From assembly GCA_025765615.1 (NCBI GenBank), contig JAIVFJ010000032.1, positions 127,001-191,000 of the forward strand: DNA of 64,000 nt, written 5' to 3'. Positions 1 through 64,000 of this stretch are shown here, one piece after another (position 1 is the first letter of the stretch; the number at the start of each line of letters is the position of its first letter). The stretch comes from Zopfochytrium polystomum. Taxonomy: Eukaryota; Chytridiomycota; Chytridiomycetes; Chytridiales; Chytridiaceae. Both the position numbers and the translations under genes were made by a program. A model generated the notes under the pieces. That model saw only the letters and a list, made by a program, of their open reading frames with translations, was not told the DNA's origin and did not search any database.

Positions 1-737
1 GGAGTTTGCCTTAAGATCGCTTTTCGAGATCTGCGTGACCGATCCGCTGATTCCGTAAAACGAGCTGTTGGCTTGGATGTTGTTGGCGATGGACCCGCAG
101 GATTCTGACGGGAAGCATCCGACTTTTGGAGCTGTGGTGCGGCCGAGGTTCAACGAGTTCTTCCAGAACTGACCGAGCTGCGGGAATCGGGTCAGTTGGA
201 ACAACAGCAGGTCGTTGTGAGTGGCAGCTACGAATTTGCCCGAGCCGGCTCGTCCGTGGGCAATGTAGACCTGGGTGAAAATTAAGTTTCAATGGTTGCG
301 GATACTTGCATATTATGTTGGTCTTGAACAGCTTACGTGGGCACTCGCATCAGTGAGCAGCGCTGCGACTTGATCCGAGTAAATCGAGATGCTGCCTGGC
401 GCTGCCCCAGTTGCGACGGCTGTGGCCCAAGAAGATTCATCCACACCCTGCAAGAGGGCCTTTCTGTCGTTTGCGAGAGCTGTCACAACAGGGGTCGTCG
501 TCGCCGTGGCCGTGGGGCTTGTGGAAGAGGCTTTCGTTGAAGTCGGAATGAGGGTCGTTGTCGCCGACGCTTTCGTCGAAGTGGGAGTGGATGTCTTGGA
601 AGTGCTCACAGGAGCTGTGCCTCTCCCGCCGCAAAGAGCTCCTGAAGAATGCTTTGTGTTAGACGAACCACCAGTATGCCCAGCCGTCCGGGAAAAAAAA
701 AAAAAAAAAAAAAGTAGAAGTAAAAAATAAACCGTTG

Positions 738-781
<44 letters not shown>

Positions 782-1383
782 GATGTCGACGAGTACACCG
801 CCGCCGATTTCGCGAAATTCCCCTTCTTCATCCAACACGTGCCGCCGGACCAGTCGGTCCACGAAAAGTTCGTGCAATCGGGGTTCGCAACGCAGGTCGG
901 CCCGCAATTGCTCGACGTGGTCAGCGCGCTCGTAAAGTCTCCTCCGACCCAGTCGCAGCTACTAGCCCAGTATGACCCGTCGCCGTTGGTGGTCCACTCG
1001 GGAAGAAAGATTCCGCCGCAGAGGATGCCTTTCAAAAGTCAACCGGGGATAAAAAAGAAATGAGACGGGCATGGAATTTGAAAAGAGACAATGATGTTTC
1101 CCGCAAGTGCAGCCTGAGAGCACCAAATGAAGACGGAACTCACCAGAGCCCGAGGCCGCCACAGCCGCCGATCGCGGCAAGCTACCCGGCAAGTGCCCCC
1201 CTGAAAATCGGTCCAGGCGAAGTTTGTGCAGCCGGAGGTGGAGATGCACTTTGGCCCGCACTCACTTGAGGCCGCGGGAACATTGTTGAGATCGTTGCCG
1301 GTCCAGTCGCAGCCGAATGACCAGAAAGAGCCGTCGCCTTCCACGTTCCAAGAGATGGCTCGACGAGCGAGTTCTATGTGCAT
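1..1383 (-). CDS. Cysteine-rich protein with two PAN/apple-like domains (partial, runs off left edge)
   Basis: Inferred exons in transcript order are 1144-1383, 780-1028, 337-641 and 1-270. Two similar cysteine-rich units are visible, each with the pattern DGS.W...CDW.G.D, then C...C.....C.NF.WTD..GGTC; the second reads CTNFSWTDWSGGTC. This resembles PAN/apple-type modules of secreted fungal proteins that bind carbohydrate or protein. A Thr/Ser/Pro-rich linker follows, then an unrecognised domain with the segment VYIAHGRAGSGKFVAATHND. Splice phases agree at three junctions. The first unit changes frame by one base just after its GGTC motif near 1178-1190, where the matching unit reads straight through. 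The ATG at 1383 lies downstream of a TATA box, but no signal peptide is evident, so the start is uncertain. Function unknown. Confidence 0.6.
642..779 (-). repeat. Intron made of a (CA)n microsatellite and poly-A tract
   Basis: The intron between the second PAN-like unit and the Thr-rich linker is mostly simple sequence: (CA)n at 739-779 and an A run at 693-713. On the coding strand it starts GTGTGTGTG, so the microsatellite itself supplies the 5' splice site. Confidence 0.6.
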
Positions 1384-1473
1384 AGCTATTTGCGGATCTT
1401 GCTGCTCTATCTGGGTGGAGGGAAGGGCCAGGAGTGTTTGGTGAGTGCGATTCCAGGAGATCGAAAAGGCTGG

Positions 1474-1482
1474 CCTTTTATA
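1474..1482 (-). promoter_or_regulatory. TATA box of the PAN-like gene
   Basis: TATAAAAGG on the minus strand, about 90 bases upstream of the ATG at 1383. Its placement argues against the further-upstream ATG at about 1494. Confidence 0.5.
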
Positions 1483-1483
1483 C

Positions 1484-3059
1484 ATCGCCAGCAAGGAAAC
1501 TCACCCTGTGGCAATCACTCATCCGCATCGCATACTTACTCACTAGTGTATTTGCATCCTTTTTCGGAGGAAAATGAGAGAAGAATGCCTTGAAGTGCTG
1601 TCTTCATACTGAAAGGTTCTTTTTTTTTGATCTTATTCTTTGTTTCTGCCTGCGGTTTTTGCTGGAAAGTCGCGGGGCATTGGCCCCGACGTGTGCCCCC
1701 CACGAAGTCATAATTTTTTTTGAGCTTATATTTACATATTTATTTATATATGTATATTTTTTTTCCCCCCAATGTTTTTGGGGGCTGGGTCGAAAAGCAG
1801 AAGCAACCCAAATCAAGCTGTCAATCAATTCACCGAAAGAGGAGGCGTTTCACAGAAAAAAACAAAACAAAAAAACAAAAAACAAAAAAAACAACCCAAT
1901 TGCTACTTACTAGATCTATCCATCCGCCTCCTTGCGCGTGTCTACCAATGCGGCGATTTTGGGTCCGCAAACGTCAATGCGGGGTGAGGGAAGAAGGAAA
2001 AAGAGAGGTTTCGTTTGTTCGATTGTTCCATTCTCCCATTGTTCCATTGTTGTTTGTTTGTTTTTGTTTGGAAGGCTGGCAAGAACTGTTGTCTCGCGCG
2101 CCGCGCGCTCGCTGTCTTCGCATGGACAGCCAGCCAGCCAGCCACAGCCAGGCCCCGCGCGACTGGCCCGCGACATTCCGGCTCTCTCGTCTCCCGCTCC
2201 TTGGCCAACGCGCTGTCCTGTCTTCAGCGAACCGACCCACACACACTCTCACCCACACACTCACACACTCACACACACACACTCACACACACACATTTCC
2301 ATTCTTCCTTCGCCAGACCACGTCACAAGCTGAAACAACATGCACAAACAAAGGTTCGGTCATTCTCATTTCCACACATGGTAAATATGCGATGCAAGTC
2401 TTTTTTTTTTTTTCTCTTTTTTTCAAGGGAATGGAGCAATTCAATTCAACTGGGGTGGGCTGGCTCCACCGGAAACTTTTACCCAGGGAAGACATTGAAC
2501 ACAGCGAAAAAAGAGGTAAGCAGAAAAGCCTTGCCATGTTTGCCAGCACCAAAACCACAATATTCAAGAACAACAACAACAGCAGCAGTAACAAGAAGAA
2601 AAAACGAAAAGAAAAAACAAAAATGCCGCGTCTGGGTCCAGTCGACCCAATAGGGGGAGGGTATCAATGGCGGCCGGCATCATTGGCGGTACGGGAGGGT
2701 CGTCCCCCTCCTCCGACGTCTATGCTTTGCGTCGATGGAAGAGGCCCTTTTCTTCCACCCACAGTGACATAATGTATCATATACTGACGGTTGAGAGCCA
2801 GCCACGTGCTCAGAGGAGCGTTGCGGCTAAACGAAACCCAAGCTTTCACATTCAGCTTGATGCCCAGGAGCTACCGCGATCTCCCGCCGAGCGATGAAGC
2901 GTCCAAATTTCTTTGTTTCCCCCTCATTCTCCCGCTAACCTCTATTTTTGCTTTAACAAGCAATTGGCCTTGGAACCTACACCACCACCTCCGTTCATCA
3001 GCCCAGCCCCCCTAAGGTCCCCCCTAAGGCAAACCCACCTTATTTAAACGTCCGCTCTT
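1484..3059. other. Gene-free spacer with simple repeats
   Basis: A/T runs (about 1620, 1700-1770, 1855-1890, 2400-2425) and an imperfect (CA)n block at 2237-2294. No reading frame here looks coding. Confidence 0.5.
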
Positions 3060-5022
3060 TCACTTCACCACCCTCCCCACAGTCCAGTAGAAATTGAAAA
3101 ACGACTGCTGCACCACGCACTCCTCCAGGAACTCGGACGTGAACGCGTCGTACTCGTCGTCCGTCAGCGTCAGCGCGGTCGACAGGAACGACCGCAGCCC
3201 TTCGAACGACTGCGCGATGCAGCGGTGCCCGAGCGCGCCGATCGCGCCGTTCCAGCCAACCTTTTAATTTTTTTTTTTTGGGGGGGGGGGTTGAGTTGGA
3301 AGAACATGTGGGGCATCTTAAGGGCGAGTAAGGAGGTTTTACAGTACCGGTAGCGAGCACTGCCCGCTTTGCAGGTCCATCAGGCCGCCGGCGGCCGCGC
3401 AGTATTCCGGAAGGTGAAGGCCTGCGTGTGTTTAGGTTTTTATTGATTTGTTTTTTTTTTCGGGTACAATCAGACGGCGAGGAAAAAAGAAATGCATCGG
3501 CCTTTCGGATGAAACTCACCGGCTTCGGGGTCCAGCCCGCGCGCCCTGAGCGCCGCGAGGACTTTCAAGTGTGTCGGAGCGAGGGGGGGCGTGGGGAAGA
3601 AAAGCGACTGCGTTAGAAAACGGAGCAAACACAGCATCACGTCCGGCCAGATCATTAGCTCCCTTCCGCCCTCAAGCAAAGAAGGTCCTACGTGCTTCAT
3701 TGTGCATCTCGCCCTTTGGGCCAGCACGACACGCGGCGACACACGACTTGTGGGTGATCGGTTAGGTTTTTTTTTTTAAATTTTTTTTTTCATGTTTACG
3801 TTTCCAGGGTTGGATTAGCACACTGCAGCGATGGAACTCAGCCAACCCTTCGTACCTCGCCCAGCTCGATGAACCCTCCCGGCTTGGTGATGCGCACCAG
3901 CTCGCGGATGACAGCGGGCCACTGCGTGGCGGGAACGGAGCCTATGAGGAGGCGCTGGAAGGTAGGAGGAGTGAGACAATAACAAGAGTAGCGTGGGCAG
4001 CGGTGGTGGGTACCTGGAAAACAAAGTCAAAGTGGTTGTCTGGGACTGAGATGTTGCGTTTTTTTTGGGGGGGGGGGAATGCGGGTTTGAGAAAAAAGAG
4101 TTGCAAATAAGGCAAAATGGAAACACCACTCAACAGCTTGTGCCCTTTAGCACGTTCTCTGTCACAAGCGATACGTTCGGGGGCCGCGCCGCGGTCTCGT
4201 CGAACGGGGCAACGTCCTGTGGGTTTGTCAGAACAAACGACAAGCATATGAATGGGTGTGTCAATGAAAACTACTTACGGCGCCGACAAAGCTCACGGCC
4301 GGGTACGCGCGGGCGACCTCTGCGGTCCAGTTGAAGCGCGGGCCGCAGCCCATGTCGAGCACGCGGACGGGGTGGTTGTCGGACGTTGCCGACGCCGACG
4401 CGGACTGCAGGAGCGACCGCACCGCGTCCGAGTGGAAGAGCGCGCCGGACGTCGTGCGGAGGAGGACGTGCTGGCGGGGTTGTTCGAAGGGAGAGAGAGA
4501 CAGACGGGCTGGGTGAGGCAAAGAGACAAACGAGGTTGCTTCCCTTGGGTTCTTTTTTTGTTTTTGTCTTTGGACTGTTCTATTTCGGGCAAGGGGAGGT
4601 CTTCTTGTTTCCAGGGGCATCGGGCTTGCGCGCGCGCATACCTGCACGTTCAGCCTCCCGACCTCGCCCTCGAACGATGCGGGCATGATGTACAGCGAGT
4701 CCGGCGCCGCGTGGAAGTCGGTGCGCTGCACGGCCTTGTGCAGCGGCGGCGGCGGCGCAGGCAACGACGACAGGGACGAGAACAGCGACGATGGCGGGGG
4801 CGGGGTGCTGCGCGCTCCCGCCGCCGCCGCTACCGCCCCCGGATCAGCCGCGGCGGCGGCGGTGCGGCCGTTCCACGCGGCGGCGCGGGCGGCGTCCACG
4901 CGCAGTGGCGCCGATGTCGGGCTCGGGGTCGACGTCGCCTTTGCGACGATGGGGTGGTGGTGGTGATCCGGCGCTGTCGCTGCCGATGCCGACGAGGAAG
5001 AGCTTTCGGTCATCCGGGACAT
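3060..5022 (-). CDS. SAM-dependent class I methyltransferase, eight exons
   Basis: Exons in order: 4642-5022, 4279-4470, 4144-4216, 4014-4045, 3856-3954, 3520-3694, 3348-3421, 3060-3260; joined they code for about 408 residues. After a disordered Ala/Pro/Ser N-terminus (about 100 residues) come the SAM-binding motif VRVLDMGCGPRFNW (near residue 165), the ribose-contacting acidic position in FVGADVAPFDE, the motif-IV-like PDNHFDFVFQR and the post-motif IRELVRITKPGGFIELGE. This is the usual order in the fungal Methyltransf_25/LaeA-like group; the substrate cannot be told. The C-terminus VVQQSFFNFYWTVGRVVK is also typical of that group. The intron after exon 3 requires a GC donor (AAAG/GCACAAG) to keep the frame. 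Exon 6 may hide one more intron, since about 26 residues in it look atypical. Confidence 0.8.
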
Positions 5023-6238
5023 GCAAATGATAGATTGTTGCGCGATTGGTCCTTTTACAGAATTATTTGCTTTTTCTTTCTTGTTTGTCTTTCTCTGTCT
5101 TTGTCGTGGGTTTTGTTTGTCTTTTTGATGCGCGAAAATGAGCTGATCGCGCGGCTGAATGCCTTTTCGCCCCGCTTCACATTCAGAACCTCAACACAAT
5201 CCGACTCCCACATGCGCTATCCAGTAATCCACCGGCCCTTTGGTTCTACCGAGAACTCCAATAAGCATAAGTTCACCCACCGATCCAACCGGCATCGGGG
5301 TATATATCAGCGGTAGATTGCTCGCTTCGCATGAGAGGTGCCTCGGGTTCGATCCCTATGCCTCCATATCGTTGTCTGATTTCAGGTAAGCTGTCTGGGG
5401 AAAATTGGGGATCCGTGCGTTTTGAGAGAAAATAATGTACTTGACTATCTATGGCTTGCGCCAGGAAAAATTGGATTGGGTGCTGAAAAATATTGGAGAT
5501 TGGAGATCAGCTGCCAGCCATCGTCTTTTCGAAGCTGAAGGCCGCGTTAGTCTGTCGCAAATGCTGCTTACAAAGCGTCTTCTCATGCCGACAGACTGGC
5601 GGTTCAGCCCTCGAATTTTTTACGTTTTGTCCAATATTTCTTGTGGATTGATAATTGTTTTTTTTTTGGCGTATTTTCATACCAAACGACAAAAAAGAAG
5701 CATGGAACAAAGAAAAAAGATAGTGGAAGCGGAAAAAATTGGATATTTGGGTGATCACGAAATAGTTCAAAAGAAACGCCACAAGAGACGGAAACATTGA
5801 TGAGAAGGAGTATAAAAGCGCAGTGGCGGATTCAATGAAAGGCAATTTCCGTGGAAGCCTCTGGCCAAAGTGCTGTCCACCGGCCTTCTGTCTGTGTCGG
5901 CCTGCGGGGTCATTTCCGGATTCGGACAAAATTGAAATTGTAACATATTTTTTTTTGTTTATTCCCATTTCATCCCCCCGCACTGAAGCCGGATACGAAT
6001 CATGATTCGTAATTGGGTGACTCAGGAAGTTTGTGTCATCTTGGCCAAGGGGGAAGGGAGCCAAAGAGCTGCCTTTTCGTTGGAAATGGAATAAAAAACA
6101 GATCAAACGAGAATCCATTTCGCTTTGAACGGGTCCGCGGGGAGCAGGGGTTTGGCCACCCCCAATATACGTGCGGGCATAGTGCAAAAATCATCCGCGT
6201 ATTCCAGTCCACCACAGTTTTTCTTCAGAGCACGTTCT
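5023..6238. other. Spacer with a tRNA-like relic, otherwise no gene seen
   Basis: Apart from the tRNA-Ala-like sequence at 5296-5366 nothing convincing was found. An open frame at 5435-5800 would give a Lys/Arg-rich 121-residue product with one hydrophobic stretch, but it lacks GC-rich coding bias and recognisable motifs. Confidence 0.4.
5296..5366 (+). pseudogene. Degenerate tRNA-Ala(CGC)-like sequence
   Basis: Box A-like TATCAGCGGTAG, a candidate anticodon loop TTCGCAT and box B GGGTTCGATCCC lie in tRNA order. The acceptor strands CGGGGTA and TGCCTCC pair at most positions, and the 3' end is A. The anticodon stem lacks about two bases on its 3' side, the D stem is weak and the T stem pairs at only two or three positions. 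It reads as a decayed tRNA-Ala or a tRNA-derived repeat rather than a working gene. Confidence 0.5.
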
Positions 6239-7267
6239 TCAATCTGCTGCCGCCGGCTCAAACTCTGGCGTTGGTGACCCGCTGAGCGCGGCGGTACCTG
6301 GCGATGCCATGGGAGTCTTGAGCCCACGAGGGAGCACCGACGACGTCGCACCGCACAGCGCCTCGACGCTGAACACGCTCGGCCCCGTCGCGCGCACCGC
6401 CGCGGGGGGCACCGCCACCGCCGCGGATTTCAGTGCAGCCGACCCGACCGCCGCCGGATCCTCCTTCCGCACCGACCCTACCCTACCGCCGCAGCCGCCG
6501 CCGCCCTTCGCTTCCGGCAGCGGCGGCGGCGGCGGCGGTGGCGCCACGTACGTGTTCGGCCCGCGGATCCGCCGTCGCGGGCCCGCGGCGGCCTCCTCCC
6601 TGAAGTCGCGCCCCTCGGCGCGGCAGAACCGGCACCCGGCCTTGCGCCGCCGGTGGATGCAGATCGACCCGCCCCCGTGCCCGAGCTCGAAGCACGACAC
6701 GCACTGCGACCGCCGCCGGTTGTGCGCGCACGGCGCCGCCGCCCGTCGCCGCCCCGCCGCCCAGGCGCTGCCGTCTTGCCCGTTGCCGTTGGCGGACGGT
6801 GACGGTGACGGTGACGACGACGAAGATGCCGCCGTGGCGACCACCCCGGCGCTGGGGTCTGGTTTGAGGGGCGGCTTGGGGTTGGTGGTGGGGGCTCGGT
6901 CGGTCGCCGGGTGGGACTTGTGCGACAGCGAGGTGGATGGTGGAGTGGACCCCTCGGGTTCCTGGGAAGCGCGTGGGACGGGGTGCGGCCGTGGTGGTGG
7001 TGGCGGCGGCGGCGGGGCCGCCAGCGGCTGGAAAACTTGCGCATTGTGGTGGAACTGTGGAGCAGCAACGAACTGGAAGGCGCCGGCGGGGAATGGGCCG
7101 CCTCGCACCAACTGGTGCGCGGGCACGGCGACTTGGAAGACGATGTTGATCATCGGGCCTTGCGCGCCGGGCGAAGTCGTCGGGGGTCGCTGTTGGAGTT
7201 GCATGAACGGGGAAACCTGCATGGTTGTTATTTTCGGGTTTGAAGAGTGGGAGGAGATTTCTTTCAT
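6239..7267 (-). CDS. Disordered protein with a paired Cys/His (CxH..C..C) zinc-type motif
   Basis: A single open frame of 342 residues from ATG 7265-7267; an internal ATG at 7222 is an alternative start. Most of it is Pro/Ala/Ser-rich and looks disordered. Around residues 180-215 is a compact motif CAHNRRRSQCVSC, then a Gly-rich turn ELGHGGGS, then CIHRRRKAGCRFC: two C-x-H-x3/4-R-x-C-x2-C half-sites that could bind zinc. The segment RRRIRGPNTYVAPPPP follows. The gene at 51117-51792 encodes the same motif and the same trailing segment, so the two are paralogues. Similar CxHGRxRS.C..C units occur as repeats in predicted proteins of algae and other protists (general knowledge); function unknown. 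A TATA-like ATAAATAG lies near 7330. Confidence 0.65.
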   Translation of the reverse strand: MKEISSHSSNPKITTMQVSPFMQLQQRPPTTSPGAQGPMINIVFQVAVPAHQLVRGGPFPAGAFQFVAAPQFHHNAQVFQPLAAPPPPPPPPRPHPVPRASQEPEGSTPPSTSLSHKSHPATDRAPTTNPKPPLKPDPSAGVVATAASSSSSPSPSPSANGNGQDGSAWAAGRRRAAAPCAHNRRRSQCVSCFELGHGGGSICIHRRRKAGCRFCRAEGRDFREEAAAGPRRRIRGPNTYVAPPPPPPPLPEAKGGGGCGGRVGSVRKEDPAAVGSAALKSAAVAVPPAAVRATGPSVFSVEALCGATSSVLPRGLKTPMASPGTAALSGSPTPEFEPAAAD

Positions 7268-7979
7268 GTTGATGGAAGTATTGAGGACTTTGGGTTTTTG
7301 GGGTGTGCACGCCCGAAGACGGAGTTCTATTTATCCTCATTTGATGCGGAAATAAATAATCCCACTGCTGCACTCTCTTACTCAAACACACCTGGAATTC
7401 GAGAGCTCGTGATTGAGATGAGGTTGGGGTTGGTCAAATTGGTCTCTTTCTTGCATGACAATTTTTTTTTTTTTCTTCTTTTTCAGTTTCCGTTCTTTCC
7501 TTGCATTTCCAAGTACTGCCGGAGGCGGCAGAGCCGTCGATGAAAGTGATCGATGGTGGGCGCGGTGCGTCGAATGGGCCGCGCTGCTGCGCTTGCGGTT
7601 GAAGTGGTGTATGTGTGTGTTAAGTGTGTGGAGCGTGGTTGTTGCTCATTTCGAATTATTTACAACAATGCCGGGGAGGTGCGGCAGGCGCACAAGTCCG
7701 CGAATCTCCCGCGGGGCCAGCCGTTATCGCTCCCCCATCATCAAACCCGTGACCTGCGGAGACGGAGAACACTCGTCGTTTTTGCTTTCTTGCTCTTTCA
7801 CGCTTCTCCGCCCGTTGCAGCCCGCATATATGGATTATGCCGCAAGAAAATGCAGGGCAGCGACTTTCCCCATTCGTCGCGATGTGGCGACCTTGTCAAG
7901 TCCGACAGGCGGAGTGTTTCCTTTTATTCCCCGAGCGGAGACAGACCTTGTGTATTTGTTTTTGACAGAGCGATCGAAC

Positions 7980-8039
<60 letters not shown>

Positions 8040-8744
8040 CAGAGAAAGACAGAGAGACAGAGACAGAGAGAGACAGAGAGACATTTGCGTCTGACCAACA
8101 CGACCTGACGGCCCGCGCCCCACTCGCCATCGCTTGATCGCACCAGTGCGCCACATTCCCAATGCAATCAAGTCCCTCGAAACCAGGCCCACCTTGAGAG
8201 CGCGCGAGGGCACGCCACTCGAAGTTCGCGGCGCGTCCCGTCCTCCTCGTGTCGGGGGAAACGACTGTTACGACCGTGGTCGAAACTCCCAAGTGGTCGG
8301 CGAACTGTGCTTTCAGGTTGATTTCATTGCTGAGTGTGCGTATGAATAGATATGGATGATCCTGAAACGAAAACGATCACCCCGGTGCTCGCGAAACCCA
8401 GGAAAGGGTAAATGCAGTGTAAGAAGACGGTGCAGATTTCGTCTCTCTTCGTCGAGCGCGGAAAACTTGCTGTTTTTGCATTCCCGTTGACGACACGTGC
8501 ATGTAAAATATTTTGATACAAACTGTGGAAGTGGCGCGGCCACGTGGCCTGCCGCAGCATCGCCAAAATTCTTGGCGTCCGCACAGAGCACTAAGTCCGC
8601 CCGGTTTATCCTCCACACATGTCCAATCCCGAACAGCATTCAAAACAAACACCCCCCCTCCTCGTTCACAGTTCTGCAATCCTCCCTGTCTCGTTTTGTT
8701 TGCATTTTGCGTGCAGCCGCTCCTAACAGAGGTTTGACTATCAC
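7268..8744. other. Spacer with (GA)n microsatellite
   Basis: Contains a perfect (GA)n run at 7984-8032, continued imperfectly to about 8082. No supported coding region; open frames overlapping the repeat are low-complexity artefacts. Confidence 0.5.
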
Positions 8745-10283
8745 CATGGATGACTTTGAAGTGACTGATACCGACAATTCAAGGTTCACTACTCAGTATC
8801 CTCGTTTGTGTTTCACACTTCCTGAATTCAGTGCACATATTGCATTTCCAAATATGATGCACGTATCATTTTCTGCAAATGCAAAAATGATGATTTTTGA
8901 TTCCGGTGCATCAAATATCAGTGAGATATATTCTACTGTATAATTCTGGAGGTCACGAAAATGATGTTTGACTGGGCTCATAGTGTTCATTCATCGAGGT
9001 CAAAGCAGTTGGAACTATTAGAGTTCAATTAACTGATAAGCCTGTTTGTGACCTGCAGAATTCGCTATATGCTCCAAAACTTCACAGTGCACTAATTTCA
9101 GTCAGTCATTTTGTAACAGGTGATAAAGTATTTTTTCTCGGATAATGATGTAAGCATAAATATGAAACACAAAGGCTTGAGTATCCAGCTGGGTGACCAA
9201 AAAGGATCCTTGTGCTTCATGTCAAGATACATGCATGTTGATTTTCTTGCTCATAAATCCCCTGACAGATATGAAGCAATGAAACAATTATGCCTTGATT
9301 GGGAAAAATGTCAAAATGTCAAAGTTCTAGAAAATTGTTCTGATTCTGGAAACGATTTAATGAATTCAACTTTTGAAGAATGTTGTCTGGAGAAACATCC
9401 ACCCATTCATTCACACCATTCACCAGCTTACACTAAAGAACTCAATGGCTTGGTAGAGCAAAGTGTAAGAACAATTAAGGAAATGGCAGACTGTTTGATC
9501 TAAACATCAGGCCTTCCTTGGAACATGTATGACTATGCAGTACGACATATGCAGTGTTTGTCAAAAACAACATCATACATTCCTTTAAGAAACACATAGC
9601 CTATGAAGATTGGTATAAAGTGGAGCGATTTTGAACCTTCACCCATTCTGAGGTGTACATCTCCATAAGGAACAAAGGAAAGGCATATTAGATAAATGAC
9701 AACACACTGAATTTTGCGTATTCCTTAGAAACAAAGGTGTAAATACTTTGTTTGCCTGCAACTTTCGACGCAAAGCAGTCATTGAATATTCGGAATATAG
9801 AGTCAAAATCTTTGACTTCACATTCATTTGTTTCAATGAACAACTCATTCCAGATATCATCAGGAATGCTTACTATGTTCTAAGCTACATCGTTGATGAT
9901 AGCTGAAGGAATCTTCCATTATCGCTCTGTATTTGAACAAAGTAAGAGTGCCTGATACTCTCACCAAATTATGAAGATATTCAGAAAGAAATATCACGTA
10001 GTGTTCATACTCCCACTGACCCCACACAAGTCAAGGTATAATTATACCAAGACTTACTCTCCAGTAGTATGAGCAGAAACTAGACTCATGTTAGTCCTTT
10101 CATTGGCTCTGAATATGAGCATTGAACAATGGATGTATCAACTGCATTTCTCCGTGGAGATTTGGTTGAGGGCAATTTCATGAAATGCCCACAAGGATTT
10201 GAGGTTTACAATCAAGGGGGGAACTCTGCACTATTCGATTGAAACATAGTCCTTATGGATTACATCAATCTTCTAAGGCGGCC
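8745..10283 (+). mobile_element. Decayed Ty1/copia-type retrotransposon (protease, integrase, reverse transcriptase pieces)
   Basis: An AT-rich island among GC-rich genes carries copia pol fragments in canonical order and on one strand. A protease-like active site IFDSGASN lies near 8897-8920. A GAG-pre-integrase-like LYAPKLHSALISVSHF follows near 9069-9116. An integrase tail lies at about 9330-9500 (FEECCLEKHPP, ELNGLVEQSVRTIKEMA), matching the usual NGV.ER..RT..EMAR pattern. Near 10129-10283 are reverse transcriptase segments, including AFLRGDLVEGNFMKCPQGF and YGLHQSSKA. Stops and frameshifts separate every piece, so it is dead. No LTRs were recognised, and the 5' boundary is approximate. 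The 3' end abuts a broken acyl-CoA synthetase gene. Confidence 0.8.
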
Positions 10284-10741
10284 ACATCGTTCCAAAAGGG
10301 TGGATGGCTCCTCACAGGCGACCCGGCCTCGTCGACGAAGAGGGCTTCGTCTACGTCCTGGACCGTTGCAAAGGCATGGTCATCCGCAGCGGCGAAAGTT
10401 TTTACTGCATAGAAGTCGAGGTACGTATCTCCAACGATCAAATTTCAGCAAAAGAACGTCAAAAAATCCCGCACCCATGCTGCAGAACTGCCTCTTCTTG
10501 CACCCCTCCGTCCTCGATTGCGCCGTCATCGCAGTCCCCGACCGGGTCCTCGGCGAACTCGTCGCCGCCGTCTTACATCTCAGCCCCTCGACGCCTCCCG
10601 GCGCCGTCACCGTTCGCGACCTTCAGGAATCTGCAGGTCAAGGTTGGCGTACTTCAAGGTGCCCGTTTATGTCGAGAGCCGTTGGCGAGGAACGCGGCGG
10701 GAATGGTTTTGAAGGCCAAGTTAAGGGAGCAAGTGAAGTAG
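10284..10741 (+). pseudogene. 3' fragment of an acyl-CoA synthetase/AMP-ligase gene
   Basis: Only the C-terminal part of an ANL-superfamily enzyme remains. It starts with GGWLLTGDP, then, in a shifted frame, GLVDEEGFVYVLDRCKGMVI and a seemingly intact intron (GTACGT..TGCAG, about 10422-10485). HPSVLDCAVIAVPDRVLGEL follows, then LAYFKVPVYVES, then after another shift LARNAAGMVLKAKLREQVK. These match the A8/hinge region and the conserved C-terminal lysine segment (NAxGKVLK), though the catalytic lysine position here reads Met (NAAGMVLK). The first roughly 400 residues expected for the family are absent; copia sequence stands there instead. Two frameshifts and the truncation make this a pseudogene. 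Confidence 0.75.
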
Positions 10742-10929
10742 AGCTTCGCAAAGTAGGTCGAGAAGGGCAGGAAGGCGAGGCCCTGATGGTGAACGCGTTC
10801 AAGTGCGCCCTGAAGGCATCGGCAATCAAGGAATAGGAATAAGACATTCCGTGTATTATTGAGTGGTGGGAATCAACATTGCACCCGGGAAGGTCCCCTT
10901 CCGCACCAACGAAAGTGTGTGAAGCCCCC

Positions 10930-11519
10930 TCATCTCATGTATCGCCGCCGCCAGTACGGCATAAGCTTCCTGAGAATCCTCGCCTGCGTCGGCGTCGACC
11001 GCACACGCCGCCTCTTGATCCGCGACTTCCACGCCCGGTTTTTGCGATTCAGGTGGTGGTTTCCCGCCTGTGCGCGCTTAAACTGGCCGCCGCGGATGAG
11101 CAGCCAACTGTTTTCAAATGGTGTTGTTCGTTCGTCAGAGTTGGCGAAACAAATAATAATCGATAAGCCCGACAAAAGAGAAATAGGAATTCAAGAGGGA
11201 GCTCGTACCGAGTAAGTGCGCCGCGGTGGTTCTTCAGCTTGTACTTTTTCCCTTTCCGCACGCTCGCCGTCTTGCGATGCCGCGGGCGCAAGCGGATGGC
11301 AGGTTCCTTTGATTTGAACCGCACGCCACCGACAAGTGCTAGATGAGGCTTCGGCGAAGACGAGATGACCGCCGGTCGCAAAGTTGCTGCAATCGGCGCG
11401 CTGGAGCGGATGAGGGAGGAGACGGTCCAGAAGGTTGAGCCGGTTGAGGCTACCGCGCTGATTGACGAGAGGGGGCGAGCACTTGGAATGAGCGATCTGA
11501 AGGGCGCGAAGAACGCCAT
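10930..11519 (-). CDS. Mitochondrial large-subunit ribosomal protein bL35m
   Basis: Exons 11209-11519 and 10930-11107, joined in frame at CG/GTACGA...AACAG/T, give 162 residues. The first about 70 residues form a Ser/Ala/Arg-rich presequence typical of mitochondrial import. The core contains KYKLKNHRGALTR, then RGGQFKRAQAGNHHLNRKN, then a very basic tail ending RILRKLMPYWRRRYMR. These are the bL35 hallmarks (K-x-H-R-G-A; R-R-x-A-G-x-x-H-L-x-x-K; LPY at the end). It would act in the mitoribosome large subunit. The other mitoribosomal gene here is at 54693-55538. Confidence 0.85.
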
Positions 11520-12118
11520 CCGCCGATCTAGTGCGGATCGGAAGAGCCCTGCCGCGTTTGAAAGGATTAACGGGTTAGAACAGTCGCTATTGCCAGATCC
11601 CTCGCGAGATCGTGGTTAAGGGGGATCATTCTTACCGACGCCATTGCGTCGAACCCCCATCGCAACCCTTGTTGCCATTGGGACCATCCTTCGGCTGTTG
11701 GAACTAACTTCTGACTTGTCTTGTCCCTGACCCAAAAGGGGCAAACCACGAGGAGCACCAAACAACTACTTGTTCTTCTTTTTCCATCACACATTTGCCG
11801 GGACGCACGGCGATAATTATCCTGAGTGCGCGGTCTCCCATGGCGCACCTGGATTCGCGCAATAGGGCTATGGGTAAAGCAGATGGTCTCTAAGCAGGGT
11901 GAGGATCCATTGGGGGTCGAGAACGGTCTCTGCCACTTCCCCCCCGGAATCTCAGTTTGACGGCGAAATGCCCATCGTGTTGTGCGACTGATATTTTGTA
12001 TTGAACAAAGAAAGCAAGCATTTCGGGGAAAAGTCTACAAATGCAAAGAAGCAAGAGACGGAAAGAAGAAGCGAGAAGCGAGCTGATGAACAAGTGTGGA
12101 GTAAGAAAATGCCAATCA
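11520..12118. other. Spacer, nothing recognised
   Basis: Separates bL35m from the secreted acidic protein gene, both transcribed leftward. No coding or RNA signal recognised. Confidence 0.4.
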
Positions 12119-12802
12119 TTACTCGTCCTCTTCGACAGCGTCCACGTATTCATCCTCATCCACAGCTTCGTCCTCGTATGTGTCATCGTCGAGAGCCTCC
12201 TCTTCGTCGAGCGCTTCCTCTTCGTCGAGAGCCTCCTCTTCGTCGAGCGCCTCGTCCTCATCGTACATGGCCTCCTCGTCAACAGCCTCCTCGTCGTCAA
12301 ACGCCGTAACGCCACCATCGTACGCAGCGTCATCTTTGAACGAGTCCTCGTACGCAGCCTCCTCAGTGTCGACGAGGCCTTCGCCTGGAGGAAGGAAGAG
12401 GCGTCGCCGATGAGTAAAACAAAGAGAAACCCATCAACCTGGGCGCAGAATGTACTAACCACCGCCGCCGCCGTCGCCGCCCATACTCATCCCGGGGAAC
12501 CCTCCGCCCCCGAAACCGTGGTGGCCGCCGCCGAACCCACGTCCTCCTCCGAAATGTGCGGGGCCGCCAAAGCCGCCGCCCCAGCCGTGTCCGTGGCCTG
12601 TGTTTTGTTGCCGAGGAGGTGTTGGAGAGACGAGTGGTTACGGGTGCAAAGGGAGGTGGATTATGTGCAGAATGTGCTTACCACGGCGGGAAAGGCCGAC
12701 AACCTCTTCGCTTCCTGGCTGTGCAGGGGATGGCGCGGGCGCCGAGGTGACGAAGGCTGCGCTGGTGGCGAGGACGGTAAGGAGGAGTAACTTCGAGTAC
12801 AT
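12119..12802 (-). CDS. Small secreted Gly/His-rich protein with a long acidic tail
   Basis: Three exons (12682-12802, 12460-12597, 12119-12384) join in phase to 174 residues. It begins with a clear signal peptide, MYSKLLLLTVLATSAAFVTS. Next comes a short linker ending in a dibasic GLSRRG. A Gly/His/Phe-rich block of about 46 residues follows, of the type GHGHGWGGGFGG and GFGGGHHGFGGGG. The last about 85 residues are Asp/Glu-rich, with repeats of ALDEEE and aromatic Tyr spacing. No known family was recognised. The composition would suit a cell-wall, biomineral or metal-binding role, but that is inference. The first two introns have donors GTAAGC and GTTAGT. A TATA-like AATAAATA lies about 55 bases upstream. 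Confidence 0.7.
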
Positions 12803-14770
12803 TTTTCGTTTCTTTTCGGTTTTCTGGACCACTGTCGCTGGATAGCAGGCAGCGGTCGTATTTATTGTGGTGTTGTTTGGCTGCGGGTTGTGTCTGGCAG
12901 TAAGGGGCTAAGCACCAGCCTTTGCTGCGCCCGCATCCGGCCATCACTCAGAACCCGATTCGGGAAAAAAAAACACGAGAGGCGGAGACAGATGTTTGTG
13001 TCTGCGCCGCGTTGCGTGTTTGCTCCCAACGTTTCTTCGACATTTGCAGCTTTCTTGGTGGGGTGTTTTGTTTCCGGTGTTTTCCGTCATTCACAAAAGT
13101 AAAACAAGCGCTGTTTGTTGCATATGGCCAAAAAGGGCGGGCCTGTCTGGAGCCTCTGTCCACGTAAATGACGGACAGCAGACTTTTCATTCTTCCAAAC
13201 CACTGTTTGTTTCCGCTCCTAACAAGGGAAACATCGCCCTATTTCCGTTCCACATCTCAGCTTGACGCCGCCGCCGACTAACTGCGATCCCTCAGAAAAA
13301 AAAGACGTGTTTGTCCGCGGTTGCTTCTCTCTTGTGAAGAGAGTTCCGTCCTCGCAGTAAGTGATACTATTACTCGGACACGACTACATGTGCGACGCGC
13401 TCCACCTTTGCACTCATTCCTCGACTACCTGTTTTTCTAAGTCTTGCGTACCACATCGCCATTCCCACAAATGTGATCGTGCTTTTTTCCACCGGCTCCA
13501 AACTGCTTTCCTGCTATTGCGGTAGCCGGATCCTCATGTCTGGCACCGAGGTCAAATTCATCAAGGCGGTTTGTTCCAGGCAAGGTCCAGTTGAATCCTT
13601 CGGGCGGGCCGGTCAATTCATTCAGGCTTAAGAGCATCTTTGCAAACCCGAAACAAAATCCGGAATACTGGAAAATCCTTTGAACCTCGAGGACAAGTTG
13701 ACTGCTTTCAGTCACTACAGCAACTTCTCCCCATGGAAACTCCAAAAAGCTTGAAGCTCTGTCTCGCTATCTGGCGGAAGCGAGAAGTCGAGCACATTCG
13801 CGATGAACGAAACTGCCACCTGGCTCACGAGCTATCGAGAGGACGAGGCGCAAATGTGTTGGATCTGGAAGTTGCCACAGGTTGTAGGAGGGACTTAATA
13901 GTATCTATCCCTAAATGAATTCTTTCCAACTTTTTTCTTCTCATAAATGAACTTTCGGAGCTGATTTCAAATGGCGATGTTTGGTTTCTCATCAACACGC
14001 CTTCGGCGAACACAAGAAAGTGAGTTTCCAGGTGCTCCCTTTGTTGAGGTTGCGGACTGAGGCTTCAGGGAGAGCAAGAAAATTCTCATTTATTTCTCCA
14101 TGGGACTGTCAGCTGGTTAAGGTAACTCGCCAATCTGTCTCTCTGTCTCTCTGTTTTTCCTGGTAAGAAGCAGAGCCAAGGGTGTTAGGCAGAACTGACT
14201 GCTTAGCAGCAAGAGACACAAGGCAGACCCGAACCTACTGTGACTGTCAGTTATCGTTCTCACAATACCCATGGGAGAGCAAGCCACCGCCAATGCAGAC
14301 CTGGGTGCTGGCTTGCGCTGATGACAAATACTCTGAGTATTAAGTGGAACGGAAACCTGGTGTTAACAGTTTTCCTCCTGCACTGCTCAAGCGATAATGT
14401 AGGAGAGGTTTCTTACCCTGCGCTGGTCATGCTTGCCTAGCAACTATTATGCCGTGTATATCATCATTATGCATCAATAATTCATAACAGAGCTTCCAAG
14501 TTTGGGAGAAGGACCACAAAGACAAAAAATTAACCCCACTTCTCCACTAATTGTAAAGATATCATAAGTCGGAGCCTTGCAACTCGCCCACAGGTATAAC
14601 AATAATCCAGCATAAAATGCTGCATTAAGCAAAATATGTTGCTTGTCAAAATGCAACAAATGGCATTATTCTTGCCAAAACTGCAAGCCGTTTTCCCAGG
14701 TAATAGAGCTTGGCTGGAGACAACCCATCAATTTTTATTCCTTGCTCTTGACATCGCTCCCGAGTGATAT
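12803..14770. other. Gene-poor stretch
   Basis: No supported gene. A minus-strand open frame at 13437-13745 and a plus-strand one at 13640-13918 look peptide-like in short spans but have no recognisable family and overlap each other. Confidence 0.4.
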
Positions 14771-15680
14771 AGCAGCGGCAAAGCGGCTGCTAGATTCGCA
14801 GCCTTCAGCTGCGATCTCCATTAAACTTTCGTGAATTCTACATCACCGCTACCTGACACTGGCAGCAAAGCAGCAGTTGGATTTGTGTCAGGAACAGGGC
14901 AGGACAGGGCAAGGCAGGCAAGGAACTGAGAGGAGTTATAATTGTATTGGAAACAATAATTCATTTGAGGGATGGGACCGGTCCCCTTTTTATACCTTTT
15001 GAGAGTCTTCCTTGTCAAGACTCAAAGAAAGTTCCAGAAAGAACAATTGGTAATACAATGATACCAGTGAAACCAATGACAACAATAAGACAAGTCAGGA
15101 AAGCAAAGAAGGTTCCAGAAGGCTCCACAATGTTCCAGGAAGGAATGTCCTAGAAGGTTCCAGAGGTGGAGGGTGGTTCATAACAATTTGCAGCCTCCAG
15201 CTGCAATCTACTATTAAACTTCAACACCATAGTTACGTTTTTGGCTAATTCTCCCATTACCGTCACTGCTGCCGCTATATTCGCAGCCTTCGGCTGTGAT
15301 CATCATTTTCAACTTTGATTAGTCATTGCCACATTCATTTTTTCCTCACTCTGACAATTGTCTTCACAGACTCACAGCCAAATGATAGCGCCACTGCTAG
15401 ATTCGCAGCCTTCAGCTGCGGTCTCATCATCCTTTCAACACCATAATGGCAGCAGACTGATATAGGGGGAAGCCGCCGCTAGATTCGCAGCCTTCGATCT
15501 ACTTTCATTGTCAACACTATAAGGGTTTTTTATGTGAATTCTCCATTTTGCCACCTGATACAGAGGCTGCAAAGCAGCAGCTGGATTCGCAGCCTTCAGC
15601 TGCAATCTGCTTTCAATTGCATCGCCAAGAAGAACTATCATAGCAGCCTTCGGGGCCGCCCTCGCGGCCTTCGGCCCCTC
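14771..15680 (+). repeat. Cluster of double-hairpin elements (about seven copies)
   Basis: The core GCAGCCTTCAGCTGC, a perfect 5-bp stem (GCAGC/GCTGC) with loop CTTCA, or close variants recur at about 14798, 15190, 15283, 15405, 15487 (truncated), 15589 and 15642. In the better copies the stem is extended by flanking AGATTC...GATCT pairing. It is often preceded by a second hairpin, as at 14771-14791 (AGCAGCGGCAAAGCGGCTGCT), giving a double-hairpin unit of about 50 bases. Spacings are irregular (53 to 392 bases), so it is a dispersed rather than tandem array. AT-rich linkers with shared words such as TTTCAACACCATAA separate the copies. Confidence 0.75.
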
Positions 15681-16270
15681 GTGCGGCGCAGGACAGGAGC
15701 GAGAAAGAGAGAGAGAGAGACGGAGAGGCAGACCGACGGACAGCATTGCGGAGAGAGGGAGAAATGGGAAAGATAGACAGATCAAATAGAATAAGCGAAA
15801 TTCCATTTCAGGTGTTGCAATCGAATTTTTAGAGTGGTGGATGAAATCTGGGGGGTCCGCTTGTTTGTGGAGAAAAACAGTTTAGCCGCAACGGGTTGTT
15901 TCTTTTTTATGAACTCAGTGCCACTCGGAGTTCCGGCTGTTTGACTGACGGAAAGTGGTGGCGTTTTGTCCAGAAAAAAAAACAGCAAAAATAACACCTA
16001 ATTTGAAATCGTCTCCGTCAGGCCCGCCGAAAAAATGCCAAGAACGGAAAGAGGAGATTTTGAAGGTTGACAGACGAACAAAGGAAATGCCACATAAATA
16101 CCCTCCGCAATCACAACGGACCTTCTGTGTCAATCAACCCAGTCGCCCCTCGACGATCTGAAACAAAAGTATTAAGAGCAAAGAAAGCATGACGCGTGTC
16201 AGGTAAGATCCGCAGCATACCTTCCACAGTTCATCATCCTTTCGACTGAGACTTTGCTAAAAACGACAGC
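15681..16270. other. Spacer upstream of the SnoaL-like gene
   Basis: Contains a short purine (GA-rich) run at about 15700-15735. Otherwise it presumably holds the 5' flank of the gene starting at 16271. Confidence 0.4.
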
Positions 16271-17461
16271 ATGATCGCCACACTTTTGGTTGTCTGCGCT
16301 GCCTCGAGCGTGAGTGCCGTAGGGTTCAGTTACGGCAACATCGAGCTCAATAACGTCGAAGCATTCGTATACACTGCAGTAAGCAACATTTCTCAGCCAT
16401 CCATCTTGTACTTAAGTCAAATTCTCGTTTCAATCGGCGACCAGGTCAAAACTCTCTTCGACAATAGAGATGTGTCCCTTGTCGATAAGTACTGGTCTCC
16501 TGGCTACATTCAGCACAACCCGTGAGTAGCGCCAGAGCAACACACCTTGCCTGACTCTGAGTTTCTCCGATCCGCATAACCACACACACACCCCGCTAGA
16601 TCCATCCCAAACGGAATCGATGGCCTGAAAAGCTTCATCAGCACCTCCAACATCTCCTACGACATTGGCTTCGTCGCCTCCAACAAAAACATCGTTTCTC
16701 TCCATGTACTCGCCACCGACCGCCCCACCGGCAACCAGAGTGTCATCGTCGACTGGTTTCGCGTCGAAAACGGCCAGATTGCCGAGCACTGGGACACCAT
16801 CCAGACGGCCGTCCCGGCGTCAAAGACTGCGAGCGGCAACCCCATGGCCGACCCCGAGACCGAGCGCAACTCGTACAACACGTCCCTCTGCGGCGACCTC
16901 GCCGTCGAGTCCGCCGAGCGCGCGCGGGCGGTCGAGGCGCTGACACAGCTGCTCACAAACTCGTCGGCCAAAGCAAGCGACTACCTCCAGGACCCGTACA
17001 TTCAGCACAACCCGAACGCGGGGAACGGCGTCGCGGCGTTCGAGAGCTTCCGCGCGTTCCTCGGCCAGGCGACGGAGTACGGCACGGGCCTGACGACGGT
17101 AAAGTGCGACATTGTGTTCATGCACACGCGCGGGGCGTTTAGCGGCACCGGCGGGGCCGCGAGCGTCACGACGGACATTTACAGGGCCAAGGGCGACAAG
17201 TTTGTTGAGCACTGGGACGTGGTGCAAGACGAGACGCCCGTGGCGAATTCCGTCAGCGGAAACCCAATGTTTTCGACCGACGAAGTCGGCCTGATCCACG
17301 ATGTAGACCAGTCTCAGTACGGTCCTGTGGGCAAGTTTGCGACGACGTCGTCGTCGTCGTCGTCGTCTATTCTGCCGTCTGGAGGGACCATCTACTACTC
17401 GGCGGCGACTTCCCGCCGGGGCATGATGCCTTTCGGCTTTGTCCGTTTCCTCTGGAAATGA
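16271..17461 (+). CDS. Secreted protein with two tandem SnoaL-like (NTF2-fold) domains
   Basis: Exons 16271-16378, 16445-16521 and 16600-17461 give 348 residues; the first intron (66 nt, in frame) is inferred because its removal restores domain alignment. A signal peptide MIATLLVVCAASSVSAVGFS begins the protein. Domain 1 has LVDKYWSPGYIQHNP and ends with GQIAEHWDTIQ. Domain 2 has LQDPYIQHNPNAGNG and ends with DKFVEHWDVVQDETP. YIQHNP and (A/V)EHWD are the hallmarks of SnoaL-like/polyketide-cyclase-type proteins, usually one domain per chain. A Ser-rich linker and a basic, hydrophobic C-terminus follow. The substrate is unknown; two domains could make a pseudo-dimer. It lies just upstream of ADE8 on the same strand, with no evidence of co-function. 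Confidence 0.8.
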
Positions 17462-17642
17462 TTTCTGGTGCACGATTTACTGTTAGAGTGTTTTGCGCTC
17501 AGAAAAGGGCAATAAAGTTGAATATGTCAGGGTTCGCGAACAACCTTGTCACCGTGTTTACATTGACCGCAAGTGGGAAGAAAAAGAAACGAGGAAAAAA
17601 AAAAACAAAAAAAAAATAAAAACCAAACTGCGTCAACTTGAC

Positions 17643-18341
17643 ATGTCCGAACCACCCAGAACGAAGAAGCAGATCGTCGTGCTGATCTCCGGCAATGGCT
17701 CCAACCTGCAGGCCTTGATCGACGCGACGACGACGACGACGACGACGACGACCACCACCGCCGCCACCCCCGCCCTCGCCGATACGTCCATCGCGCTCGT
17801 CGTCTCGAACAAGCCGTCCGCCTACGGCCTCGAACGCGCTGCGCGCGCCGGCATCCCAACCCTCACCCCCTCGGCCTCGCTCGCCGCCTTCAAGAAGGAC
17901 GGCAAGACCCGCACCGACTACGACCTCGCCCTCGCGCAGTCCATCCTCGACCGCTTCGCCGCTGTAACCTCGGCCGCGCAGCAGCCGGACCTCCTCGTCC
18001 TCGCCGGCTTCATGCACGTCCTCTCCGCCGACTTCATCGCCCTCTTCCCCTGCGGCATCGTCAACCTTCACCCGGCGCTTCCCGGCCAGTTCGACGGCGC
18101 AAAGGCCATCGAGCGCGCGTTCGACGCCGCCAAGAAGGGCGACATTGACCGCACCGGCGTGATGGTGCACTGGGTCATACCCGAGGTGGACCGCGGGGAG
18201 GTGATTGTGAAGCGGGAGGTGGAGATTCGCAAGGAGGACACGCTCGAGGACCTCGAGGCGCGGATCCATTCGGTGGAGCACGTCCTCATCGTCGAGGGCG
18301 TGAGGGAAGCACTGTTTGGGGCGTCCAAGCGCAAGCTGTGA
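17643..18341 (+). CDS. ADE8: Phosphoribosylglycinamide formyltransferase (GAR transformylase)
   Basis: A single-exon gene of 232 residues for the purine-pathway step converting GAR to formyl-GAR with 10-formyl-THF. Family features: N-terminal IVVLISGNGSNLQALIDA (phosphate-binding loop), LLVLAGFMHVLS, the catalytic Asn-His in IVNLHPALPG, and VHWVIPEVDRGEVI, which carries the conserved Asp. It is a free-standing enzyme as in yeasts, not fused to GARS/AIRS as in animals. Oddities: a run of about 11 Thr near residues 28-39, encoded by an (ACG)n repeat and inserted after the first helix, and LHPALPGQFDG in place of the more usual HPSLLPxFxG. The start was chosen at ATG 17643, directly before the conserved N-terminus. 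Confidence 0.92.
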   Translation: MSEPPRTKKQIVVLISGNGSNLQALIDATTTTTTTTTTTAATPALADTSIALVVSNKPSAYGLERAARAGIPTLTPSASLAAFKKDGKTRTDYDLALAQSILDRFAAVTSAAQQPDLLVLAGFMHVLSADFIALFPCGIVNLHPALPGQFDGAKAIERAFDAAKKGDIDRTGVMVHWVIPEVDRGEVIVKREVEIRKEDTLEDLEARIHSVEHVLIVEGVREALFGASKRKL

Positions 18342-18931
18342 AAGCACACACGCAACACACATAAATTACAATTAACCCGCTTGTTTGAGGTTCGAAGATG
18401 CGATAAAGGAAACAACCCAACCCCCCTTACGAAGTGTTACAATATAGGGGCGCGAAATTCCTGAAGTAAATATGCAGAAAGATGGCACTTGGAATGGTTA
18501 GACAGTGATCATTGAGAGGGAGGCGGACGTTGATGTGAAACAACGCGAAAGAGGAGCACGAACAATATTAACGAAGTAAGGTTTCACTGCACGCGTGAAG
18601 GGTAGGGAAGCAACGCTCTTTTCATCACGGAACCGTCAGTGACAGGGATGTGCAGCACGCCCATAAAAGATTGCTCAAGGCTGAGCGATGCGGTAAGCAT
18701 GTTTGTGGAGCCTACTCTCTTGGAACCTCCCGACAGTGCCCGGACATGCCTGAGGGGGAAGAACGTTCTGCGGGACTTTCCGTCGCGGAACAGCAAAACG
18801 TTCCGTCGCCTCGATGGTGGGGGAAACAAAAAAGCAAAAGAGAAGAGAAAAGAAAATCTTCCGTCGGTGCTGACTTAGCAGATTCTATTACAATAAAGGG
18901 CATTTCACAACTAACCGACGTCGCCCTCTCA
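18342..18931. other. Spacer between ADE8 and the first seven-pass gene (convergent)
   Basis: Presumed 3' flanks of two convergent genes; nothing else recognised. Confidence 0.4.
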
Positions 18932-20671
18932 TTACTTGGGTTGCTTCCAGAAACGATGCATCTGCACAGCAAAAAGCAACCCAACACTTCCAATGAGAGC
19001 ACTGTAAAAAAAAAAAAAGGAAAATAGCATTGCGCGAAGAGCCTTGGTCAGTCGCGCTTCGGTCGAACGTAAAAAAAAAAAAAAAAAAAACTCAACTACT
19101 GCGTGAGCACCGCCGCCAACCAGAGGTAGTACGCCGTGAGTCCATTAGGCAGCATCGACGCGGGTATCCGCAGCCCCGCGTGCGTGACGAGCGACGCGGC
19201 GACCGCCAAACACACCCAGCCCAGCGCGCTCCGGATCACCCGCACCGCCCCGACCCGCAGCTGCCACTCCACGGCCTCCAGGCTCGCGTCGAGCCGCTTC
19301 GGCAGCGGCGGCGAAGGGTGGTGTGTCACGGGGAGCACGGGCAACGGCGGAGGCGAGCGCGGGTCCAGCGAGGGAGGCGACAGAATCGGCAGCGAGGCGT
19401 GCGTCGACGTCGACGACCGCCGAGCCGACGACGACGACGTCGGCGAGAACGCCTGCGACTGCTGCCGGCGAACCGCGGTTGGCGAGTCGACCGCTTGAAA
19501 GACGATGGGGGCGCCGAGGTTTTGCAGACTCGTTGACAGTGGTGGGGAGGGCGTTGGCGGCGGCGCATCTCGTTGCGGGCGAAGGGGTCGAGGAAGGGAC
19601 GAGCTCTGAACAACGCCTTCGTCCTGTCTCGTTTGAGACGCACGTGCTTCGTCCATCGACTCTCGGACTCGATTCAACGTGAGGAGCGTCGGTCCTAGGG
19701 TCTTGAGCGCGTTGGAAAAGGAGTGACAGGCCCACAGCAGGCAGGCTAGAAGAATGCTGCAGCCCCCTAGTAGCCCGCCTGTATCGATCCAGGTGGCGAT
19801 TTCGTGTTGGTGCAGTAGAAGCTGTTGTCGATCGTAACTCGTTTCTGTTTGCAGTCTATCCTCGAGTATCCCAAGCCAGACGTCTGCGGCCCCGGAGGCT
19901 AACGGAAATAAGGAGAAGAAGAGAAGGAGGCAAAAGAACGTGGAGAGGCCTCGAATGAACCCCGTCAGTGGCCGCAGAAAGGCATCAAAGAGTAAAGGTA
20001 CGATAAAGCTTAAAAGAGCAACGCTTGCACCGCAAAAGATGCTAAGCGGTGGTATCTGTTTTAGCACGCCTCACGAGTTTCCTCTTTGAAAATGACTGAC
20101 CGGAAGTTAAGGGGCTTGAGCTCTCGCATGAACCGGAGGGACACTGCCTGGCTCAGAAGCAATAAGATGGCCAAAGAAATGGAGATCTCCATGGACGTCG
20201 GACGCGTCCTCGGCCCCTGACCTCGATATTCGCTGGCGTGAAGATGAACTGGAATGGAGCTCCGGCGGAGTTGGCGAGAAGCAAGGACCAGTACAGGCAT
20301 GCCGACCGCTGCCGTCAGAAACAGCAGGATGGAAACAACGTCGACTGTGGTGTGGTTGAAAAGTTTTCTTTCGTGAATGCTCTGCTTGGGGGCGGCGATG
20401 TGACCAGCGGGATCTTACCAAGATGGTTGCAAACGGGGCTGGCCAGGCCCGCGTAGCATCGCAGGTCAAAGTAGGCAATGCAAGGGGACTGCACATCGCT
20501 TCCATCTGAAGGCAGGGGGGATGAGTTTGGTGGATCCTCTGGGCGGCCAGTGCGCCCTGTCTTCTTAACGCGCCCCAGATTGATCTCACCTGGCGTTGGC
20601 GGCGCCATACGCACGCTTGGTGACTTTTCTTGTCGAGCGAAAGAAACAAGGTTTGGACGGACGTGAGGCAA
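18932..20671 (-). CDS. Seven-pass membrane protein, family copy 1
   Basis: Four exons (20419-20671, 20101-20344, 19097-20041, 18932-19001) join with phases 1-2-2 to about 503 residues. The N-terminal segment has the cysteines of SPCIAYFDLRCYAG. Predicted membrane helices: TM1 SILLFLTAAVGMPVLVLA, TM2 around SISLAILLLLSQAVSL, TM3 ASVALLSFIVPLLFDAFL, TM4 ending ADVWLGILEDR, TM5 LLGGCSILLACLLWA followed by KTLGPTLL. A Pro/Ser-rich loop of about 120 residues then leads to LEAVEWQLRVGAVRVIRSAL, TM6 and the YYLWLA motif. TM7 (ALIGSVGLLFAVQMHRF) sits in the last small exon. The family is unrecognised; the topology (short outer N-terminus, long TM5-TM6 loop, short tail) is GPCR-like. The start (ATG 20671, or 20608) is uncertain. 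It is head-to-head with copy 2, about 370 bases apart. Confidence 0.7.
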
Positions 20672-21037
20672 CGGAAGGCATATGTTTGCGGTTGCCTTTC
20701 CGGGAAGTTCAGAAATGCCGCATTCGGGAAATCCGACACGATTCGGCGCACGCGTTCTGTCTCAAAATTCCGCTTAATCAGTACTTGAAAAGTCCATAAG
20801 GCCCGCCAGAGCAGCAGGATTTCAACGCTTGCGAAGGAGAAAAAAGCAAAATCGTAAACCGCTGGCAACAGCCCCTTTGCACCTTACGTGAATATGGCCC
20901 TCGTGAACTCGAACTGGAGTAGTGGGGGAGGTCGACGCTTTATCCCCTTCTCTTGTCAGCGCCCGTTTCCGCTTCCGTTTCCGTCCCGAGCGGAGCCCGA
21001 AGGGCCAGTCCTTCGCTTGAGACACGCGAAAAGTGGT
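20672..21037. promoter_or_regulatory. Shared divergent promoter region of seven-pass copies 1 and 2
   Basis: The two family copies start on opposite strands on either side of this stretch of about 366 bases, so their promoters must lie here or overlap. No specific element was identified. Confidence 0.35.
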
Positions 21038-22854
21038 ATGACGCAATCGACCTCCAACATGCTCCTGCCGCTGCAAGCCACCACCGTCGCCAGCGCAGCC
21101 AGCCAGATCGGCGACTCCAACGGCGAGTCGTGCAAGGGCTACTTTGACTTGCCTTGCTACTCGTCACGCGCAGGATCTGCCTTCGAAGGCACAGGCATGT
21201 CGCGCTTCCCCATTCAGCGGATTCGGCAGGAACCTCCCCGTTAACCCCTCTACCCCCTACCTTCCACCTCACCCCACACCCCGACAGTGGACACGTTTCT
21301 TGCCATCTTCCTTCTGATTGCCGCAGTGGGCATCCCAGTCCTATTCATGGTCGCCCTCCGAGTGCAGCGGAACCCGCGGGCATTCTTTCCAGGCATGGAT
21401 CGCCGGCCCTTCCTTCGCCCAGCGTCAATCGAAACCGCCACTGCCCTCGCGGTGGCCACCACTTTTAGCCAGGCCCTGGCGCTCCTGCAGCTACGAAGAC
21501 AAGACGTCCTTTCATTCCAGTTAAGCTTGCATTCGGCCCGCATCTTTGTCGCTAAGCAAGGTTGTCAAAACCCAACAAACCCCTCCCCAATACATGTATA
21601 GAGTCTTTCGCAAGTGCGAGACCGTCTTCTTGGGCCTCACGATCCCGACTTTCTTGCACGCCTTTCTGCACCCCATGTCGCCGCACGTCCCCCGTCTCGG
21701 CGTCTTTCTCAAACTGACGCTTCTGATCCCCGTCCCGCACTTTGTCGAGGCCGCAGCCGGCATATGGCTGGGCGTTCTGGAAGATCGCATCCTCCGCGAA
21801 GCAGACCTTGCCCGCTTAGACGACTTGAACCAGCAGCAAAAGGCGCTGCGACGGCTGGACTCCGCCACCGCGGGCCGCGGGTATCGCGCTCATCGTGGCG
21901 TTCTTGTTCTGGGGAAGGCAGCAGTTCCTTAGCGCCCTCAAAACCCTGGGCCCAACTTTCCTCACCCGACTCCGCGCGCGTGAGGCCGACGGCCAGCTGT
22001 CGCCGCCGCCTTGCCCGAGCGCTGCCGCTCCTGCGTCTCGGCCGTCACCGGCGTCGGCGCCGGCGGCATCCATCGACCCGCCCACCCCCCTGCCGTGGCG
22101 CGACCTCCCCTCCCCGCACTCGACGCCGCCGCCGCCCCGCGCATCGTCCTCGTCGTCCTCGTCCTCATCGCCCGCCCCCTCCATCCTCGCCCGCTGGGGC
22201 AGCTCCCCGCTGCTGAGCCCCGCCTCGCCCCTCGACTCGCCGAACCCGCTCCTACGCTCCGCCGCGGCCCAGTCCCCGCCGCCGTGGCCGTCCTCGTCGT
22301 CTCCCTCCCCGCACGCAGCGACGACGACCCACACCCCGCCGCCGCCGCCGCCGCCATCCCGCGCCGCGGCGGCCTTCCCGCCGATCCAGTACCAAGTCCC
22401 GAACAAACAGCAGCAGCAGCGGCAGCAGGGCAAGACGCCGACGCGCCGCCAGGACCCCCCGCCGCAGCAGCAGGAGCACATGGACGCGCTGGACGCGGTC
22501 GAGTGGCAGCTGCGCGGCGGCGGGTCGGTCAAGCTGATCCGTGGCGTGCTGGGCTGGGTCGTGGCAGCCGGCGTCGGGTGCCTGGCGTGCGACGCGGTGC
22601 TGGTCGTTCTGATCGAGGTCGCCGGGAACAGCCTGGCGGCGTACTACGCGTGGGCGGCGCAGGCTATCGTCGATTAGTTGAGTTGAATTTTATTATTTTA
22701 TTTAAAAAAAAATTTTTATTTTATTTTTTTTTTTGGAATAAGGCAAATATTAATACTCCAAAACCAACACGCCGCTCCCAGCTCGTTCGTCGCGGGAGCG
22801 GCGCTTGTTTTTGCTGTACAGATTCACCGACAGGAGGCGCAATCCAAGGAGTGA
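21038..22854 (+). CDS. Seven-pass membrane protein, family copy 2 (one apparent frameshift)
   Basis: Exons 21038-21194, 21288-21519, 21602-22676 and 22782-22854. The N-terminus carries SCKGYFDLPCYS. TM1 is TFLAIFLLIAAVGIPVLFMV, then RNPRAFFPGMDRRPFLRP, TM2, TM3 (VFLGLTIPTFLHAFL), TM4 ending AGIWLGVLEDR, and TM5 (IALIVAFLFW) with KTLGPTFL. A Pro/Ser/Gln-rich loop of about 165 residues is followed by DAVEWQLRGGGSVKLIR, TM6, YYAWAAQ, and a last exon with FVAGAALVFAVQIHR. The first intron uses a GC donor (ACAG/GCATGT), as does copy 3. In exon 3 the frame slips by one base at a GGG run, 21872-21874, between DSAT and AGIALIV; both sides are clearly coding and all other splice phases fit, so a sequence error is as likely as a real mutation. 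Confidence 0.7.
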
Positions 22855-23334
22855 AAAGAATCGTCCCCCTCCTTGATATATCAACGCGCTTAGAACACAC
22901 ACACTGAATATAAGTACTAGACTTTTGCTTTTTCTTGAACCATTCTCAGACCTGCCTGCCAGTAGGCATCCAGAGTCCTCCACCCCTCGCAGTGAAGCTT
23001 TTTGAAACAAGCGTTCCGCTTGGGCTTCTGGGCATCCTCTCATTTTTGAACAGAAAAAAAAAACTAGCAAATAATACCCAGGACAATCTCTTGACACCAA
23101 CCCGTCTTACGTCGATTTCTTAATAGTGGTGTGTGGGGAAGTGGGGGAGTGGGGGGAGGATAAAAGGTGTAGATATCTAATAGCCCAACCAAAAATCTTT
23201 TTACATGACCTCACCGACGCTGAACAAGTATCATCATAAAAGAAACCACGCATTGTTTCAGGAGCGGAATAGAACTTGAGCGTCCACAACTTGGAGCTTT
23301 GACTTTGTTACACGTAGTCCACTAAATCTTCCAA
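22855..23334. other. Spacer between convergent seven-pass copies 2 and 3
   Basis: Presumed 3' ends of both genes; a short A run near 23050. No other feature seen. Confidence 0.4.
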
Positions 23335-24382
23335 CTATGTTGTAACTGCAGCGTATCGGTAGATCTGCACCGCAAAGACGACCGAGGCGCCAGCAGTGAA
23401 AGCGCTACAGAGCGAAAAACGTCAGTGAATCGCGCTCGGGGGGTGTTCGCAAAAAAAAGGACCGAGAAAAAAGAAGAAAAAAAAAATACTCAACAAGCTG
23501 ACGACCACCTGCGCGACCCACGCGTAGTATGCGGTCAGACTGTTCCCGGCCGCGTCGATCACAACAATCAGCGCCACCTCGCACAGCAGGCACCCGATCC
23601 CCGCCGCGACCACCAATCCGAGCACGCTGCGGATCATCCGCACCGTCCCGCCGCGCAGCTGCCACTCTAGCACGTCCAGCGAGTCCCGCGGCGGCGGGGG
23701 CGGTTCCGGCCGGTGCGGGGGAGGAGGGAACGGGGGAGGTGGTTGACGGGCGTGGGGCGGCGGGAAGGACGGCGTGCGCTGCTTGTACGCCGTCGCGAGG
23801 GGCGGCGGCGACTGCGGCGACTGCGGCGACTGCGGCGACTGCGGCGGCGGCGGCGACGGAGCGACGCCGCCTCCGCCCTGCGGAGACGGCGCGCCGTGCC
23901 ACAGCGCACTGCTCCCCGAGTCCTGCAGTGCGCCGCTCGAACCGCTGCTCGCGTGCGACATCGCGGTCTCCCTCGCCCTCAGTCTGTTGAGGATCGACGG
24001 CCCGAGCTCCCTCCTCGCCCTCAGGAACTGCCGCCGCGCCGCGAACAGGAACCCGAGGATCAGCGCGATCCCCACCGCCGAGCTGCCGCCGTCGACCCAC
24101 CGCAGCGGCTCCTGCTGCCGCGCGAGCTCCGCGACCGCCGCCGCGTCGTCGCGGAAGAGGAGCATCCGCGCGCCGAGTACTCCGAACCAGATGCCGGCGG
24201 TCGCTTCGATGAAGGGCGGGATCGCGATGGTGAAGAGGAGACGCATGAAGACGGTGAGGCTTGGGACGTGCGCGGACATGGGCTGCAGGAAGGCGTGGAG
24301 GAGGCAGGGCATCGTGAGGCCGACGAAGACGGCTTCGCTCTTGCGGAAGATTCTGGGGGGGTTTTTTTTTGTTTGTTTTTTT

Positions 24383-24416
<34 letters not shown>

Positions 24417-25187
24417 GCGCAAAGGCGCGGGGTCAAATTTACTTCATGCTCGGCACTTTCGTTTATTTGCTGCGCGAGGAAACACGGCTTACTGGAAAAG
24501 GACAATGTCGTGCTGTCGAAGGTACACCATCGCCAGCGCGGACGAGACCATCATTGCCGTGGCAAAGGCGATTGTGGCTTCGATGGCCGCGGGACGAAGC
24601 AGCGGCCGGCGGTCTGCGCCGGGAAAGTACGACCGCGGGTTGCGCTGCACCTGCCGCACGACCATGACGAGCACCACAAGCCCGGCAGCTGAGATGAGAA
24701 AGAAGATGGCTGCGAGTATGTCGACTGTGGAGGGGGGTTTTTTTTTTTTGTTCATGTATGTTTTTTTACATTTTGGGGTAATACTTCGGGTCAGTCAGGT
24801 GCGACAGGCAGGAGCCGGAAGAGCAGGGACGGCAGGGAGGGCAGGAAGGAGCAGGAACGACAGCAGGCAGGATGTGGGAGCGGGCGAGTCGTTCGTTCGT
24901 TTGTTCGTGCCTGCGGCTTCAAAGACGATGCCCTCGCGGGCACCGTAGCACGGCAGATCAAAGTAGCCAATGCAAGCGTCGACACTATTGTTGCTGTTGT
25001 CCGCAGCAGCGGCGGCGACGGTGAGGCTGCTGCTGCTGTCGCCAAGGAGGAGGAGGCCGGTGGTTGTGAGCGCGAGAAGGAGGCGGAGGAGCAGCGTGGT
25101 GGTGGTGGTGGTGGTGGTGGTGGTGAGCCGCGCGAGCCGCGGCGGCGACGGCAGCCGTGGTGGTGCGGAAGAGGGGCGAAGAGGCAT
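23335..25187 (-). CDS. Seven-pass membrane protein, family copy 3 (intact)
   Basis: Exons 24911-25187, 24493-24724, 23495-24352 and 23335-23404 join with phases 1-2-2 to 478 residues, with no frameshift. The N-terminus has a Thr tract and a hydrophobic signal-anchor-like stretch, then ACIGYFDLPCYGAREGIVFE. TM1 is ILAAIFFLISAAGLVVLVMV, then RNPRSYFPGADRRPLLRP. TM3 is FVGLTMPCLLHAFL and TM4 ends TAGIWFGVLGAR. TM5 is followed by RELGPSILNRLRARE. A Pro-rich loop of about 100 residues precedes LDVLEWQLRGGTVRMIRSVL, TM6 and TAYYAWVAQ. TM7 is FTAGASVVFAVQIYRY. Intron 1 has a GC donor (GCAG/GCACGA) at the homologous place to copy 2; intron 2 contains a (GT)n microsatellite. This is the best reference copy for the family. 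Confidence 0.78.
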
Positions 25188-25278
25188 GTGTGTGTGTGTG
25201 TGTGTGTTGCGAGTTGGCGTGTTGATTGGTCCAGTCAGTAATGAATTCATGTAACCGTGTGAGAGTGTGTGTGTGTGT

Positions 25279-25318
<40 letters not shown>

Positions 25319-27489
25319 CTCTTCCTGTAAAATTTCTACTCTTTTGGCGTGTCTGTCTTTGTTTGTTTGACATTCGAACAGATAACAAAAGAGAAGGAAA
25401 AAATAAGAATTTGATTGGTGGGCCTCGCAAACTACCGTTTTTGGAAGTGGAAGCAAAAGATTGGCTCCGGCTCGGAACGGATATATGTACTGAGACAAAC
25501 GCCCATCTGTCGGCAAAATTTTTTCGAAAACCAACGATCGATAGAAGAAAAATTCTCTGGTTTTAGTTGCTGTTTCTTTAGTCACTTCGCCAGGTCCATT
25601 TACGACCAGAGCATCCAATTGTTTTTCCGATCTACCCTAGCAAGAAAAAGTTGCTGACGCAGCAAGGTACCGTTATTATTATAGAACAAAGTGGGCGCTT
25701 GGCGATGGCCCCTTGAGGGTTCCCTGCTTGCACGTTCGTGCGCCTGATTCCGCATTGTTGTACAGTAGTGCTTGGTCCTGATCAGCGCTGTATCAACGAA
25801 TCCCTCTTTCTCCCCTCATTGATGGCCTGTTCGTGCGATGAATTCAACAGACCATTTTCCGAGTGGTGAAGGAAATTTTAAGAGTCAGTGAAGTTTGGTG
25901 AACTTGGTGGAGAGTCTTTACTGGATTTGGTCTCAGTTCGAGTTGTATATTGCTCGCAGCGACCTCAAGGCTCACAAGCTCAAAACTAGAAATATCTTTG
26001 AAGATTCTCAGACTGCAGTTCACTTTTAAAATAAAACCATCTCCCCTGTTTCAACTCTCAAAGTTTGCCAAGCCTTCGAAAGAGGACTTCGAGATTAAGC
26101 TTTCGTGGGTACTGCACGAGCCTAATATCACTGATCAGGCAGTTCATTCAGAGCGGCGCCTCGCACTTCTTTAGTCCACACTCATAAGCAGACGCGTTCT
26201 GTATCCTTAACCCTTTAAGCTCCAGTGGCACAGATCACATTTGATATCTTTGCCCCTCTCTTTCAGCACATTGACCCCATCCCAAAATATTAACTAACCC
26301 CCAATTGAACCTTGCACATTTCTTCTTCATAATGAAAGAAATCTCCTGCCAAAAATAGCAAACATTTTCACTATGCAGAACACAGAATACAAAGGACTTG
26401 TCTTGAAATTCCTGTGTTTGGGCAGTTGCCAGCGAGTGTCCCACTGATGTCAAGCTGGGAAGCAGCAGCAGCAGCAAAAGCACAAACATCGGATGGGGAG
26501 GGTCCAGGTCACATGGGGGAGCTTGTGATCTGCCAACTCGCAAGGAGATGAGGCTGCCAGGCCCCGGAGGAAGCCGTTTGTTCGGCCTGCAAGGTTCAAT
26601 CTTTAACAATCACAGACCAGTCATATACCCCAATTTTGGCGTCTCCCCGGTGTCAGATGGCAACGAATGGAAATCACTGCCCGCTGTCTCGCCTTTAAAA
26701 TCTTGCGCCAACCAGAGGCGCGTGGGGAAGGGCAAACAGTCACTGATATTTGGTGCTTACGCCGACAAACAATTAGTGTGTTGTTGGACAAGCGCAATTC
26801 CTTTTACGACCGTTCGGGCGTTTTCCGGCCGGTTCAGATTTCAATGATTTTGATACAATTTCCCGGAGGATGCCCCTTTGAACGGAATGAACCACGAAAA
26901 TCATTGAAAAAGAAGAAAAGAAAGGTTGAACCTTGCGATGAACGGGGTCTTGGGAGGAGCTGATTTTGATGAGCGCAGGGTGTGTTGTTTGTGGCACAAA
27001 CGGAACAAATGAACGGCAAGGAAGGGAGACAGCGCCAGCGCAGGCAGGCAGGGAGTGGCGTTCAACTAAGTAACCCTAACCCAAAAACAATAATTGCACG
27101 AGGTGGTCGCTGTTGTTTCACATTGTTGCCGCCCAAAGTTTGTTTCCACTTTTTTCATCGGGAGAGCCACAAGCAATGCGCATTGCGCCAAGACATTCGG
27201 GAGCGTTCCTTGCTGGAACAACAACAACAAGGCGGCGTGCACAGACAAACAAAGCAAGCACACACTAGCTCACTCACGCGCACACACACTCTCCCACACA
27301 CAGCACACAAAACTGATTACCACCCACCGCACGACTATTATACCACCAATCCTCCAACTCTGACAAAGAGAAAGGAGCACCGCTGCCCCGGTTTGGCGCT
27401 GCCCGCTCGACCCCGTCAGCTGTCCTAGACCAGATCGCTTCCCTTCGCGGGCGTCCAGCGCTGGAAGCGACCTTCGACCGAACGACGGC
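25188..27489. other. Gene-poor stretch with GT microsatellites
   Basis: (GT)n blocks at 25188-25207 and 25264-25315 precede about 2 kb of moderate-GC DNA without recognisable coding sequence. CA-rich DNA at about 27240-27310 lies upstream of the gene at 27490. Confidence 0.4.
25264..25315 (+). repeat. (GT)n microsatellite
   Basis: Nearly perfect GT dinucleotide run with one GA interruption, upstream of seven-pass copy 3. Confidence 0.9.
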
Positions 27490-28876
27490 ATGTCACAGCC
27501 GTCCGCCGCCTACCTGCTGTCGCGCATGGCCGGCCTCCTCGTCTTTGCGCCCGCCATCAACGCCGACATCTCCATGCTCAACCTGATCGCCTGCATCGCC
27601 GACGAGACCAAGCGCCGCAGGGCGCTCGCCGCCGCCGCAGCGACCAGAACGGGCAACCACCCAGGATCGTCGGATCGCCCGAGGCCGCTGCTCTCACCCG
27701 CGCAAAAGGCCATCGTCGTTGGCACGTGCATCAGCATATTCGGCGATCTCATCATCCTGTACACCTGCGTGCACTCCAACCTGGACAACTCGTGGGTGTC
27801 GCGGAACCCCCCTTTGAAGGGGTTTAGCGTGGTTTTCAAAATTTCTTTTTTTTTCGTGTTGCTCACGCGCTATTTGCAATCCTTTTCTGTTTCCCCGCAG
27901 CTGGCCGGGGTTTCCAAAGTGGATGGCCATCTTCAACATCGTCAAGCGCCTTCACAGCATCATCGCCGTCCACATCACGTTCCTCCGTTTCCAGGTCGTC
28001 ACCGGCCGCTTTAAGCCGAAGCGCTCCCCGCGATCTCGTCAGCGCGGCGCAAGCAAGCGGAGAACCACGCTCGAGCGAATGACGAGCAACATGCCCGCCC
28101 TTCTGTCAACGATAGGGTACACCGTCGTCTCAATCGTCTCCGTCGCCTTTCAGCTGTACGCCTTCATCGACAATAAGTGGGATGGCAAAGCGAGCCGCGA
28201 GAGCCAACCGTTCGCACTGTACAGAATCATCAGCTTCGTCGGGACTTGCTACCTCACCCTTATCGCATTGTACACGGACACTGCCCTCATCTCCCTCAGC
28301 ACCAAACTGTACGAGGCCGGCCGCGCGAGCCTCAGCGCCACCATGTCGCTTCCTCTAAGCCGCCTCAGCACCTCCCGCATGAGCTCCTCCCGCGACGCCG
28401 TCTCCGCGATCCTGACCCCCGCCATCTCGGTCGAGAACCTCACCGCGGCGGCCGCAACCACAACCACCACAACCACTTCCACCAACGCGACCCCCTTCTC
28501 CATCGACCCCCTGAAACGCGTCAAAAAATACTACAACCACTGGATCAACCTCGCCTACGAGGTCATCCTCTTCTTCGCCTACGTCATCCTCAGCGTCGCG
28601 TACTTTTTCGACGCCACCTTCATCGCAGGCGTCTTTGTCGAGCAGGCGCTCATGGCGTTTGTCGCGCTGAACGGCTACGTGCTGCTGCACGCCGCTTTGA
28701 AGGAGGCTGATGCGGGCAACGCGCTGAAAGCGGGGAACTTCGGCGCCGGCGGCGGACGCGCAAAGCCCCGGAGCGACGTCGAGGCGCCGGCGGACGGCGG
28801 GTTTCTTTTCGGTGCGGCGCCTTCCTCTTCGCGGCCGTTCAGCGCCAGCGACGCAGCGGACGACCAGACGCGTTGA
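27490..28876 (+). CDS. Seven-pass membrane protein of a different subfamily
   Basis: Two exons (27490-27821, 27901-28876) join at AAGGG/GTTTAG...CGCAG/CTGG to 435 residues. Hydrophobic segments: about 14-32 (GLLVFAPAINADISMLNLIA), about 72-93 (AIVVGTCISIFGDLIILYT), about 120-140 (FNIVKRLHSIIAVHITFL), about 170-190, about 205-225, then after an Ala/Thr/Ser loop two more (VILFFAYVILSVAYFFDATF and VFVEQALMAFVALNGYVLL). This gives seven, with the longest loop before helix 6, and a hydrophilic tail. It lacks the WLG.LE, LGPT, VEWQLR and FAVQ motifs and the 1-2-2 intron pattern of the neighbouring family, so it is either very divergent or unrelated. GPCR-like topology; no family recognised. Confidence 0.7.
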
Positions 28877-29945
28877 AAATTCCTTCACGTTATTCTTATT
28901 TTCCCAATCCCCTTTCTTTTTTTTTTTTCCGCCCCGGTTCTTACCTCCACATTCTTGGCCAAAAAAAGCGCAGCCACAGCCGCACAGAGAGTTCCGGCAA
29001 TTCTATTTCCCACTTTTTTTCTTCATCTGTTTCTTTGCAACCAAATACTTCTTGGCGTCTCTCACCCAGGACAGTGTCAACGCTTTTTTTGATCAGTCGC
29101 GCTTTCGTACCTATGCGCTCACACGCATACTTTTATCAAACGGGCAATTGGCCACGAAAATGAGGATAAACCCACTCCATTACTTCTGGGCTCTTTCACC
29201 CCACCCCCCCATCCTCAACTCGCTTCTTTAGGTTATTCAAGCGCCCGACCAAGGACGTACCGGCGCAGAGCTGCAATGTTTCCACTCGATAATCTGTTTT
29301 TTTTTTATTTCAGCCCGTTTGCAGCACGGTCTCCAAATTACACATCAGACCTCATCGATGTCCCCCCCGATGGTGGGGGGGGCAAGCCAATCATGGGTTT
29401 TCTGCCCAAGTGTTTTTTTTTTCTTTTCCTTTTGGCCCCAGTTGGAAAAAACCTCGATGGCTTGTTGGATCGATCCTCCAAATAGCGTTTTGATACCAGG
29501 TTTTTCTTGAACCGGCTCTATGACATCGCCTTTCCGTATTATTCGGGAACAGGGACTTGTATGAGATTCTCAATTATCTCACATAAAGTGTTGGCCATAG
29601 TTTAGGTTCTGAATGAGCTCTTACTTAACTATGTGACATATAACACATCTTACATTTTCTTTCTTACACATGACCCTTTCTGAAAGAGGTATCTTCCAGT
29701 CGTTCCCATATTTTTCTAATTTTCTACTAGGTAGCTAATTATCTGGACTATGCGTCAAGTTCCCCGCTCTAATTGCACTGTATTTCACTATCTTTGATAG
29801 TGAGAAAGAGCTCTCTTTGGCTCTTGTGTTACAAATAGAGTCTGAGTAACTTGAGCCCCTTGGTTATATGTTTACATACCTCTGCAAGTTAAGAACAAAA
29901 AAATTACGGTGGTTGAACCACATCAAACCATACTACGGCGATTTA
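28877..29945. other. Spacer becoming AT-rich
   Basis: Short T runs at 28917-28930, 29296-29308 and 29412-29421; AT-rich from about 29560 to the MITE. No gene seen. Confidence 0.4.
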
Positions 29946-30565
29946 CAGCAATGCACCGAGAACGTTGCATTTTCGAAGAAGAACAAAAAAAGAAATGAAA
30001 GTGAATTCAAATTGACATCAAACTGAGCACGAGCTGAGAAGTGGTTCAAGTGAAGGTTCAAACAGAATTGGTTTGGTCGGCGTCGGCCACGTTCCTTGAA
30101 TCACTCGGAACGAAACAGGTCGACCAAGAGTGGCGCTCATAGCTGATGCGATCTCATCCTGGTGCAATGTTGGGTGCTCTCTGATCATCTCCGCAATACG
30201 GTCCATGTCCTCCCAACTGAGCATTCGTTGGTGACCAGATCGGGGAAGTGGTTCATGGGTCCCCCTTTGTTGATATGTTTGAAGCACATTGTGCACTGAT
30301 CAAAGGCTGACGTCAAATAACTCGGCCAAATCACTTGGAGACCACCCTCCTTGAGATAGGACTTGGATTCTCTCCCTGACATGAGTATGGATTCGAACTC
30401 CTTTCATTTTGAAGAGGCAGTGGCACGGAAGGGAGTTGAGGGCGACGTGGCTGAACCTCACTTGAACCACTTCTCAGCTTGTGCTCAGTTTGATGTCAAA
30501 TTGAGTTCACTTTCATTTCTTTTTTTGCTCATCTTCGAAAATGCAACGTTCTCGGTGCATTGCTG
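29946..30565. mobile_element. Tc1/mariner-type MITE, 620 bp, with long terminal inverted repeats
   Basis: The left end CAGCAATGCACCGAGAACGT and the complement of the right end are identical over the first 34 bases. Alignment continues with few mismatches for about 115 bases, so the inverted repeats are long. A TA dinucleotide flanks each end (29944-29945 and 30566-30567), the target duplication expected of Tc1/mariner transposition. Between the repeats lies only a transposase N-terminal remnant. The ends still match closely, so insertion was probably not very old. Confidence 0.85.
30018..30357 (-). pseudogene. Tc1-like transposase helix-turn-helix remnant inside the MITE
   Basis: On the minus strand the peptide runs SPSDLAELFDVS, a stop, then SVHNVLQTYQQRGTHEP, LPRSGHQRMLSWEDMDRIAE and HPTLHQDEIASAM. 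This is the paired-type DNA-binding region of Tc1/mariner transposases: a first HTH, a basic GR/SGR linker, a second HTH. No DDE catalytic domain follows, so the element could only move with help from elsewhere. Confidence 0.7.
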
Positions 30566-30930
30566 TAAGAAAAAAAATTAACTGAAGACAAATACAAAAA
30601 CAACAAAAAAAAACGGTCTGGTCAAAGAGAAAAAAACAAAAAAAAAAGAAAATGCGAACAGAAAAAAAAACAAAAAAAAAGGAAATGCTGTCAAAAGTAA
30701 CCAAGTCAGCGCGATTGCCACAAGCGCAGGTGAAGCCCAGATCACTCGCCGATCTGGAGCCTCACAATCCACAACCACCAGTCTGATCGCAACCAACTGA
30801 TTCGCGAACTGATTTGCAAAACCGATTCGCACAACAACTTGGCAAGCTTGGCCATTGAAGTGAGCAACAAGCCGATTGCAACCAACAGCCAGTCGATAGC
30901 TGCAACTGCAACACGCAAAGCGACCGAACG
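30566..30930. other. A-rich and CAA-rich spacer
   Basis: A-rich runs at 30570-30690, then CAA/GCAAC-rich DNA. No gene recognised. Confidence 0.35.
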
Positions 30931-31650
30931 TGAGTCATCTGCAACCACAACTGCAACCTGCAACACACTGTGTAACCGTTTTGCAATCCACGCTATTCTG
31001 CAAGATGGAGTTGTTACACCACCTCATTTGATCCCTCCCCATCCATTGCAAATCCGGTCGACGCCACTGCCCCATCCAAATCTATCTCAAATTTGGTCAA
31101 CGCTGCTATACATTCAAATGCGAATTCGATCAAATCGGGAGGAGAAGGTGGTGTTTACTACAAGAGATTTGACTCATTCCTTAAGTGGCTTGCAACGAAA
31201 GATCCAACTCGTTGTGCAGTTTATTCAATAGCCCCCTTTTATGACTCAGACGTGCCAAAAGATATTGTCACCTCCATGACATTGCAATGTGATCCAATCC
31301 ATCATGAACGAGGCAATCGTAATCACTTGCATATACAAAACAGCTGAAGGTTTTTATTCCACTGCGAACCATTGGTTTTTGACAAAGGGCTGTGACAATG
31401 AATGGGTTGCTACAAGCCAGGGTTATAAGGTAAACAACTTCTTCTCATCACCTTCTTTTTGAAGCGTGTAAATTCCTTTCAATTCACTGTGCCAACGTTT
31501 GAACACAATACTGCAAACCAGGGAAACCCATGCCATTTGACCATGGTCAAACAAAGACTTGCTGCTCTTAAGGCCTATGACAAGAAGGTCGAGAATATTC
31601 AGCACAGATCAAGAAGGATTGTGGGTACAAAGACAAGAAAAAAGAGCTGA
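30931..31650 (+). pseudogene. Probable broken gene, unrecognised family
   Basis: Three plus-strand segments look protein-like. They are about 31140-31310 (YYKRFDSFLKWLATKDP, VYSIAPFYDSDVPKDIVTSM), about 31336-31428 (GFYSTANHWFLTKGCDNEW) and about 31459-31648 (FQFTVPTFEHNTANQGNPCH). The second and third could be joined by a 30-base intron (GTAAAC...GAAG), but the first needs a frame change. Composition is AT-richer than neighbouring genes. It may be a transposon-borne or lineage-specific gene in decay; function unknown. Confidence 0.35.
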
Positions 31651-33385
31651 CTGCACCACGGCAAGAGGAGAAGAAACGGTGCAAGAAGGAGCAGCGAGAG
31701 GAAGCAGTTGGGGTGAGCAGCTGCAAAAACAAGAAGGCTCCTAGGCTTGAGGTTGTTTCTGAAGCTGCAATCTCTTCAACTGAGAGCACAGTTGCTACTG
31801 CAACGTAGGCTGGAAGTGGAGAAGTTTTTGCAGTTGCATAGTTTTTTTTTTCTGCAGTGCCCGGTGGCAGGCGTCGTTGTTGTTGTTGTCAACTGCAGTG
31901 GTAGTTTTCATCAATTGCTTTTTGTTTTTGACTCAAGTTTTTTTTTCTCACTTTGTTATTGTTTTAGCCCTAAAAAAATTTTTTCTTTCCCGCCACCGTG
32001 TTGGGGACCACAAACTCTCAACTTCACCCCATTATACCCTACATAATCATGTAAATGCTTCCTTTCTTCTCTTTTCTCCCTTGTCAGTGCTGCCTTGCCA
32101 TTAATTTTCATTCTTCCTTCCTTTCATTGTCTTCAAACATTTTTCATCCTTTCTTCCTTCTCTTTTTCTTTCTCTCCTAATGCCACTCTCAACATATAGC
32201 TGCCCTTGGAGAAGCAGCCTCATTAATCTCTTTATACACAACCAACCCAACCTTCAATAAATGCCATTTCTAAGAAATTAGATATATTTTCTGCTGAAAC
32301 CCCCCTTCCCCTTCCCTATGAACCTCCTGTAAATATAAGCCTCAGCTGCCCTTCATCAGGTTGGACCCCCTGCAACCGCACAGGGCTGGGACTGCACCAG
32401 ACCTCTTGAAGTTGACCTTCATCGTCCTTGGGTTATATCATAACGAACGTCTGACTGCACATACGCGTTTGGAAAGTTGAAATCAATAGCACTGTTTTCG
32501 GCCCTTGCTCACGCTGGGATGCCAATAATAAATAACACTGCGCGCAATACCCAGTATGTTATTCAACGGTTCATAGAACGGAAGTATGAGTTTCTCGTCC
32601 CAAGGGATGGATGTAGATTCCTTCTACTTAGGCGAGCGCCACCACCATACAGTTAGGTAGTAGTCACAATGTGTGAGTCGCAGTTTGGAGTTCAGTCGTA
32701 GTTCCCCCACTGGACACTACGATCAGATTCGATACAAAGATCTCATACTTGGAGGACAATCAGCTTTCGCCTCTACTGTTACTATGAAAATACACCTTTT
32801 CTTTGTGTTCACACGGGGAGAAAGGCGAGGCCTAGTATTCCGATCTGTAGTTGGCTTTGATTTGCGGGGGCTGCTGCAACCCCCCAGCCGGGGGCCAGCC
32901 CCTAGCCAGGAGAGCGCGAGGGTGACACTTCCTCAACGACCGCAGCTAAGTACTCCAGGAAGAAGGAAGGAAAGAGCGAGGTTTCGGTTGGGGCAGCGAG
33001 GGCGATTGATGAGCTGGAAGAAGAGCCGGGAAGAACGGGCGACTTACCCAACCTTTATCAAGTCGTGTAAGGGCTCGCGGGGCAAAGACGGCACGGACCG
33101 TTCGGGGGTGTGTTCGGTCAAGGTTTGGCCCCGTTTGGCCCAGCGGTTCGTTGTTTGGTCCTGTTTGGTTTGTTGGGGGGAGGAGGGATTGGTGGTGCCT
33201 CCCGACGCATACGCATGCACGCATGCATGTGTATGAATATGGAAAGAGGGAAGACAGACAGGCGGCCAATTTTCCTGGAGAAAATTGTTTTTTTCATTCT
33301 TTTTTTTTTGATTCCTTTCGTGAACTCTCTTGTTTGTCTTTTTGTCTCTCTTCCACAACGCGCCAACGAACGAACAACACACAAC
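31651..33385. other. Spacer, nothing firmly recognised
   Basis: Pyrimidine-rich (31830-32170) then mixed sequence. A short frame at about 32530-32655 (RNTQYVIQRFIERKYEFLV) looks peptide-like but is isolated. A small G/C palindrome lies at 32880-32902. Confidence 0.35.
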
Positions 33386-35147
33386 ATGACCTTCGCGGCG
33401 TCCGCGGCCGCGCCGACCACAACGGACGGAGCAGGTGAAGTCAGCCAACACCCCCACCGCCAGAGCGTAACTACGAAGTCTTACACCTGCTGGGATGCTG
33501 CCAATGCTGCTAATGTTGCTCGGTTAAAGCAAAGATCCGTCCCTCTAACGGTGGAATCATCCATCACAGGGTGCAAATCGGCCATCGATCTCGCCTGCCT
33601 CGCCCGCCTGGCTGGGGACCCCTTCGTGAGAGTGGGTAAGTGTTTCTCCCAGCCATTACCACCACCACCACCACCACCGCTACACCAGCGGGGGGTTTCG
33701 ACTGGCCGATCTGACTCTGCCGCATTTGCTCTTCCCCCAACTGCTCACAGTTGACGTGTTCATCGTCCTCCACGTTCTTGTTATTGGCGTTGGATTGCAT
33801 GCTCTCGTTCTGCTGATCCTTCTGGCAAGGCGGCAGCGGCGCGTCACCGTTTCCATGAGCGGAGCCGTGGGCGCGTCCCTCGTCACCACCCTCTGTGATA
33901 CCGTCTCGCTCGTCTACCTGCGCTTCAAGAATCCTCTCCTCTTCGAGTCAGTGTTTGACTTGCTTTCCGTGCCTTGATCATCCGTTCGCGTTATGAGTCC
34001 TAACCATCGCGAATCACAGACTGTTCCAGGGCGCTGGCGTCGTCTTTGTCGGCTTCAGCGTCAGCCTCCTCATGTACGCCTTCATCCACCCCCTCCTGCA
34101 CCAAGTCCGCTCCTTCGAACCCTTCATGCGCCTCCTCTACGTCATCCCAATCCCGCCGCTCGTCGACGCCGCCGCTATCGTCTGGCTAGGCCTCCTCGAG
34201 CAGCGCGCCGCCGACGAAACCGACCCGGCAAAGCTGGACGAGATCGAACAGCAGCACGGCATCGCCAGCTGGCTCGACGGCGCGGCCGGCTCCGCCTTCT
34301 GCCTCGTCTTCATCATCTTCATCGTCGCCGCCTACCGCGCCTTCACCCTCGAGCTCAGAACCACCCTCGGCCCCACCCTGCTCGCACGAAACCGCATGCG
34401 CTCCGCGGCCGCTGCCGCCGTCGACCCCTGGGCGATCCCCGACGACCTCCGTGCCCCAACTGAACCGTCGCTCCAGCGGACCCCCTCCCTCCAGGACGCC
34501 GGCGACGCGACGTCCGCCTTCGTCGGATGGAACTCGGACGGCCCGCTGCTCTCGCCTGCGTACTCCCTCGCGCCCGACGGCAAGTACACCGTCAACGGCG
34601 GGCTGCAGGTCATTCTACACATGCACCCCGAGCTCGCCGACCAGCAATCCCAGTTGCACAACGTCAACCCGCACTTTAAACAGCAGCAGTTGGACATGCA
34701 GCAGCTGCAGCTACAGCAGCACCAACAACTACTCTTCTCGCCAGACGCCCAGCCGCCCTTCGCCGCGGGATTCTACCCCCCCGCGACCCCACCCTCCGCG
34801 CTTCTCCCGTCGACCGCATACCCCCCGCAACCGTCCGCGCCGCCGCCGCCGCAGCAGCAGCAGCATCAGTACCAGCAGCAGTACAAGCAGCAGGCGAGCA
34901 GCCGCTCGCACGGTCAGTCTTCGGCTTCGGCGGCCGCGGCGGTGCAGGACCCGCTCGAGTCCGTCGAGCGCGAGATCCGCGTCGGCGCAGTGCGCGCCGT
35001 GCGCAACCTGGTCGGGTGGATCATCGTCTGCCTGTCGATCTCGGCCGTCGGCTTGATTGCGACAAAGGGCGCCGGCTCGCTGCTGCCCGGCGGCACTACC
35101 GGGTTCGCCGTGTGGGTCGCGGGGAACCTGCTGCAATTGTGAGTGTG

Positions 35148-35181
<34 letters not shown>

Positions 35182-35306
35182 CGGACCTCTTGTCGGGTAG
35201 CCGTTCTGAGAAGTCTTCCCTAAATTACAGCTTTTGCATTGGCGCCGGCGTCGTCGCCGTGTTCATCGGGCAGTACAGGCGGTACGCCTTGGAGACTGTA
35301 AAGTAA
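33386..35306 (+). CDS. Seven-pass membrane protein, family copy 4 (intact)
   Basis: Exons 33386-33635, 33751-33946, 34020-35138 and 35231-35306, phases 1-2-2, 546 residues, all GT-AG. The N-terminal segment has GCKSAIDLACLA, a diverged form of the cysteine motif. TM1 is FIVLHVLVIGVGLHALVLLI; exon 2 is shorter than in other copies (196 nt), lacking the FFPG.DRRP segment. TM3 is VVFVGFSVSLLMYAFI, TM4 ends AIVWLGLLEQR, TM5 is followed by TTLGPTLLARNRMRS. The TM5-TM6 loop is the longest (about 240 residues), Gln/Pro/Tyr-rich, then LESVEREIRVGAVRAVR, TM6 and FAVWVAG. TM7 is FCIGAGVVAVFIGQYRRY. Intron 3 is mostly a T run (35150-35182). Confidence 0.76.
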
Positions 35307-35896
35307 CTCTTATGCATGGAGGAGACCTGCCACATCCGCTTTCTTATCTACCTTTGGTTGTCTTTCTTCCATTATTGCTTGTATGAGCATCCACACCTTT
35401 CCCTTTTTCGTTTTTTTTCGTAAGATTGGAGGGGCACACAGGCGAATGGTGGAAGGACAAGGAACCGACCCTGAGTCGCCAGACCTACGCTTCGTTTCGC
35501 TTGTTTAGAAGTCACTTTTTTTTCATTCGTGTTCACAAAAGGTCACAGTAGAACTTACTGCGATGTTGTGACAGTCAAGGGAACAAAAACAAAAACAAAC
35601 AAAGAAACAAACAAACAAAAAAACAACCCAATGAACATCAAAACGAAAATCATCCCGCCCATCATTCTCCCGCATCGGGCAAGTGTTTTTCGCATGATCG
35701 AATACAGAAGCAGGAGGTAGAAGGTGTGGTACGGGAACAATTACTTCCAAACGAAACAAGCATCATTCTTGCCCTTGATCCGGTCGTTTCCTCCACTTTC
35801 ATGCTCATTTCCTTGATTTGAGAGGCGAACACCAGTCTTATGAATCTTTCGAAATTGGGTAAATGAAAGAGAGTTGACCACTTCCGAGACTAAAAA
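35307..35896. other. Spacer between seven-pass copy 4 and tRNA-Asn
   Basis: No coding signal; short A-rich block at 35580-35625. Confidence 0.4.
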
Positions 35897-35985
35897 CGCT
35901 ACCGGGTGGACTCGAACCACCAACCTTGCGGTGAACTGTTAAAGTAATAACAGCCGCACGCGCTAACCAGTTGCGCCACGGCAGC
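35897..35985 (-). tRNA. tRNA-Asn(GTT) with a 15-nt intron
   Basis: Acceptor GCTGCCG pairs with CGGTAGC, the D stem is GCGC/GCGC, the anticodon stem TGCGG/CCGCA, the T arm GGTGG-TTCGAGT-CCACC, and the discriminator is G. The anticodon loop is CTGTTA plus A once the 15 bases TTACTTTAACAGTTC are removed at the usual 37/38 site, leaving anticodon GTT. A T5 run directly downstream on the transcribed strand is a Pol III terminator. Confidence 0.9.
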
Positions 35986-38100
35986 TTGTCTCGGTAGGCC
36001 TTTTTAAAAACTAAATTTTGTACAAAAGCCAATGCGAAAATTTTTTCAAATTTGTGATGGAACTATATCCACCTTTTTGCCAAAACAGGTCGCAAACAAT
36101 TCACAACCTTGGAGCTTGCACCGTCAAGCTCAGCCCCCGCGGGCCCTTTGTCATTTTGGTCGAATGGGCAATTCTCAACCGTTGTGCAGCTCTCCTCAGG
36201 TGGAAAAAAAAAAAAAAAAAACAAAAAAAAAAAAAAACTATTCGGTTCATTTGGCAGCTTGCTTCCACTGCACACGGCTCGCACGGATCCCTGACACTCT
36301 TCATCCTACAGAACTCAAATATCTCAATGCGAAGAACTGTCCCATCAGCTCCCTAGCAGGGTCTGGGGGAAACCGATGACTGGAACGATATGCGTACGCG
36401 AGAAAAAAGCTTACTGCGAATTGAATGACGCAAAAGTTACACTCAATCGCATTTACCACCGATTGCATACGTAGGCTGAGCGCAGTGAGAGAAGTAAAGT
36501 CATCCCACCAGTCGGATTTAGTACATGCAGCTTTGATGACGCGAGCTTTGAGCCCTTGGCACTTCATGAGAGTAAAAGCATCATCCTGCAAATGACGTAA
36601 CGGAGCCATGCCGCACTGGTTCACAGAGAACGGTTAATCCCAGTGTTGATGTGGGAGAGAGGATTCCTCGTTTCAAAATTGTGCACAACCACCAAGCGCA
36701 AGGGTCAAAAGCAGATCACCCGAAAATGCACTGAAAGCTGAAGCTGAAGATTGTTGCGATGCTGTACTGATCACCTGCTGCATTTCATCGTAAGTTGGGA
36801 CTCGCCCGCCCCTCACTACAGACGGTAAAAGAGCAAGTGTGGTAAGTTTTTTCTTGGAGGATGGATGTGGGCTGGAGGGGCACCCCTTAAAGCAAAGTAG
36901 TGGGCTGGGCGTGGGATGAGACACTGCTCGTACAAACAGCCACTGCTTTTTGATTAGAGTTGGTAATTCATTGTGTGAGTTGAACAATGAGTCTTGTCGA
37001 CAACTAACGGAGGCACCGAGGCACTTAGTAAGCTGGTAACGATTAAGTGAAAATTTTCATACGGGAATAGATGCAACGATGTTCAGTCGAACAGCTGTGT
37101 TAATTTTTTTAATTTTTAATTTTCTATTTTTAGGGGTGCCTGACAGGCTGTACCCCACACCTAATTTATTATTTATTTTTGGCACTTGTACATACACACA
37201 TAGGGTTGCATTCTTTGTGTTTGAGACCCCTGCTTGGCAGATCAGTAGGGATACTTCGTGGACTAGGCAAGTAGTAGGGTTGAAACACCCCCCTAGACAA
37301 CAGCCCAATAAAGTTAGTTTTAGCCTATTATTAGCTTTCCCTCACTCTCGGGCCTGGATCCCGGGTCGAAGGAGTGAGTATAGTCGCACAGTGATGTTTT
37401 GACATTGTTTTTTGTTGTTAAAGTAAGTGTCTCGCTGGCTCAGTTGGTATGTTATGTCGATTACAATGATGGGTTCGATCCTGTCAGCCGGATGACACTA
37501 GGATGACTTTTGCTGGAAATGATGTCATTTCGGCATGGTCGTTGGCCACTTTTCACTTTTGAACAAACATATTGCATCAATTTCATTTTTTTTGCATGTG
37601 TGCATTGCATTGTGGCCGGGAGCCGCCGGAAATTGAACGACACAATTTTGGGCATCTCGCGCTGGCCCGCATAACCCGACGCCGCTCGGAGAATACCCAA
37701 GTTGGACAGACATGAAGTTTGAAATTCGGCGCGCCAGGCTGGCTGCCCAATGGAACCGCCGAGCGCGCCCTCCCTCCCAGTAGCAGGGTTGGTATCTGAT
37801 GTATGTCAGACAAAGGTTTTCGCCCGTTGTTCATCCCTTGTCTGCTCCTTTAGGCAAGAGCGACTGTGATTGGCCCCAATGAGAAGAGAAAGAGCCACCC
37901 TCAACTGACAATATTCGAGTATCTGACTTTGTCTGCAAAAATACCATCCCTGTCTCTCCCTGCGGCTATCGTTTGGATGACATAATTTCATAAACACTTT
38001 CAAAGTTGGAAAGCGCGCCGCGCATGAATCGCTGGCGCGCCTAATTTCTTGTCTCGAGTAGTGTTTCTCTCGCAACAAGCTTTGATCGATTCGGATCGAG
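35986..38100. other. Gene-poor stretch with a tRNA-like fragment
   Basis: A-rich runs at 36203-36239. Minus-strand frames at 36301-36624 and 36673-36987 look weakly peptide-like but match no family. At about 37431-37497 box A-like TGGCTCAGTTGG and box B-like GGGTTCGATCCT occur in tRNA order without a foldable cloverleaf. Confidence 0.35.
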
Positions 38101-40054
38101 ATGGATCCGCCGCCGTCGCCGCAGTCCCTGTCGGCCGGAGCGACGACAAGAGGTGAGTTGGGTGGCCTGACTACGCCGACCTCGGCTTCGTCGATTCGAC
38201 CGCTCCATCATCCCCCCTACGCTGCGCTGTGTCGCGCCACCCGCCACATACTACCCGTCACTTACCAGCTTTTGGTTCATCCCCCTCCGTTTGCACATCC
38301 AGTGCCGCTGTGCCTTTCGTCTCGAATGAAAGACTGCAGTGAGCGCGTCGCTCATTGGGTTGCCCCCGCGGGTTCGTCTTTTTCATTCTAGCCAAAATCG
38401 GTCTGCTGACCCACACACACCGCCCTCAAACCACCCCCACGCATCGCATCCCAAAAGGAGAACTTCTCTTTGGCAGCAACATCGCCTGCATCATTGTCGG
38501 TCTCCTTGCGTCGGTGTTGCTCGTGCATTTGCGACGCACGAGCGTTCAACCGGGTGATGTTCGCCTGACAAAGATCTGGAATCTCAGACCTTTCGACATC
38601 TTTTTCATCTGCTACAACACGACGTTTCTACCACTCCTGGTTGCTCTCTTTTTGTCGACGAGAATCAACACGACTTCGTTCATCTTCACGTAAGTTGTTC
38701 CCTCTTTCTCACTGACGGCGCTGATTCCTGGCTTCCCACCCCCCTTTGCGGTTTGCAGAATTCTGGTCGCCTTACGGGACATTGGTCTGTCCGTATCGAT
38801 CATCTATCTGATCAACTTGATCCTCGCCTCCACTCACCGCACCACCTACGCTGTCCACATGATCCGGCGCTATGGTCTTCCATCCTTGATGCTGCCCATC
38901 GTCACTGCAGCCGCTTTTTCCGCCTACGCCGGCCACCTCCGCGACATCTTGTACACCGACAACGAGCTCCTCCTCGCCGCGGACGCCTCCGCGGCAACGG
39001 GCACACAGCTTCCATCTTCCATCCCCGACGGAGGCAGCAAGCAAACCGTTGCGGACGTCGAGCGGTGGACCGCAGACTTTGAAACAAAGAACCAAAGGTA
39101 CAAGATCGTGCACCCGCTCGCCGTCGCCATCTCGCTCCTCGTCGCGGTCGGCAACGTCGCCTTCCTCGCCGTCGCGTGGCTGGAATCGCGCCGCGAGCTG
39201 GAGGAGCTCGAGTACTGCGTCGCGCACAACAGCGCCGGCGACGGCCTGCGCGTGTTTGCCGGCCTACGCGACGCCGTCAGGTTCCCCGCCCTCCGCGACG
39301 TCCTGGACCTCCGCGCCCGCTGGCAGCACGCCGCCTTTGGCCGCGTGCGCATCCTCTCCCCCATCAGCGTCACCCCAACAACCTCCTTCTGGTCGCCCGA
39401 CGACCGCCACCCAATCCCGCCCGTCGACATCCGCGACCGGGAACCTGCGACTCAGCCGCCGCCACCCCTCGCCCCGCGCGCCGCAGTCCGCCCTCCGCGC
39501 CCGCTGCCGCCGATCCCAACCGACCGCGCTCCCGTCGCAACCCCTGCCCTACCCCCGCCAATCCTCACGACCGACACCACCGCGCAGCCGCCGACCTCGC
39601 CGACCTCGCCGTCCTCCCTGCCGCCCACGTCCCCGGCCTGGGTCCCACCGTCCCCGTCGTCCGCCCGGTCCAAGCTGCCGTACAATCCGGACCGCGAGAC
39701 CGCGGCGCGGGAGGCGCTGCGCCGCAACATGCGCAGCATCGCGTGGATCGCGTTGGCGTGCGCGGTGTGGGCCGGAGGCGGGGTCGCGTCGCTGATCGTT
39801 GCGTCGACGCGCGGAGGCACGGGGCTGGGGAACGGACGGAAAGGCACCGCCGAAGTGACCGGTTTTGTCGTGGAGCACGGGTAAGACTAACGTTTGGATT
39901 TATTGGTGTGCCTGGCCCCTAACACCTTTTTTTTTACAGCGGTGGTCTTGTCACCGGTCTTGTGTTGAACGTCGGAATTGTCGTGCGTCTGTCTGTGCAA
40001 CTCGCTCGGCGGAGCTTGCGAAGGCAGCGACGGGTTGCTTTTCTCGCTGCCTAG
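38101..40054 (+). CDS. Seven-pass membrane protein, family copy 5 (divergent)
   Basis: Exons 38101-38152, 38458-38689, 38759-39880 and 39940-40054 join with phases 1-2-2 to 506 residues. The N-terminus is short, without the cysteine motif. TM1 is IACIIVGLLASVLLVHL, TM2 IFFICYNTTFLPLLVALFL, TM3 IGLSVSIIYLINLIL, TM4 SLMLPIVTAAAFSAYAG, TM5 LAVAISLLVAVGNVAFLAVA. A Pro-rich loop of about 200 residues follows, then TM6 SIAWIALACAVWAGGGVASL and TM7 LVTGLVLNVGIVVRLSV, with a basic tail. Sequence motifs are weak, but exon number, all three intron phases and the 232-nt second exon match copies 2 and 3 exactly, arguing for common descent. No frameshift seen. Confidence 0.7.
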
Positions 40055-41365
40055 ATCACGAGGCAAAAGCAATAGTCTCTCCTGTATCCAAAATTTTTTT
40101 GTTGAATCCGGGTGTTACCTGCAATATACTTACTGGCATTACCTTGGCTAGTCCATGTGACCTGAAGGCTTTTTGAGATCAATGCCACCGGCAATCGATA
40201 CCCCCCCGCAAGCCCAAAAATCATCTGGGTTCCCAGCCATCGGCTGCCTGGCGTTCCCACAGGGACGGGAGGATCCAATTACTAATAGAGAGGGAAAATG
40301 GAATGCATTGCCGGGCTCTGTCGGCCGATGTAAATCGGAATTGAGGTTTGGACGGACACGACCGCGGTTCATCCGTTCCTCATTATATCCCATTATGACC
40401 CCTCCCGCCTCTGCAAATGTCGAAGCCGCTACTTCTGCGATCTCGGCCTCGGTTTGAACCTTAGACGGGACGGCCCAGCTGCCATCGTCTCTCCTGCTGA
40501 AGAAGCCCCTCGCTCTCTCAACCCTGAATAAGGGGAGCTGCGTGAACGATTTCGCGACGCTCAAGTCTGGTGAGGCTTCGTGCAAGGTGTCGGTTGGTGG
40601 CACGTGCTTCCAGTCTGGCTGGATTGGTCTCAGTGCCGGGAAATCTTGCTAAACGGCGTCACGCTTTCCGCTTTGCTTCCTGGTATGCTCACCGAGCGAT
40701 AGAGCGATCCATTATCTCTCTTCTCTTCCTTTGGCTCCAGTCTTCTTGCTACCTGTCGATGAATTGCCCAAATTTATTGCCGTCCAGAGTGGGAGAGACT
40801 TTGTTTTTTTCAATAAACGGCAGCCCCAACGCACAAGTATTTTTTGATCTCGCCACGCCACCCAGTATTAATACTTGAAAGCAGTTCTGCATGTGTGAGG
40901 AACGAATCTTTTGCTTTTTCTCTTTCTTTGAAACGCGCCATGGACGGTATCGTTTGCCCTCGCCACGCTCTGTCCAAAAAGCTGTCCAGGTGACGGCCAT
41001 TGATTATTAATACGCTGGCCGCTGCTGCTGCTGCCGCTGTGGCTATCATCCACCCAAGCGTTATTTTGGGGCATCATCATCCGCGAATGTCACGCGGATC
41101 CGTGCTTGTTGGATTCGCAGTATGTGTGTCTAACCCGCGGAGGTGGACGGACATAACTATTTATCCGAAGTCTTTGTTGTTTGCCGGTGTTTATTTGTTT
41201 CGTTTGCATTATTTTACATATACTCGGAGCAAACCCACTCCCCCACTGGTATATATACGCGCCGCACATCCGGTCGGGTCTTTCAACCCCCCGTTCCATT
41301 CCAAGCTAACCACTTCCACACACACACACTCACACCTCCTTCCATTGCAATACTCTAAAAGAACC
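40055..41365. other. Spacer and promoter of the MDR gene
   Basis: No supported gene. A TATA element lies at 41250-41257, followed by a pyrimidine/CA-rich leader. Confidence 0.4.
41250..41257 (+). promoter_or_regulatory. TATA box of the MDR oxidoreductase gene
   Basis: TATATATA about 110 bases upstream of the ATG at 41366. Confidence 0.5.
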
Positions 41366-42535
41366 ATGACCTCCGCCGCCGCCGCCGCTGTCCCCGCCAC
41401 CATGAAGGCCCTCATGATCGAGGCCATCGGCAAGCCCATCGTCCTCGAGGAGGTCCCCTTCCCGACCGCCCTGCCGGGTACCTGCGTCGTCAAGGTCCTT
41501 GCGGCCGACGCCAGCCCCGGAACCCCGGCCCTCGCCGCCGGCCACACTCCCTTCACCCACCCAGGCCCGTTCTGTCCGGCCACCCGCGCCGTCGGCCGCG
41601 TCGTCTCGGTCGGTCCAGACGCCGCGACCCTCGTACCGGGCCAGCTCGTGGTCCTCGAAACCTTCCTCCGCGCGCGCGACGACCCCGACGTCCAAGCGCT
41701 CTGGGGGCTCTTTGACGGCGGCTCTCCCGCCAGCCGCCGCTTCGTCCGCGACAACTGGACCATGGGCACCCTGGCGCAGTACGTGCGCGCGCCGCTCGAG
41801 AACGCCTTCGCCCTCGACGAGCCGCGGCTGTGCGGCGCGCTGGGCCTGTCGTTCGCCGACTTGGTCGTGCTGCCGACCGTCGCGGTCGGGTACGCCGGGC
41901 TGCGCGCCGTCGGCGTGCAGGCGGGGGAGACCGTGGTCGTGGCGCCGGCGACCGGCGCGTTCAGCGGGACCGCGGTGCACGCCGCCGTCGCGATGGGAGC
42001 GAACGTGATCGCGATGGGACGCAAGCCGGCGGACTTGCTCGCGGTGCAGGCCGCGTTCCCCGCGGGGCGGGTCCGCGCCGTGCCCATCACGGGCGACGTC
42101 GCGGCCGACGCCGCGGCGCTCAGGGCCGCCGCCGGCTCCCCGCGCGGGGTGGACGTGTTCCTGGACTTGTCGCCCGCTGTCGCAAAGGGGTCGACCCACG
42201 TCCGCAGCGGAATCCAGGCGCTGCGGCAGGGTGGCCGCGCGTGCCTCATGGGCGTTCTTCCCGAGGATTTGGCGATGCCGTACGCGTCGGCCGTGTGGCG
42301 GAACCTCACGATCAAGGGTCAGTACATGTACGAGCGGCACATTGTCGCCGACGTCATCAAGCTTGCAGAGTCGGGCGTGCTGCCGCTCGGCAGCGCGGCG
42401 GGCATCGAGGTCGTTGGGACGTTCCCTTTGGAACAGTTTGCGGACGCCTTTAAACTGGCGCAGGAAGTGAAGGGGTTTGGCAAGATGGTTGTGTTTACAC
42501 CGAACGCTCTGCCGGGAGCGGGTTCGAAAATGTGA
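41366..42535 (+). CDS. Medium-chain dehydrogenase/reductase (quinone-oxidoreductase-like)
   Basis: An intronless gene of 389 residues. The N-terminal catalytic domain starts MKALMIEAIGKPIVLEEVP, a typical MDR opening. The nucleotide-binding domain has VVVAPATGAFSGTAVHAAVA (place of the GxGxxG loop, here A-T-G-A-F-S-G) and GANVIAMGRKPADL, ending strand 2 in Gly-Arg, which suggests NADP rather than NAD. GGRACLMGVLPEDLAMPY and the late LTIKGQYMYER fit MDR enzymes. The structural and catalytic zinc cysteines of classical alcohol dehydrogenases are not visible, so it is probably a zinc-free reductase. The substrate is unknown. It stands alone between seven-pass copies 5 and 6. Confidence 0.85.
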   Translation: MTSAAAAAVPATMKALMIEAIGKPIVLEEVPFPTALPGTCVVKVLAADASPGTPALAAGHTPFTHPGPFCPATRAVGRVVSVGPDAATLVPGQLVVLETFLRARDDPDVQALWGLFDGGSPASRRFVRDNWTMGTLAQYVRAPLENAFALDEPRLCGALGLSFADLVVLPTVAVGYAGLRAVGVQAGETVVVAPATGAFSGTAVHAAVAMGANVIAMGRKPADLLAVQAAFPAGRVRAVPITGDVAADAAALRAAAGSPRGVDVFLDLSPAVAKGSTHVRSGIQALRQGGRACLMGVLPEDLAMPYASAVWRNLTIKGQYMYERHIVADVIKLAESGVLPLGSAAGIEVVGTFPLEQFADAFKLAQEVKGFGKMVVFTPNALPGAGSKM

Positions 42536-43090
42536 TGAACAAAAAAAGACACAGTGAAATAAACACTTGAGCGAAGGGTACAAATCTTTGTTTTCGTCCG
42601 ATGCCTTTTACCTCGAAAGGAGAAAATATCACCGTAGGCATTGTTGCCGTCCACTTTGATCGTTCCTATCCTCCTCTTTTAGTCGTCTCCCAGAACCTCA
42701 CGGATTTCTGAAATGAGTCGGCTCCGCCACTTCATCATCCACCCTTACTCCATTCGCAATCAGCCATCGCAGCAGTTCTTTGTACTGTCTCGCGAAGCAC
42801 CTAACCTCTCTCTTTCTCTCTCTCTTCTATCACACATTTATTCAATCGGACTAATAGTGCTGAAAAAGTGCGAACAGCAGAAAGAAAAAGATGAAAGCAC
42901 CCTCGCGTAAACGTGAGGTCTTCCTTTGACTCGGGACCGGCACCGCCTCGATGGAAGATGATAATAAGCGCAGCGGAAAACAACGGCCATTTCCTCTTCT
43001 TGTTGTACGGGCTCATTCGACTCCTGTTTCGCCAGCGATGTGTCGCCAACGAAGAGGCGCAACTTAAGAATCCTTGCGCTACGAGTTCTT
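42536..43090. other. Spacer between MDR gene and tRNA-Gly
   Basis: A short CT run at 42808-42831. No gene recognised. Confidence 0.4.
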
Positions 43091-43162
43091 CGACCAAGCT
43101 GGGGTTTGAACCCAGGTTCTTTTCCTTCGGAGGGAAACATGTTACCACTACACCACTCGGCC
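43091..43162 (-). tRNA. tRNA-Gly(TCC)
   Basis: 72 nt. Acceptor GGCCGAG pairs with CTTGGTC (including G-U pairs). The D arm has GTGTAGTGGTAACAT as in eukaryotic tRNA-Gly. Anticodon arm TTTCC-CTCCGAA-GGAAA gives anticodon TCC. T arm CTGGG-TTCAAAC-CCCAG. Confidence 0.92.
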
Positions 43163-43627
43163 GATGTTAGCCCAATTTTGAAATGCTTACAAGTTTTCTT
43201 CCATCATGAGCGAAAGTTTGCTCTTTGTTTTTTTTTCAACGATCGCCACGCCGATGGAATGGAACCAGTGACTTGAATTAAGCGAAATCAAGGGGAAAAA
43301 AAAAGTGCCTTCGGCTGGACGAATGACTTTACTGCGGCCCAGAACCGACACCCCCATTTGTCGCCGCCACCCCTCCATTCATGAGGAAGAGAGACCGGAA
43401 GAACAAAGGTGCGAGGACCACAATGCACTGGGGCAGCGCAAACGGTACAACCAAGGGAAATTTCAATCTATTTATTTTGCACTGACTTGGGGGGCTGGGG
43501 TGGGGGCGCCAAGAAACGAGACGACGGACGTGAAGAAAAAAAGGAGACCCGCGCCAAAATATCTTAAAACTGCCGGGAGGCCTTTTCCCCCCAAACTCAG
43601 CAAAAAAAAAAAGAGCTGAGGATCGGA
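43163..43627. other. Spacer between tRNA-Gly and seven-pass copy 6
   Basis: No gene recognised; presumably the 3' flank of copy 6. Confidence 0.4.
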
Positions 43628-45782
43628 TCAAAAGTACTCCTGCTGAGCCCGTCTCTCCGCGTCTTGTTTCTGCTTGGCTGCTGCTCCGCTCGCTTCGTCT
43701 CCCGTCGCTTTCGCATCTGCGAGACACTGGCGCCCCTGCAGAATAATGACCGCGCAAAACGCGACGGCCGTGACGAAGCTGGGGGTGAGTGCGTTGTGTG
43801 GGGGTTTCGCACGACGGCCGTGGAATAAGCAGGTGTTAGCGAACGGATTACCATCCCCCATAAAAAAAAAACCAAAAGAAGAAAAAAAAGGGTATTCCCC
43901 TCGCAAAAAGACAACTCAACTATCGCAAAAGCGTCCCCGCGCACCAAGCGTAGTACCCCCGCGGCGCCGTCCGCCGGTGCGAGCCCGAACGCGTGCAGCC
44001 CGAGGTTCGACACCACCGTCAGCACCATGGCCGCGGCGACGGCCGCCAGCGCAGGTTTCGTCGCGCCGGCTTGCACAAAGAGGAGCCGGTCGTGGGGCGA
44101 CGGTACCGGGAACGGGGGTGCGGCAGGCGGGGGCGGTGGCGACGGCGGCGGCGGCGACGAAGCTGTCTGAGAAGGGTTCGGTCCGCGGCCGTTTGAAACG
44201 TCCGAGTCCACCCTACTTAGCGCGAGGGTCCTGGCAGATCCGGGCCGCCTCCTGCTCGTCCGCGAGCCGCTGCCGCTCCTGGAGGAAGCACTGCAGGAAT
44301 GGGTCTTCGAACGAGACGCCCCGCGAGCTCGCGCCCGGCGGCGGCGGTCTGACGAGCGGTGTCGCCGCCCGCGGCGATCCCGCAACGCTGCGGCGCGGCA
44401 GAGACAGCGAGCTCGCCGGGACCGCCAGCGCCCGTTCCTCGCCAAAACTGCGCATCGATCTCGGCGTCTCCGAGCTCCATCTGCGCCGCGCGGCGGCGGC
44501 GGCTGCCGCCGCCGTCTGCGGCGACCGCAGCGCCTCCTCGACTCTGCGTCTTGCCCTCGTCTGGAGGATGTACGCCCACGCGAGGAACCCCAGCACCGTA
44601 ACCCCGACCAGCAAGAACACGGTGCACTCTGCAATGTCCGCTTTCCCTTGCTGGACGATAATGTCGTCGCTGCTGTCCATCGGCGCGGTAGAGTTGAGGC
44701 GGTTTCGACGACGCCGAGCCAGAGGGTTGCGCCGGCGTCGAGGGTAAAGGGGACGATGAGGAGCGGGAGGAGGAAGGTGAAACGGGGGAAGGTCGGGATG
44801 AAGGATCGGACGGGGAAGAGAAAGGCGTGGAGAAGGGTGGTGATGGTGACGCCGCTGAAGAGGATGCTGGCGCTCTTTGTCGCTCTTTTTTTGGGTAGTG
44901 TCGGCAGGGTTATCAGAGGGTTGGCAAACATTAGAAACACTACTTACTCGAAAAGTAGCGGCTGCTTCGCACGCAGCAGGCTTAGCGACGACGACTGCGC
45001 CAGCACCGTGAGTGATGCGAAGAGCACGGACACCAGGCTGGACGTCGGGCATGCAAAGCTCCTCGGCTCCGCTCCGTTTCGTTTCTGCCACATCCGCCTT
45101 GCCGTAATGACGACAACGGCAAATCCGGCGAGCGCGATCAGTGTGTAAAGGACGGACTGGATTCGAACTAAGTGGTCGAATCAGAGAGTTAGCGGCTAGT
45201 AGCCATGATGCCATGATGCGGGCGCCAAATCACGAACCTGCATAGACAAAGGCTAAAGACTCATTCTCGGCGTAGCATCGAAGATCGAATACTGCCTGGC
45301 AGGTATAGACTGGTCGTTTTTTTTTGTTTTTTTTTTTTTGTTATGTAATGTTATTTTGGGTTTGGCTGACCAAGGTTAGTTCTCGTGACACTGGGTGGGT
45401 GAGAGGGAAGGGTATCCCCATTCCATCCTTCCGTTCCTGTATCCATCCATCCATGCGTCCATCCATCAGTCCATCCATCAGTCCATCCACCGATCCGTCC
45501 CTTCGCATCGCACCGCATCGGATCGCGGCAGCCAGGAGGAGGAGGACGAGGATAACTGCCGCCGGATCAGGGGAAGTACCGTTGTTGCTACTTCACACAC
45601 ACGCACACTCGCCTTCCTCTCCTTCGTCCTCATCTTTGATGGCAGCGGTCGTCCACGAAGATGACGCCGCCGCCGCAGCCGCTGCTGCTGCTGGTGGTGG
45701 TGGTACTGCTGCTGCTGCTGCTTCGGCGGTGGCGACGGCGGCAGCGGCCAAGACCGCCACCATCACTCCCGCCACCGCCATG
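43628..45782 (-). pseudogene. Seven-pass membrane protein, family copy 6 (three apparent frameshifts)
   Basis: Inferred exons: 1 ending at 45238, 44948-45167, 43921-44884, 43628-43778. Exon 1 codes CQAVFDLRCYAENESLAFVY, the cysteine motif; an upstream signal-like MAVAGVMVAVLAAAAVATAE from 45782 may be the start, but the connection is unclear. TM1 is VLYTLIALAGFAVVVITA, TM3 ILFSGVTITTLLHAFL, TM4 ends ATLWLGVVE, TM5 is CTVFLLVGVTVLGFLAWAYI, TM6 ALAAVAAAMVLTVV, then YYAWCAG; the last exon has TM7 FVTAVAFCAVIILQGR and a Lys/Gln tail. Within exon 3 the frame changes near 44703 (TTT run), near 44216, and at the C run 43955-43959. Each flank is plainly coding. It is either a decaying copy or hit by consensus errors; exon phases 1-2-2 are otherwise kept. 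Confidence 0.6.
45441..45505 (+). repeat. Imperfect (TCCA)n tetranucleotide repeat
   Basis: About 14 TCCA-type units with G and T substitutions, within the uncertain 5' region of seven-pass copy 6. Confidence 0.7.
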
Positions 45783-46317
45783 CAAGGTTCGTTCTGCAGA
45801 AGAGGAGCTCTGCTGCGTCGGTCGACTTGCTTCTTGACTGGACCACCCCCCCCCAACAGCCCCCACCGTCGTCGTCGTTCGTCGTTGCTGTGTCCTTGTT
45901 GTTCGTTGACCTTGTCGTCGTCGTCGATCGTCGTCTTGCACAGCACGAGGATGGTCCTGATCGAATGAATGAACTTGATGGAGAGAGAGGGAGAGAGGGA
46001 GACAGAGAGAGACAAAGAGAGAGCGAGAGAGAGAGTGTGTGGAGTGTGTGTGGAGTGTGTCCGCCCGCCGCCCAAACACCTCTCCCAAACACGCTCCGTG
46101 ATTGATTAAAAAATTATCAAACTTCGCCTCCCCCCCGCCTTTCCTTTTCTGGCTGGCCACAGAACAAAGGTTCGAAGGCGGATTCTTTTTTCCGTTTCCA
46201 ACTGCCCACCAAACAAACATTCACAAAAGAAAAAAAAAAAAGTAAAAAAAAAAAAATAGAAATGGAAACATTCCAACCAATTTGAATTCCACCACAACCC
46301 GGAGCATGCCTTTTGAG

Positions 46318-46318
<1 letters not shown>

Positions 46319-46411
<93 letters not shown>

Positions 46412-46770
46412 GTGCTGATACGGGCCTCAGGGAAGGGCTGCTACGAAGACAGGCCTTCAGCTGCGTCGGCGCCGCGCCCGCACATCCCCTTTTCCGTTAC
46501 ACCTGTTTCTTTATCTCTTTTTTCTCTCTCTCCCTCACTAGCTTTTAGCTTTTTCCTGCCCTCTCTCTCTCTCTCTCTCTCTCTGCCTCTCTCTCTCTCT
46601 CTCTGCTCCGCGCTCTCTCCTCTCTCTCTCTCCATCTCCTCTCTCGTCTCTCTCTCTCGCTCTCAGTCTCTCTCTCTCCTCCTCCTCCCTGAATCTCTCT
46701 CTCATCTCCTCTCTCTCTCCTCTTCTCTCCTCTCTCTCCTCTCCATCGTCTCTCTCTCTCTCGCGGTCGG
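46319..46770 (+). repeat. Large (CT)n microsatellite blocks
   Basis: A nearly perfect CT run at 46319-46407, then a longer degenerate CT/TCTC block at about 46520-46770. The longest simple-sequence tract in the window. Confidence 0.9.
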
Positions 46771-47644
46771 TGCCGACGTGCCGCTGCGGCCCCCTTTTCC
46801 CCTTCAAGCTGTTTATGACTTAATGGTTGACCTTCCTCCTCCTTTCTTTGTTAATGCTAGGTATCAACCACTTGTGCTGTTCTTTGATTTGATAAGTGAG
46901 CGGGAGTTACTCACTGTCACGAAGGCCTTTTCCCTGTTAGACCGTGCAGTGTGCATCACCTGTGCCAATCCTGTGTCTCTGTGTGGTGCAGGGAGCATTA
47001 TTTTTCAAGGCAGATCCCAATCCGATTTGAACTTCCATTGTCTCAGTTCTGTCAACCCGAGAAACCTTGCCACCCGACTGCAACCCAGTCCAGTGTAATT
47101 GAGTCGACACCGTCGAAGACATAAGAAATAGAGAAGCAGCACTAAGTTCATTGGAACTGAACTCCTAGTTTGATCTTGAGCTCCTCCAAATAGTGATCAC
47201 GCTTCTCAGTGATCCTCAACGTCTGTATTGATGTTGCAGATGGTAAACAAACGGTAAGGAGTTGGGGGTGAGGAGTGAAGAGCACGAAGAAGGTTACGGT
47301 TGAAGGGTGGCCCATTCTTGATTACTTAAACCCGGACGGGAACGAATTTGGACACAGGGGGACGGGGGACCTTTTGCTGTCAGAGCGCACGAGTTTGCAG
47401 TGGGGTGGATGCGCGGATCCCGTGGGTCGCCTTTTCAATTGTCCACCAACCCGTCCCCCCGGGTTTATTCACAGTGCTCCCTCCACCCCCTCGCCCCCCT
47501 GGGACGCCAAAGCTTGATCTGCAGAACAACAACTCTGGCTCTGCTTGTTGCTGGCCGGACATCACGTACCAAGAGTTCTCTTTTTGTGTCTTCACCCCAG
47601 AGTTCGCGAGCGCACGATGGAAATGTTGCATGGGAACCTAAACG

Positions 47645-47645
<1 letters not shown>

Positions 47646-47687
<42 letters not shown>
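47646..47687 (+). repeat. 42-base T homopolymer
   Basis: An uninterrupted T run just beyond the 3' end of the Ohr gene. Confidence 0.9.
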
Positions 47688-47688
<1 letters not shown>

Positions 47689-47729
47689 TTCGACCAACCA
47701 ATCTCTCTCTCTCCCTCCCTCAGACTCCC

Positions 47730-48595
47730 TCACTCCAACGCGATCCGCACATCAATGTTTCCGCGCGTCGCAATGCTGTACGGGCACATTTGGTGCGCCG
47801 CCTCCAGCACCTTTTGTGCCGACTCCGCGTCCAAGCCGGGCAGCTTGACGTAAATTTCGGCCGCAAGCCCAAACCCCGTCGTGCCCTCAATGTTGCCAAT
47901 GTGCACCTTGGTGCGCACCGACGCGTCTGACGTCTTGATCTTTAGGCGACCGCCCACCGCGTGCACCGCCCCGAGGAAGCAGGACGCGTAGCCTGAATTT
48001 TGAGCGCGGGCTTGTTAAGGAGAGGATCGTGCTTGGCTTGATAGGAGGGAGAAGACGGGGGGTGGGAGTGGGGGACGTACCAGCAGCGAAGAGGATCTCT
48101 GGGTTCTGCGCGGTTGCCGAGTTGCCGGGACCTGTTGTTTGGGTTTTATTTTTATTGGGTTTTTTTTTTTTTTTTTTTTTTTTTTGAAGAAGAAGAAGAA
48201 GAAGAAGAAGGAGGAGGAGGAGGAGGAAGGTCAGCAAACACGAGATCCGCCCGATCCACAGTCCCAAAGCATCCGCCGCGCGCGCGCTCGCACGCATAGC
48301 CAGCCCCACCCTCTCCTCAAACCAATGGAATCGGGCGAGCAGGAGGCACCACATGTGAGTCACACAACGCACCTCCCAGCGCCTTGGGCAGCGCCATCTT
48401 GGTCTCGAACCCTTCGGACCCCTTGACGAACCCGTCGCGGCCCTTGCCCGTCGCGACGGCCTCGGCGGCGTACACCGACGAGATGTTGATAATGGATCGT
48501 CGCTGCGTGGCGGCGGCGGTGGCGGCGGCAAAGCGGCCGCGAGTGGCGGCCACGACGGGGGCGGCGGCGCGGGAGAAGCGCGTGGCGATAGTCAT
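47730..48595 (-). CDS. Organic hydroperoxide resistance protein (Ohr/OsmC family), probably mitochondrial
   Basis: Exons 48373-48595, 48081-48131 and 47730-47992 join in phase to 178 residues. About 35 residues rich in Arg/Ala/Thr at the N-terminus (MTIATRFSRAAAPVVAATRG) suggest mitochondrial targeting. The body follows Ohr: VYAAEAVATGKGRDGFVKGS, LPKALGG, NPEILFAAGYASCFLGAVHA with the first active cysteine, then VKLPGLDAESAQKVLEAAHQ and MCPYSIATRGNIDV with the second. Ohr enzymes reduce organic peroxides with these two cysteines, usually using lipoyl-protein as reductant. Length and both motifs are complete. Intron 1 holds a T run followed by (GAA)n (about 48160-48228). Confidence 0.9.
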
Positions 48596-48858
48596 GATGA
48601 TGGATTTGATTGAAGAAAAGAAAAGAACGCCCGAAGTCTGACAAGTCTGGTATCGATCAATATACGCACGCAAGCAAGCGGTAACTAACTTTCGGGCTTT
48701 TGCATGCATGCTGCATTCGCACCCGCGCATGCAATTTACGAGACTGTCCTCGGCGCACTCGCTGAACGGTAACAAATAAAGAAAAGAAAAAAAAAAGAAA
48801 AAGAGAGAGAGAGAGTAGTTGGAAGAGTCTGTTGAAGTATCATGTACAGAATTAATAT

Positions 48859-50166
48859 TCAACCACGCTTTGGATCCGCTGCTCGTCGACCGCGCTCTTT
48901 CGTCCACTGCACAATCCGGGACCAAAAACTTTTTCGTCGAGCTCCAGGATCAGGAACAACGGCTGCATCACAAACTTGGATAACCTCCTCGCGCACCGGG
49001 GTCGGTGCACAGTTGGATCTGGCGTCAACCGCCACAACTGCTGCTGCTGGCGCCGTGACCACACGTGGAGGAGGAGGGGTGGCGACGGCGGCTTCGGAAA
49101 ACTGATCCGGCAGGAGCCCGCTGTCCTTCCACCACTTTACAACGGCGGCATGGCCCTTGGCCCTCGCGTTCGTCACTGCCAGCGACGTGTACTTGAGCCG
49201 CAAGCCGCTCTCCCTCCACCACTGCAAAACCGCCACGTGCCCGTTCGTGCTGGCAAAGTCCATGGCGATCGCAGAGTACTTGAGGGCCAACCCGCTCCCC
49301 TTCCACCACTCCAGCACCTCGACGTGGCCGTTCGCGCTGGCGTCGTTCACCGCGCCGAACGAGTAGTCGAACGGCAAGCCGCCCTCCTCCCAGCACCGCA
49401 AGAACCCAACGTCCCCGTCCACGCTGGCCGCCGTGATCGCAGAGTCGTAGTACCGCTGCCGCAGATCCAACCCGCTGTCCCGCCACCACCGCAGCGACGC
49501 AGTGTTCCGCCGCCGGCACGCGGCCGCAAGCGCATCGTACGTGTATCTCAGCTCCAGCCCGCTGTCCGTCCACCACCGCAGCACCTCGACCCGCCCGTTC
49601 TCCGTCGCCGCGTCCATCGCGTACGCGTTGTACTTGAGCGCCAGCCCGGACTCGGAACGCCACCACTCCAGCACGCCCACGTGCCCCGCGAGGCTCGCCT
49701 GCGTCAGCGCCGCCTCCGTGTACCACGGCCGCTTGCCCGCCACCGCGCAGTACCGCACGAGCAGCGGGAGCAGCTGCGTCTGCCCCCGCGCGCTGGCGAG
49801 GTCGAAGGGCGCCGGGGCGCCGATGGATGTGTACGCTGCAGCCTGCAACAGCGGCGTGCGGAAGAGCGTCGCGAGATGCAGTCGCGGCTTGGGCGGGAGG
49901 TAGACGCAGATCGCCTCGGCGATGATAGTCGGGATGGCGGCTGTCGGCGGCGGTGGCGGCGGCGAGGGGTCGCCGGAGCTGGCTGGTGGCAGTGGTGGTG
50001 GCCGCGGCTGGTGGCATGGGTTAGGGTCGAACAACAGTTTCTGCGCCACCGAACCAGGGCCAGCCACACCACTTGAGAAGTGCTGTTGCTGCTTTTGCCC
50101 TCTCGCTGCCCCTCTCGGTCGCACGCACTTGCACATATCGGAAGAGGTAAGGGAGTCGAGAGACAT
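48859..50166 (-). CDS. Ankyrin-repeat protein of the WW..SGL.L.Y type
   Basis: An intronless gene of 435 residues. After a Pro-rich segment, an F-box-like or leucine-rich lead-in (TIIAEAICVYLPPKPRLHLA) precedes seven to eight ankyrin-like repeats of about 33-34 residues from roughly 145 to 385. The repeat unit is A...GHVEVLEWWKGSGLALKYS, with the Trp-Trp pair and SGL.L.Y in place of the canonical ankyrin ending. Such repeats are common in chytrid and amoebal genomes and serve protein binding. The C-terminus is Ala/Val-rich then basic. No partner can be inferred. It is head-to-tail with the Ohr gene on the same strand. Confidence 0.85.
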   Translation of the reverse strand: MSLDSLTSSDMCKCVRPRGAARGQKQQQHFSSGVAGPGSVAQKLLFDPNPCHQPRPPPLPPASSGDPSPPPPPPTAAIPTIIAEAICVYLPPKPRLHLATLFRTPLLQAAAYTSIGAPAPFDLASARGQTQLLPLLVRYCAVAGKRPWYTEAALTQASLAGHVGVLEWWRSESGLALKYNAYAMDAATENGRVEVLRWWTDSGLELRYTYDALAAACRRRNTASLRWWRDSGLDLRQRYYDSAITAASVDGDVGFLRCWEEGGLPFDYSFGAVNDASANGHVEVLEWWKGSGLALKYSAIAMDFASTNGHVAVLQWWRESGLRLKYTSLAVTNARAKGHAAVVKWWKDSGLLPDQFSEAAVATPPPPRVVTAPAAAVVAVDARSNCAPTPVREEVIQVCDAAVVPDPGARRKSFWSRIVQWTKERGRRAADPKRG

Positions 50167-50951
50167 GTTAATATTTACGCGGATGGATTTTCTTTTGGAT
50201 TGCCTTTAGAGCAACCGGAGCCAAAAAAAAAAAAATGGCCCCCTTCCGGCAAAACCTGCATGGCCAACTAACTCTCCAACGAAATTCTCGAACGAGAAGA
50301 CGCCGTTGCGACAGCCTTTGACAACCAATGACCCAGCGATTGCGATATGAAGACCGTCTCAAAACAATTTTTCTTTTCTGCCTTGTCAATTCTTTTCTTT
50401 TTTTCTGCACAACATGATGATTCCCGGCTTCGCACGGCTGGGTGGAACCGGCGAGGAGCAGCGAAACCAAGCACCAGTACTGGCGGCCAACGCGATTCTA
50501 TCACTTCCCACTATGTCCGCAAATTCGTTCGTGGTCTGATCGTTCCTAATTGGGAGAGGTCCTCTTGATCATTCCGTCATCGGAAACCAATCAAAGTCAA
50601 GAAACATACCATTTATTCCCTTTCGCCCGTCCCATCTTTACGCCCATATCAAGTTACCCGCAACCAGAACAACCAACACCCTCCCTCCACCCCATCCCTC
50701 AAGCAATGCGGTACCGTGGTCGTTTTGGGGTGTTGCCGAAATGGATAACTTTTTGGCCTGCCTTTAAGCGCATAGTGCAATTCATTGTCCACCGACGGGC
50801 GGGCCAGGCGGAGGCGGACTTGTCTTGTCACAGTTGTGAAATGGAGTGTGCATGTTTTCCAGAGCGACGTGACCAACAAACCACGACTTGCTTGAGTCAG
50901 GGCGGTAGCCCTCCCCGAGCCACTGACATGCAGACACCCAGAAAGAGCGAT

Positions 50952-51021
<70 letters not shown>

Positions 51022-51116
51022 ATCTTCCCAAACATCGCCAACTCTCAAACCTTCCACATTCAGGAAAATTTGATATCGCCCGAGTCCACCCTATCAACAC
51101 GAAACAGTCGATCCGC
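50167..51116. other. Spacer with compound (GA)n(GT)n microsatellite
   Basis: Microsatellite at 50957-51015; no supported coding sequence. It separates the divergent ankyrin gene and the second Cys/His gene. Confidence 0.45.
50957..51015 (+). repeat. Compound (GA)n(GT)n microsatellite
   Basis: GA run at 50957-50989 directly followed by GT run at 50990-51015. Confidence 0.9.
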
Positions 51117-51792
51117 ATGAGGGAACAAGACCTCACCACCCACGTTTACCTCGCAAGTCTACCCTGCAACGACGACGACCCCGACCAGCCACAACACTCA
51201 AGCGTGGAGGGAGCTGCTCCAACCGCAGCAAATCCCGCGCACCATGCACCCGGTCCCTGGGCAACTCTTATCCAAGCCTCTAGTCCATTCCCCAGCAGTC
51301 CGCACTCCTTCTTACTACCACTAACGCCGCCACCGCATGCATCACCCATAGCCCCTCCACCGGCCACCCCAATCACCCCGCCTCGCGAGATCCGCCGCCG
51401 CCGCGACCCCCCCCTGCGAACACGGCCGCCGCCGCTCCCAGTGCGTCGACTGCTACGAGCTCGGCCGCGGCGGCGGCTCCGTCTGCATCCACCGCCGGCG
51501 CCGCGCCATGTGCCGCGACTGCCGCAACGGCCGCAGCGCTACCGCGACCGCCGGCCCAGGCCAGCCGCGGTGGCGCATCCGCGGGCCGCGGACCTTTGTC
51601 CCGCCCCCTCCACCCCCGCCGTCGCCGCCGCCGTCGAGACTGTGGGCCTACAGCGCGCTGCGCACGCCCGCGCCGTCCGAGTGTGGGCCGGGGACGGAGA
51701 CGAGGCGCTGTGAGCCGCGGAGGGGGCAGGCGAGGTTCACTGTGGAGTGGATGTGTGGAATGCCCTCTCCGGCGACTGGTGATCGGGAGTAG
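51117..51792 (+). CDS. Second Cys/His (CxH..C..C) motif protein, frameshifted at a C8 run
   Basis: From ATG 51117 a Pro/Ala/Ser-rich frame runs to TPPREIRRRRDPP. The conserved motif, CEHGRRRSQCVDCYELGRGG then GSVCIHRRRRAMCRDC, continues in the next frame. The switch falls in a run of eight C (51407-51414), and the total length is one base too long, so one extra C explains it. After the motif comes RWRIRGPRTFVPPPPPPP, the counterpart of RRRIRGPNTYVAPPPP in the paralogue at 6239-7267. This copy is shorter (about 224 residues) and its motif is the better conserved of the two. Likely metal-binding; function unknown. The start codon is the least certain part. Confidence 0.6.
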
Positions 51793-52007
51793 AAACGTGG
51801 TGGCGTAGCTGTTTGAGTAAAGGGGGTAGAGGCCGGGGTCTTCGTTGGGGTTTGACCGCAACCTCACATTTTGTAAGTAGTATTTCGTGTGTGGGGGCCT
51901 GTGCCAAGCATTTCCTCAGTCAGAGGCGAAGAGAAAGAATTCAAGACAAGGTCCACACAATCAACGTGAAGTAGGAGTGGAGATCGATCGATTGATCGAT
52001 CAAAAGG

Positions 52008-53174
52008 ATGGCGGCGTACTACACCGCGACCGTCGCTGGCGCCGTTGTCGCCGCGGCCGCCATCATCATCGCTCGCCGCACTCGCCTCGCCCGCTCGCGC
52101 GCGCCGTCGGGCTTCGATCTCGCCTCGGCCGGATCGTCCCTGCCCCCGACCCTCCTGCCCGACTCCACCGCCACAACCACCTTCCCGACCCACCTCCCCG
52201 CCCCGATGCCGCACTTCACCTGGTCCTCATACGGCCCAAAGTCCGCCCGCCGCGTCCTCATCTTCCTCCACGGCCTGCCCGGATCGCGCCTCATCCCCGT
52301 CTCGGACCTCTCCGCCCTCTGCCACGACCACAAGGTCCGCATCCTCGCCATCGACCGCCCCGGCATCGGATTCACCCCGCCCGCGGCGTCCCCGCGCGCC
52401 CACGCCCCCGCCGTCGTCGCCGCCGTCCTGCGCCTCCTCGCCTCCGAAGCCGCCGCAGCCTCCCAGATCGACGTCGTCGGCTACTCTGCCGGCGCCCCGC
52501 ACGCCCTGCGCGTCGCCTCGGCCCTGTCCCGCAAGCTGCACCGCGGATCCACCGCATCCCCGCCGCCCCCCCTCTCGACGCCGGCGGCACCCGCGCCGAC
52601 CCTCGTCCTCCACCTCATCGCCCCCATCGGCTTCGCCTCTCGCCCCGTCCTGGCCGCCAGCAACCCGGCCTCCCGCACCATCCACGCCCTCGCGCGCCGC
52701 GCCCCCTGGCTCCTCTCCCTCGTGTGGTTCCTCTTCGGCCCCCTCCTCTCCCGCGGCGACACCTACATGCGCGCCATGCTCGACGCCGCCCCGCCCGCCG
52801 ACCGCGCCGGACTTTCCCCCGACGAGCTCGCCGGCTGGCTCGCCACCGCCCGCGAGACCTGGCGCCAGGGCCCCGCCCGCGGCTTCGTTCGCGAGGTCCT
52901 CGCCGCCTTCGGAAAGTCCGCGCCGGCCGGCTGGGACGGCGTCGACGTCGGCGCCGAGTTTGGCGCGGAGGCGAGGCGCCACGTGCGCGTCAGGTTCTAC
53001 GCCGCGGAGAAGGACGACATCGCGCCGATCGTGGGCGCGCTGGAGATGATGCGCGTCATGGGATTCGCGGGCCCCGAGGACGAGAGCACGGTCTTAAGGA
53101 GGTGGGAGCAGCCTGTCGGGCACTTTAGCGTTCTGCGCCCGGCGCTGAACGCGATTGTCCAGGGGGAGGTTTGA
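52008..53174 (+). CDS. Alpha/beta-hydrolase, membrane-anchored
   Basis: An intronless gene of 388 residues. An N-terminal hydrophobic helix (ATVAGAVVAAAAIIIA) followed by Arg residues would anchor it. Strand/loop RRVLIFLHGLPGSRL contains the oxyanion HG motif, ILAIDRPGIGFT matches the DRPG..GS segment, and the nucleophile elbow is DVVGYSAGAPHAL (G-Y-S-A-G, Ser as nucleophile). A late WEQPVGHFSVLRP supplies the catalytic His; the acid is probably in AEKDDIAP. This layout is that of epoxide-hydrolase/esterase-like members. The substrate is unknown. Confidence 0.87.
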   Translation: MAAYYTATVAGAVVAAAAIIIARRTRLARSRAPSGFDLASAGSSLPPTLLPDSTATTTFPTHLPAPMPHFTWSSYGPKSARRVLIFLHGLPGSRLIPVSDLSALCHDHKVRILAIDRPGIGFTPPAASPRAHAPAVVAAVLRLLASEAAAASQIDVVGYSAGAPHALRVASALSRKLHRGSTASPPPPLSTPAAPAPTLVLHLIAPIGFASRPVLAASNPASRTIHALARRAPWLLSLVWFLFGPLLSRGDTYMRAMLDAAPPADRAGLSPDELAGWLATARETWRQGPARGFVREVLAAFGKSAPAGWDGVDVGAEFGAEARRHVRVRFYAAEKDDIAPIVGALEMMRVMGFAGPEDESTVLRRWEQPVGHFSVLRPALNAIVQGEV

Positions 53175-53258
53175 GGGGCAAAGTGGATGGTGCAAGTCCA
53201 CCAAAGGAGCGGCGCTTCGCTGGTAGTGGCGGCACGTGTCGAAAGTTTTCCCTTTTTC

Positions 53259-53309
<51 letters not shown>

Positions 53310-54054
53310 GAGTTTTGGTTGGCGTTTCGATTTGCACAATATAAACAAACAGCGAAACAAAAGAATTACCTTTAAGTGAACGAATGCGGATATTCCTTCA
53401 ACTGGGGGATATACTTCTTCTTCTTCTTCTTCTTTTTTTGGCCTTTGGTCTCGGTTTGCCCTCATAACGCTTCTTTCTCATCCCCGAAGCAGCCATTCTG
53501 CCCTCCCTCCCTCCATGGCATTGTTTTTAAGGTGTTCCAATAATCGTTCGGCCCATCGTTCATCGTTGATGAACGAAGAAGGCATCTCCAAAAATTAGTT
53601 TTCGTGAAGTGTTCCAATGATAAAAAAGAAGGAAAAATAAAAGAAAAAAATAGGTAAACACTTGATGCGTCTGGTATTGAAAGCCGACTACCAAGCCCCG
53701 CCCAGCGACGGGCTGGAGCTCTGGAAAGCAAGCACGCAAAGAACGACAGGGCCTCCTTCCCTCTTGTTCTTTTTTCTTCTCTTTTTTCTTCTCTTTTTTC
53801 TTCTTTTTTTCCCCTGCTTCCTGTGGCCTCGCAGTGCTCCCTATCCTTCCAAATCTCTACCGCTATTTTTTTTTTAATTTTTAACTTTTTTTTTTCTTTT
53901 GGCTCGAACGAGTCTCGTCCGGCATAGCGGGTCGTCAGGAGAGAGTGTTATTTTTGGTTGGAAGAATCATCTTGGTTATGGAATTGATGGAGTAATAAAA
54001 CGATCATGTAAAAGGATGTCCTTGGAGCATTGGAATGATAAAGGTTGAAAGAGG

Positions 54055-54089
<35 letters not shown>

Positions 54090-54692
54090 GAATGGGAGAA
54101 CCCGGTTTCTGAAAGGTAGTGCCTCCGCGAGAAAAGAAAACGCAAAGATCGGATGAAAGGGGGGTCGAGGATATTGCAAAGTCGCGAAAAGACGATAACA
54201 AGGACGATTGATTTGATGGAGAAAATAATAAGGCAAAGGAGTCAGGTGCCTTTGCTTTTGCGTAGATGCGTTTTCATGCGAGGCGGAACCACCCGTTGGC
54301 GACGATGAGGGTTGGCGGCCTCGTTGTTGGTTGCGGGGTGGTGCTGCTGCGGAGCGGATCCGACGCCGATCCAGCTGGCTGCTTCAGGTTGCCCGATCGC
54401 GTTTGCTGCCTCGCATCGGACGGCTGCTTGAGATCGGTCGTGGGCGGTGGGGATGCCGTGAAGAACATGACCGTCGGGGCGCCGTAGAAGAACATGCTGT
54501 CACCGAGGAATGGAGTGGAGTGGAGCGCCGAAGCTGGGACAGTGTTGGAGTTTCCCGAAAAAGAGGTGTGGTCAAGCTGGGGTCAAGCGCGGAGATGATG
54601 GCTGAGAAAGAAAAAAATGGGGGACCTGTCATTCGAAAGCACGCGCTTGTTCTTCTTCGTTATCTTCATCATCATCAACGTGATCACACTTT
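53175..54692. other. Spacer with T and GT runs
   Basis: T run at 53259-53280 joined to (GT)n at 53281-53308, CTT repeats near 53406-53430, and a T run at 54059-54088. No gene recognised. Confidence 0.45.
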
Positions 54693-55538
54693 TTATTGCA
54701 CCAGCGTCGTTGTGCCCAGCGCGGACCCAACCTTCTTGTATCCCAGCGGGATCGGCCTCTTTGGCGGAATCTGGTTGACCAGCCTCACGTCCACTAGCTC
54801 CTTCACCTTCATAATCAACCCCGCGTTCTTCTGCGTCACGCGCACCCACACCACCTGATGCCGCGTCGTCAGCCCCAGCTCGCGCACCGACGCGACCGTC
54901 TTCCCGGGCAGCCCGTTCGTGCCGCGCCGCAACGTCACCTGGTAGTACCGGTACGGCAGCCGGCTCACCGCCGCCGGCAGCGGCGCGTCCTGGTCCATCT
55001 TGGACGTCCCGCGCCCGGGCTTGTGCGTCAGCCGCGCACGGAACTTGCGGATCGTCATCGACGGGTGCGCGAACGTCGTCGGCAGTGGGACCGCCGTCTC
55101 GGTGTCCGTCAGGTACCGCTTCGCGATCTGCTGCTTGGCGCGCTTCCGCTGCACCGTGGCCGACGGCGGGAACGCCGCACGCGTGAAGCTGGCGGGGAGC
55201 GCCGCGGGTGCGGACGGCTTGGGCTTCGGGGCCGGCTTGCGCGCCGCCGCCGCCGCCGCCGCCGCCGCCGATGGAGGCTGCGGCGGGCGGTTGGCGGGGG
55301 CGGCGGCCGCGGCTGCGCGTTGCGGGGGCGGGGCGGCGAGCTGCTCGGCCGTCGGGGGCGTGGGGATTGGGATGGTGGGGGGCCGCTGGCGCAGGATGCG
55401 CGGGTACTGGGCGATCGCGGCCGCCGAGAAGGGCCGCGCGCCCGCGGCGGCGGCAGCAGCCATCGCCGTCGGCGCAGTCCTCGTCGTCGTCCAGATCGCC
55501 GCCGCCGCCGCTCTCGATATAAGGCGCTCCATCATCAT
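54693..55538 (-). CDS. Mitochondrial large-subunit ribosomal protein uL30m
   Basis: A single open frame of 281 residues from the first of three successive ATGs. The N-terminal about 55 residues (MMMERLISRAAAAAIW...RPFSAAAIAQYPR) look like a mitochondrial presequence. A long Pro/Ala-rich extension follows to about residue 125. The uL30 fold begins about residue 190: YYQVTLRRGTNGLPGKTVAS, VRELGLTTRHQVVWVRVTQK and NAGLIMKVKELVDVRLVN are diagnostic (R-S/G-x-x-G-x-P, LGL...H..V, G.I.KV..LV.V). A C-terminal IPLGYKKVGSALG tail ends it. The extension makes it more than twice the length of bacterial L30. It is divergent from the holocytochrome c synthase gene, with only about 175 bases between. Confidence 0.88.
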   Translation of the reverse strand: MMMERLISRAAAAAIWTTTRTAPTAMAAAAAAGARPFSAAAIAQYPRILRQRPPTIPIPTPPTAEQLAAPPPQRAAAAAAPANRPPQPPSAAAAAAAAARKPAPKPKPSAPAALPASFTRAAFPPSATVQRKRAKQQIAKRYLTDTETAVPLPTTFAHPSMTIRKFRARLTHKPGRGTSKMDQDAPLPAAVSRLPYRYYQVTLRRGTNGLPGKTVASVRELGLTTRHQVVWVRVTQKNAGLIMKVKELVDVRLVNQIPPKRPIPLGYKKVGSALGTTTLVQ

Positions 55539-55712
55539 CGCGATGTTCTCGTTGGTGCGCTCAGGTGCTGCTGACAAGACCTCTCTTTCTTCGCTTTCAC
55601 GGGTCGAACCTTGTCAGAGCAAGAGTCGGAACAGACAGACAGACAGCCAGACCGACCGACAGATAGAGCAGTGACCTCCTCCTCCGCCGATCCCCCCTCT
55701 CCTACGTACCCG

Positions 55713-56502
55713 ATGGCATCCTCGCCCATCACCAATCCACCAGTTGCACCACCGCAGACGGCGGTGGCGGCAGTGGCAGCGCCGCCCACCGACCCTCGCC
55801 TTCCCGAGGGCCACCCGCCCGTCCCGATCGGCCTGTCAAGCTCGTGCCCTTACTCGGCAGACAAAGACGACGCGATCATCAACCCGGACAACAAGATGCC
55901 CCCACCAAACCAGCAGATGGCCCCCGGCCAAAAGGTCCCGCTGTCCGTCGACCGAGAGGTCAGCTCCATACCCATGGCCGGCAAATTCGACGGCAAGAAC
56001 TGGATATACCCCTCGGAGCAGGTAAACGCCGCGCGGAATATTGGTTTTTTTTCGTGCTGTGACGTACCAAGATCGCGTAAATCCCCTTCCCGGCTGACTA
56101 AACCTGCTTTCCCCCCCCCCGTTCGCCTGCAGATGTTTTACAACGTGAGGGCTGGAACCTGCTTTTCTACTTTTCATTTAACAACCTTTCGAATTCAGGC
56201 CATGAAGCGGAAAAAACTGGAGCCCCCACGAGCGAGACATGGGCGTGGTCGTCCCGATCCACAATGCCGTCAACGAGGAATGCTGGCGGAGAATCCTCGA
56301 CTGGGAAGCCATGCACGAAACGTGAGCTCTGACACTCTCCGGGTTAGAACGATTCGCGGTCTCACACTTCCCCTCTCTCTCCTCTCTCCACACGTTCAGC
56401 GCCTGTAAAACCCCAAAGCTGTTACGGTTCGAAGGAAAGCCGCGGGACTACTCGCCGAAAGCGAGGCTTTGGAACCTGTTTGGGTGCGTGAACGCGTACC
56501 AT

Positions 56503-56540
<38 letters not shown>

Positions 56541-56781
56541 GTTTGGAGACATTTTTTGTTGACATTCCGACCCTGACAGATACCGGCTACCGTTTGACCG
56601 CCACGACTGGACCGTCGACCGATGCGGCGAAAAGGTCAAGTACGTCATTGACTTTTACGGAGGCGGAGAGGATCCCAATGGCGCGCCCGTGTCGTTCTTT
56701 TTGGACGTGAGGCCCGCCGTGAGCTTTGGCGGCGTCGTGGACCGGCTGCGCATGTTTTGGCGGACGGGCAGGTTCCAATAG
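55713..56781 (+). CDS. Holocytochrome c synthase (cytochrome c heme lyase)
   Basis: Five exons: 55713-56021, 56133-56144 (only 12 nt), 56199-56321, 56400-56483, 56580-56781; about 242 residues. It attaches heme to apocytochrome c at the mitochondrial inner membrane. Features: the heme-regulatory-type CP motif [34 protein letters not shown], then [72 protein letters not shown] and [14 protein letters not shown]. All match the family in order. In exon 3 the frame slips by +1 in the A6 run 56211-56216 between AMKRK and NWSPHERD; every other junction is in phase. As the enzyme is normally essential, a consensus error is the likelier cause. Intron 4 contains a long T run. Confidence 0.88.
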
Positions 56782-57848
56782 GTGGAGGAGGTTAGGGTTG
56801 GGGGGTCGTATTATCTTTTTTTTCTTCGATCAAAACAACACGTGAGTGTGTTGATCGAGCGTTGGCGCCACGGTTGCATTGAAGAACCCCCTCTGTGGAG
56901 GGCGGCCCAGCGGCAGTGGACAACCTCGGCTTTCCTTTCTCTCGCATATCCCCGATTCAACACAAGCCATTGAGATTTAAAAGGTGCACAACCTGTCCAA
57001 ACCGTATCTTTGGAAACCAAAATGTCCATGCAATTTCTCCGATTACCCCCCTTTCCTCCCACCCTACTCTCTGAGCGACGTCATTTTAATTTTTTATTTT
57101 TTTTATCATCATTCCTCCCCTGTCAATTCCGCCGACCGGTGAGGAGAAGTTCCTTCTTCTCGCGTCAAGTTGCATATGTTGCCAGGAGCAAACAAACCGG
57201 ATGTGGGTGGGATGGGACGCAAAAACATGTCACGCATTCGGCTTCATCGTGGTCGCTGAAATGCTCGCTTTCGTCAGTCGCGCGGGGCCGAGCCCCGCTG
57301 TCGGAAGACGGGCTCTGAAGAGGCTGAGGACCGTACCCCTTGCGCGACAGAAAGTGAGACAGAGGCGTCGGGGTCGCGTCCATTTCGATGGCGATGTGCC
57401 CTCAACTATACAAAACAAACAAACAAACAAACAAAAAAAAAAAAAAAAGAAGAAGAAGAAGAAGAAGAAGAAGAAGAAGCTCACGTGGAACCCTTCCTTC
57501 CACCACGGTCCGGTCCAGAAGTCCATAATAATAAACACACATAAATCCACACTTCCGCCGTCTGTTGGGATGGGTGGTGGGACGGAGAGCTGCCGTCCCT
57601 TGTCAAACCCGCTCGCGCCCCAACGTTCCGGACAATCAATCCACCTGCGCTCACTCACTCACTCCGCGGTACAAAAAGTTTCCAGCGATGGAGGAACAAA
57701 AAGAAAGAGAGAGAGAGACGAGCAGAGAGGGCGGGCACCCAAGCACCGCCACCACCATCAGCTTCGGCTCAACTCTGCAATCTTTAGAAGGAAAGCAAAG
57801 AAGAAGAAGAAGAAGAAGAAGAAGAAGAAGGAGCGCAAAAACCTGCAG
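56782..57848. other. Spacer upstream of the hydroxylase gene
   Basis: AAG repeats at 57450-57479 and about 57796-57830 and an A run near 57431-57448. No separate gene supported. Confidence 0.45.
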
Positions 57849-59029
57849 ATGACCTATCCAGACGACCCCGCCCACAGCCACCGCGCCCACCAAGACGCGT
57901 CCCTTGTTTCACCTTCCACCCCCACTGCCTTTGCCGAGGCCAACGGCGCCGTCCCCGCTGCCTCGTCATCGTCGCTCGCCGCCTTTGCCATCGCCATAGC
58001 CACTGGCAGCCCCTCGTCCCCCATCGAAGTCGCCCTCGCAGCCCTCTCCGGCTACATCACGGTCAGCACCGGCGACCTGCTGCCCTTCCCCGTCACGCTG
58101 TTCCTCCTCCGCTTCCTCCTCGCCCTCGCCTCCCGCTTCGTCGCGTCCGTCGCCGTCACCGAGCTCCAGATGCGCGTCTTTGCCTGGCTGTACCGCCGCG
58201 GCGTGCTCTCCCGCTACCAGGAGGACTTGCCCACCGGCCGGAACCTCGCGGACTTTGTCGTCGGCCAGTCGGCCGTCGTCGCGGCCCTGACAGCGTACGC
58301 CGTCGCGAGGCAGGATGACTTGGCGGGGCGGACCGTGTTCGATGTCGACGTTGTGCAGGTGCTCGTGTGGCAGATGGTGCTGTTTGCCGTCATGGATGTG
58401 TGGTACTACTTTGGACATCGGCTGATGCGTACGTAACCATCAATCCTTGCACCTCATTTGCTCACACCACTTTTCCGTTCTCCACCCCTTTCCCACGTGA
58501 AAATCAACCCCGCCCAGACAAGAACAAGTTCCTCTGGAACAACGTCCACCACAAGCACCACCTCCAAAAGAACATCAACGTCTACACCACCTCCTACGCC
58601 ACCGCCACCGAAAACCTCCTCCTCATCGTCCCGCCCCTCCTCCTCTTCACCTACCTCTTCGAACGCGCCCACCCCGACGTGTACAACGCCACCACCTTCG
58701 CCGCCTGCGTCGCCTCGCAGTTCCTCGTCCTCTCCGTCGGTCACTCCGGCTTCAAGCACCACCCGATCCTCTTCGCCGTCCCGTTCCCGCCGGCCCTGAC
58801 CCACCTCCTGCCCCACGCCGTCGGCCTGGGGCTCAGGACGCAGGACCACGAGATGCACCACGTGTACCCCCTGTGCAACTACGCCCTCAACTTTTCGCTG
58901 TGGGATTACGTCTTGGGGTCCCACAGGGATATCGAGGAGCTGCAGGCGTTCAAAAAGACAAAAAGCGAGGCGACGAAGGCGGGAACGCCCGAGGCCGCGC
59001 GGAGGTCGTCCAAGAAGAAGGAAGAGTGA
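57849..59029 (+). CDS. Fatty-acid hydroxylase / sterol desaturase superfamily protein
   Basis: Exons 57849-58428 and 58518-59029 join at ATGC/GTACGT...CCCAG/AC to 363 residues. Several hydrophobic segments precede the di-iron histidine boxes: FGHRLMH (completed across the splice junction), NNVHHKHH, and the last box QDHEMHHVYP; HSGFKHHP adds further histidines. These are the signatures of the ERG3/ERG25/SUR2-type superfamily of ER membrane oxygenases acting on sterols or sphingoid bases. The particular substrate cannot be read from the sequence. The C-terminus is Lys-rich, ending SSKKKEE, compatible with a KKxx-like ER retrieval signal. Confidence 0.87.
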
Positions 59030-60389
59030 AGGAGGGCGTAGGTTGGCAGAGGTTGAGGTTGGGGGGGAAGGATGCCGCCGACGGTCAATGCGCAGACTTG
59101 AGGGTTGGGGTGAGTCTGAGTGTGAAGGACAAAAAAATTATTGCTGTACCAGTTTAACCCTTTATTTGGGATCCTCAATTTTGTCTCTCGCCTCCGCTAA
59201 CGCGCGGAAGTTTTTTGGAATTTATAATTGAAGTTGAACTCCCCACAAGCCGACAGTGCGTGCCGGTCCACTCGGATTGAGGATCGAGGGTGGCGGCGTT
59301 TTTGCCGGTCGTTGCCGGTCCCCCGCAATCAGTGGAGATCCGTTCTGGAAAATTCGGGTCAAAATTGAGCATCCCAATTATTCCCTAACGCCTACTGCTA
59401 GACGAAGTGGCACGAAGCCCGGCTTCCCAAGCGATTATCAGGCAGTTCTTGTTCTTCAAAATACTTTGCGAGTGCCGACTACGGTCCTCATGCAATTGTA
59501 GTGGAGGCAATAAATCTCAGCACACGCTTACAAAGAAAAAAAAAAACGAAAAAAAAAAAAAAAAACAGCTGTGTACTTTTTCGTTAACAAGAAAAAAACA
59601 AAAAAATTGTTTCTCAAACCCTTTGGCACAGTTTACAGTGGTAGTGTTTTTGGAACGTTTCGTCGTTTGCGAACCGACACTCCTGATAATCTGGTGCAGC
59701 GACAGGTACCCTTTGGATGAGACATCCCCATCGCCTCGTGCCCCTTCCGTGTGCAATCTACATCCAGTTCCTACTTCTGGGATAAAACTTACCGTCGATA
59801 TATTTTTTTTTTGGTTTCTTAAACAATTCGCTAACGGCCAGAAGCTGATCCTCCAAACGTGCCAGCCTTACGATTGATGGCAACATATGAACCTGATCCA
59901 TGGGAATTACTATACGTGGAGAATATGTCGCTTGAAACAATCTCTGTGTCGTACTGCTTTTTCCCATCTCTTTCTTTGGGGGGCACCAAAAGTTACAGGA
60001 AGAGAGATGGCTGAGCCTGGAGCACTGGAGCCTTGCACGCACGTGCAGTCTGTCACCACTAGCATACTCAATATTGGGGGTATGGTTGGCTGCGAGGGCG
60101 CTGGAATGCTGGACACAGACGGGCAATGGCGCTATCCTGGACGGCGGCACTGGCGGAAGAGAATGGTGACAAGGCAGCCCTGGGAATATGACAGATCACG
60201 TGTTTATTAAGAGAAAGTACTTCACAGAGACAACTGTGCAGATTTTTGTGTGCAAATCCAAAAAAGGCCTTGTGTTCGGTTTTGAAGAGTAACCAAAAAA
60301 GGAACCGATGTCGATGTCTGTCTTGCTTTGCCCCATCCCGATCTGGAATGTCTACCCTGTCTTTCGTCTCTTTCTGTTCAGAACTTTTG
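59030..60389. other. Spacer, nothing recognised
   Basis: A-rich run near 59535-59567. Frames at 59758-60150 and 59887-60210 overlap on opposite strands and match nothing known. Confidence 0.4.
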
Positions 60390-61730
60390 ATGCATCTGGA
60401 GGAGCAGTCGCAGTCTGCGGCGGCGCAGGGAGCGCGGCCGGCGATGTCGTCGCCGGCCGGCTCCGAGTCATTCGCGCCGACCGAGAAGAACTCGTCGAGG
60501 GCGACGGTCCCCGCGCCTGAGAGCGCGACGTCGCTCTCGGCCGGCGTCCCGTCGATCAGGTTCGACTACCCGCCCTCCTCTTTCGTCATGGGGTCGGGCC
60601 GCCCGCTTTCCGAGTCGCTTTCGTTCAACCCGTCCCAGGAGACGGCGGCGGCGGCGGATTTCTACACCTTTCCCGACGCGGTTGATCAGGACAAGCTTGC
60701 TCCGAAAGGCGGAGAGAAGAAGAAAGGCACTGGCGTATTTGCCTTCCTTTTACGTCGTTAGTTCAGATGCTGAAGTGGAAATTACCAACTTTTTTTATTC
60801 CTTTTTGCACACGTATGTGAAAGGTCTATCGCGGCTTTGGCTGATCGTCTTGATCGTCGGTGCGATCGTGCTGGCGGCGATCGTCGTCGGCGTCGCGGTC
60901 GCCGTGACCAACTCGAACAAATCGACCGGCTCCAACGTCGCGACAGTCACTCAGACGGACGACACCGGCTCGCCCGGGCTTTCCTCTGCGTCTTCACGAA
61001 CCGGCCCGGCCTCAAGCGGATCTTCATCGTCTTTAGCCACTGGAGGATCCTCCGGCGCGTCGAACCCTTCGCTTCAGACTTCTGGTCAAGGCTCACAGCA
61101 ACCAACCGCAACGGGGCAACCCGCGACCGCTCAGCCGACGGGTCAGCCGACCGAGCAAGCCACAACACAGCAACCACCGTCTCAACCAACAACAACGACC
61201 ACCCCGCCCCCTCAACCCACGACAACATCGCAGCCGCCCGCTCAAAACAAGTTCCAAATCCGTCAGCGCGGCACAAGCAATTGCGTTGCCGGAAGCGCGT
61301 ACGAAGCGTGCGAGTCCAGTCCCGGCGCGTCCAGCAATCAAGTCTTTACCAACGAGCAAAGGCTCTGGAAGCAGGCCTCGTCCGGAAAGTGCCTATACAC
61401 ATTTACGCATACCTCGGATGTGAGTCCAACGCTTAGACTCTGTCTCTCTTCTCACGCCAACTTTTTCCTTCTTCTTATTGAATTTTTTCTTTTACTTTCT
61501 CTTGCCTGGGGCGGCTGGCTGATGAACGTTTTTCTCCGGTTCGGTTTTTATTGCATCTGGATCATTCTCAGCCCATCGTGCTTGATGACTGCCGCGTCAA
61601 TGACTTCTATCAGACGCTCACTTACGGGAGTGACGGAACCATTCACGACGGAACCGGCTACTGCGTTACTTCAAACCTCCGGGTGTCGGGTTCCGGATGC
61701 GGAACTTTTGATTTGTTGGCGGTTTCTTGA
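60390..61730 (+). CDS. Single-pass membrane protein with Ser/Thr/Pro stalk and ricin-B-like C-terminal domain (copy 1)
   Basis: Exons 60390-60726, 60824-61419 and 61572-61730 give 363 residues. The N-terminal about 112 residues are hydrophilic, Ser/Ala-rich and end in a Lys cluster (cytosolic side). A membrane helix LIVLIVGAIVLAAIVVGVAV follows. Next is a Ser/Thr/Gln/Pro stalk of about 110 residues with QPTGQPTEQ-type repeats, likely O-glycosylated. The last about 110 residues resemble part of a ricin-type beta-trefoil: KFQIRQRGTSNCVAG, LWKQASSGKCLYTF, VLDDC, DGTIHDGTGYCV, ending GTFDLLAVS. This suggests a cell-surface carbohydrate-binding protein. The first intron requires a GC donor (AAAG/GCACTG). 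A paralogue lies at 63255 on the opposite strand. Confidence 0.7.
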
Positions 61731-62047
61731 GTTTTGTATTTTGTTCTTTGCGAGAGCAGTTCTTTGGACGGGACCCCACTATCTGGACGGGGCCATCTTT
61801 TGTGCCGTCCTTGTGTTTTTTTGACTCTCGACGCCAGCTGTTTACCCCCCTTCCCCCGCTTTCACTTCCAGGGGCGGGATCTTTGTTCGTTTGCGTGAGA
61901 GAACGGTAGCAGCGCCTTTGTTGCGGAGAGACATCGACACAGGGAGCCAATGAAAAAACCTGTTAACCCGAAAACAAGAAAAACAAGTCAAAAGAGGGAA
62001 GGAACAGAAGAAAAAATTAATTTTTTTTTCTGCTCCACGCACAAGAA
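61731..62047. other. Spacer
   Basis: The 3' flank of the ricin-B-like copy 1 and 5' flank of the PPxY protein; nothing else seen. Confidence 0.4.
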
Positions 62048-62938
62048 ATGGAAGACAGCCCCGCGCCTCCTCACCTCACCCGGAGCGGCAGCAGCAGCCG
62101 CCCGCCGCCGCCCGCTGATGCCGAGGTCGTCGATCACGGCTCCATCGTGTCCGATCCGCCGTCCTACAAGAGCCGCGCAAACGACTCGCTGCATTCCTCA
62201 TCGCTGTCGGCGTCGTCGTCGTCGTTGATCGCCAAAGACGGCAGCAAGAAACAACACCCTGCAACAGCAACAACAACAGGCAGCAGCAGCGCAAACGCCG
62301 TGCTGCGCACCGTCCACGTCCCCATGGCCCCCGTCGCCCCGACCTCCTTCCTCCCCCACCACAACCACAACAACAACACCGCCGCCGCCGCCAACATGGA
62401 CAGCAACAGCGCGAGCACCCGCAAGATCGGCATGATCCGCCTGCCCTCGCTGTCCCACCAGCAACGTGTCCTCGACGGCAAGGCGCCGCCGCCGTCAACG
62501 ACCGCGACCCGCCTGCCGTCCGTGCCGCTCCCCGGCTCAGACTTTGCCGCGCCGCCCCCTTACGACTCGGGCATGCTCGTGCCGTCGACAACGACAGCAA
62601 CAACAGCCACACCAGCAACAGCGACGGCGACGAGTGACGCCGCCGCCGCCGTTGGCGTCGTCCTCGCTGATCTGACTGCGGAGCCCGCTGCCGCCGTCGC
62701 CGCAGCCGCAGAGACCGTCACGCTCGAGGCCACGTATCCGCCGTCTCCGTCCGAGGACAGCAAGGACGATCTGTTCACGTACCCGCCCACCCCCGACGAC
62801 GAGGAGGCGATCGTCCTGCCCGCCGCAAGTGCCGGCAGCGGGGACGCCGCCGACGGCGGCGATGACTCGTTCTCGTTCCCGCCCGCGGATCTCGCCGAGA
62901 TGCGGCGGGTGGCGTCGATGAAGCGGCCGCCGCTGTAA
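62048..62938 (+). CDS. Disordered protein with PPxY motifs
   Basis: An intronless frame of 296 residues starting MEDSPAPPHLTRSGSSSRPP. It is Ala/Ser/Thr/Pro-rich throughout, with no globular domain or membrane segment. Two PPxY motifs (DPPSYK near residue 38 and APPPYD near 172) are recognition sites for WW-domain proteins such as Rsp5/Nedd4 ubiquitin ligases. Later acidic PP(S/T)P repeats (TYPPSPSEDSKDD, TYPPTPDDEE) and a closing FSFPPADLAEMRRVASMKRP look like a short conserved tail. An adaptor or substrate role in ubiquitylation is possible, but that is inference. Low complexity lowers certainty that it is a gene, though the frame is long and has an own ATG. Confidence 0.6.
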   Translation: MEDSPAPPHLTRSGSSSRPPPPADAEVVDHGSIVSDPPSYKSRANDSLHSSSLSASSSSLIAKDGSKKQHPATATTTGSSSANAVLRTVHVPMAPVAPTSFLPHHNHNNNTAAAANMDSNSASTRKIGMIRLPSLSHQQRVLDGKAPPPSTTATRLPSVPLPGSDFAAPPPYDSGMLVPSTTTATTATPATATATSDAAAAVGVVLADLTAEPAAAVAAAAETVTLEATYPPSPSEDSKDDLFTYPPTPDDEEAIVLPAASAGSGDAADGGDDSFSFPPADLAEMRRVASMKRPPL

Positions 62939-63254
62939 GAGCGTTAGAGCGTAGAGGGGTCAGCGCGCAAGCGGGGAAATAAAACTTTTTTTGCGACTCA
63001 TGAATGAACCCAACGAGCAAATCAATGGGTCGTGCAAAACCCAGTGGCGCGAAAGACGAAGAGACGTGGTTTGGTTATTACACATCCGGAAGAGGCTCTG
63101 TCATATGAATTTCTTCTCAAACCCCGCCATTCCATTCTGCCCCTCCCACATAGATAGAAACAGCTCTCGTTCAGCCGCAACAATCTACCAGAGGGAAGCG
63201 TATTTCGTTCGAAGTCGCTGCAGTCAAGGATAACGCGGTACAACAACAACAAGC
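62939..63254. other. Spacer between the PPxY gene and ricin-B-like copy 2 (convergent)
   Basis: Presumed 3' flanks; nothing else recognised. Confidence 0.4.
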
Positions 63255-64000
63255 TCAAGAAACAGCCAGCAAATCGAAAGAACCGCAAGACGTCCCGTCA
63301 AGTGGTATTTGGAGGCTCGAAGAAACGCACCGTTTGGAAAGATTGTCGCGCATGCTTCCGTCACCCCCGATAGTGAGCTGCTGGAAAGGGTTGTTGCTAT
63401 CGCAGTCATCAACAGAGATAGGCTGAGAATCAGAAGATTTAGCAGACGCCCCACCCGGCCGCACAGGAACAAAAATGAAAACAGTTAGCGTTTAAAAGAA
63501 GTAAAGCATCTTGAAACTTAGACTAACCGTCACGTAGGATGCGGGATACGTGGAGAGGCACTTTCCCGACGAAGCCTGCTTCCAGTGCTCCTCTCCCTGC
63601 TGGGCAAAGATTTGATTGCCGGACCCGCCGGACCCGGACTCGCACGCTTCGAACGTCCCGCCCGCCACGCAGCTGTTCGTGCCGCGCAGGCGGATTCGGA
63701 ACTTACTTTCTGCCGGTGGGGGAGGCTGGTTTGTTGTCGTGGGTTGAGGCGGCGGCGGGGCGGTCGTTGTTGTCGCTTGAGGCGGTGGTGTCTGAGTCGT
63801 CGGTTGCGCGGTCGGCTGCGCAGTCGGCTGCGCGGTCGGCTGGCCCGTCGGCTGAGCGGTGTTGGGTTGTCTTGTAGGCTGCGCGGTGGGTTGCTGTGTT
63901 CCTTGAGCAGAAGTTTGCGGCGAAGAGTTGGTGGCACCGGAGGATCCTCCCGCGGCCAAAGACGATGAGGATCCGCTTGAGGCCGGGCCAGTTCGTGAAG
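63255..64000 (-). CDS. Ricin-B-like C-terminal domain protein, copy 2 (partial, runs off right edge)
   Basis: The last exon is 63255-63422 and the preceding one runs from about 63528 to beyond 64000. The visible protein is the Ser/Gly region, a stalk of QPTAQPTAQPT-type repeats and PPPPQPTTTNQPPPP. Then comes the same C-terminal domain as copy 1: KFRIRLRGTNSCVAGGTFEA, EHWKQASSGKCLSTY, ISVDDC, GDGSMRDNLSKRCV, ending GSFDLLAVS. The penultimate donor is GTTAGT (or GTGACG six bases upstream). The membrane helix and N-terminus lie outside the window. The intron position inside the domain is the same as in copy 1, confirming paralogy. Confidence 0.7.

Follow-up and report, generated by a model that had tools for sequence, protein, structure and literature searches.

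A large family of predicted seven-pass membrane proteins with a receptor-like layout in the chytrid Zopfochytrium polystomum

The genome of the free-living chytrid fungus Zopfochytrium polystomum carries a large family of genes for seven-pass membrane proteins (27 loci plus 4 of the F type, ∼31 by a manual count over several genome searches), which are tentatively interpreted here, with somewhat less than even confidence, as receptors working like G-protein-coupled receptors (GPCRs). The family itself is established, as are its gene structure, its seven hydrophobic segments, the charge bias of its loops, a Cys-x7-Cys motif, a constrained core, and a fast-changing loop between TM5 and TM6. Because they are laid out like GPCRs, these proteins are candidate sensors of the swimming spores, and the ∼31 loci, with their receptor layout, defining motif, and gene models, provide concrete candidates for functional study.

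Six members (A, B, C, E, F, and G in Table 1) are located between positions 18932 and 45782 of the window, the 64,000-nucleotide stretch of DNA analyzed here, and are related to each other, as stated in the preliminary description, which was also correct in assigning the DNA to a zoosporic fungus. Genes A, C, E, and F are intact four-exon genes with open spliced models and three introns in the same places (phases 1, 2, and 2); the frames of B and G are broken. The paralogy of A, B, C, E, and G is beyond chance, because a search of the same genome with the TM3-TM5 region of C returned B, E, A, and G with E-values of 1e-24, 1e-19, 3e-12, and 4e-6, respectively; gene G also matches the C64 copy at 2.4e-14. 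The five local motifs previously proposed as common to most copies proved, by eye, to be unevenly distributed: A and B have all five, C has four plus a near match, E has two, G has YY.W and part of another, and F has none.

Table 1. Coordinates of the family members in the window and of selected features within them
Feature	Position	Strand	Exons or segments	Remarks
Gene A	18932..20608	(-)	20608-20419, 20344-20101, 20041-19097, 19001-18932	Intron phases 1, 2, 2; intact; product 482 aa, 7 hydrophobic segments; BLASTP to P0001 3e-26
Cys-x7-Cys ectodomain motif of A, CIAYFDLRC	20456..20482	(-)		Strict-pattern match, six-frame scan of window
Gene B	21038..22854	(+)	21038-21188, 21288-21519, 21602-22676, 22782-22854	Frame change near 21873, between TM4 and TM5; Cys-x7-Cys from 21131
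Gene C	23335..25187	(-)	25187-24911, 24724-24493, 24352-23495, 23404-23335	Intact; product 478 aa; GC donor read for first intron; Cys-x7-Cys from 24974; BLASTP to P0001 2e-20
Gene E	33386..35306	(+)	33386-33635, 33751-33946, 34020-35138, 35231-35306	Intact; deposited protein P0001 (DFJ73DRAFT_795053), three joints identical, exon 33386-33635 split in deposited model by one extra N-terminal intron; Cys-x7-Cys from 33572
E, conserved inner end of TM5, LGPTLLARNR	34366..34395	(+)		Low-entropy columns, alignment A2
E, conserved stretch within fast loop, DGKYTVNGGLQVILHMHPE ... NVNPHFK	34576..34680	(+)		Alignment with two paralogues
E, conserved inner start of TM6, LESVEREIRVGAVRAVRN	34954..35007	(+)		Low-entropy columns, alignment A2
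Gene F	38101..40054	(+)	38101-38371, 38458-38689, 38759-39880, 39940-40054	Intact; divergent subfamily
Gene G	43628..45782	(-)	TM1-2 45180-44947, TM3-4 44883-44689, later helices in other frames	Decayed or mis-assembled; several frames within exon 3; 5' end uncertain; Cys-x7-Cys from 45301

The hydropathy scan, which among the window genes covered A, C, E, and F, gave seven segments in six of the seven family sequences (A, E, F, and the deposited proteins P0001, P0002, and P0003, P0001 being E again) and eight in C, the first of them signal-like, in agreement with the seven helices described earlier. Lys and Arg are more frequent in the inner than in the outer loops in all 17 composites by count and in 15 by density (whole loops). 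The N terminus is therefore probably outer and the C terminus inner, a prediction from sequence that has charge support in most members and weak support in the subfamily of C, where the density bias is nearly flat (0.18 versus 0.17 in L010); in L013 and L027 it is reversed. These flat or reversed values count against the GPCR-like reading. Charged residues are few within the helices, with K/R and D/E each making up 0 to 4% of TM1-TM7. The TM5-6 loop is long, Pro/Ser-rich, and fast-changing, and in the E type it retains a short motif. Taken as a prediction, the GPCR-like layout noted earlier (seven hydrophobic segments, Lys/Arg bias, and a long TM5-6 loop) is thus upheld.

The Cys-x7-Cys motif, which precedes TM1, had been missed in the earlier reading. 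Its strict form has five matches in the six frames of the window, falling in A, B, C, E, and G, and is found at 20 of the 21 loci scanned (the miss being C233:52k), against an expectation of 0.0086 per 500 nt. Looser versions are present in F (CLSSRMKDC, outside the strict pattern), L086, and P0003.

By column entropy (alignment A2), the most conserved regions are the tail and the inner ends of TM5 and TM6. Entropy is lower in inner loops 2 and 3 than in the outer loops (1.48 versus 1.95; p 0.003, with columns that are not independent), and also in all inner loops taken together (1.61 versus 1.95; p 0.019, with the same nonindependence). Contrary to a simple inner/outer rule, and to that extent against the GPCR-like reading, outer loop 1 is conserved (1.52, in part a splice-joint artefact) and inner loop 1 is variable (2.09). 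In three pairs formed by E and two paralogues, the core has dN/dS values of 0.16 to 0.48 and no indel columns, and the TM5-6 loop is, as had been claimed, the fastest-changing part (identity of 0.43 to 0.59 versus 0.77 to 0.87 in the core).

If these proteins do work like GPCRs, a short outer N terminus, probably held in a disulphide hairpin by the two cysteines, would lie near TM1, and the variable outer side and the helices could serve to recognize a range of cues. Contact with a common partner, most likely heterotrimeric G proteins, would be made by the tail and by the conserved inner ends of TM3, TM5, and TM6, with signaling tuned or scaffolded by the long disordered TM5-6 loop; the site of action would presumably be the plasma membrane, and the task, sensing by zoospores. 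The receptor role is inferred; the layout fits it, and so do roughly ten G-alpha genes in this genome. The G-alpha set is enlarged, with 38 exon matches corresponding to about 10 to 12 genes by manual count. It may be the class C receptors of this fungus that use the set, which counts against the GPCR-like reading. A bolder version, in which the proteins form an undescribed eukaryotic class of seven-helix chemoreceptors that carry a Cys-x7-Cys hairpin as ectodomain and present a conserved surface to G proteins, and in which this class has expanded in the chytrid as a zoospore sensory repertoire, is doubtful; if true, it would explain how zoospores locate substrates.

Among known receptors, a close parallel in layout is with GPCRs that have a long third inner loop: both have seven helices, a (probably) outer N terminus, an inner tail, and a variable TM5-6 loop between conserved basic helix ends, but the family described here has no class match and places its Cys pair in the N terminus. 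Comparison with Pfam (A, C, E, F, the 17 composites, and 13 rows) and with PDB sequences yielded no GPCR family match above chance, and none of A, C, E, F, and P0001 to P0003 had a Pfam match above the family cut-off. Class A GPCRs are marked by a DRY motif that closes TM3, CWxP in TM6, and NPxxY in TM7; here, [DE]R[YFH], CWxP, and NPxxY occur anywhere in the row in 2, 0, and 3 of the 17 rows, respectively, with no conserved column. The absence of these hallmarks and of any sequence link to GPCRs counts against the GPCR-like reading. Opsins of types I and II carry a retinal-binding Lys in TM7, whereas only 4 of the 17 rows have a single Lys in the TM7 block, two of them in the tail and two where exons 3 and 4 of the composites meet, so that no Lys is conserved. 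The class C model 7tm_3, which has 32 exon matches elsewhere in the same genome, matched none of A, C, E, F, or the 17 composites; chytrid class C receptors likewise have seven helices, but the present family lacks both a large ectodomain and a 7tm_3 match. The Pfam receptor domains of the 17 fungal GPCR classes, whose members are also fungal seven-helix proteins, gave no match at an E-value of 1 in A, C, E, F, or the composites. In the survey of these classes, the consensus new predictions are all from Agaricomycotina, and 141,666 seven-helix proteins are left unclassified (PMC12842992); the present family may be one of the latter groups of proteins. Judged by sequence, it is best regarded as unclassified, outside every Pfam or PDB receptor family compared.

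This lack of homology to any receptor family in PDB and Pfam would also suit a lineage-specific seven-pass protein that is not a receptor, such as a transporter, a lipid-handling protein, or a membrane scaffold that binds proteins of the cytosol through its long loop. Scaffolding could make use of the conserved inner side and the disordered Pro/Ser-rich loop, and the motif kept in the E-type loop is consistent with it. However, no confident match to a known transporter or enzyme family, which would have contradicted the preliminary description, was obtained, and in Pfam none exceeded the cut-off in A, C, E, or F; charged residues are scarce in the helices; and sensing would be a better fit to many divergent paralogues. 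A nonreceptor role is considered rather unlikely.

An improbable alternative is a seven-helix sensor that dispenses with G proteins and signals via its long inner loop, in a layout like that of the 7TM input of bacterial histidine kinases. The HisKA_7TM model gave a weak match in 1 of the 17 composites (E-value of 0.0088) and none at an E-value of 1 in the other 16; its match to P0002 spans TM1-TM5 (E-value of 1.9) but stays at 8.7 bits, below the cut-off of 28.6, and A, C, E, F, and P0001 to P0003 are devoid of kinase or other output domains. Still less probable are ligand-gated ion channels of the GRL/7TMIC type, kin of the insect odorant and taste receptors. Gustatory-receptor-like proteins occur in chytrids and have an inner N terminus (PMC7746228), and their TM7 motif is TYhhhhhQF (PMC9998090). 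The seven segments, a Gln near the TM7 end in all 12 rows that hold exon 4, and the weak charge rule in the subfamily of C point in this direction. The predicted topology is the opposite, however: charge density places the N terminus outside in 15 of the 17 rows, the other 2 lacking outer support. In addition, the N terminus contains the Cys pair, the Gln is the only part of the TM7 motif conserved, and the last intron of A, C, E, and F is in phase 2 and inside TM7 rather than in phase 0 just before it.

The GPCR-like reading also has to accommodate the 6 of 22 tested loci that do not keep a single frame from TM3 to TM6, which count against it. As for the origin of the cluster, its interpretation as a local expansion is the part of the preliminary description that failed; the paralogues, the seven helices, the GPCR-like layout, and the zoosporic host were retained. 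The loci are spread genome-wide, and in the tree the five window copies placed (A, B, C, E, and G) form no single clade, with 5 changes (bootstrap 5-5), the maximal scatter for five labels; local tandem expansion is therefore rejected. In a database of 5.8 billion proteins, in which the best 8000 word matches were scored per query, only three proteins were returned, all from Z. polystomum, and a query with the sequence of C did not return C itself. That only three members surfaced under such scoring suggests that receptor-like families can easily escape notice even when they are large. Prokaryote genomes, scanned with P0001 alone, yielded no relative. Gene F is too distant from E for BLASTP (E-value of 0.49), but it has three introns in common with A, C, and E, and profile comparison links it to the family with a probability of 74.8, versus 0.1 for gene D and 0.3 for reversed F as controls. 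Gene D (27490-28876) was rejected as a seventh member (hhalign probability of 0.1; BLASTP E-value of 1.7); it too has seven segments, but its sequence shows no relatedness to the six genes and places it in a different large family of seven-segment proteins (29 matches).

Four of the six paralogous genes at 18932..45782 (A, C, E, and F) were read, in all frames and with splicing by hand, as open four-exon genes, with one intron immediately ahead of TM1, one in the TM2-TM3 interval, and one within TM7; in the spliced models, the three exon joints fall at coding-length remainders of 1, 2, and 2, a GC donor being assumed for intron 1 of C. Gene E encodes a product identical to P0001, the hypothetical protein DFJ73DRAFT_795053 of Zopfochytrium polystomum (placed in Chytridiales), whose deposited model has the same three joints and removes one extra small N-terminal intron; by direct reading, without its own gene model, the deposited protein P0002 passes through the same intron places alike. 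Gene B matches the four-exon plan with a frame shift in exon 3 near 21873, and the coding sequence of G is spread across several frames, reflecting either decay or assembly error. Gene F, which had no significant BLASTP match to E, is tied to the rest of the family by the common introns and by an hhalign profile match (Prob 74.8 over 209 columns, versus 0.1 for gene D, which is unrelated, and 0.3 with F reversed). The preliminary description of the six genes as a related family is borne out. The divergent member P0003 (locus L036, C32:41k; deposited length 656 aa; 21% identity to E over TM1 to TM5) has its seven helices within a single open frame, without the introns that separate the helices in A, C, E, and F.

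The layout of this seven-pass family is that of a GPCR. By hydropathy analysis, A, E, F, and P0001 to P0003 each have seven segments, and C has eight, the first of them signal-like. Among 17 loci assembled exon by exon (composites), Lys and Arg counted over whole loops, with the middle part of the TM5-6 loop left out, were more abundant in inner than in outer loops in all 17 by number and in 15 by density (near even in L010, L012, and L014, moderate in C and L011, reversed in L013 and L027). The pattern C-x3-[YFI]-[DSHY]-[LI]-x-C lies upstream of exon 2 at 20 of the 21 loci scanned, the exception being C233:52k, against a background of two matches in 115,864 nt (0.0086 per 500 nt); the scan covered loci with an exon-2 match, which C64:280k, C43:145k, and C32:41k lack, and took in neither B and F nor C233:48k and C43:131k, which had not passed through the exon-2 step. 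A six-frame search of the whole window gave five occurrences, one each at A, B, C, E, and G and all on the correct strand, and a looser C-x7-C is found in F, its relative L086, and P0003. The two Cys residues probably form a disulfide.

In three pairwise comparisons among E, L016, and L018, the TM5-6 loop had lower amino acid identity than the core (0.43 to 0.59 versus 0.77 to 0.87), more gap columns (37 to 53 of 226 versus 0), and higher dN/dS (about 0.55 to 0.77 versus 0.16 to 0.48), in agreement with its earlier designation as the fastest-changing part; Pro and Ser make up 0.23 to 0.46 of it at the 16 loci measured. In E-type members, it retains short conserved stretches around TVNGG and NVNPxFK (34576-34680, plus strand, and paralogues L016 and L018), perhaps a docking motif, and L022 and L029 carry an echo of the form TV[NH]G. 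Many of the least variable residues in the 17 composites are at inner helix ends, namely the Pro that follows TM3; Gly-Pro, Leu, and Arg on leaving TM5; Arg, Gly, and Arg ahead of TM6; and Gln and Arg ending TM7. Further ones are found away from these ends, such as Trp in TM4 and TM7 and Phe in TM5. Mean entropy, computed over columns that are not independent, was 1.48 for inner loops 2 and 3 (p 0.003) and 1.61 for all inner loops (p 0.019), versus 1.95 for outer loops. Loop 1 goes against this trend on both sides of the membrane, being variable inside (2.09) and conserved outside (1.52), the latter partly because of the splice-joint R in the composites. G proteins meet GPCRs at the inner ends of TM3, TM5, and TM6.

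Pfam searches returned nothing for A, C, and F and two subthreshold matches for E, none of them a confident match to a transporter or enzyme family. The best Pfam matches among the composites were DUF202 (0.0011), DUF7535 (0.0072), and HisKA_7TM (0.0088), each in a single member, and the only further receptor-like match in 13 rows at E 10 was an insulin receptor membrane segment (6.6). Against PDB sequences, the family profile A2 matched only a ribosomal protein (0.49), the A3 profile and P0002 matched nothing, and P0003 matched succinyltransferase twice (0.014 and 0.023) over the loop and, in one case, also TM6; NCBIfam, searched with P0001 to P0003 only, gave one match at 0.12. Protein database searches (best 8000 candidates scored) returned none, one, or three relatives depending on the query, all from Z. 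polystomum, P0002 and P0003 being in effect rows of the query that returned three. The family is undescribed in the titles and abstracts found, a coverage mostly outside subscription papers, and among papers naming the genus no title concerns its receptors.

A putative receptor role is the best-supported reading of these sequences. The genome has 38 G-alpha exon matches, on C25, C177, C253, C428, C52, C57, C69, C442, C62, and C332 and, as two weak fragments, on C46 and C646, amounting to about 10 to 12 genes, of which those on C62 and C332 resemble a pair; this number does not single out the present family because class C receptors also occur in the genome (32 exon matches). A 2025 paper calls the mechanism of chytrid chemotaxis poorly understood (PMC12115818). 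Chytrid GRLs, as described in two reports, are set apart from this family by their predicted topology, their motif, and the phase of their intron (PMC7746228, PMC9998090). In a 1357-species fungal survey, the consensus new GPCR predictions all fall within Agaricomycotina (PMC12842992); an older survey reported mammalian-like GPCRs from Chytridiomycota (PMC3251606).

The 80.16-Mb assembly (761 contigs, the window being C32:127001-191000) was searched in six frames with five of its own sequences, four covering TM3-TM5 and the fifth TM1-TM5; their overlapping results, merged by hand, gave at least 27 loci and three weak ones (C290, C250, and C313). Paired contigs were counted once: C203/C4 and C233:52k/C146:81k (97% DNA identity each), C43/C607 (equal or near-equal search scores), and C233:48k/C146:76k, the last merged without a check despite opposite orientation, so that 28 is possible. 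There are at least four F-type loci including F, with relatives on C16 and near-equal-score copies on C394, leaving out four weaker matches (C24, C219, C260, and C283). The near-identical copies on C203/C4, C233/C146, C43/C607, and C16/C394 suggest that both haplotypes were assembled in places and that raw copy counts are therefore inflated.

The preliminary description was right in its observation; the family reaches further than it said, and its hallmark is sharper than the one given there. The local expansion proposed there is contradicted by a 25-row tree (omitting F), on which the five copies from the window (A, B, C, E, and G) are maximally scattered: they require five label changes, the maximum for five rows (bootstrap 5 to 5), and 500 of 500 shuffles were as low as the observed count. 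The tree joins E to C11 and C469, G to C64:276k, and B and C to copies from C16, C19, and C248. Loci nevertheless lie close together, with 23 pairs within 25 kb among 31 loci (0.29 expected under uniform placing) and, without the window's contig, 8 among 24 (0.17 expected). The arrangement is most consistent with old, mixed clusters.

Gene D had no Pfam match and was ruled out as a family member, profile and BLASTP comparisons showing no sequence kinship to the six genes; it is a member of a separate large family of this genome (29 matches). Other features of the window are tabulated.

Additional features located in the window
Feature	Position	Strand	Remarks
Gene D	27490-28876	+	Two exons, seven hydrophobic segments (hydropathy)
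Transposon-like element	29943-30568		111-nt inverted repeats, 95% complementary, spaced 404 nt
Second tRNA	35897-35985	-	Rfam only
Zinc-type alcohol dehydrogenase gene	41366-42532	+	Between F and G
tRNA-Arg (CCG)	43090-43163	-	ARAGORN and Rfam
Ankyrin-repeat match	48862-50205	-	Within open frame
Fatty acid hydroxylase domain	58319-59026	+
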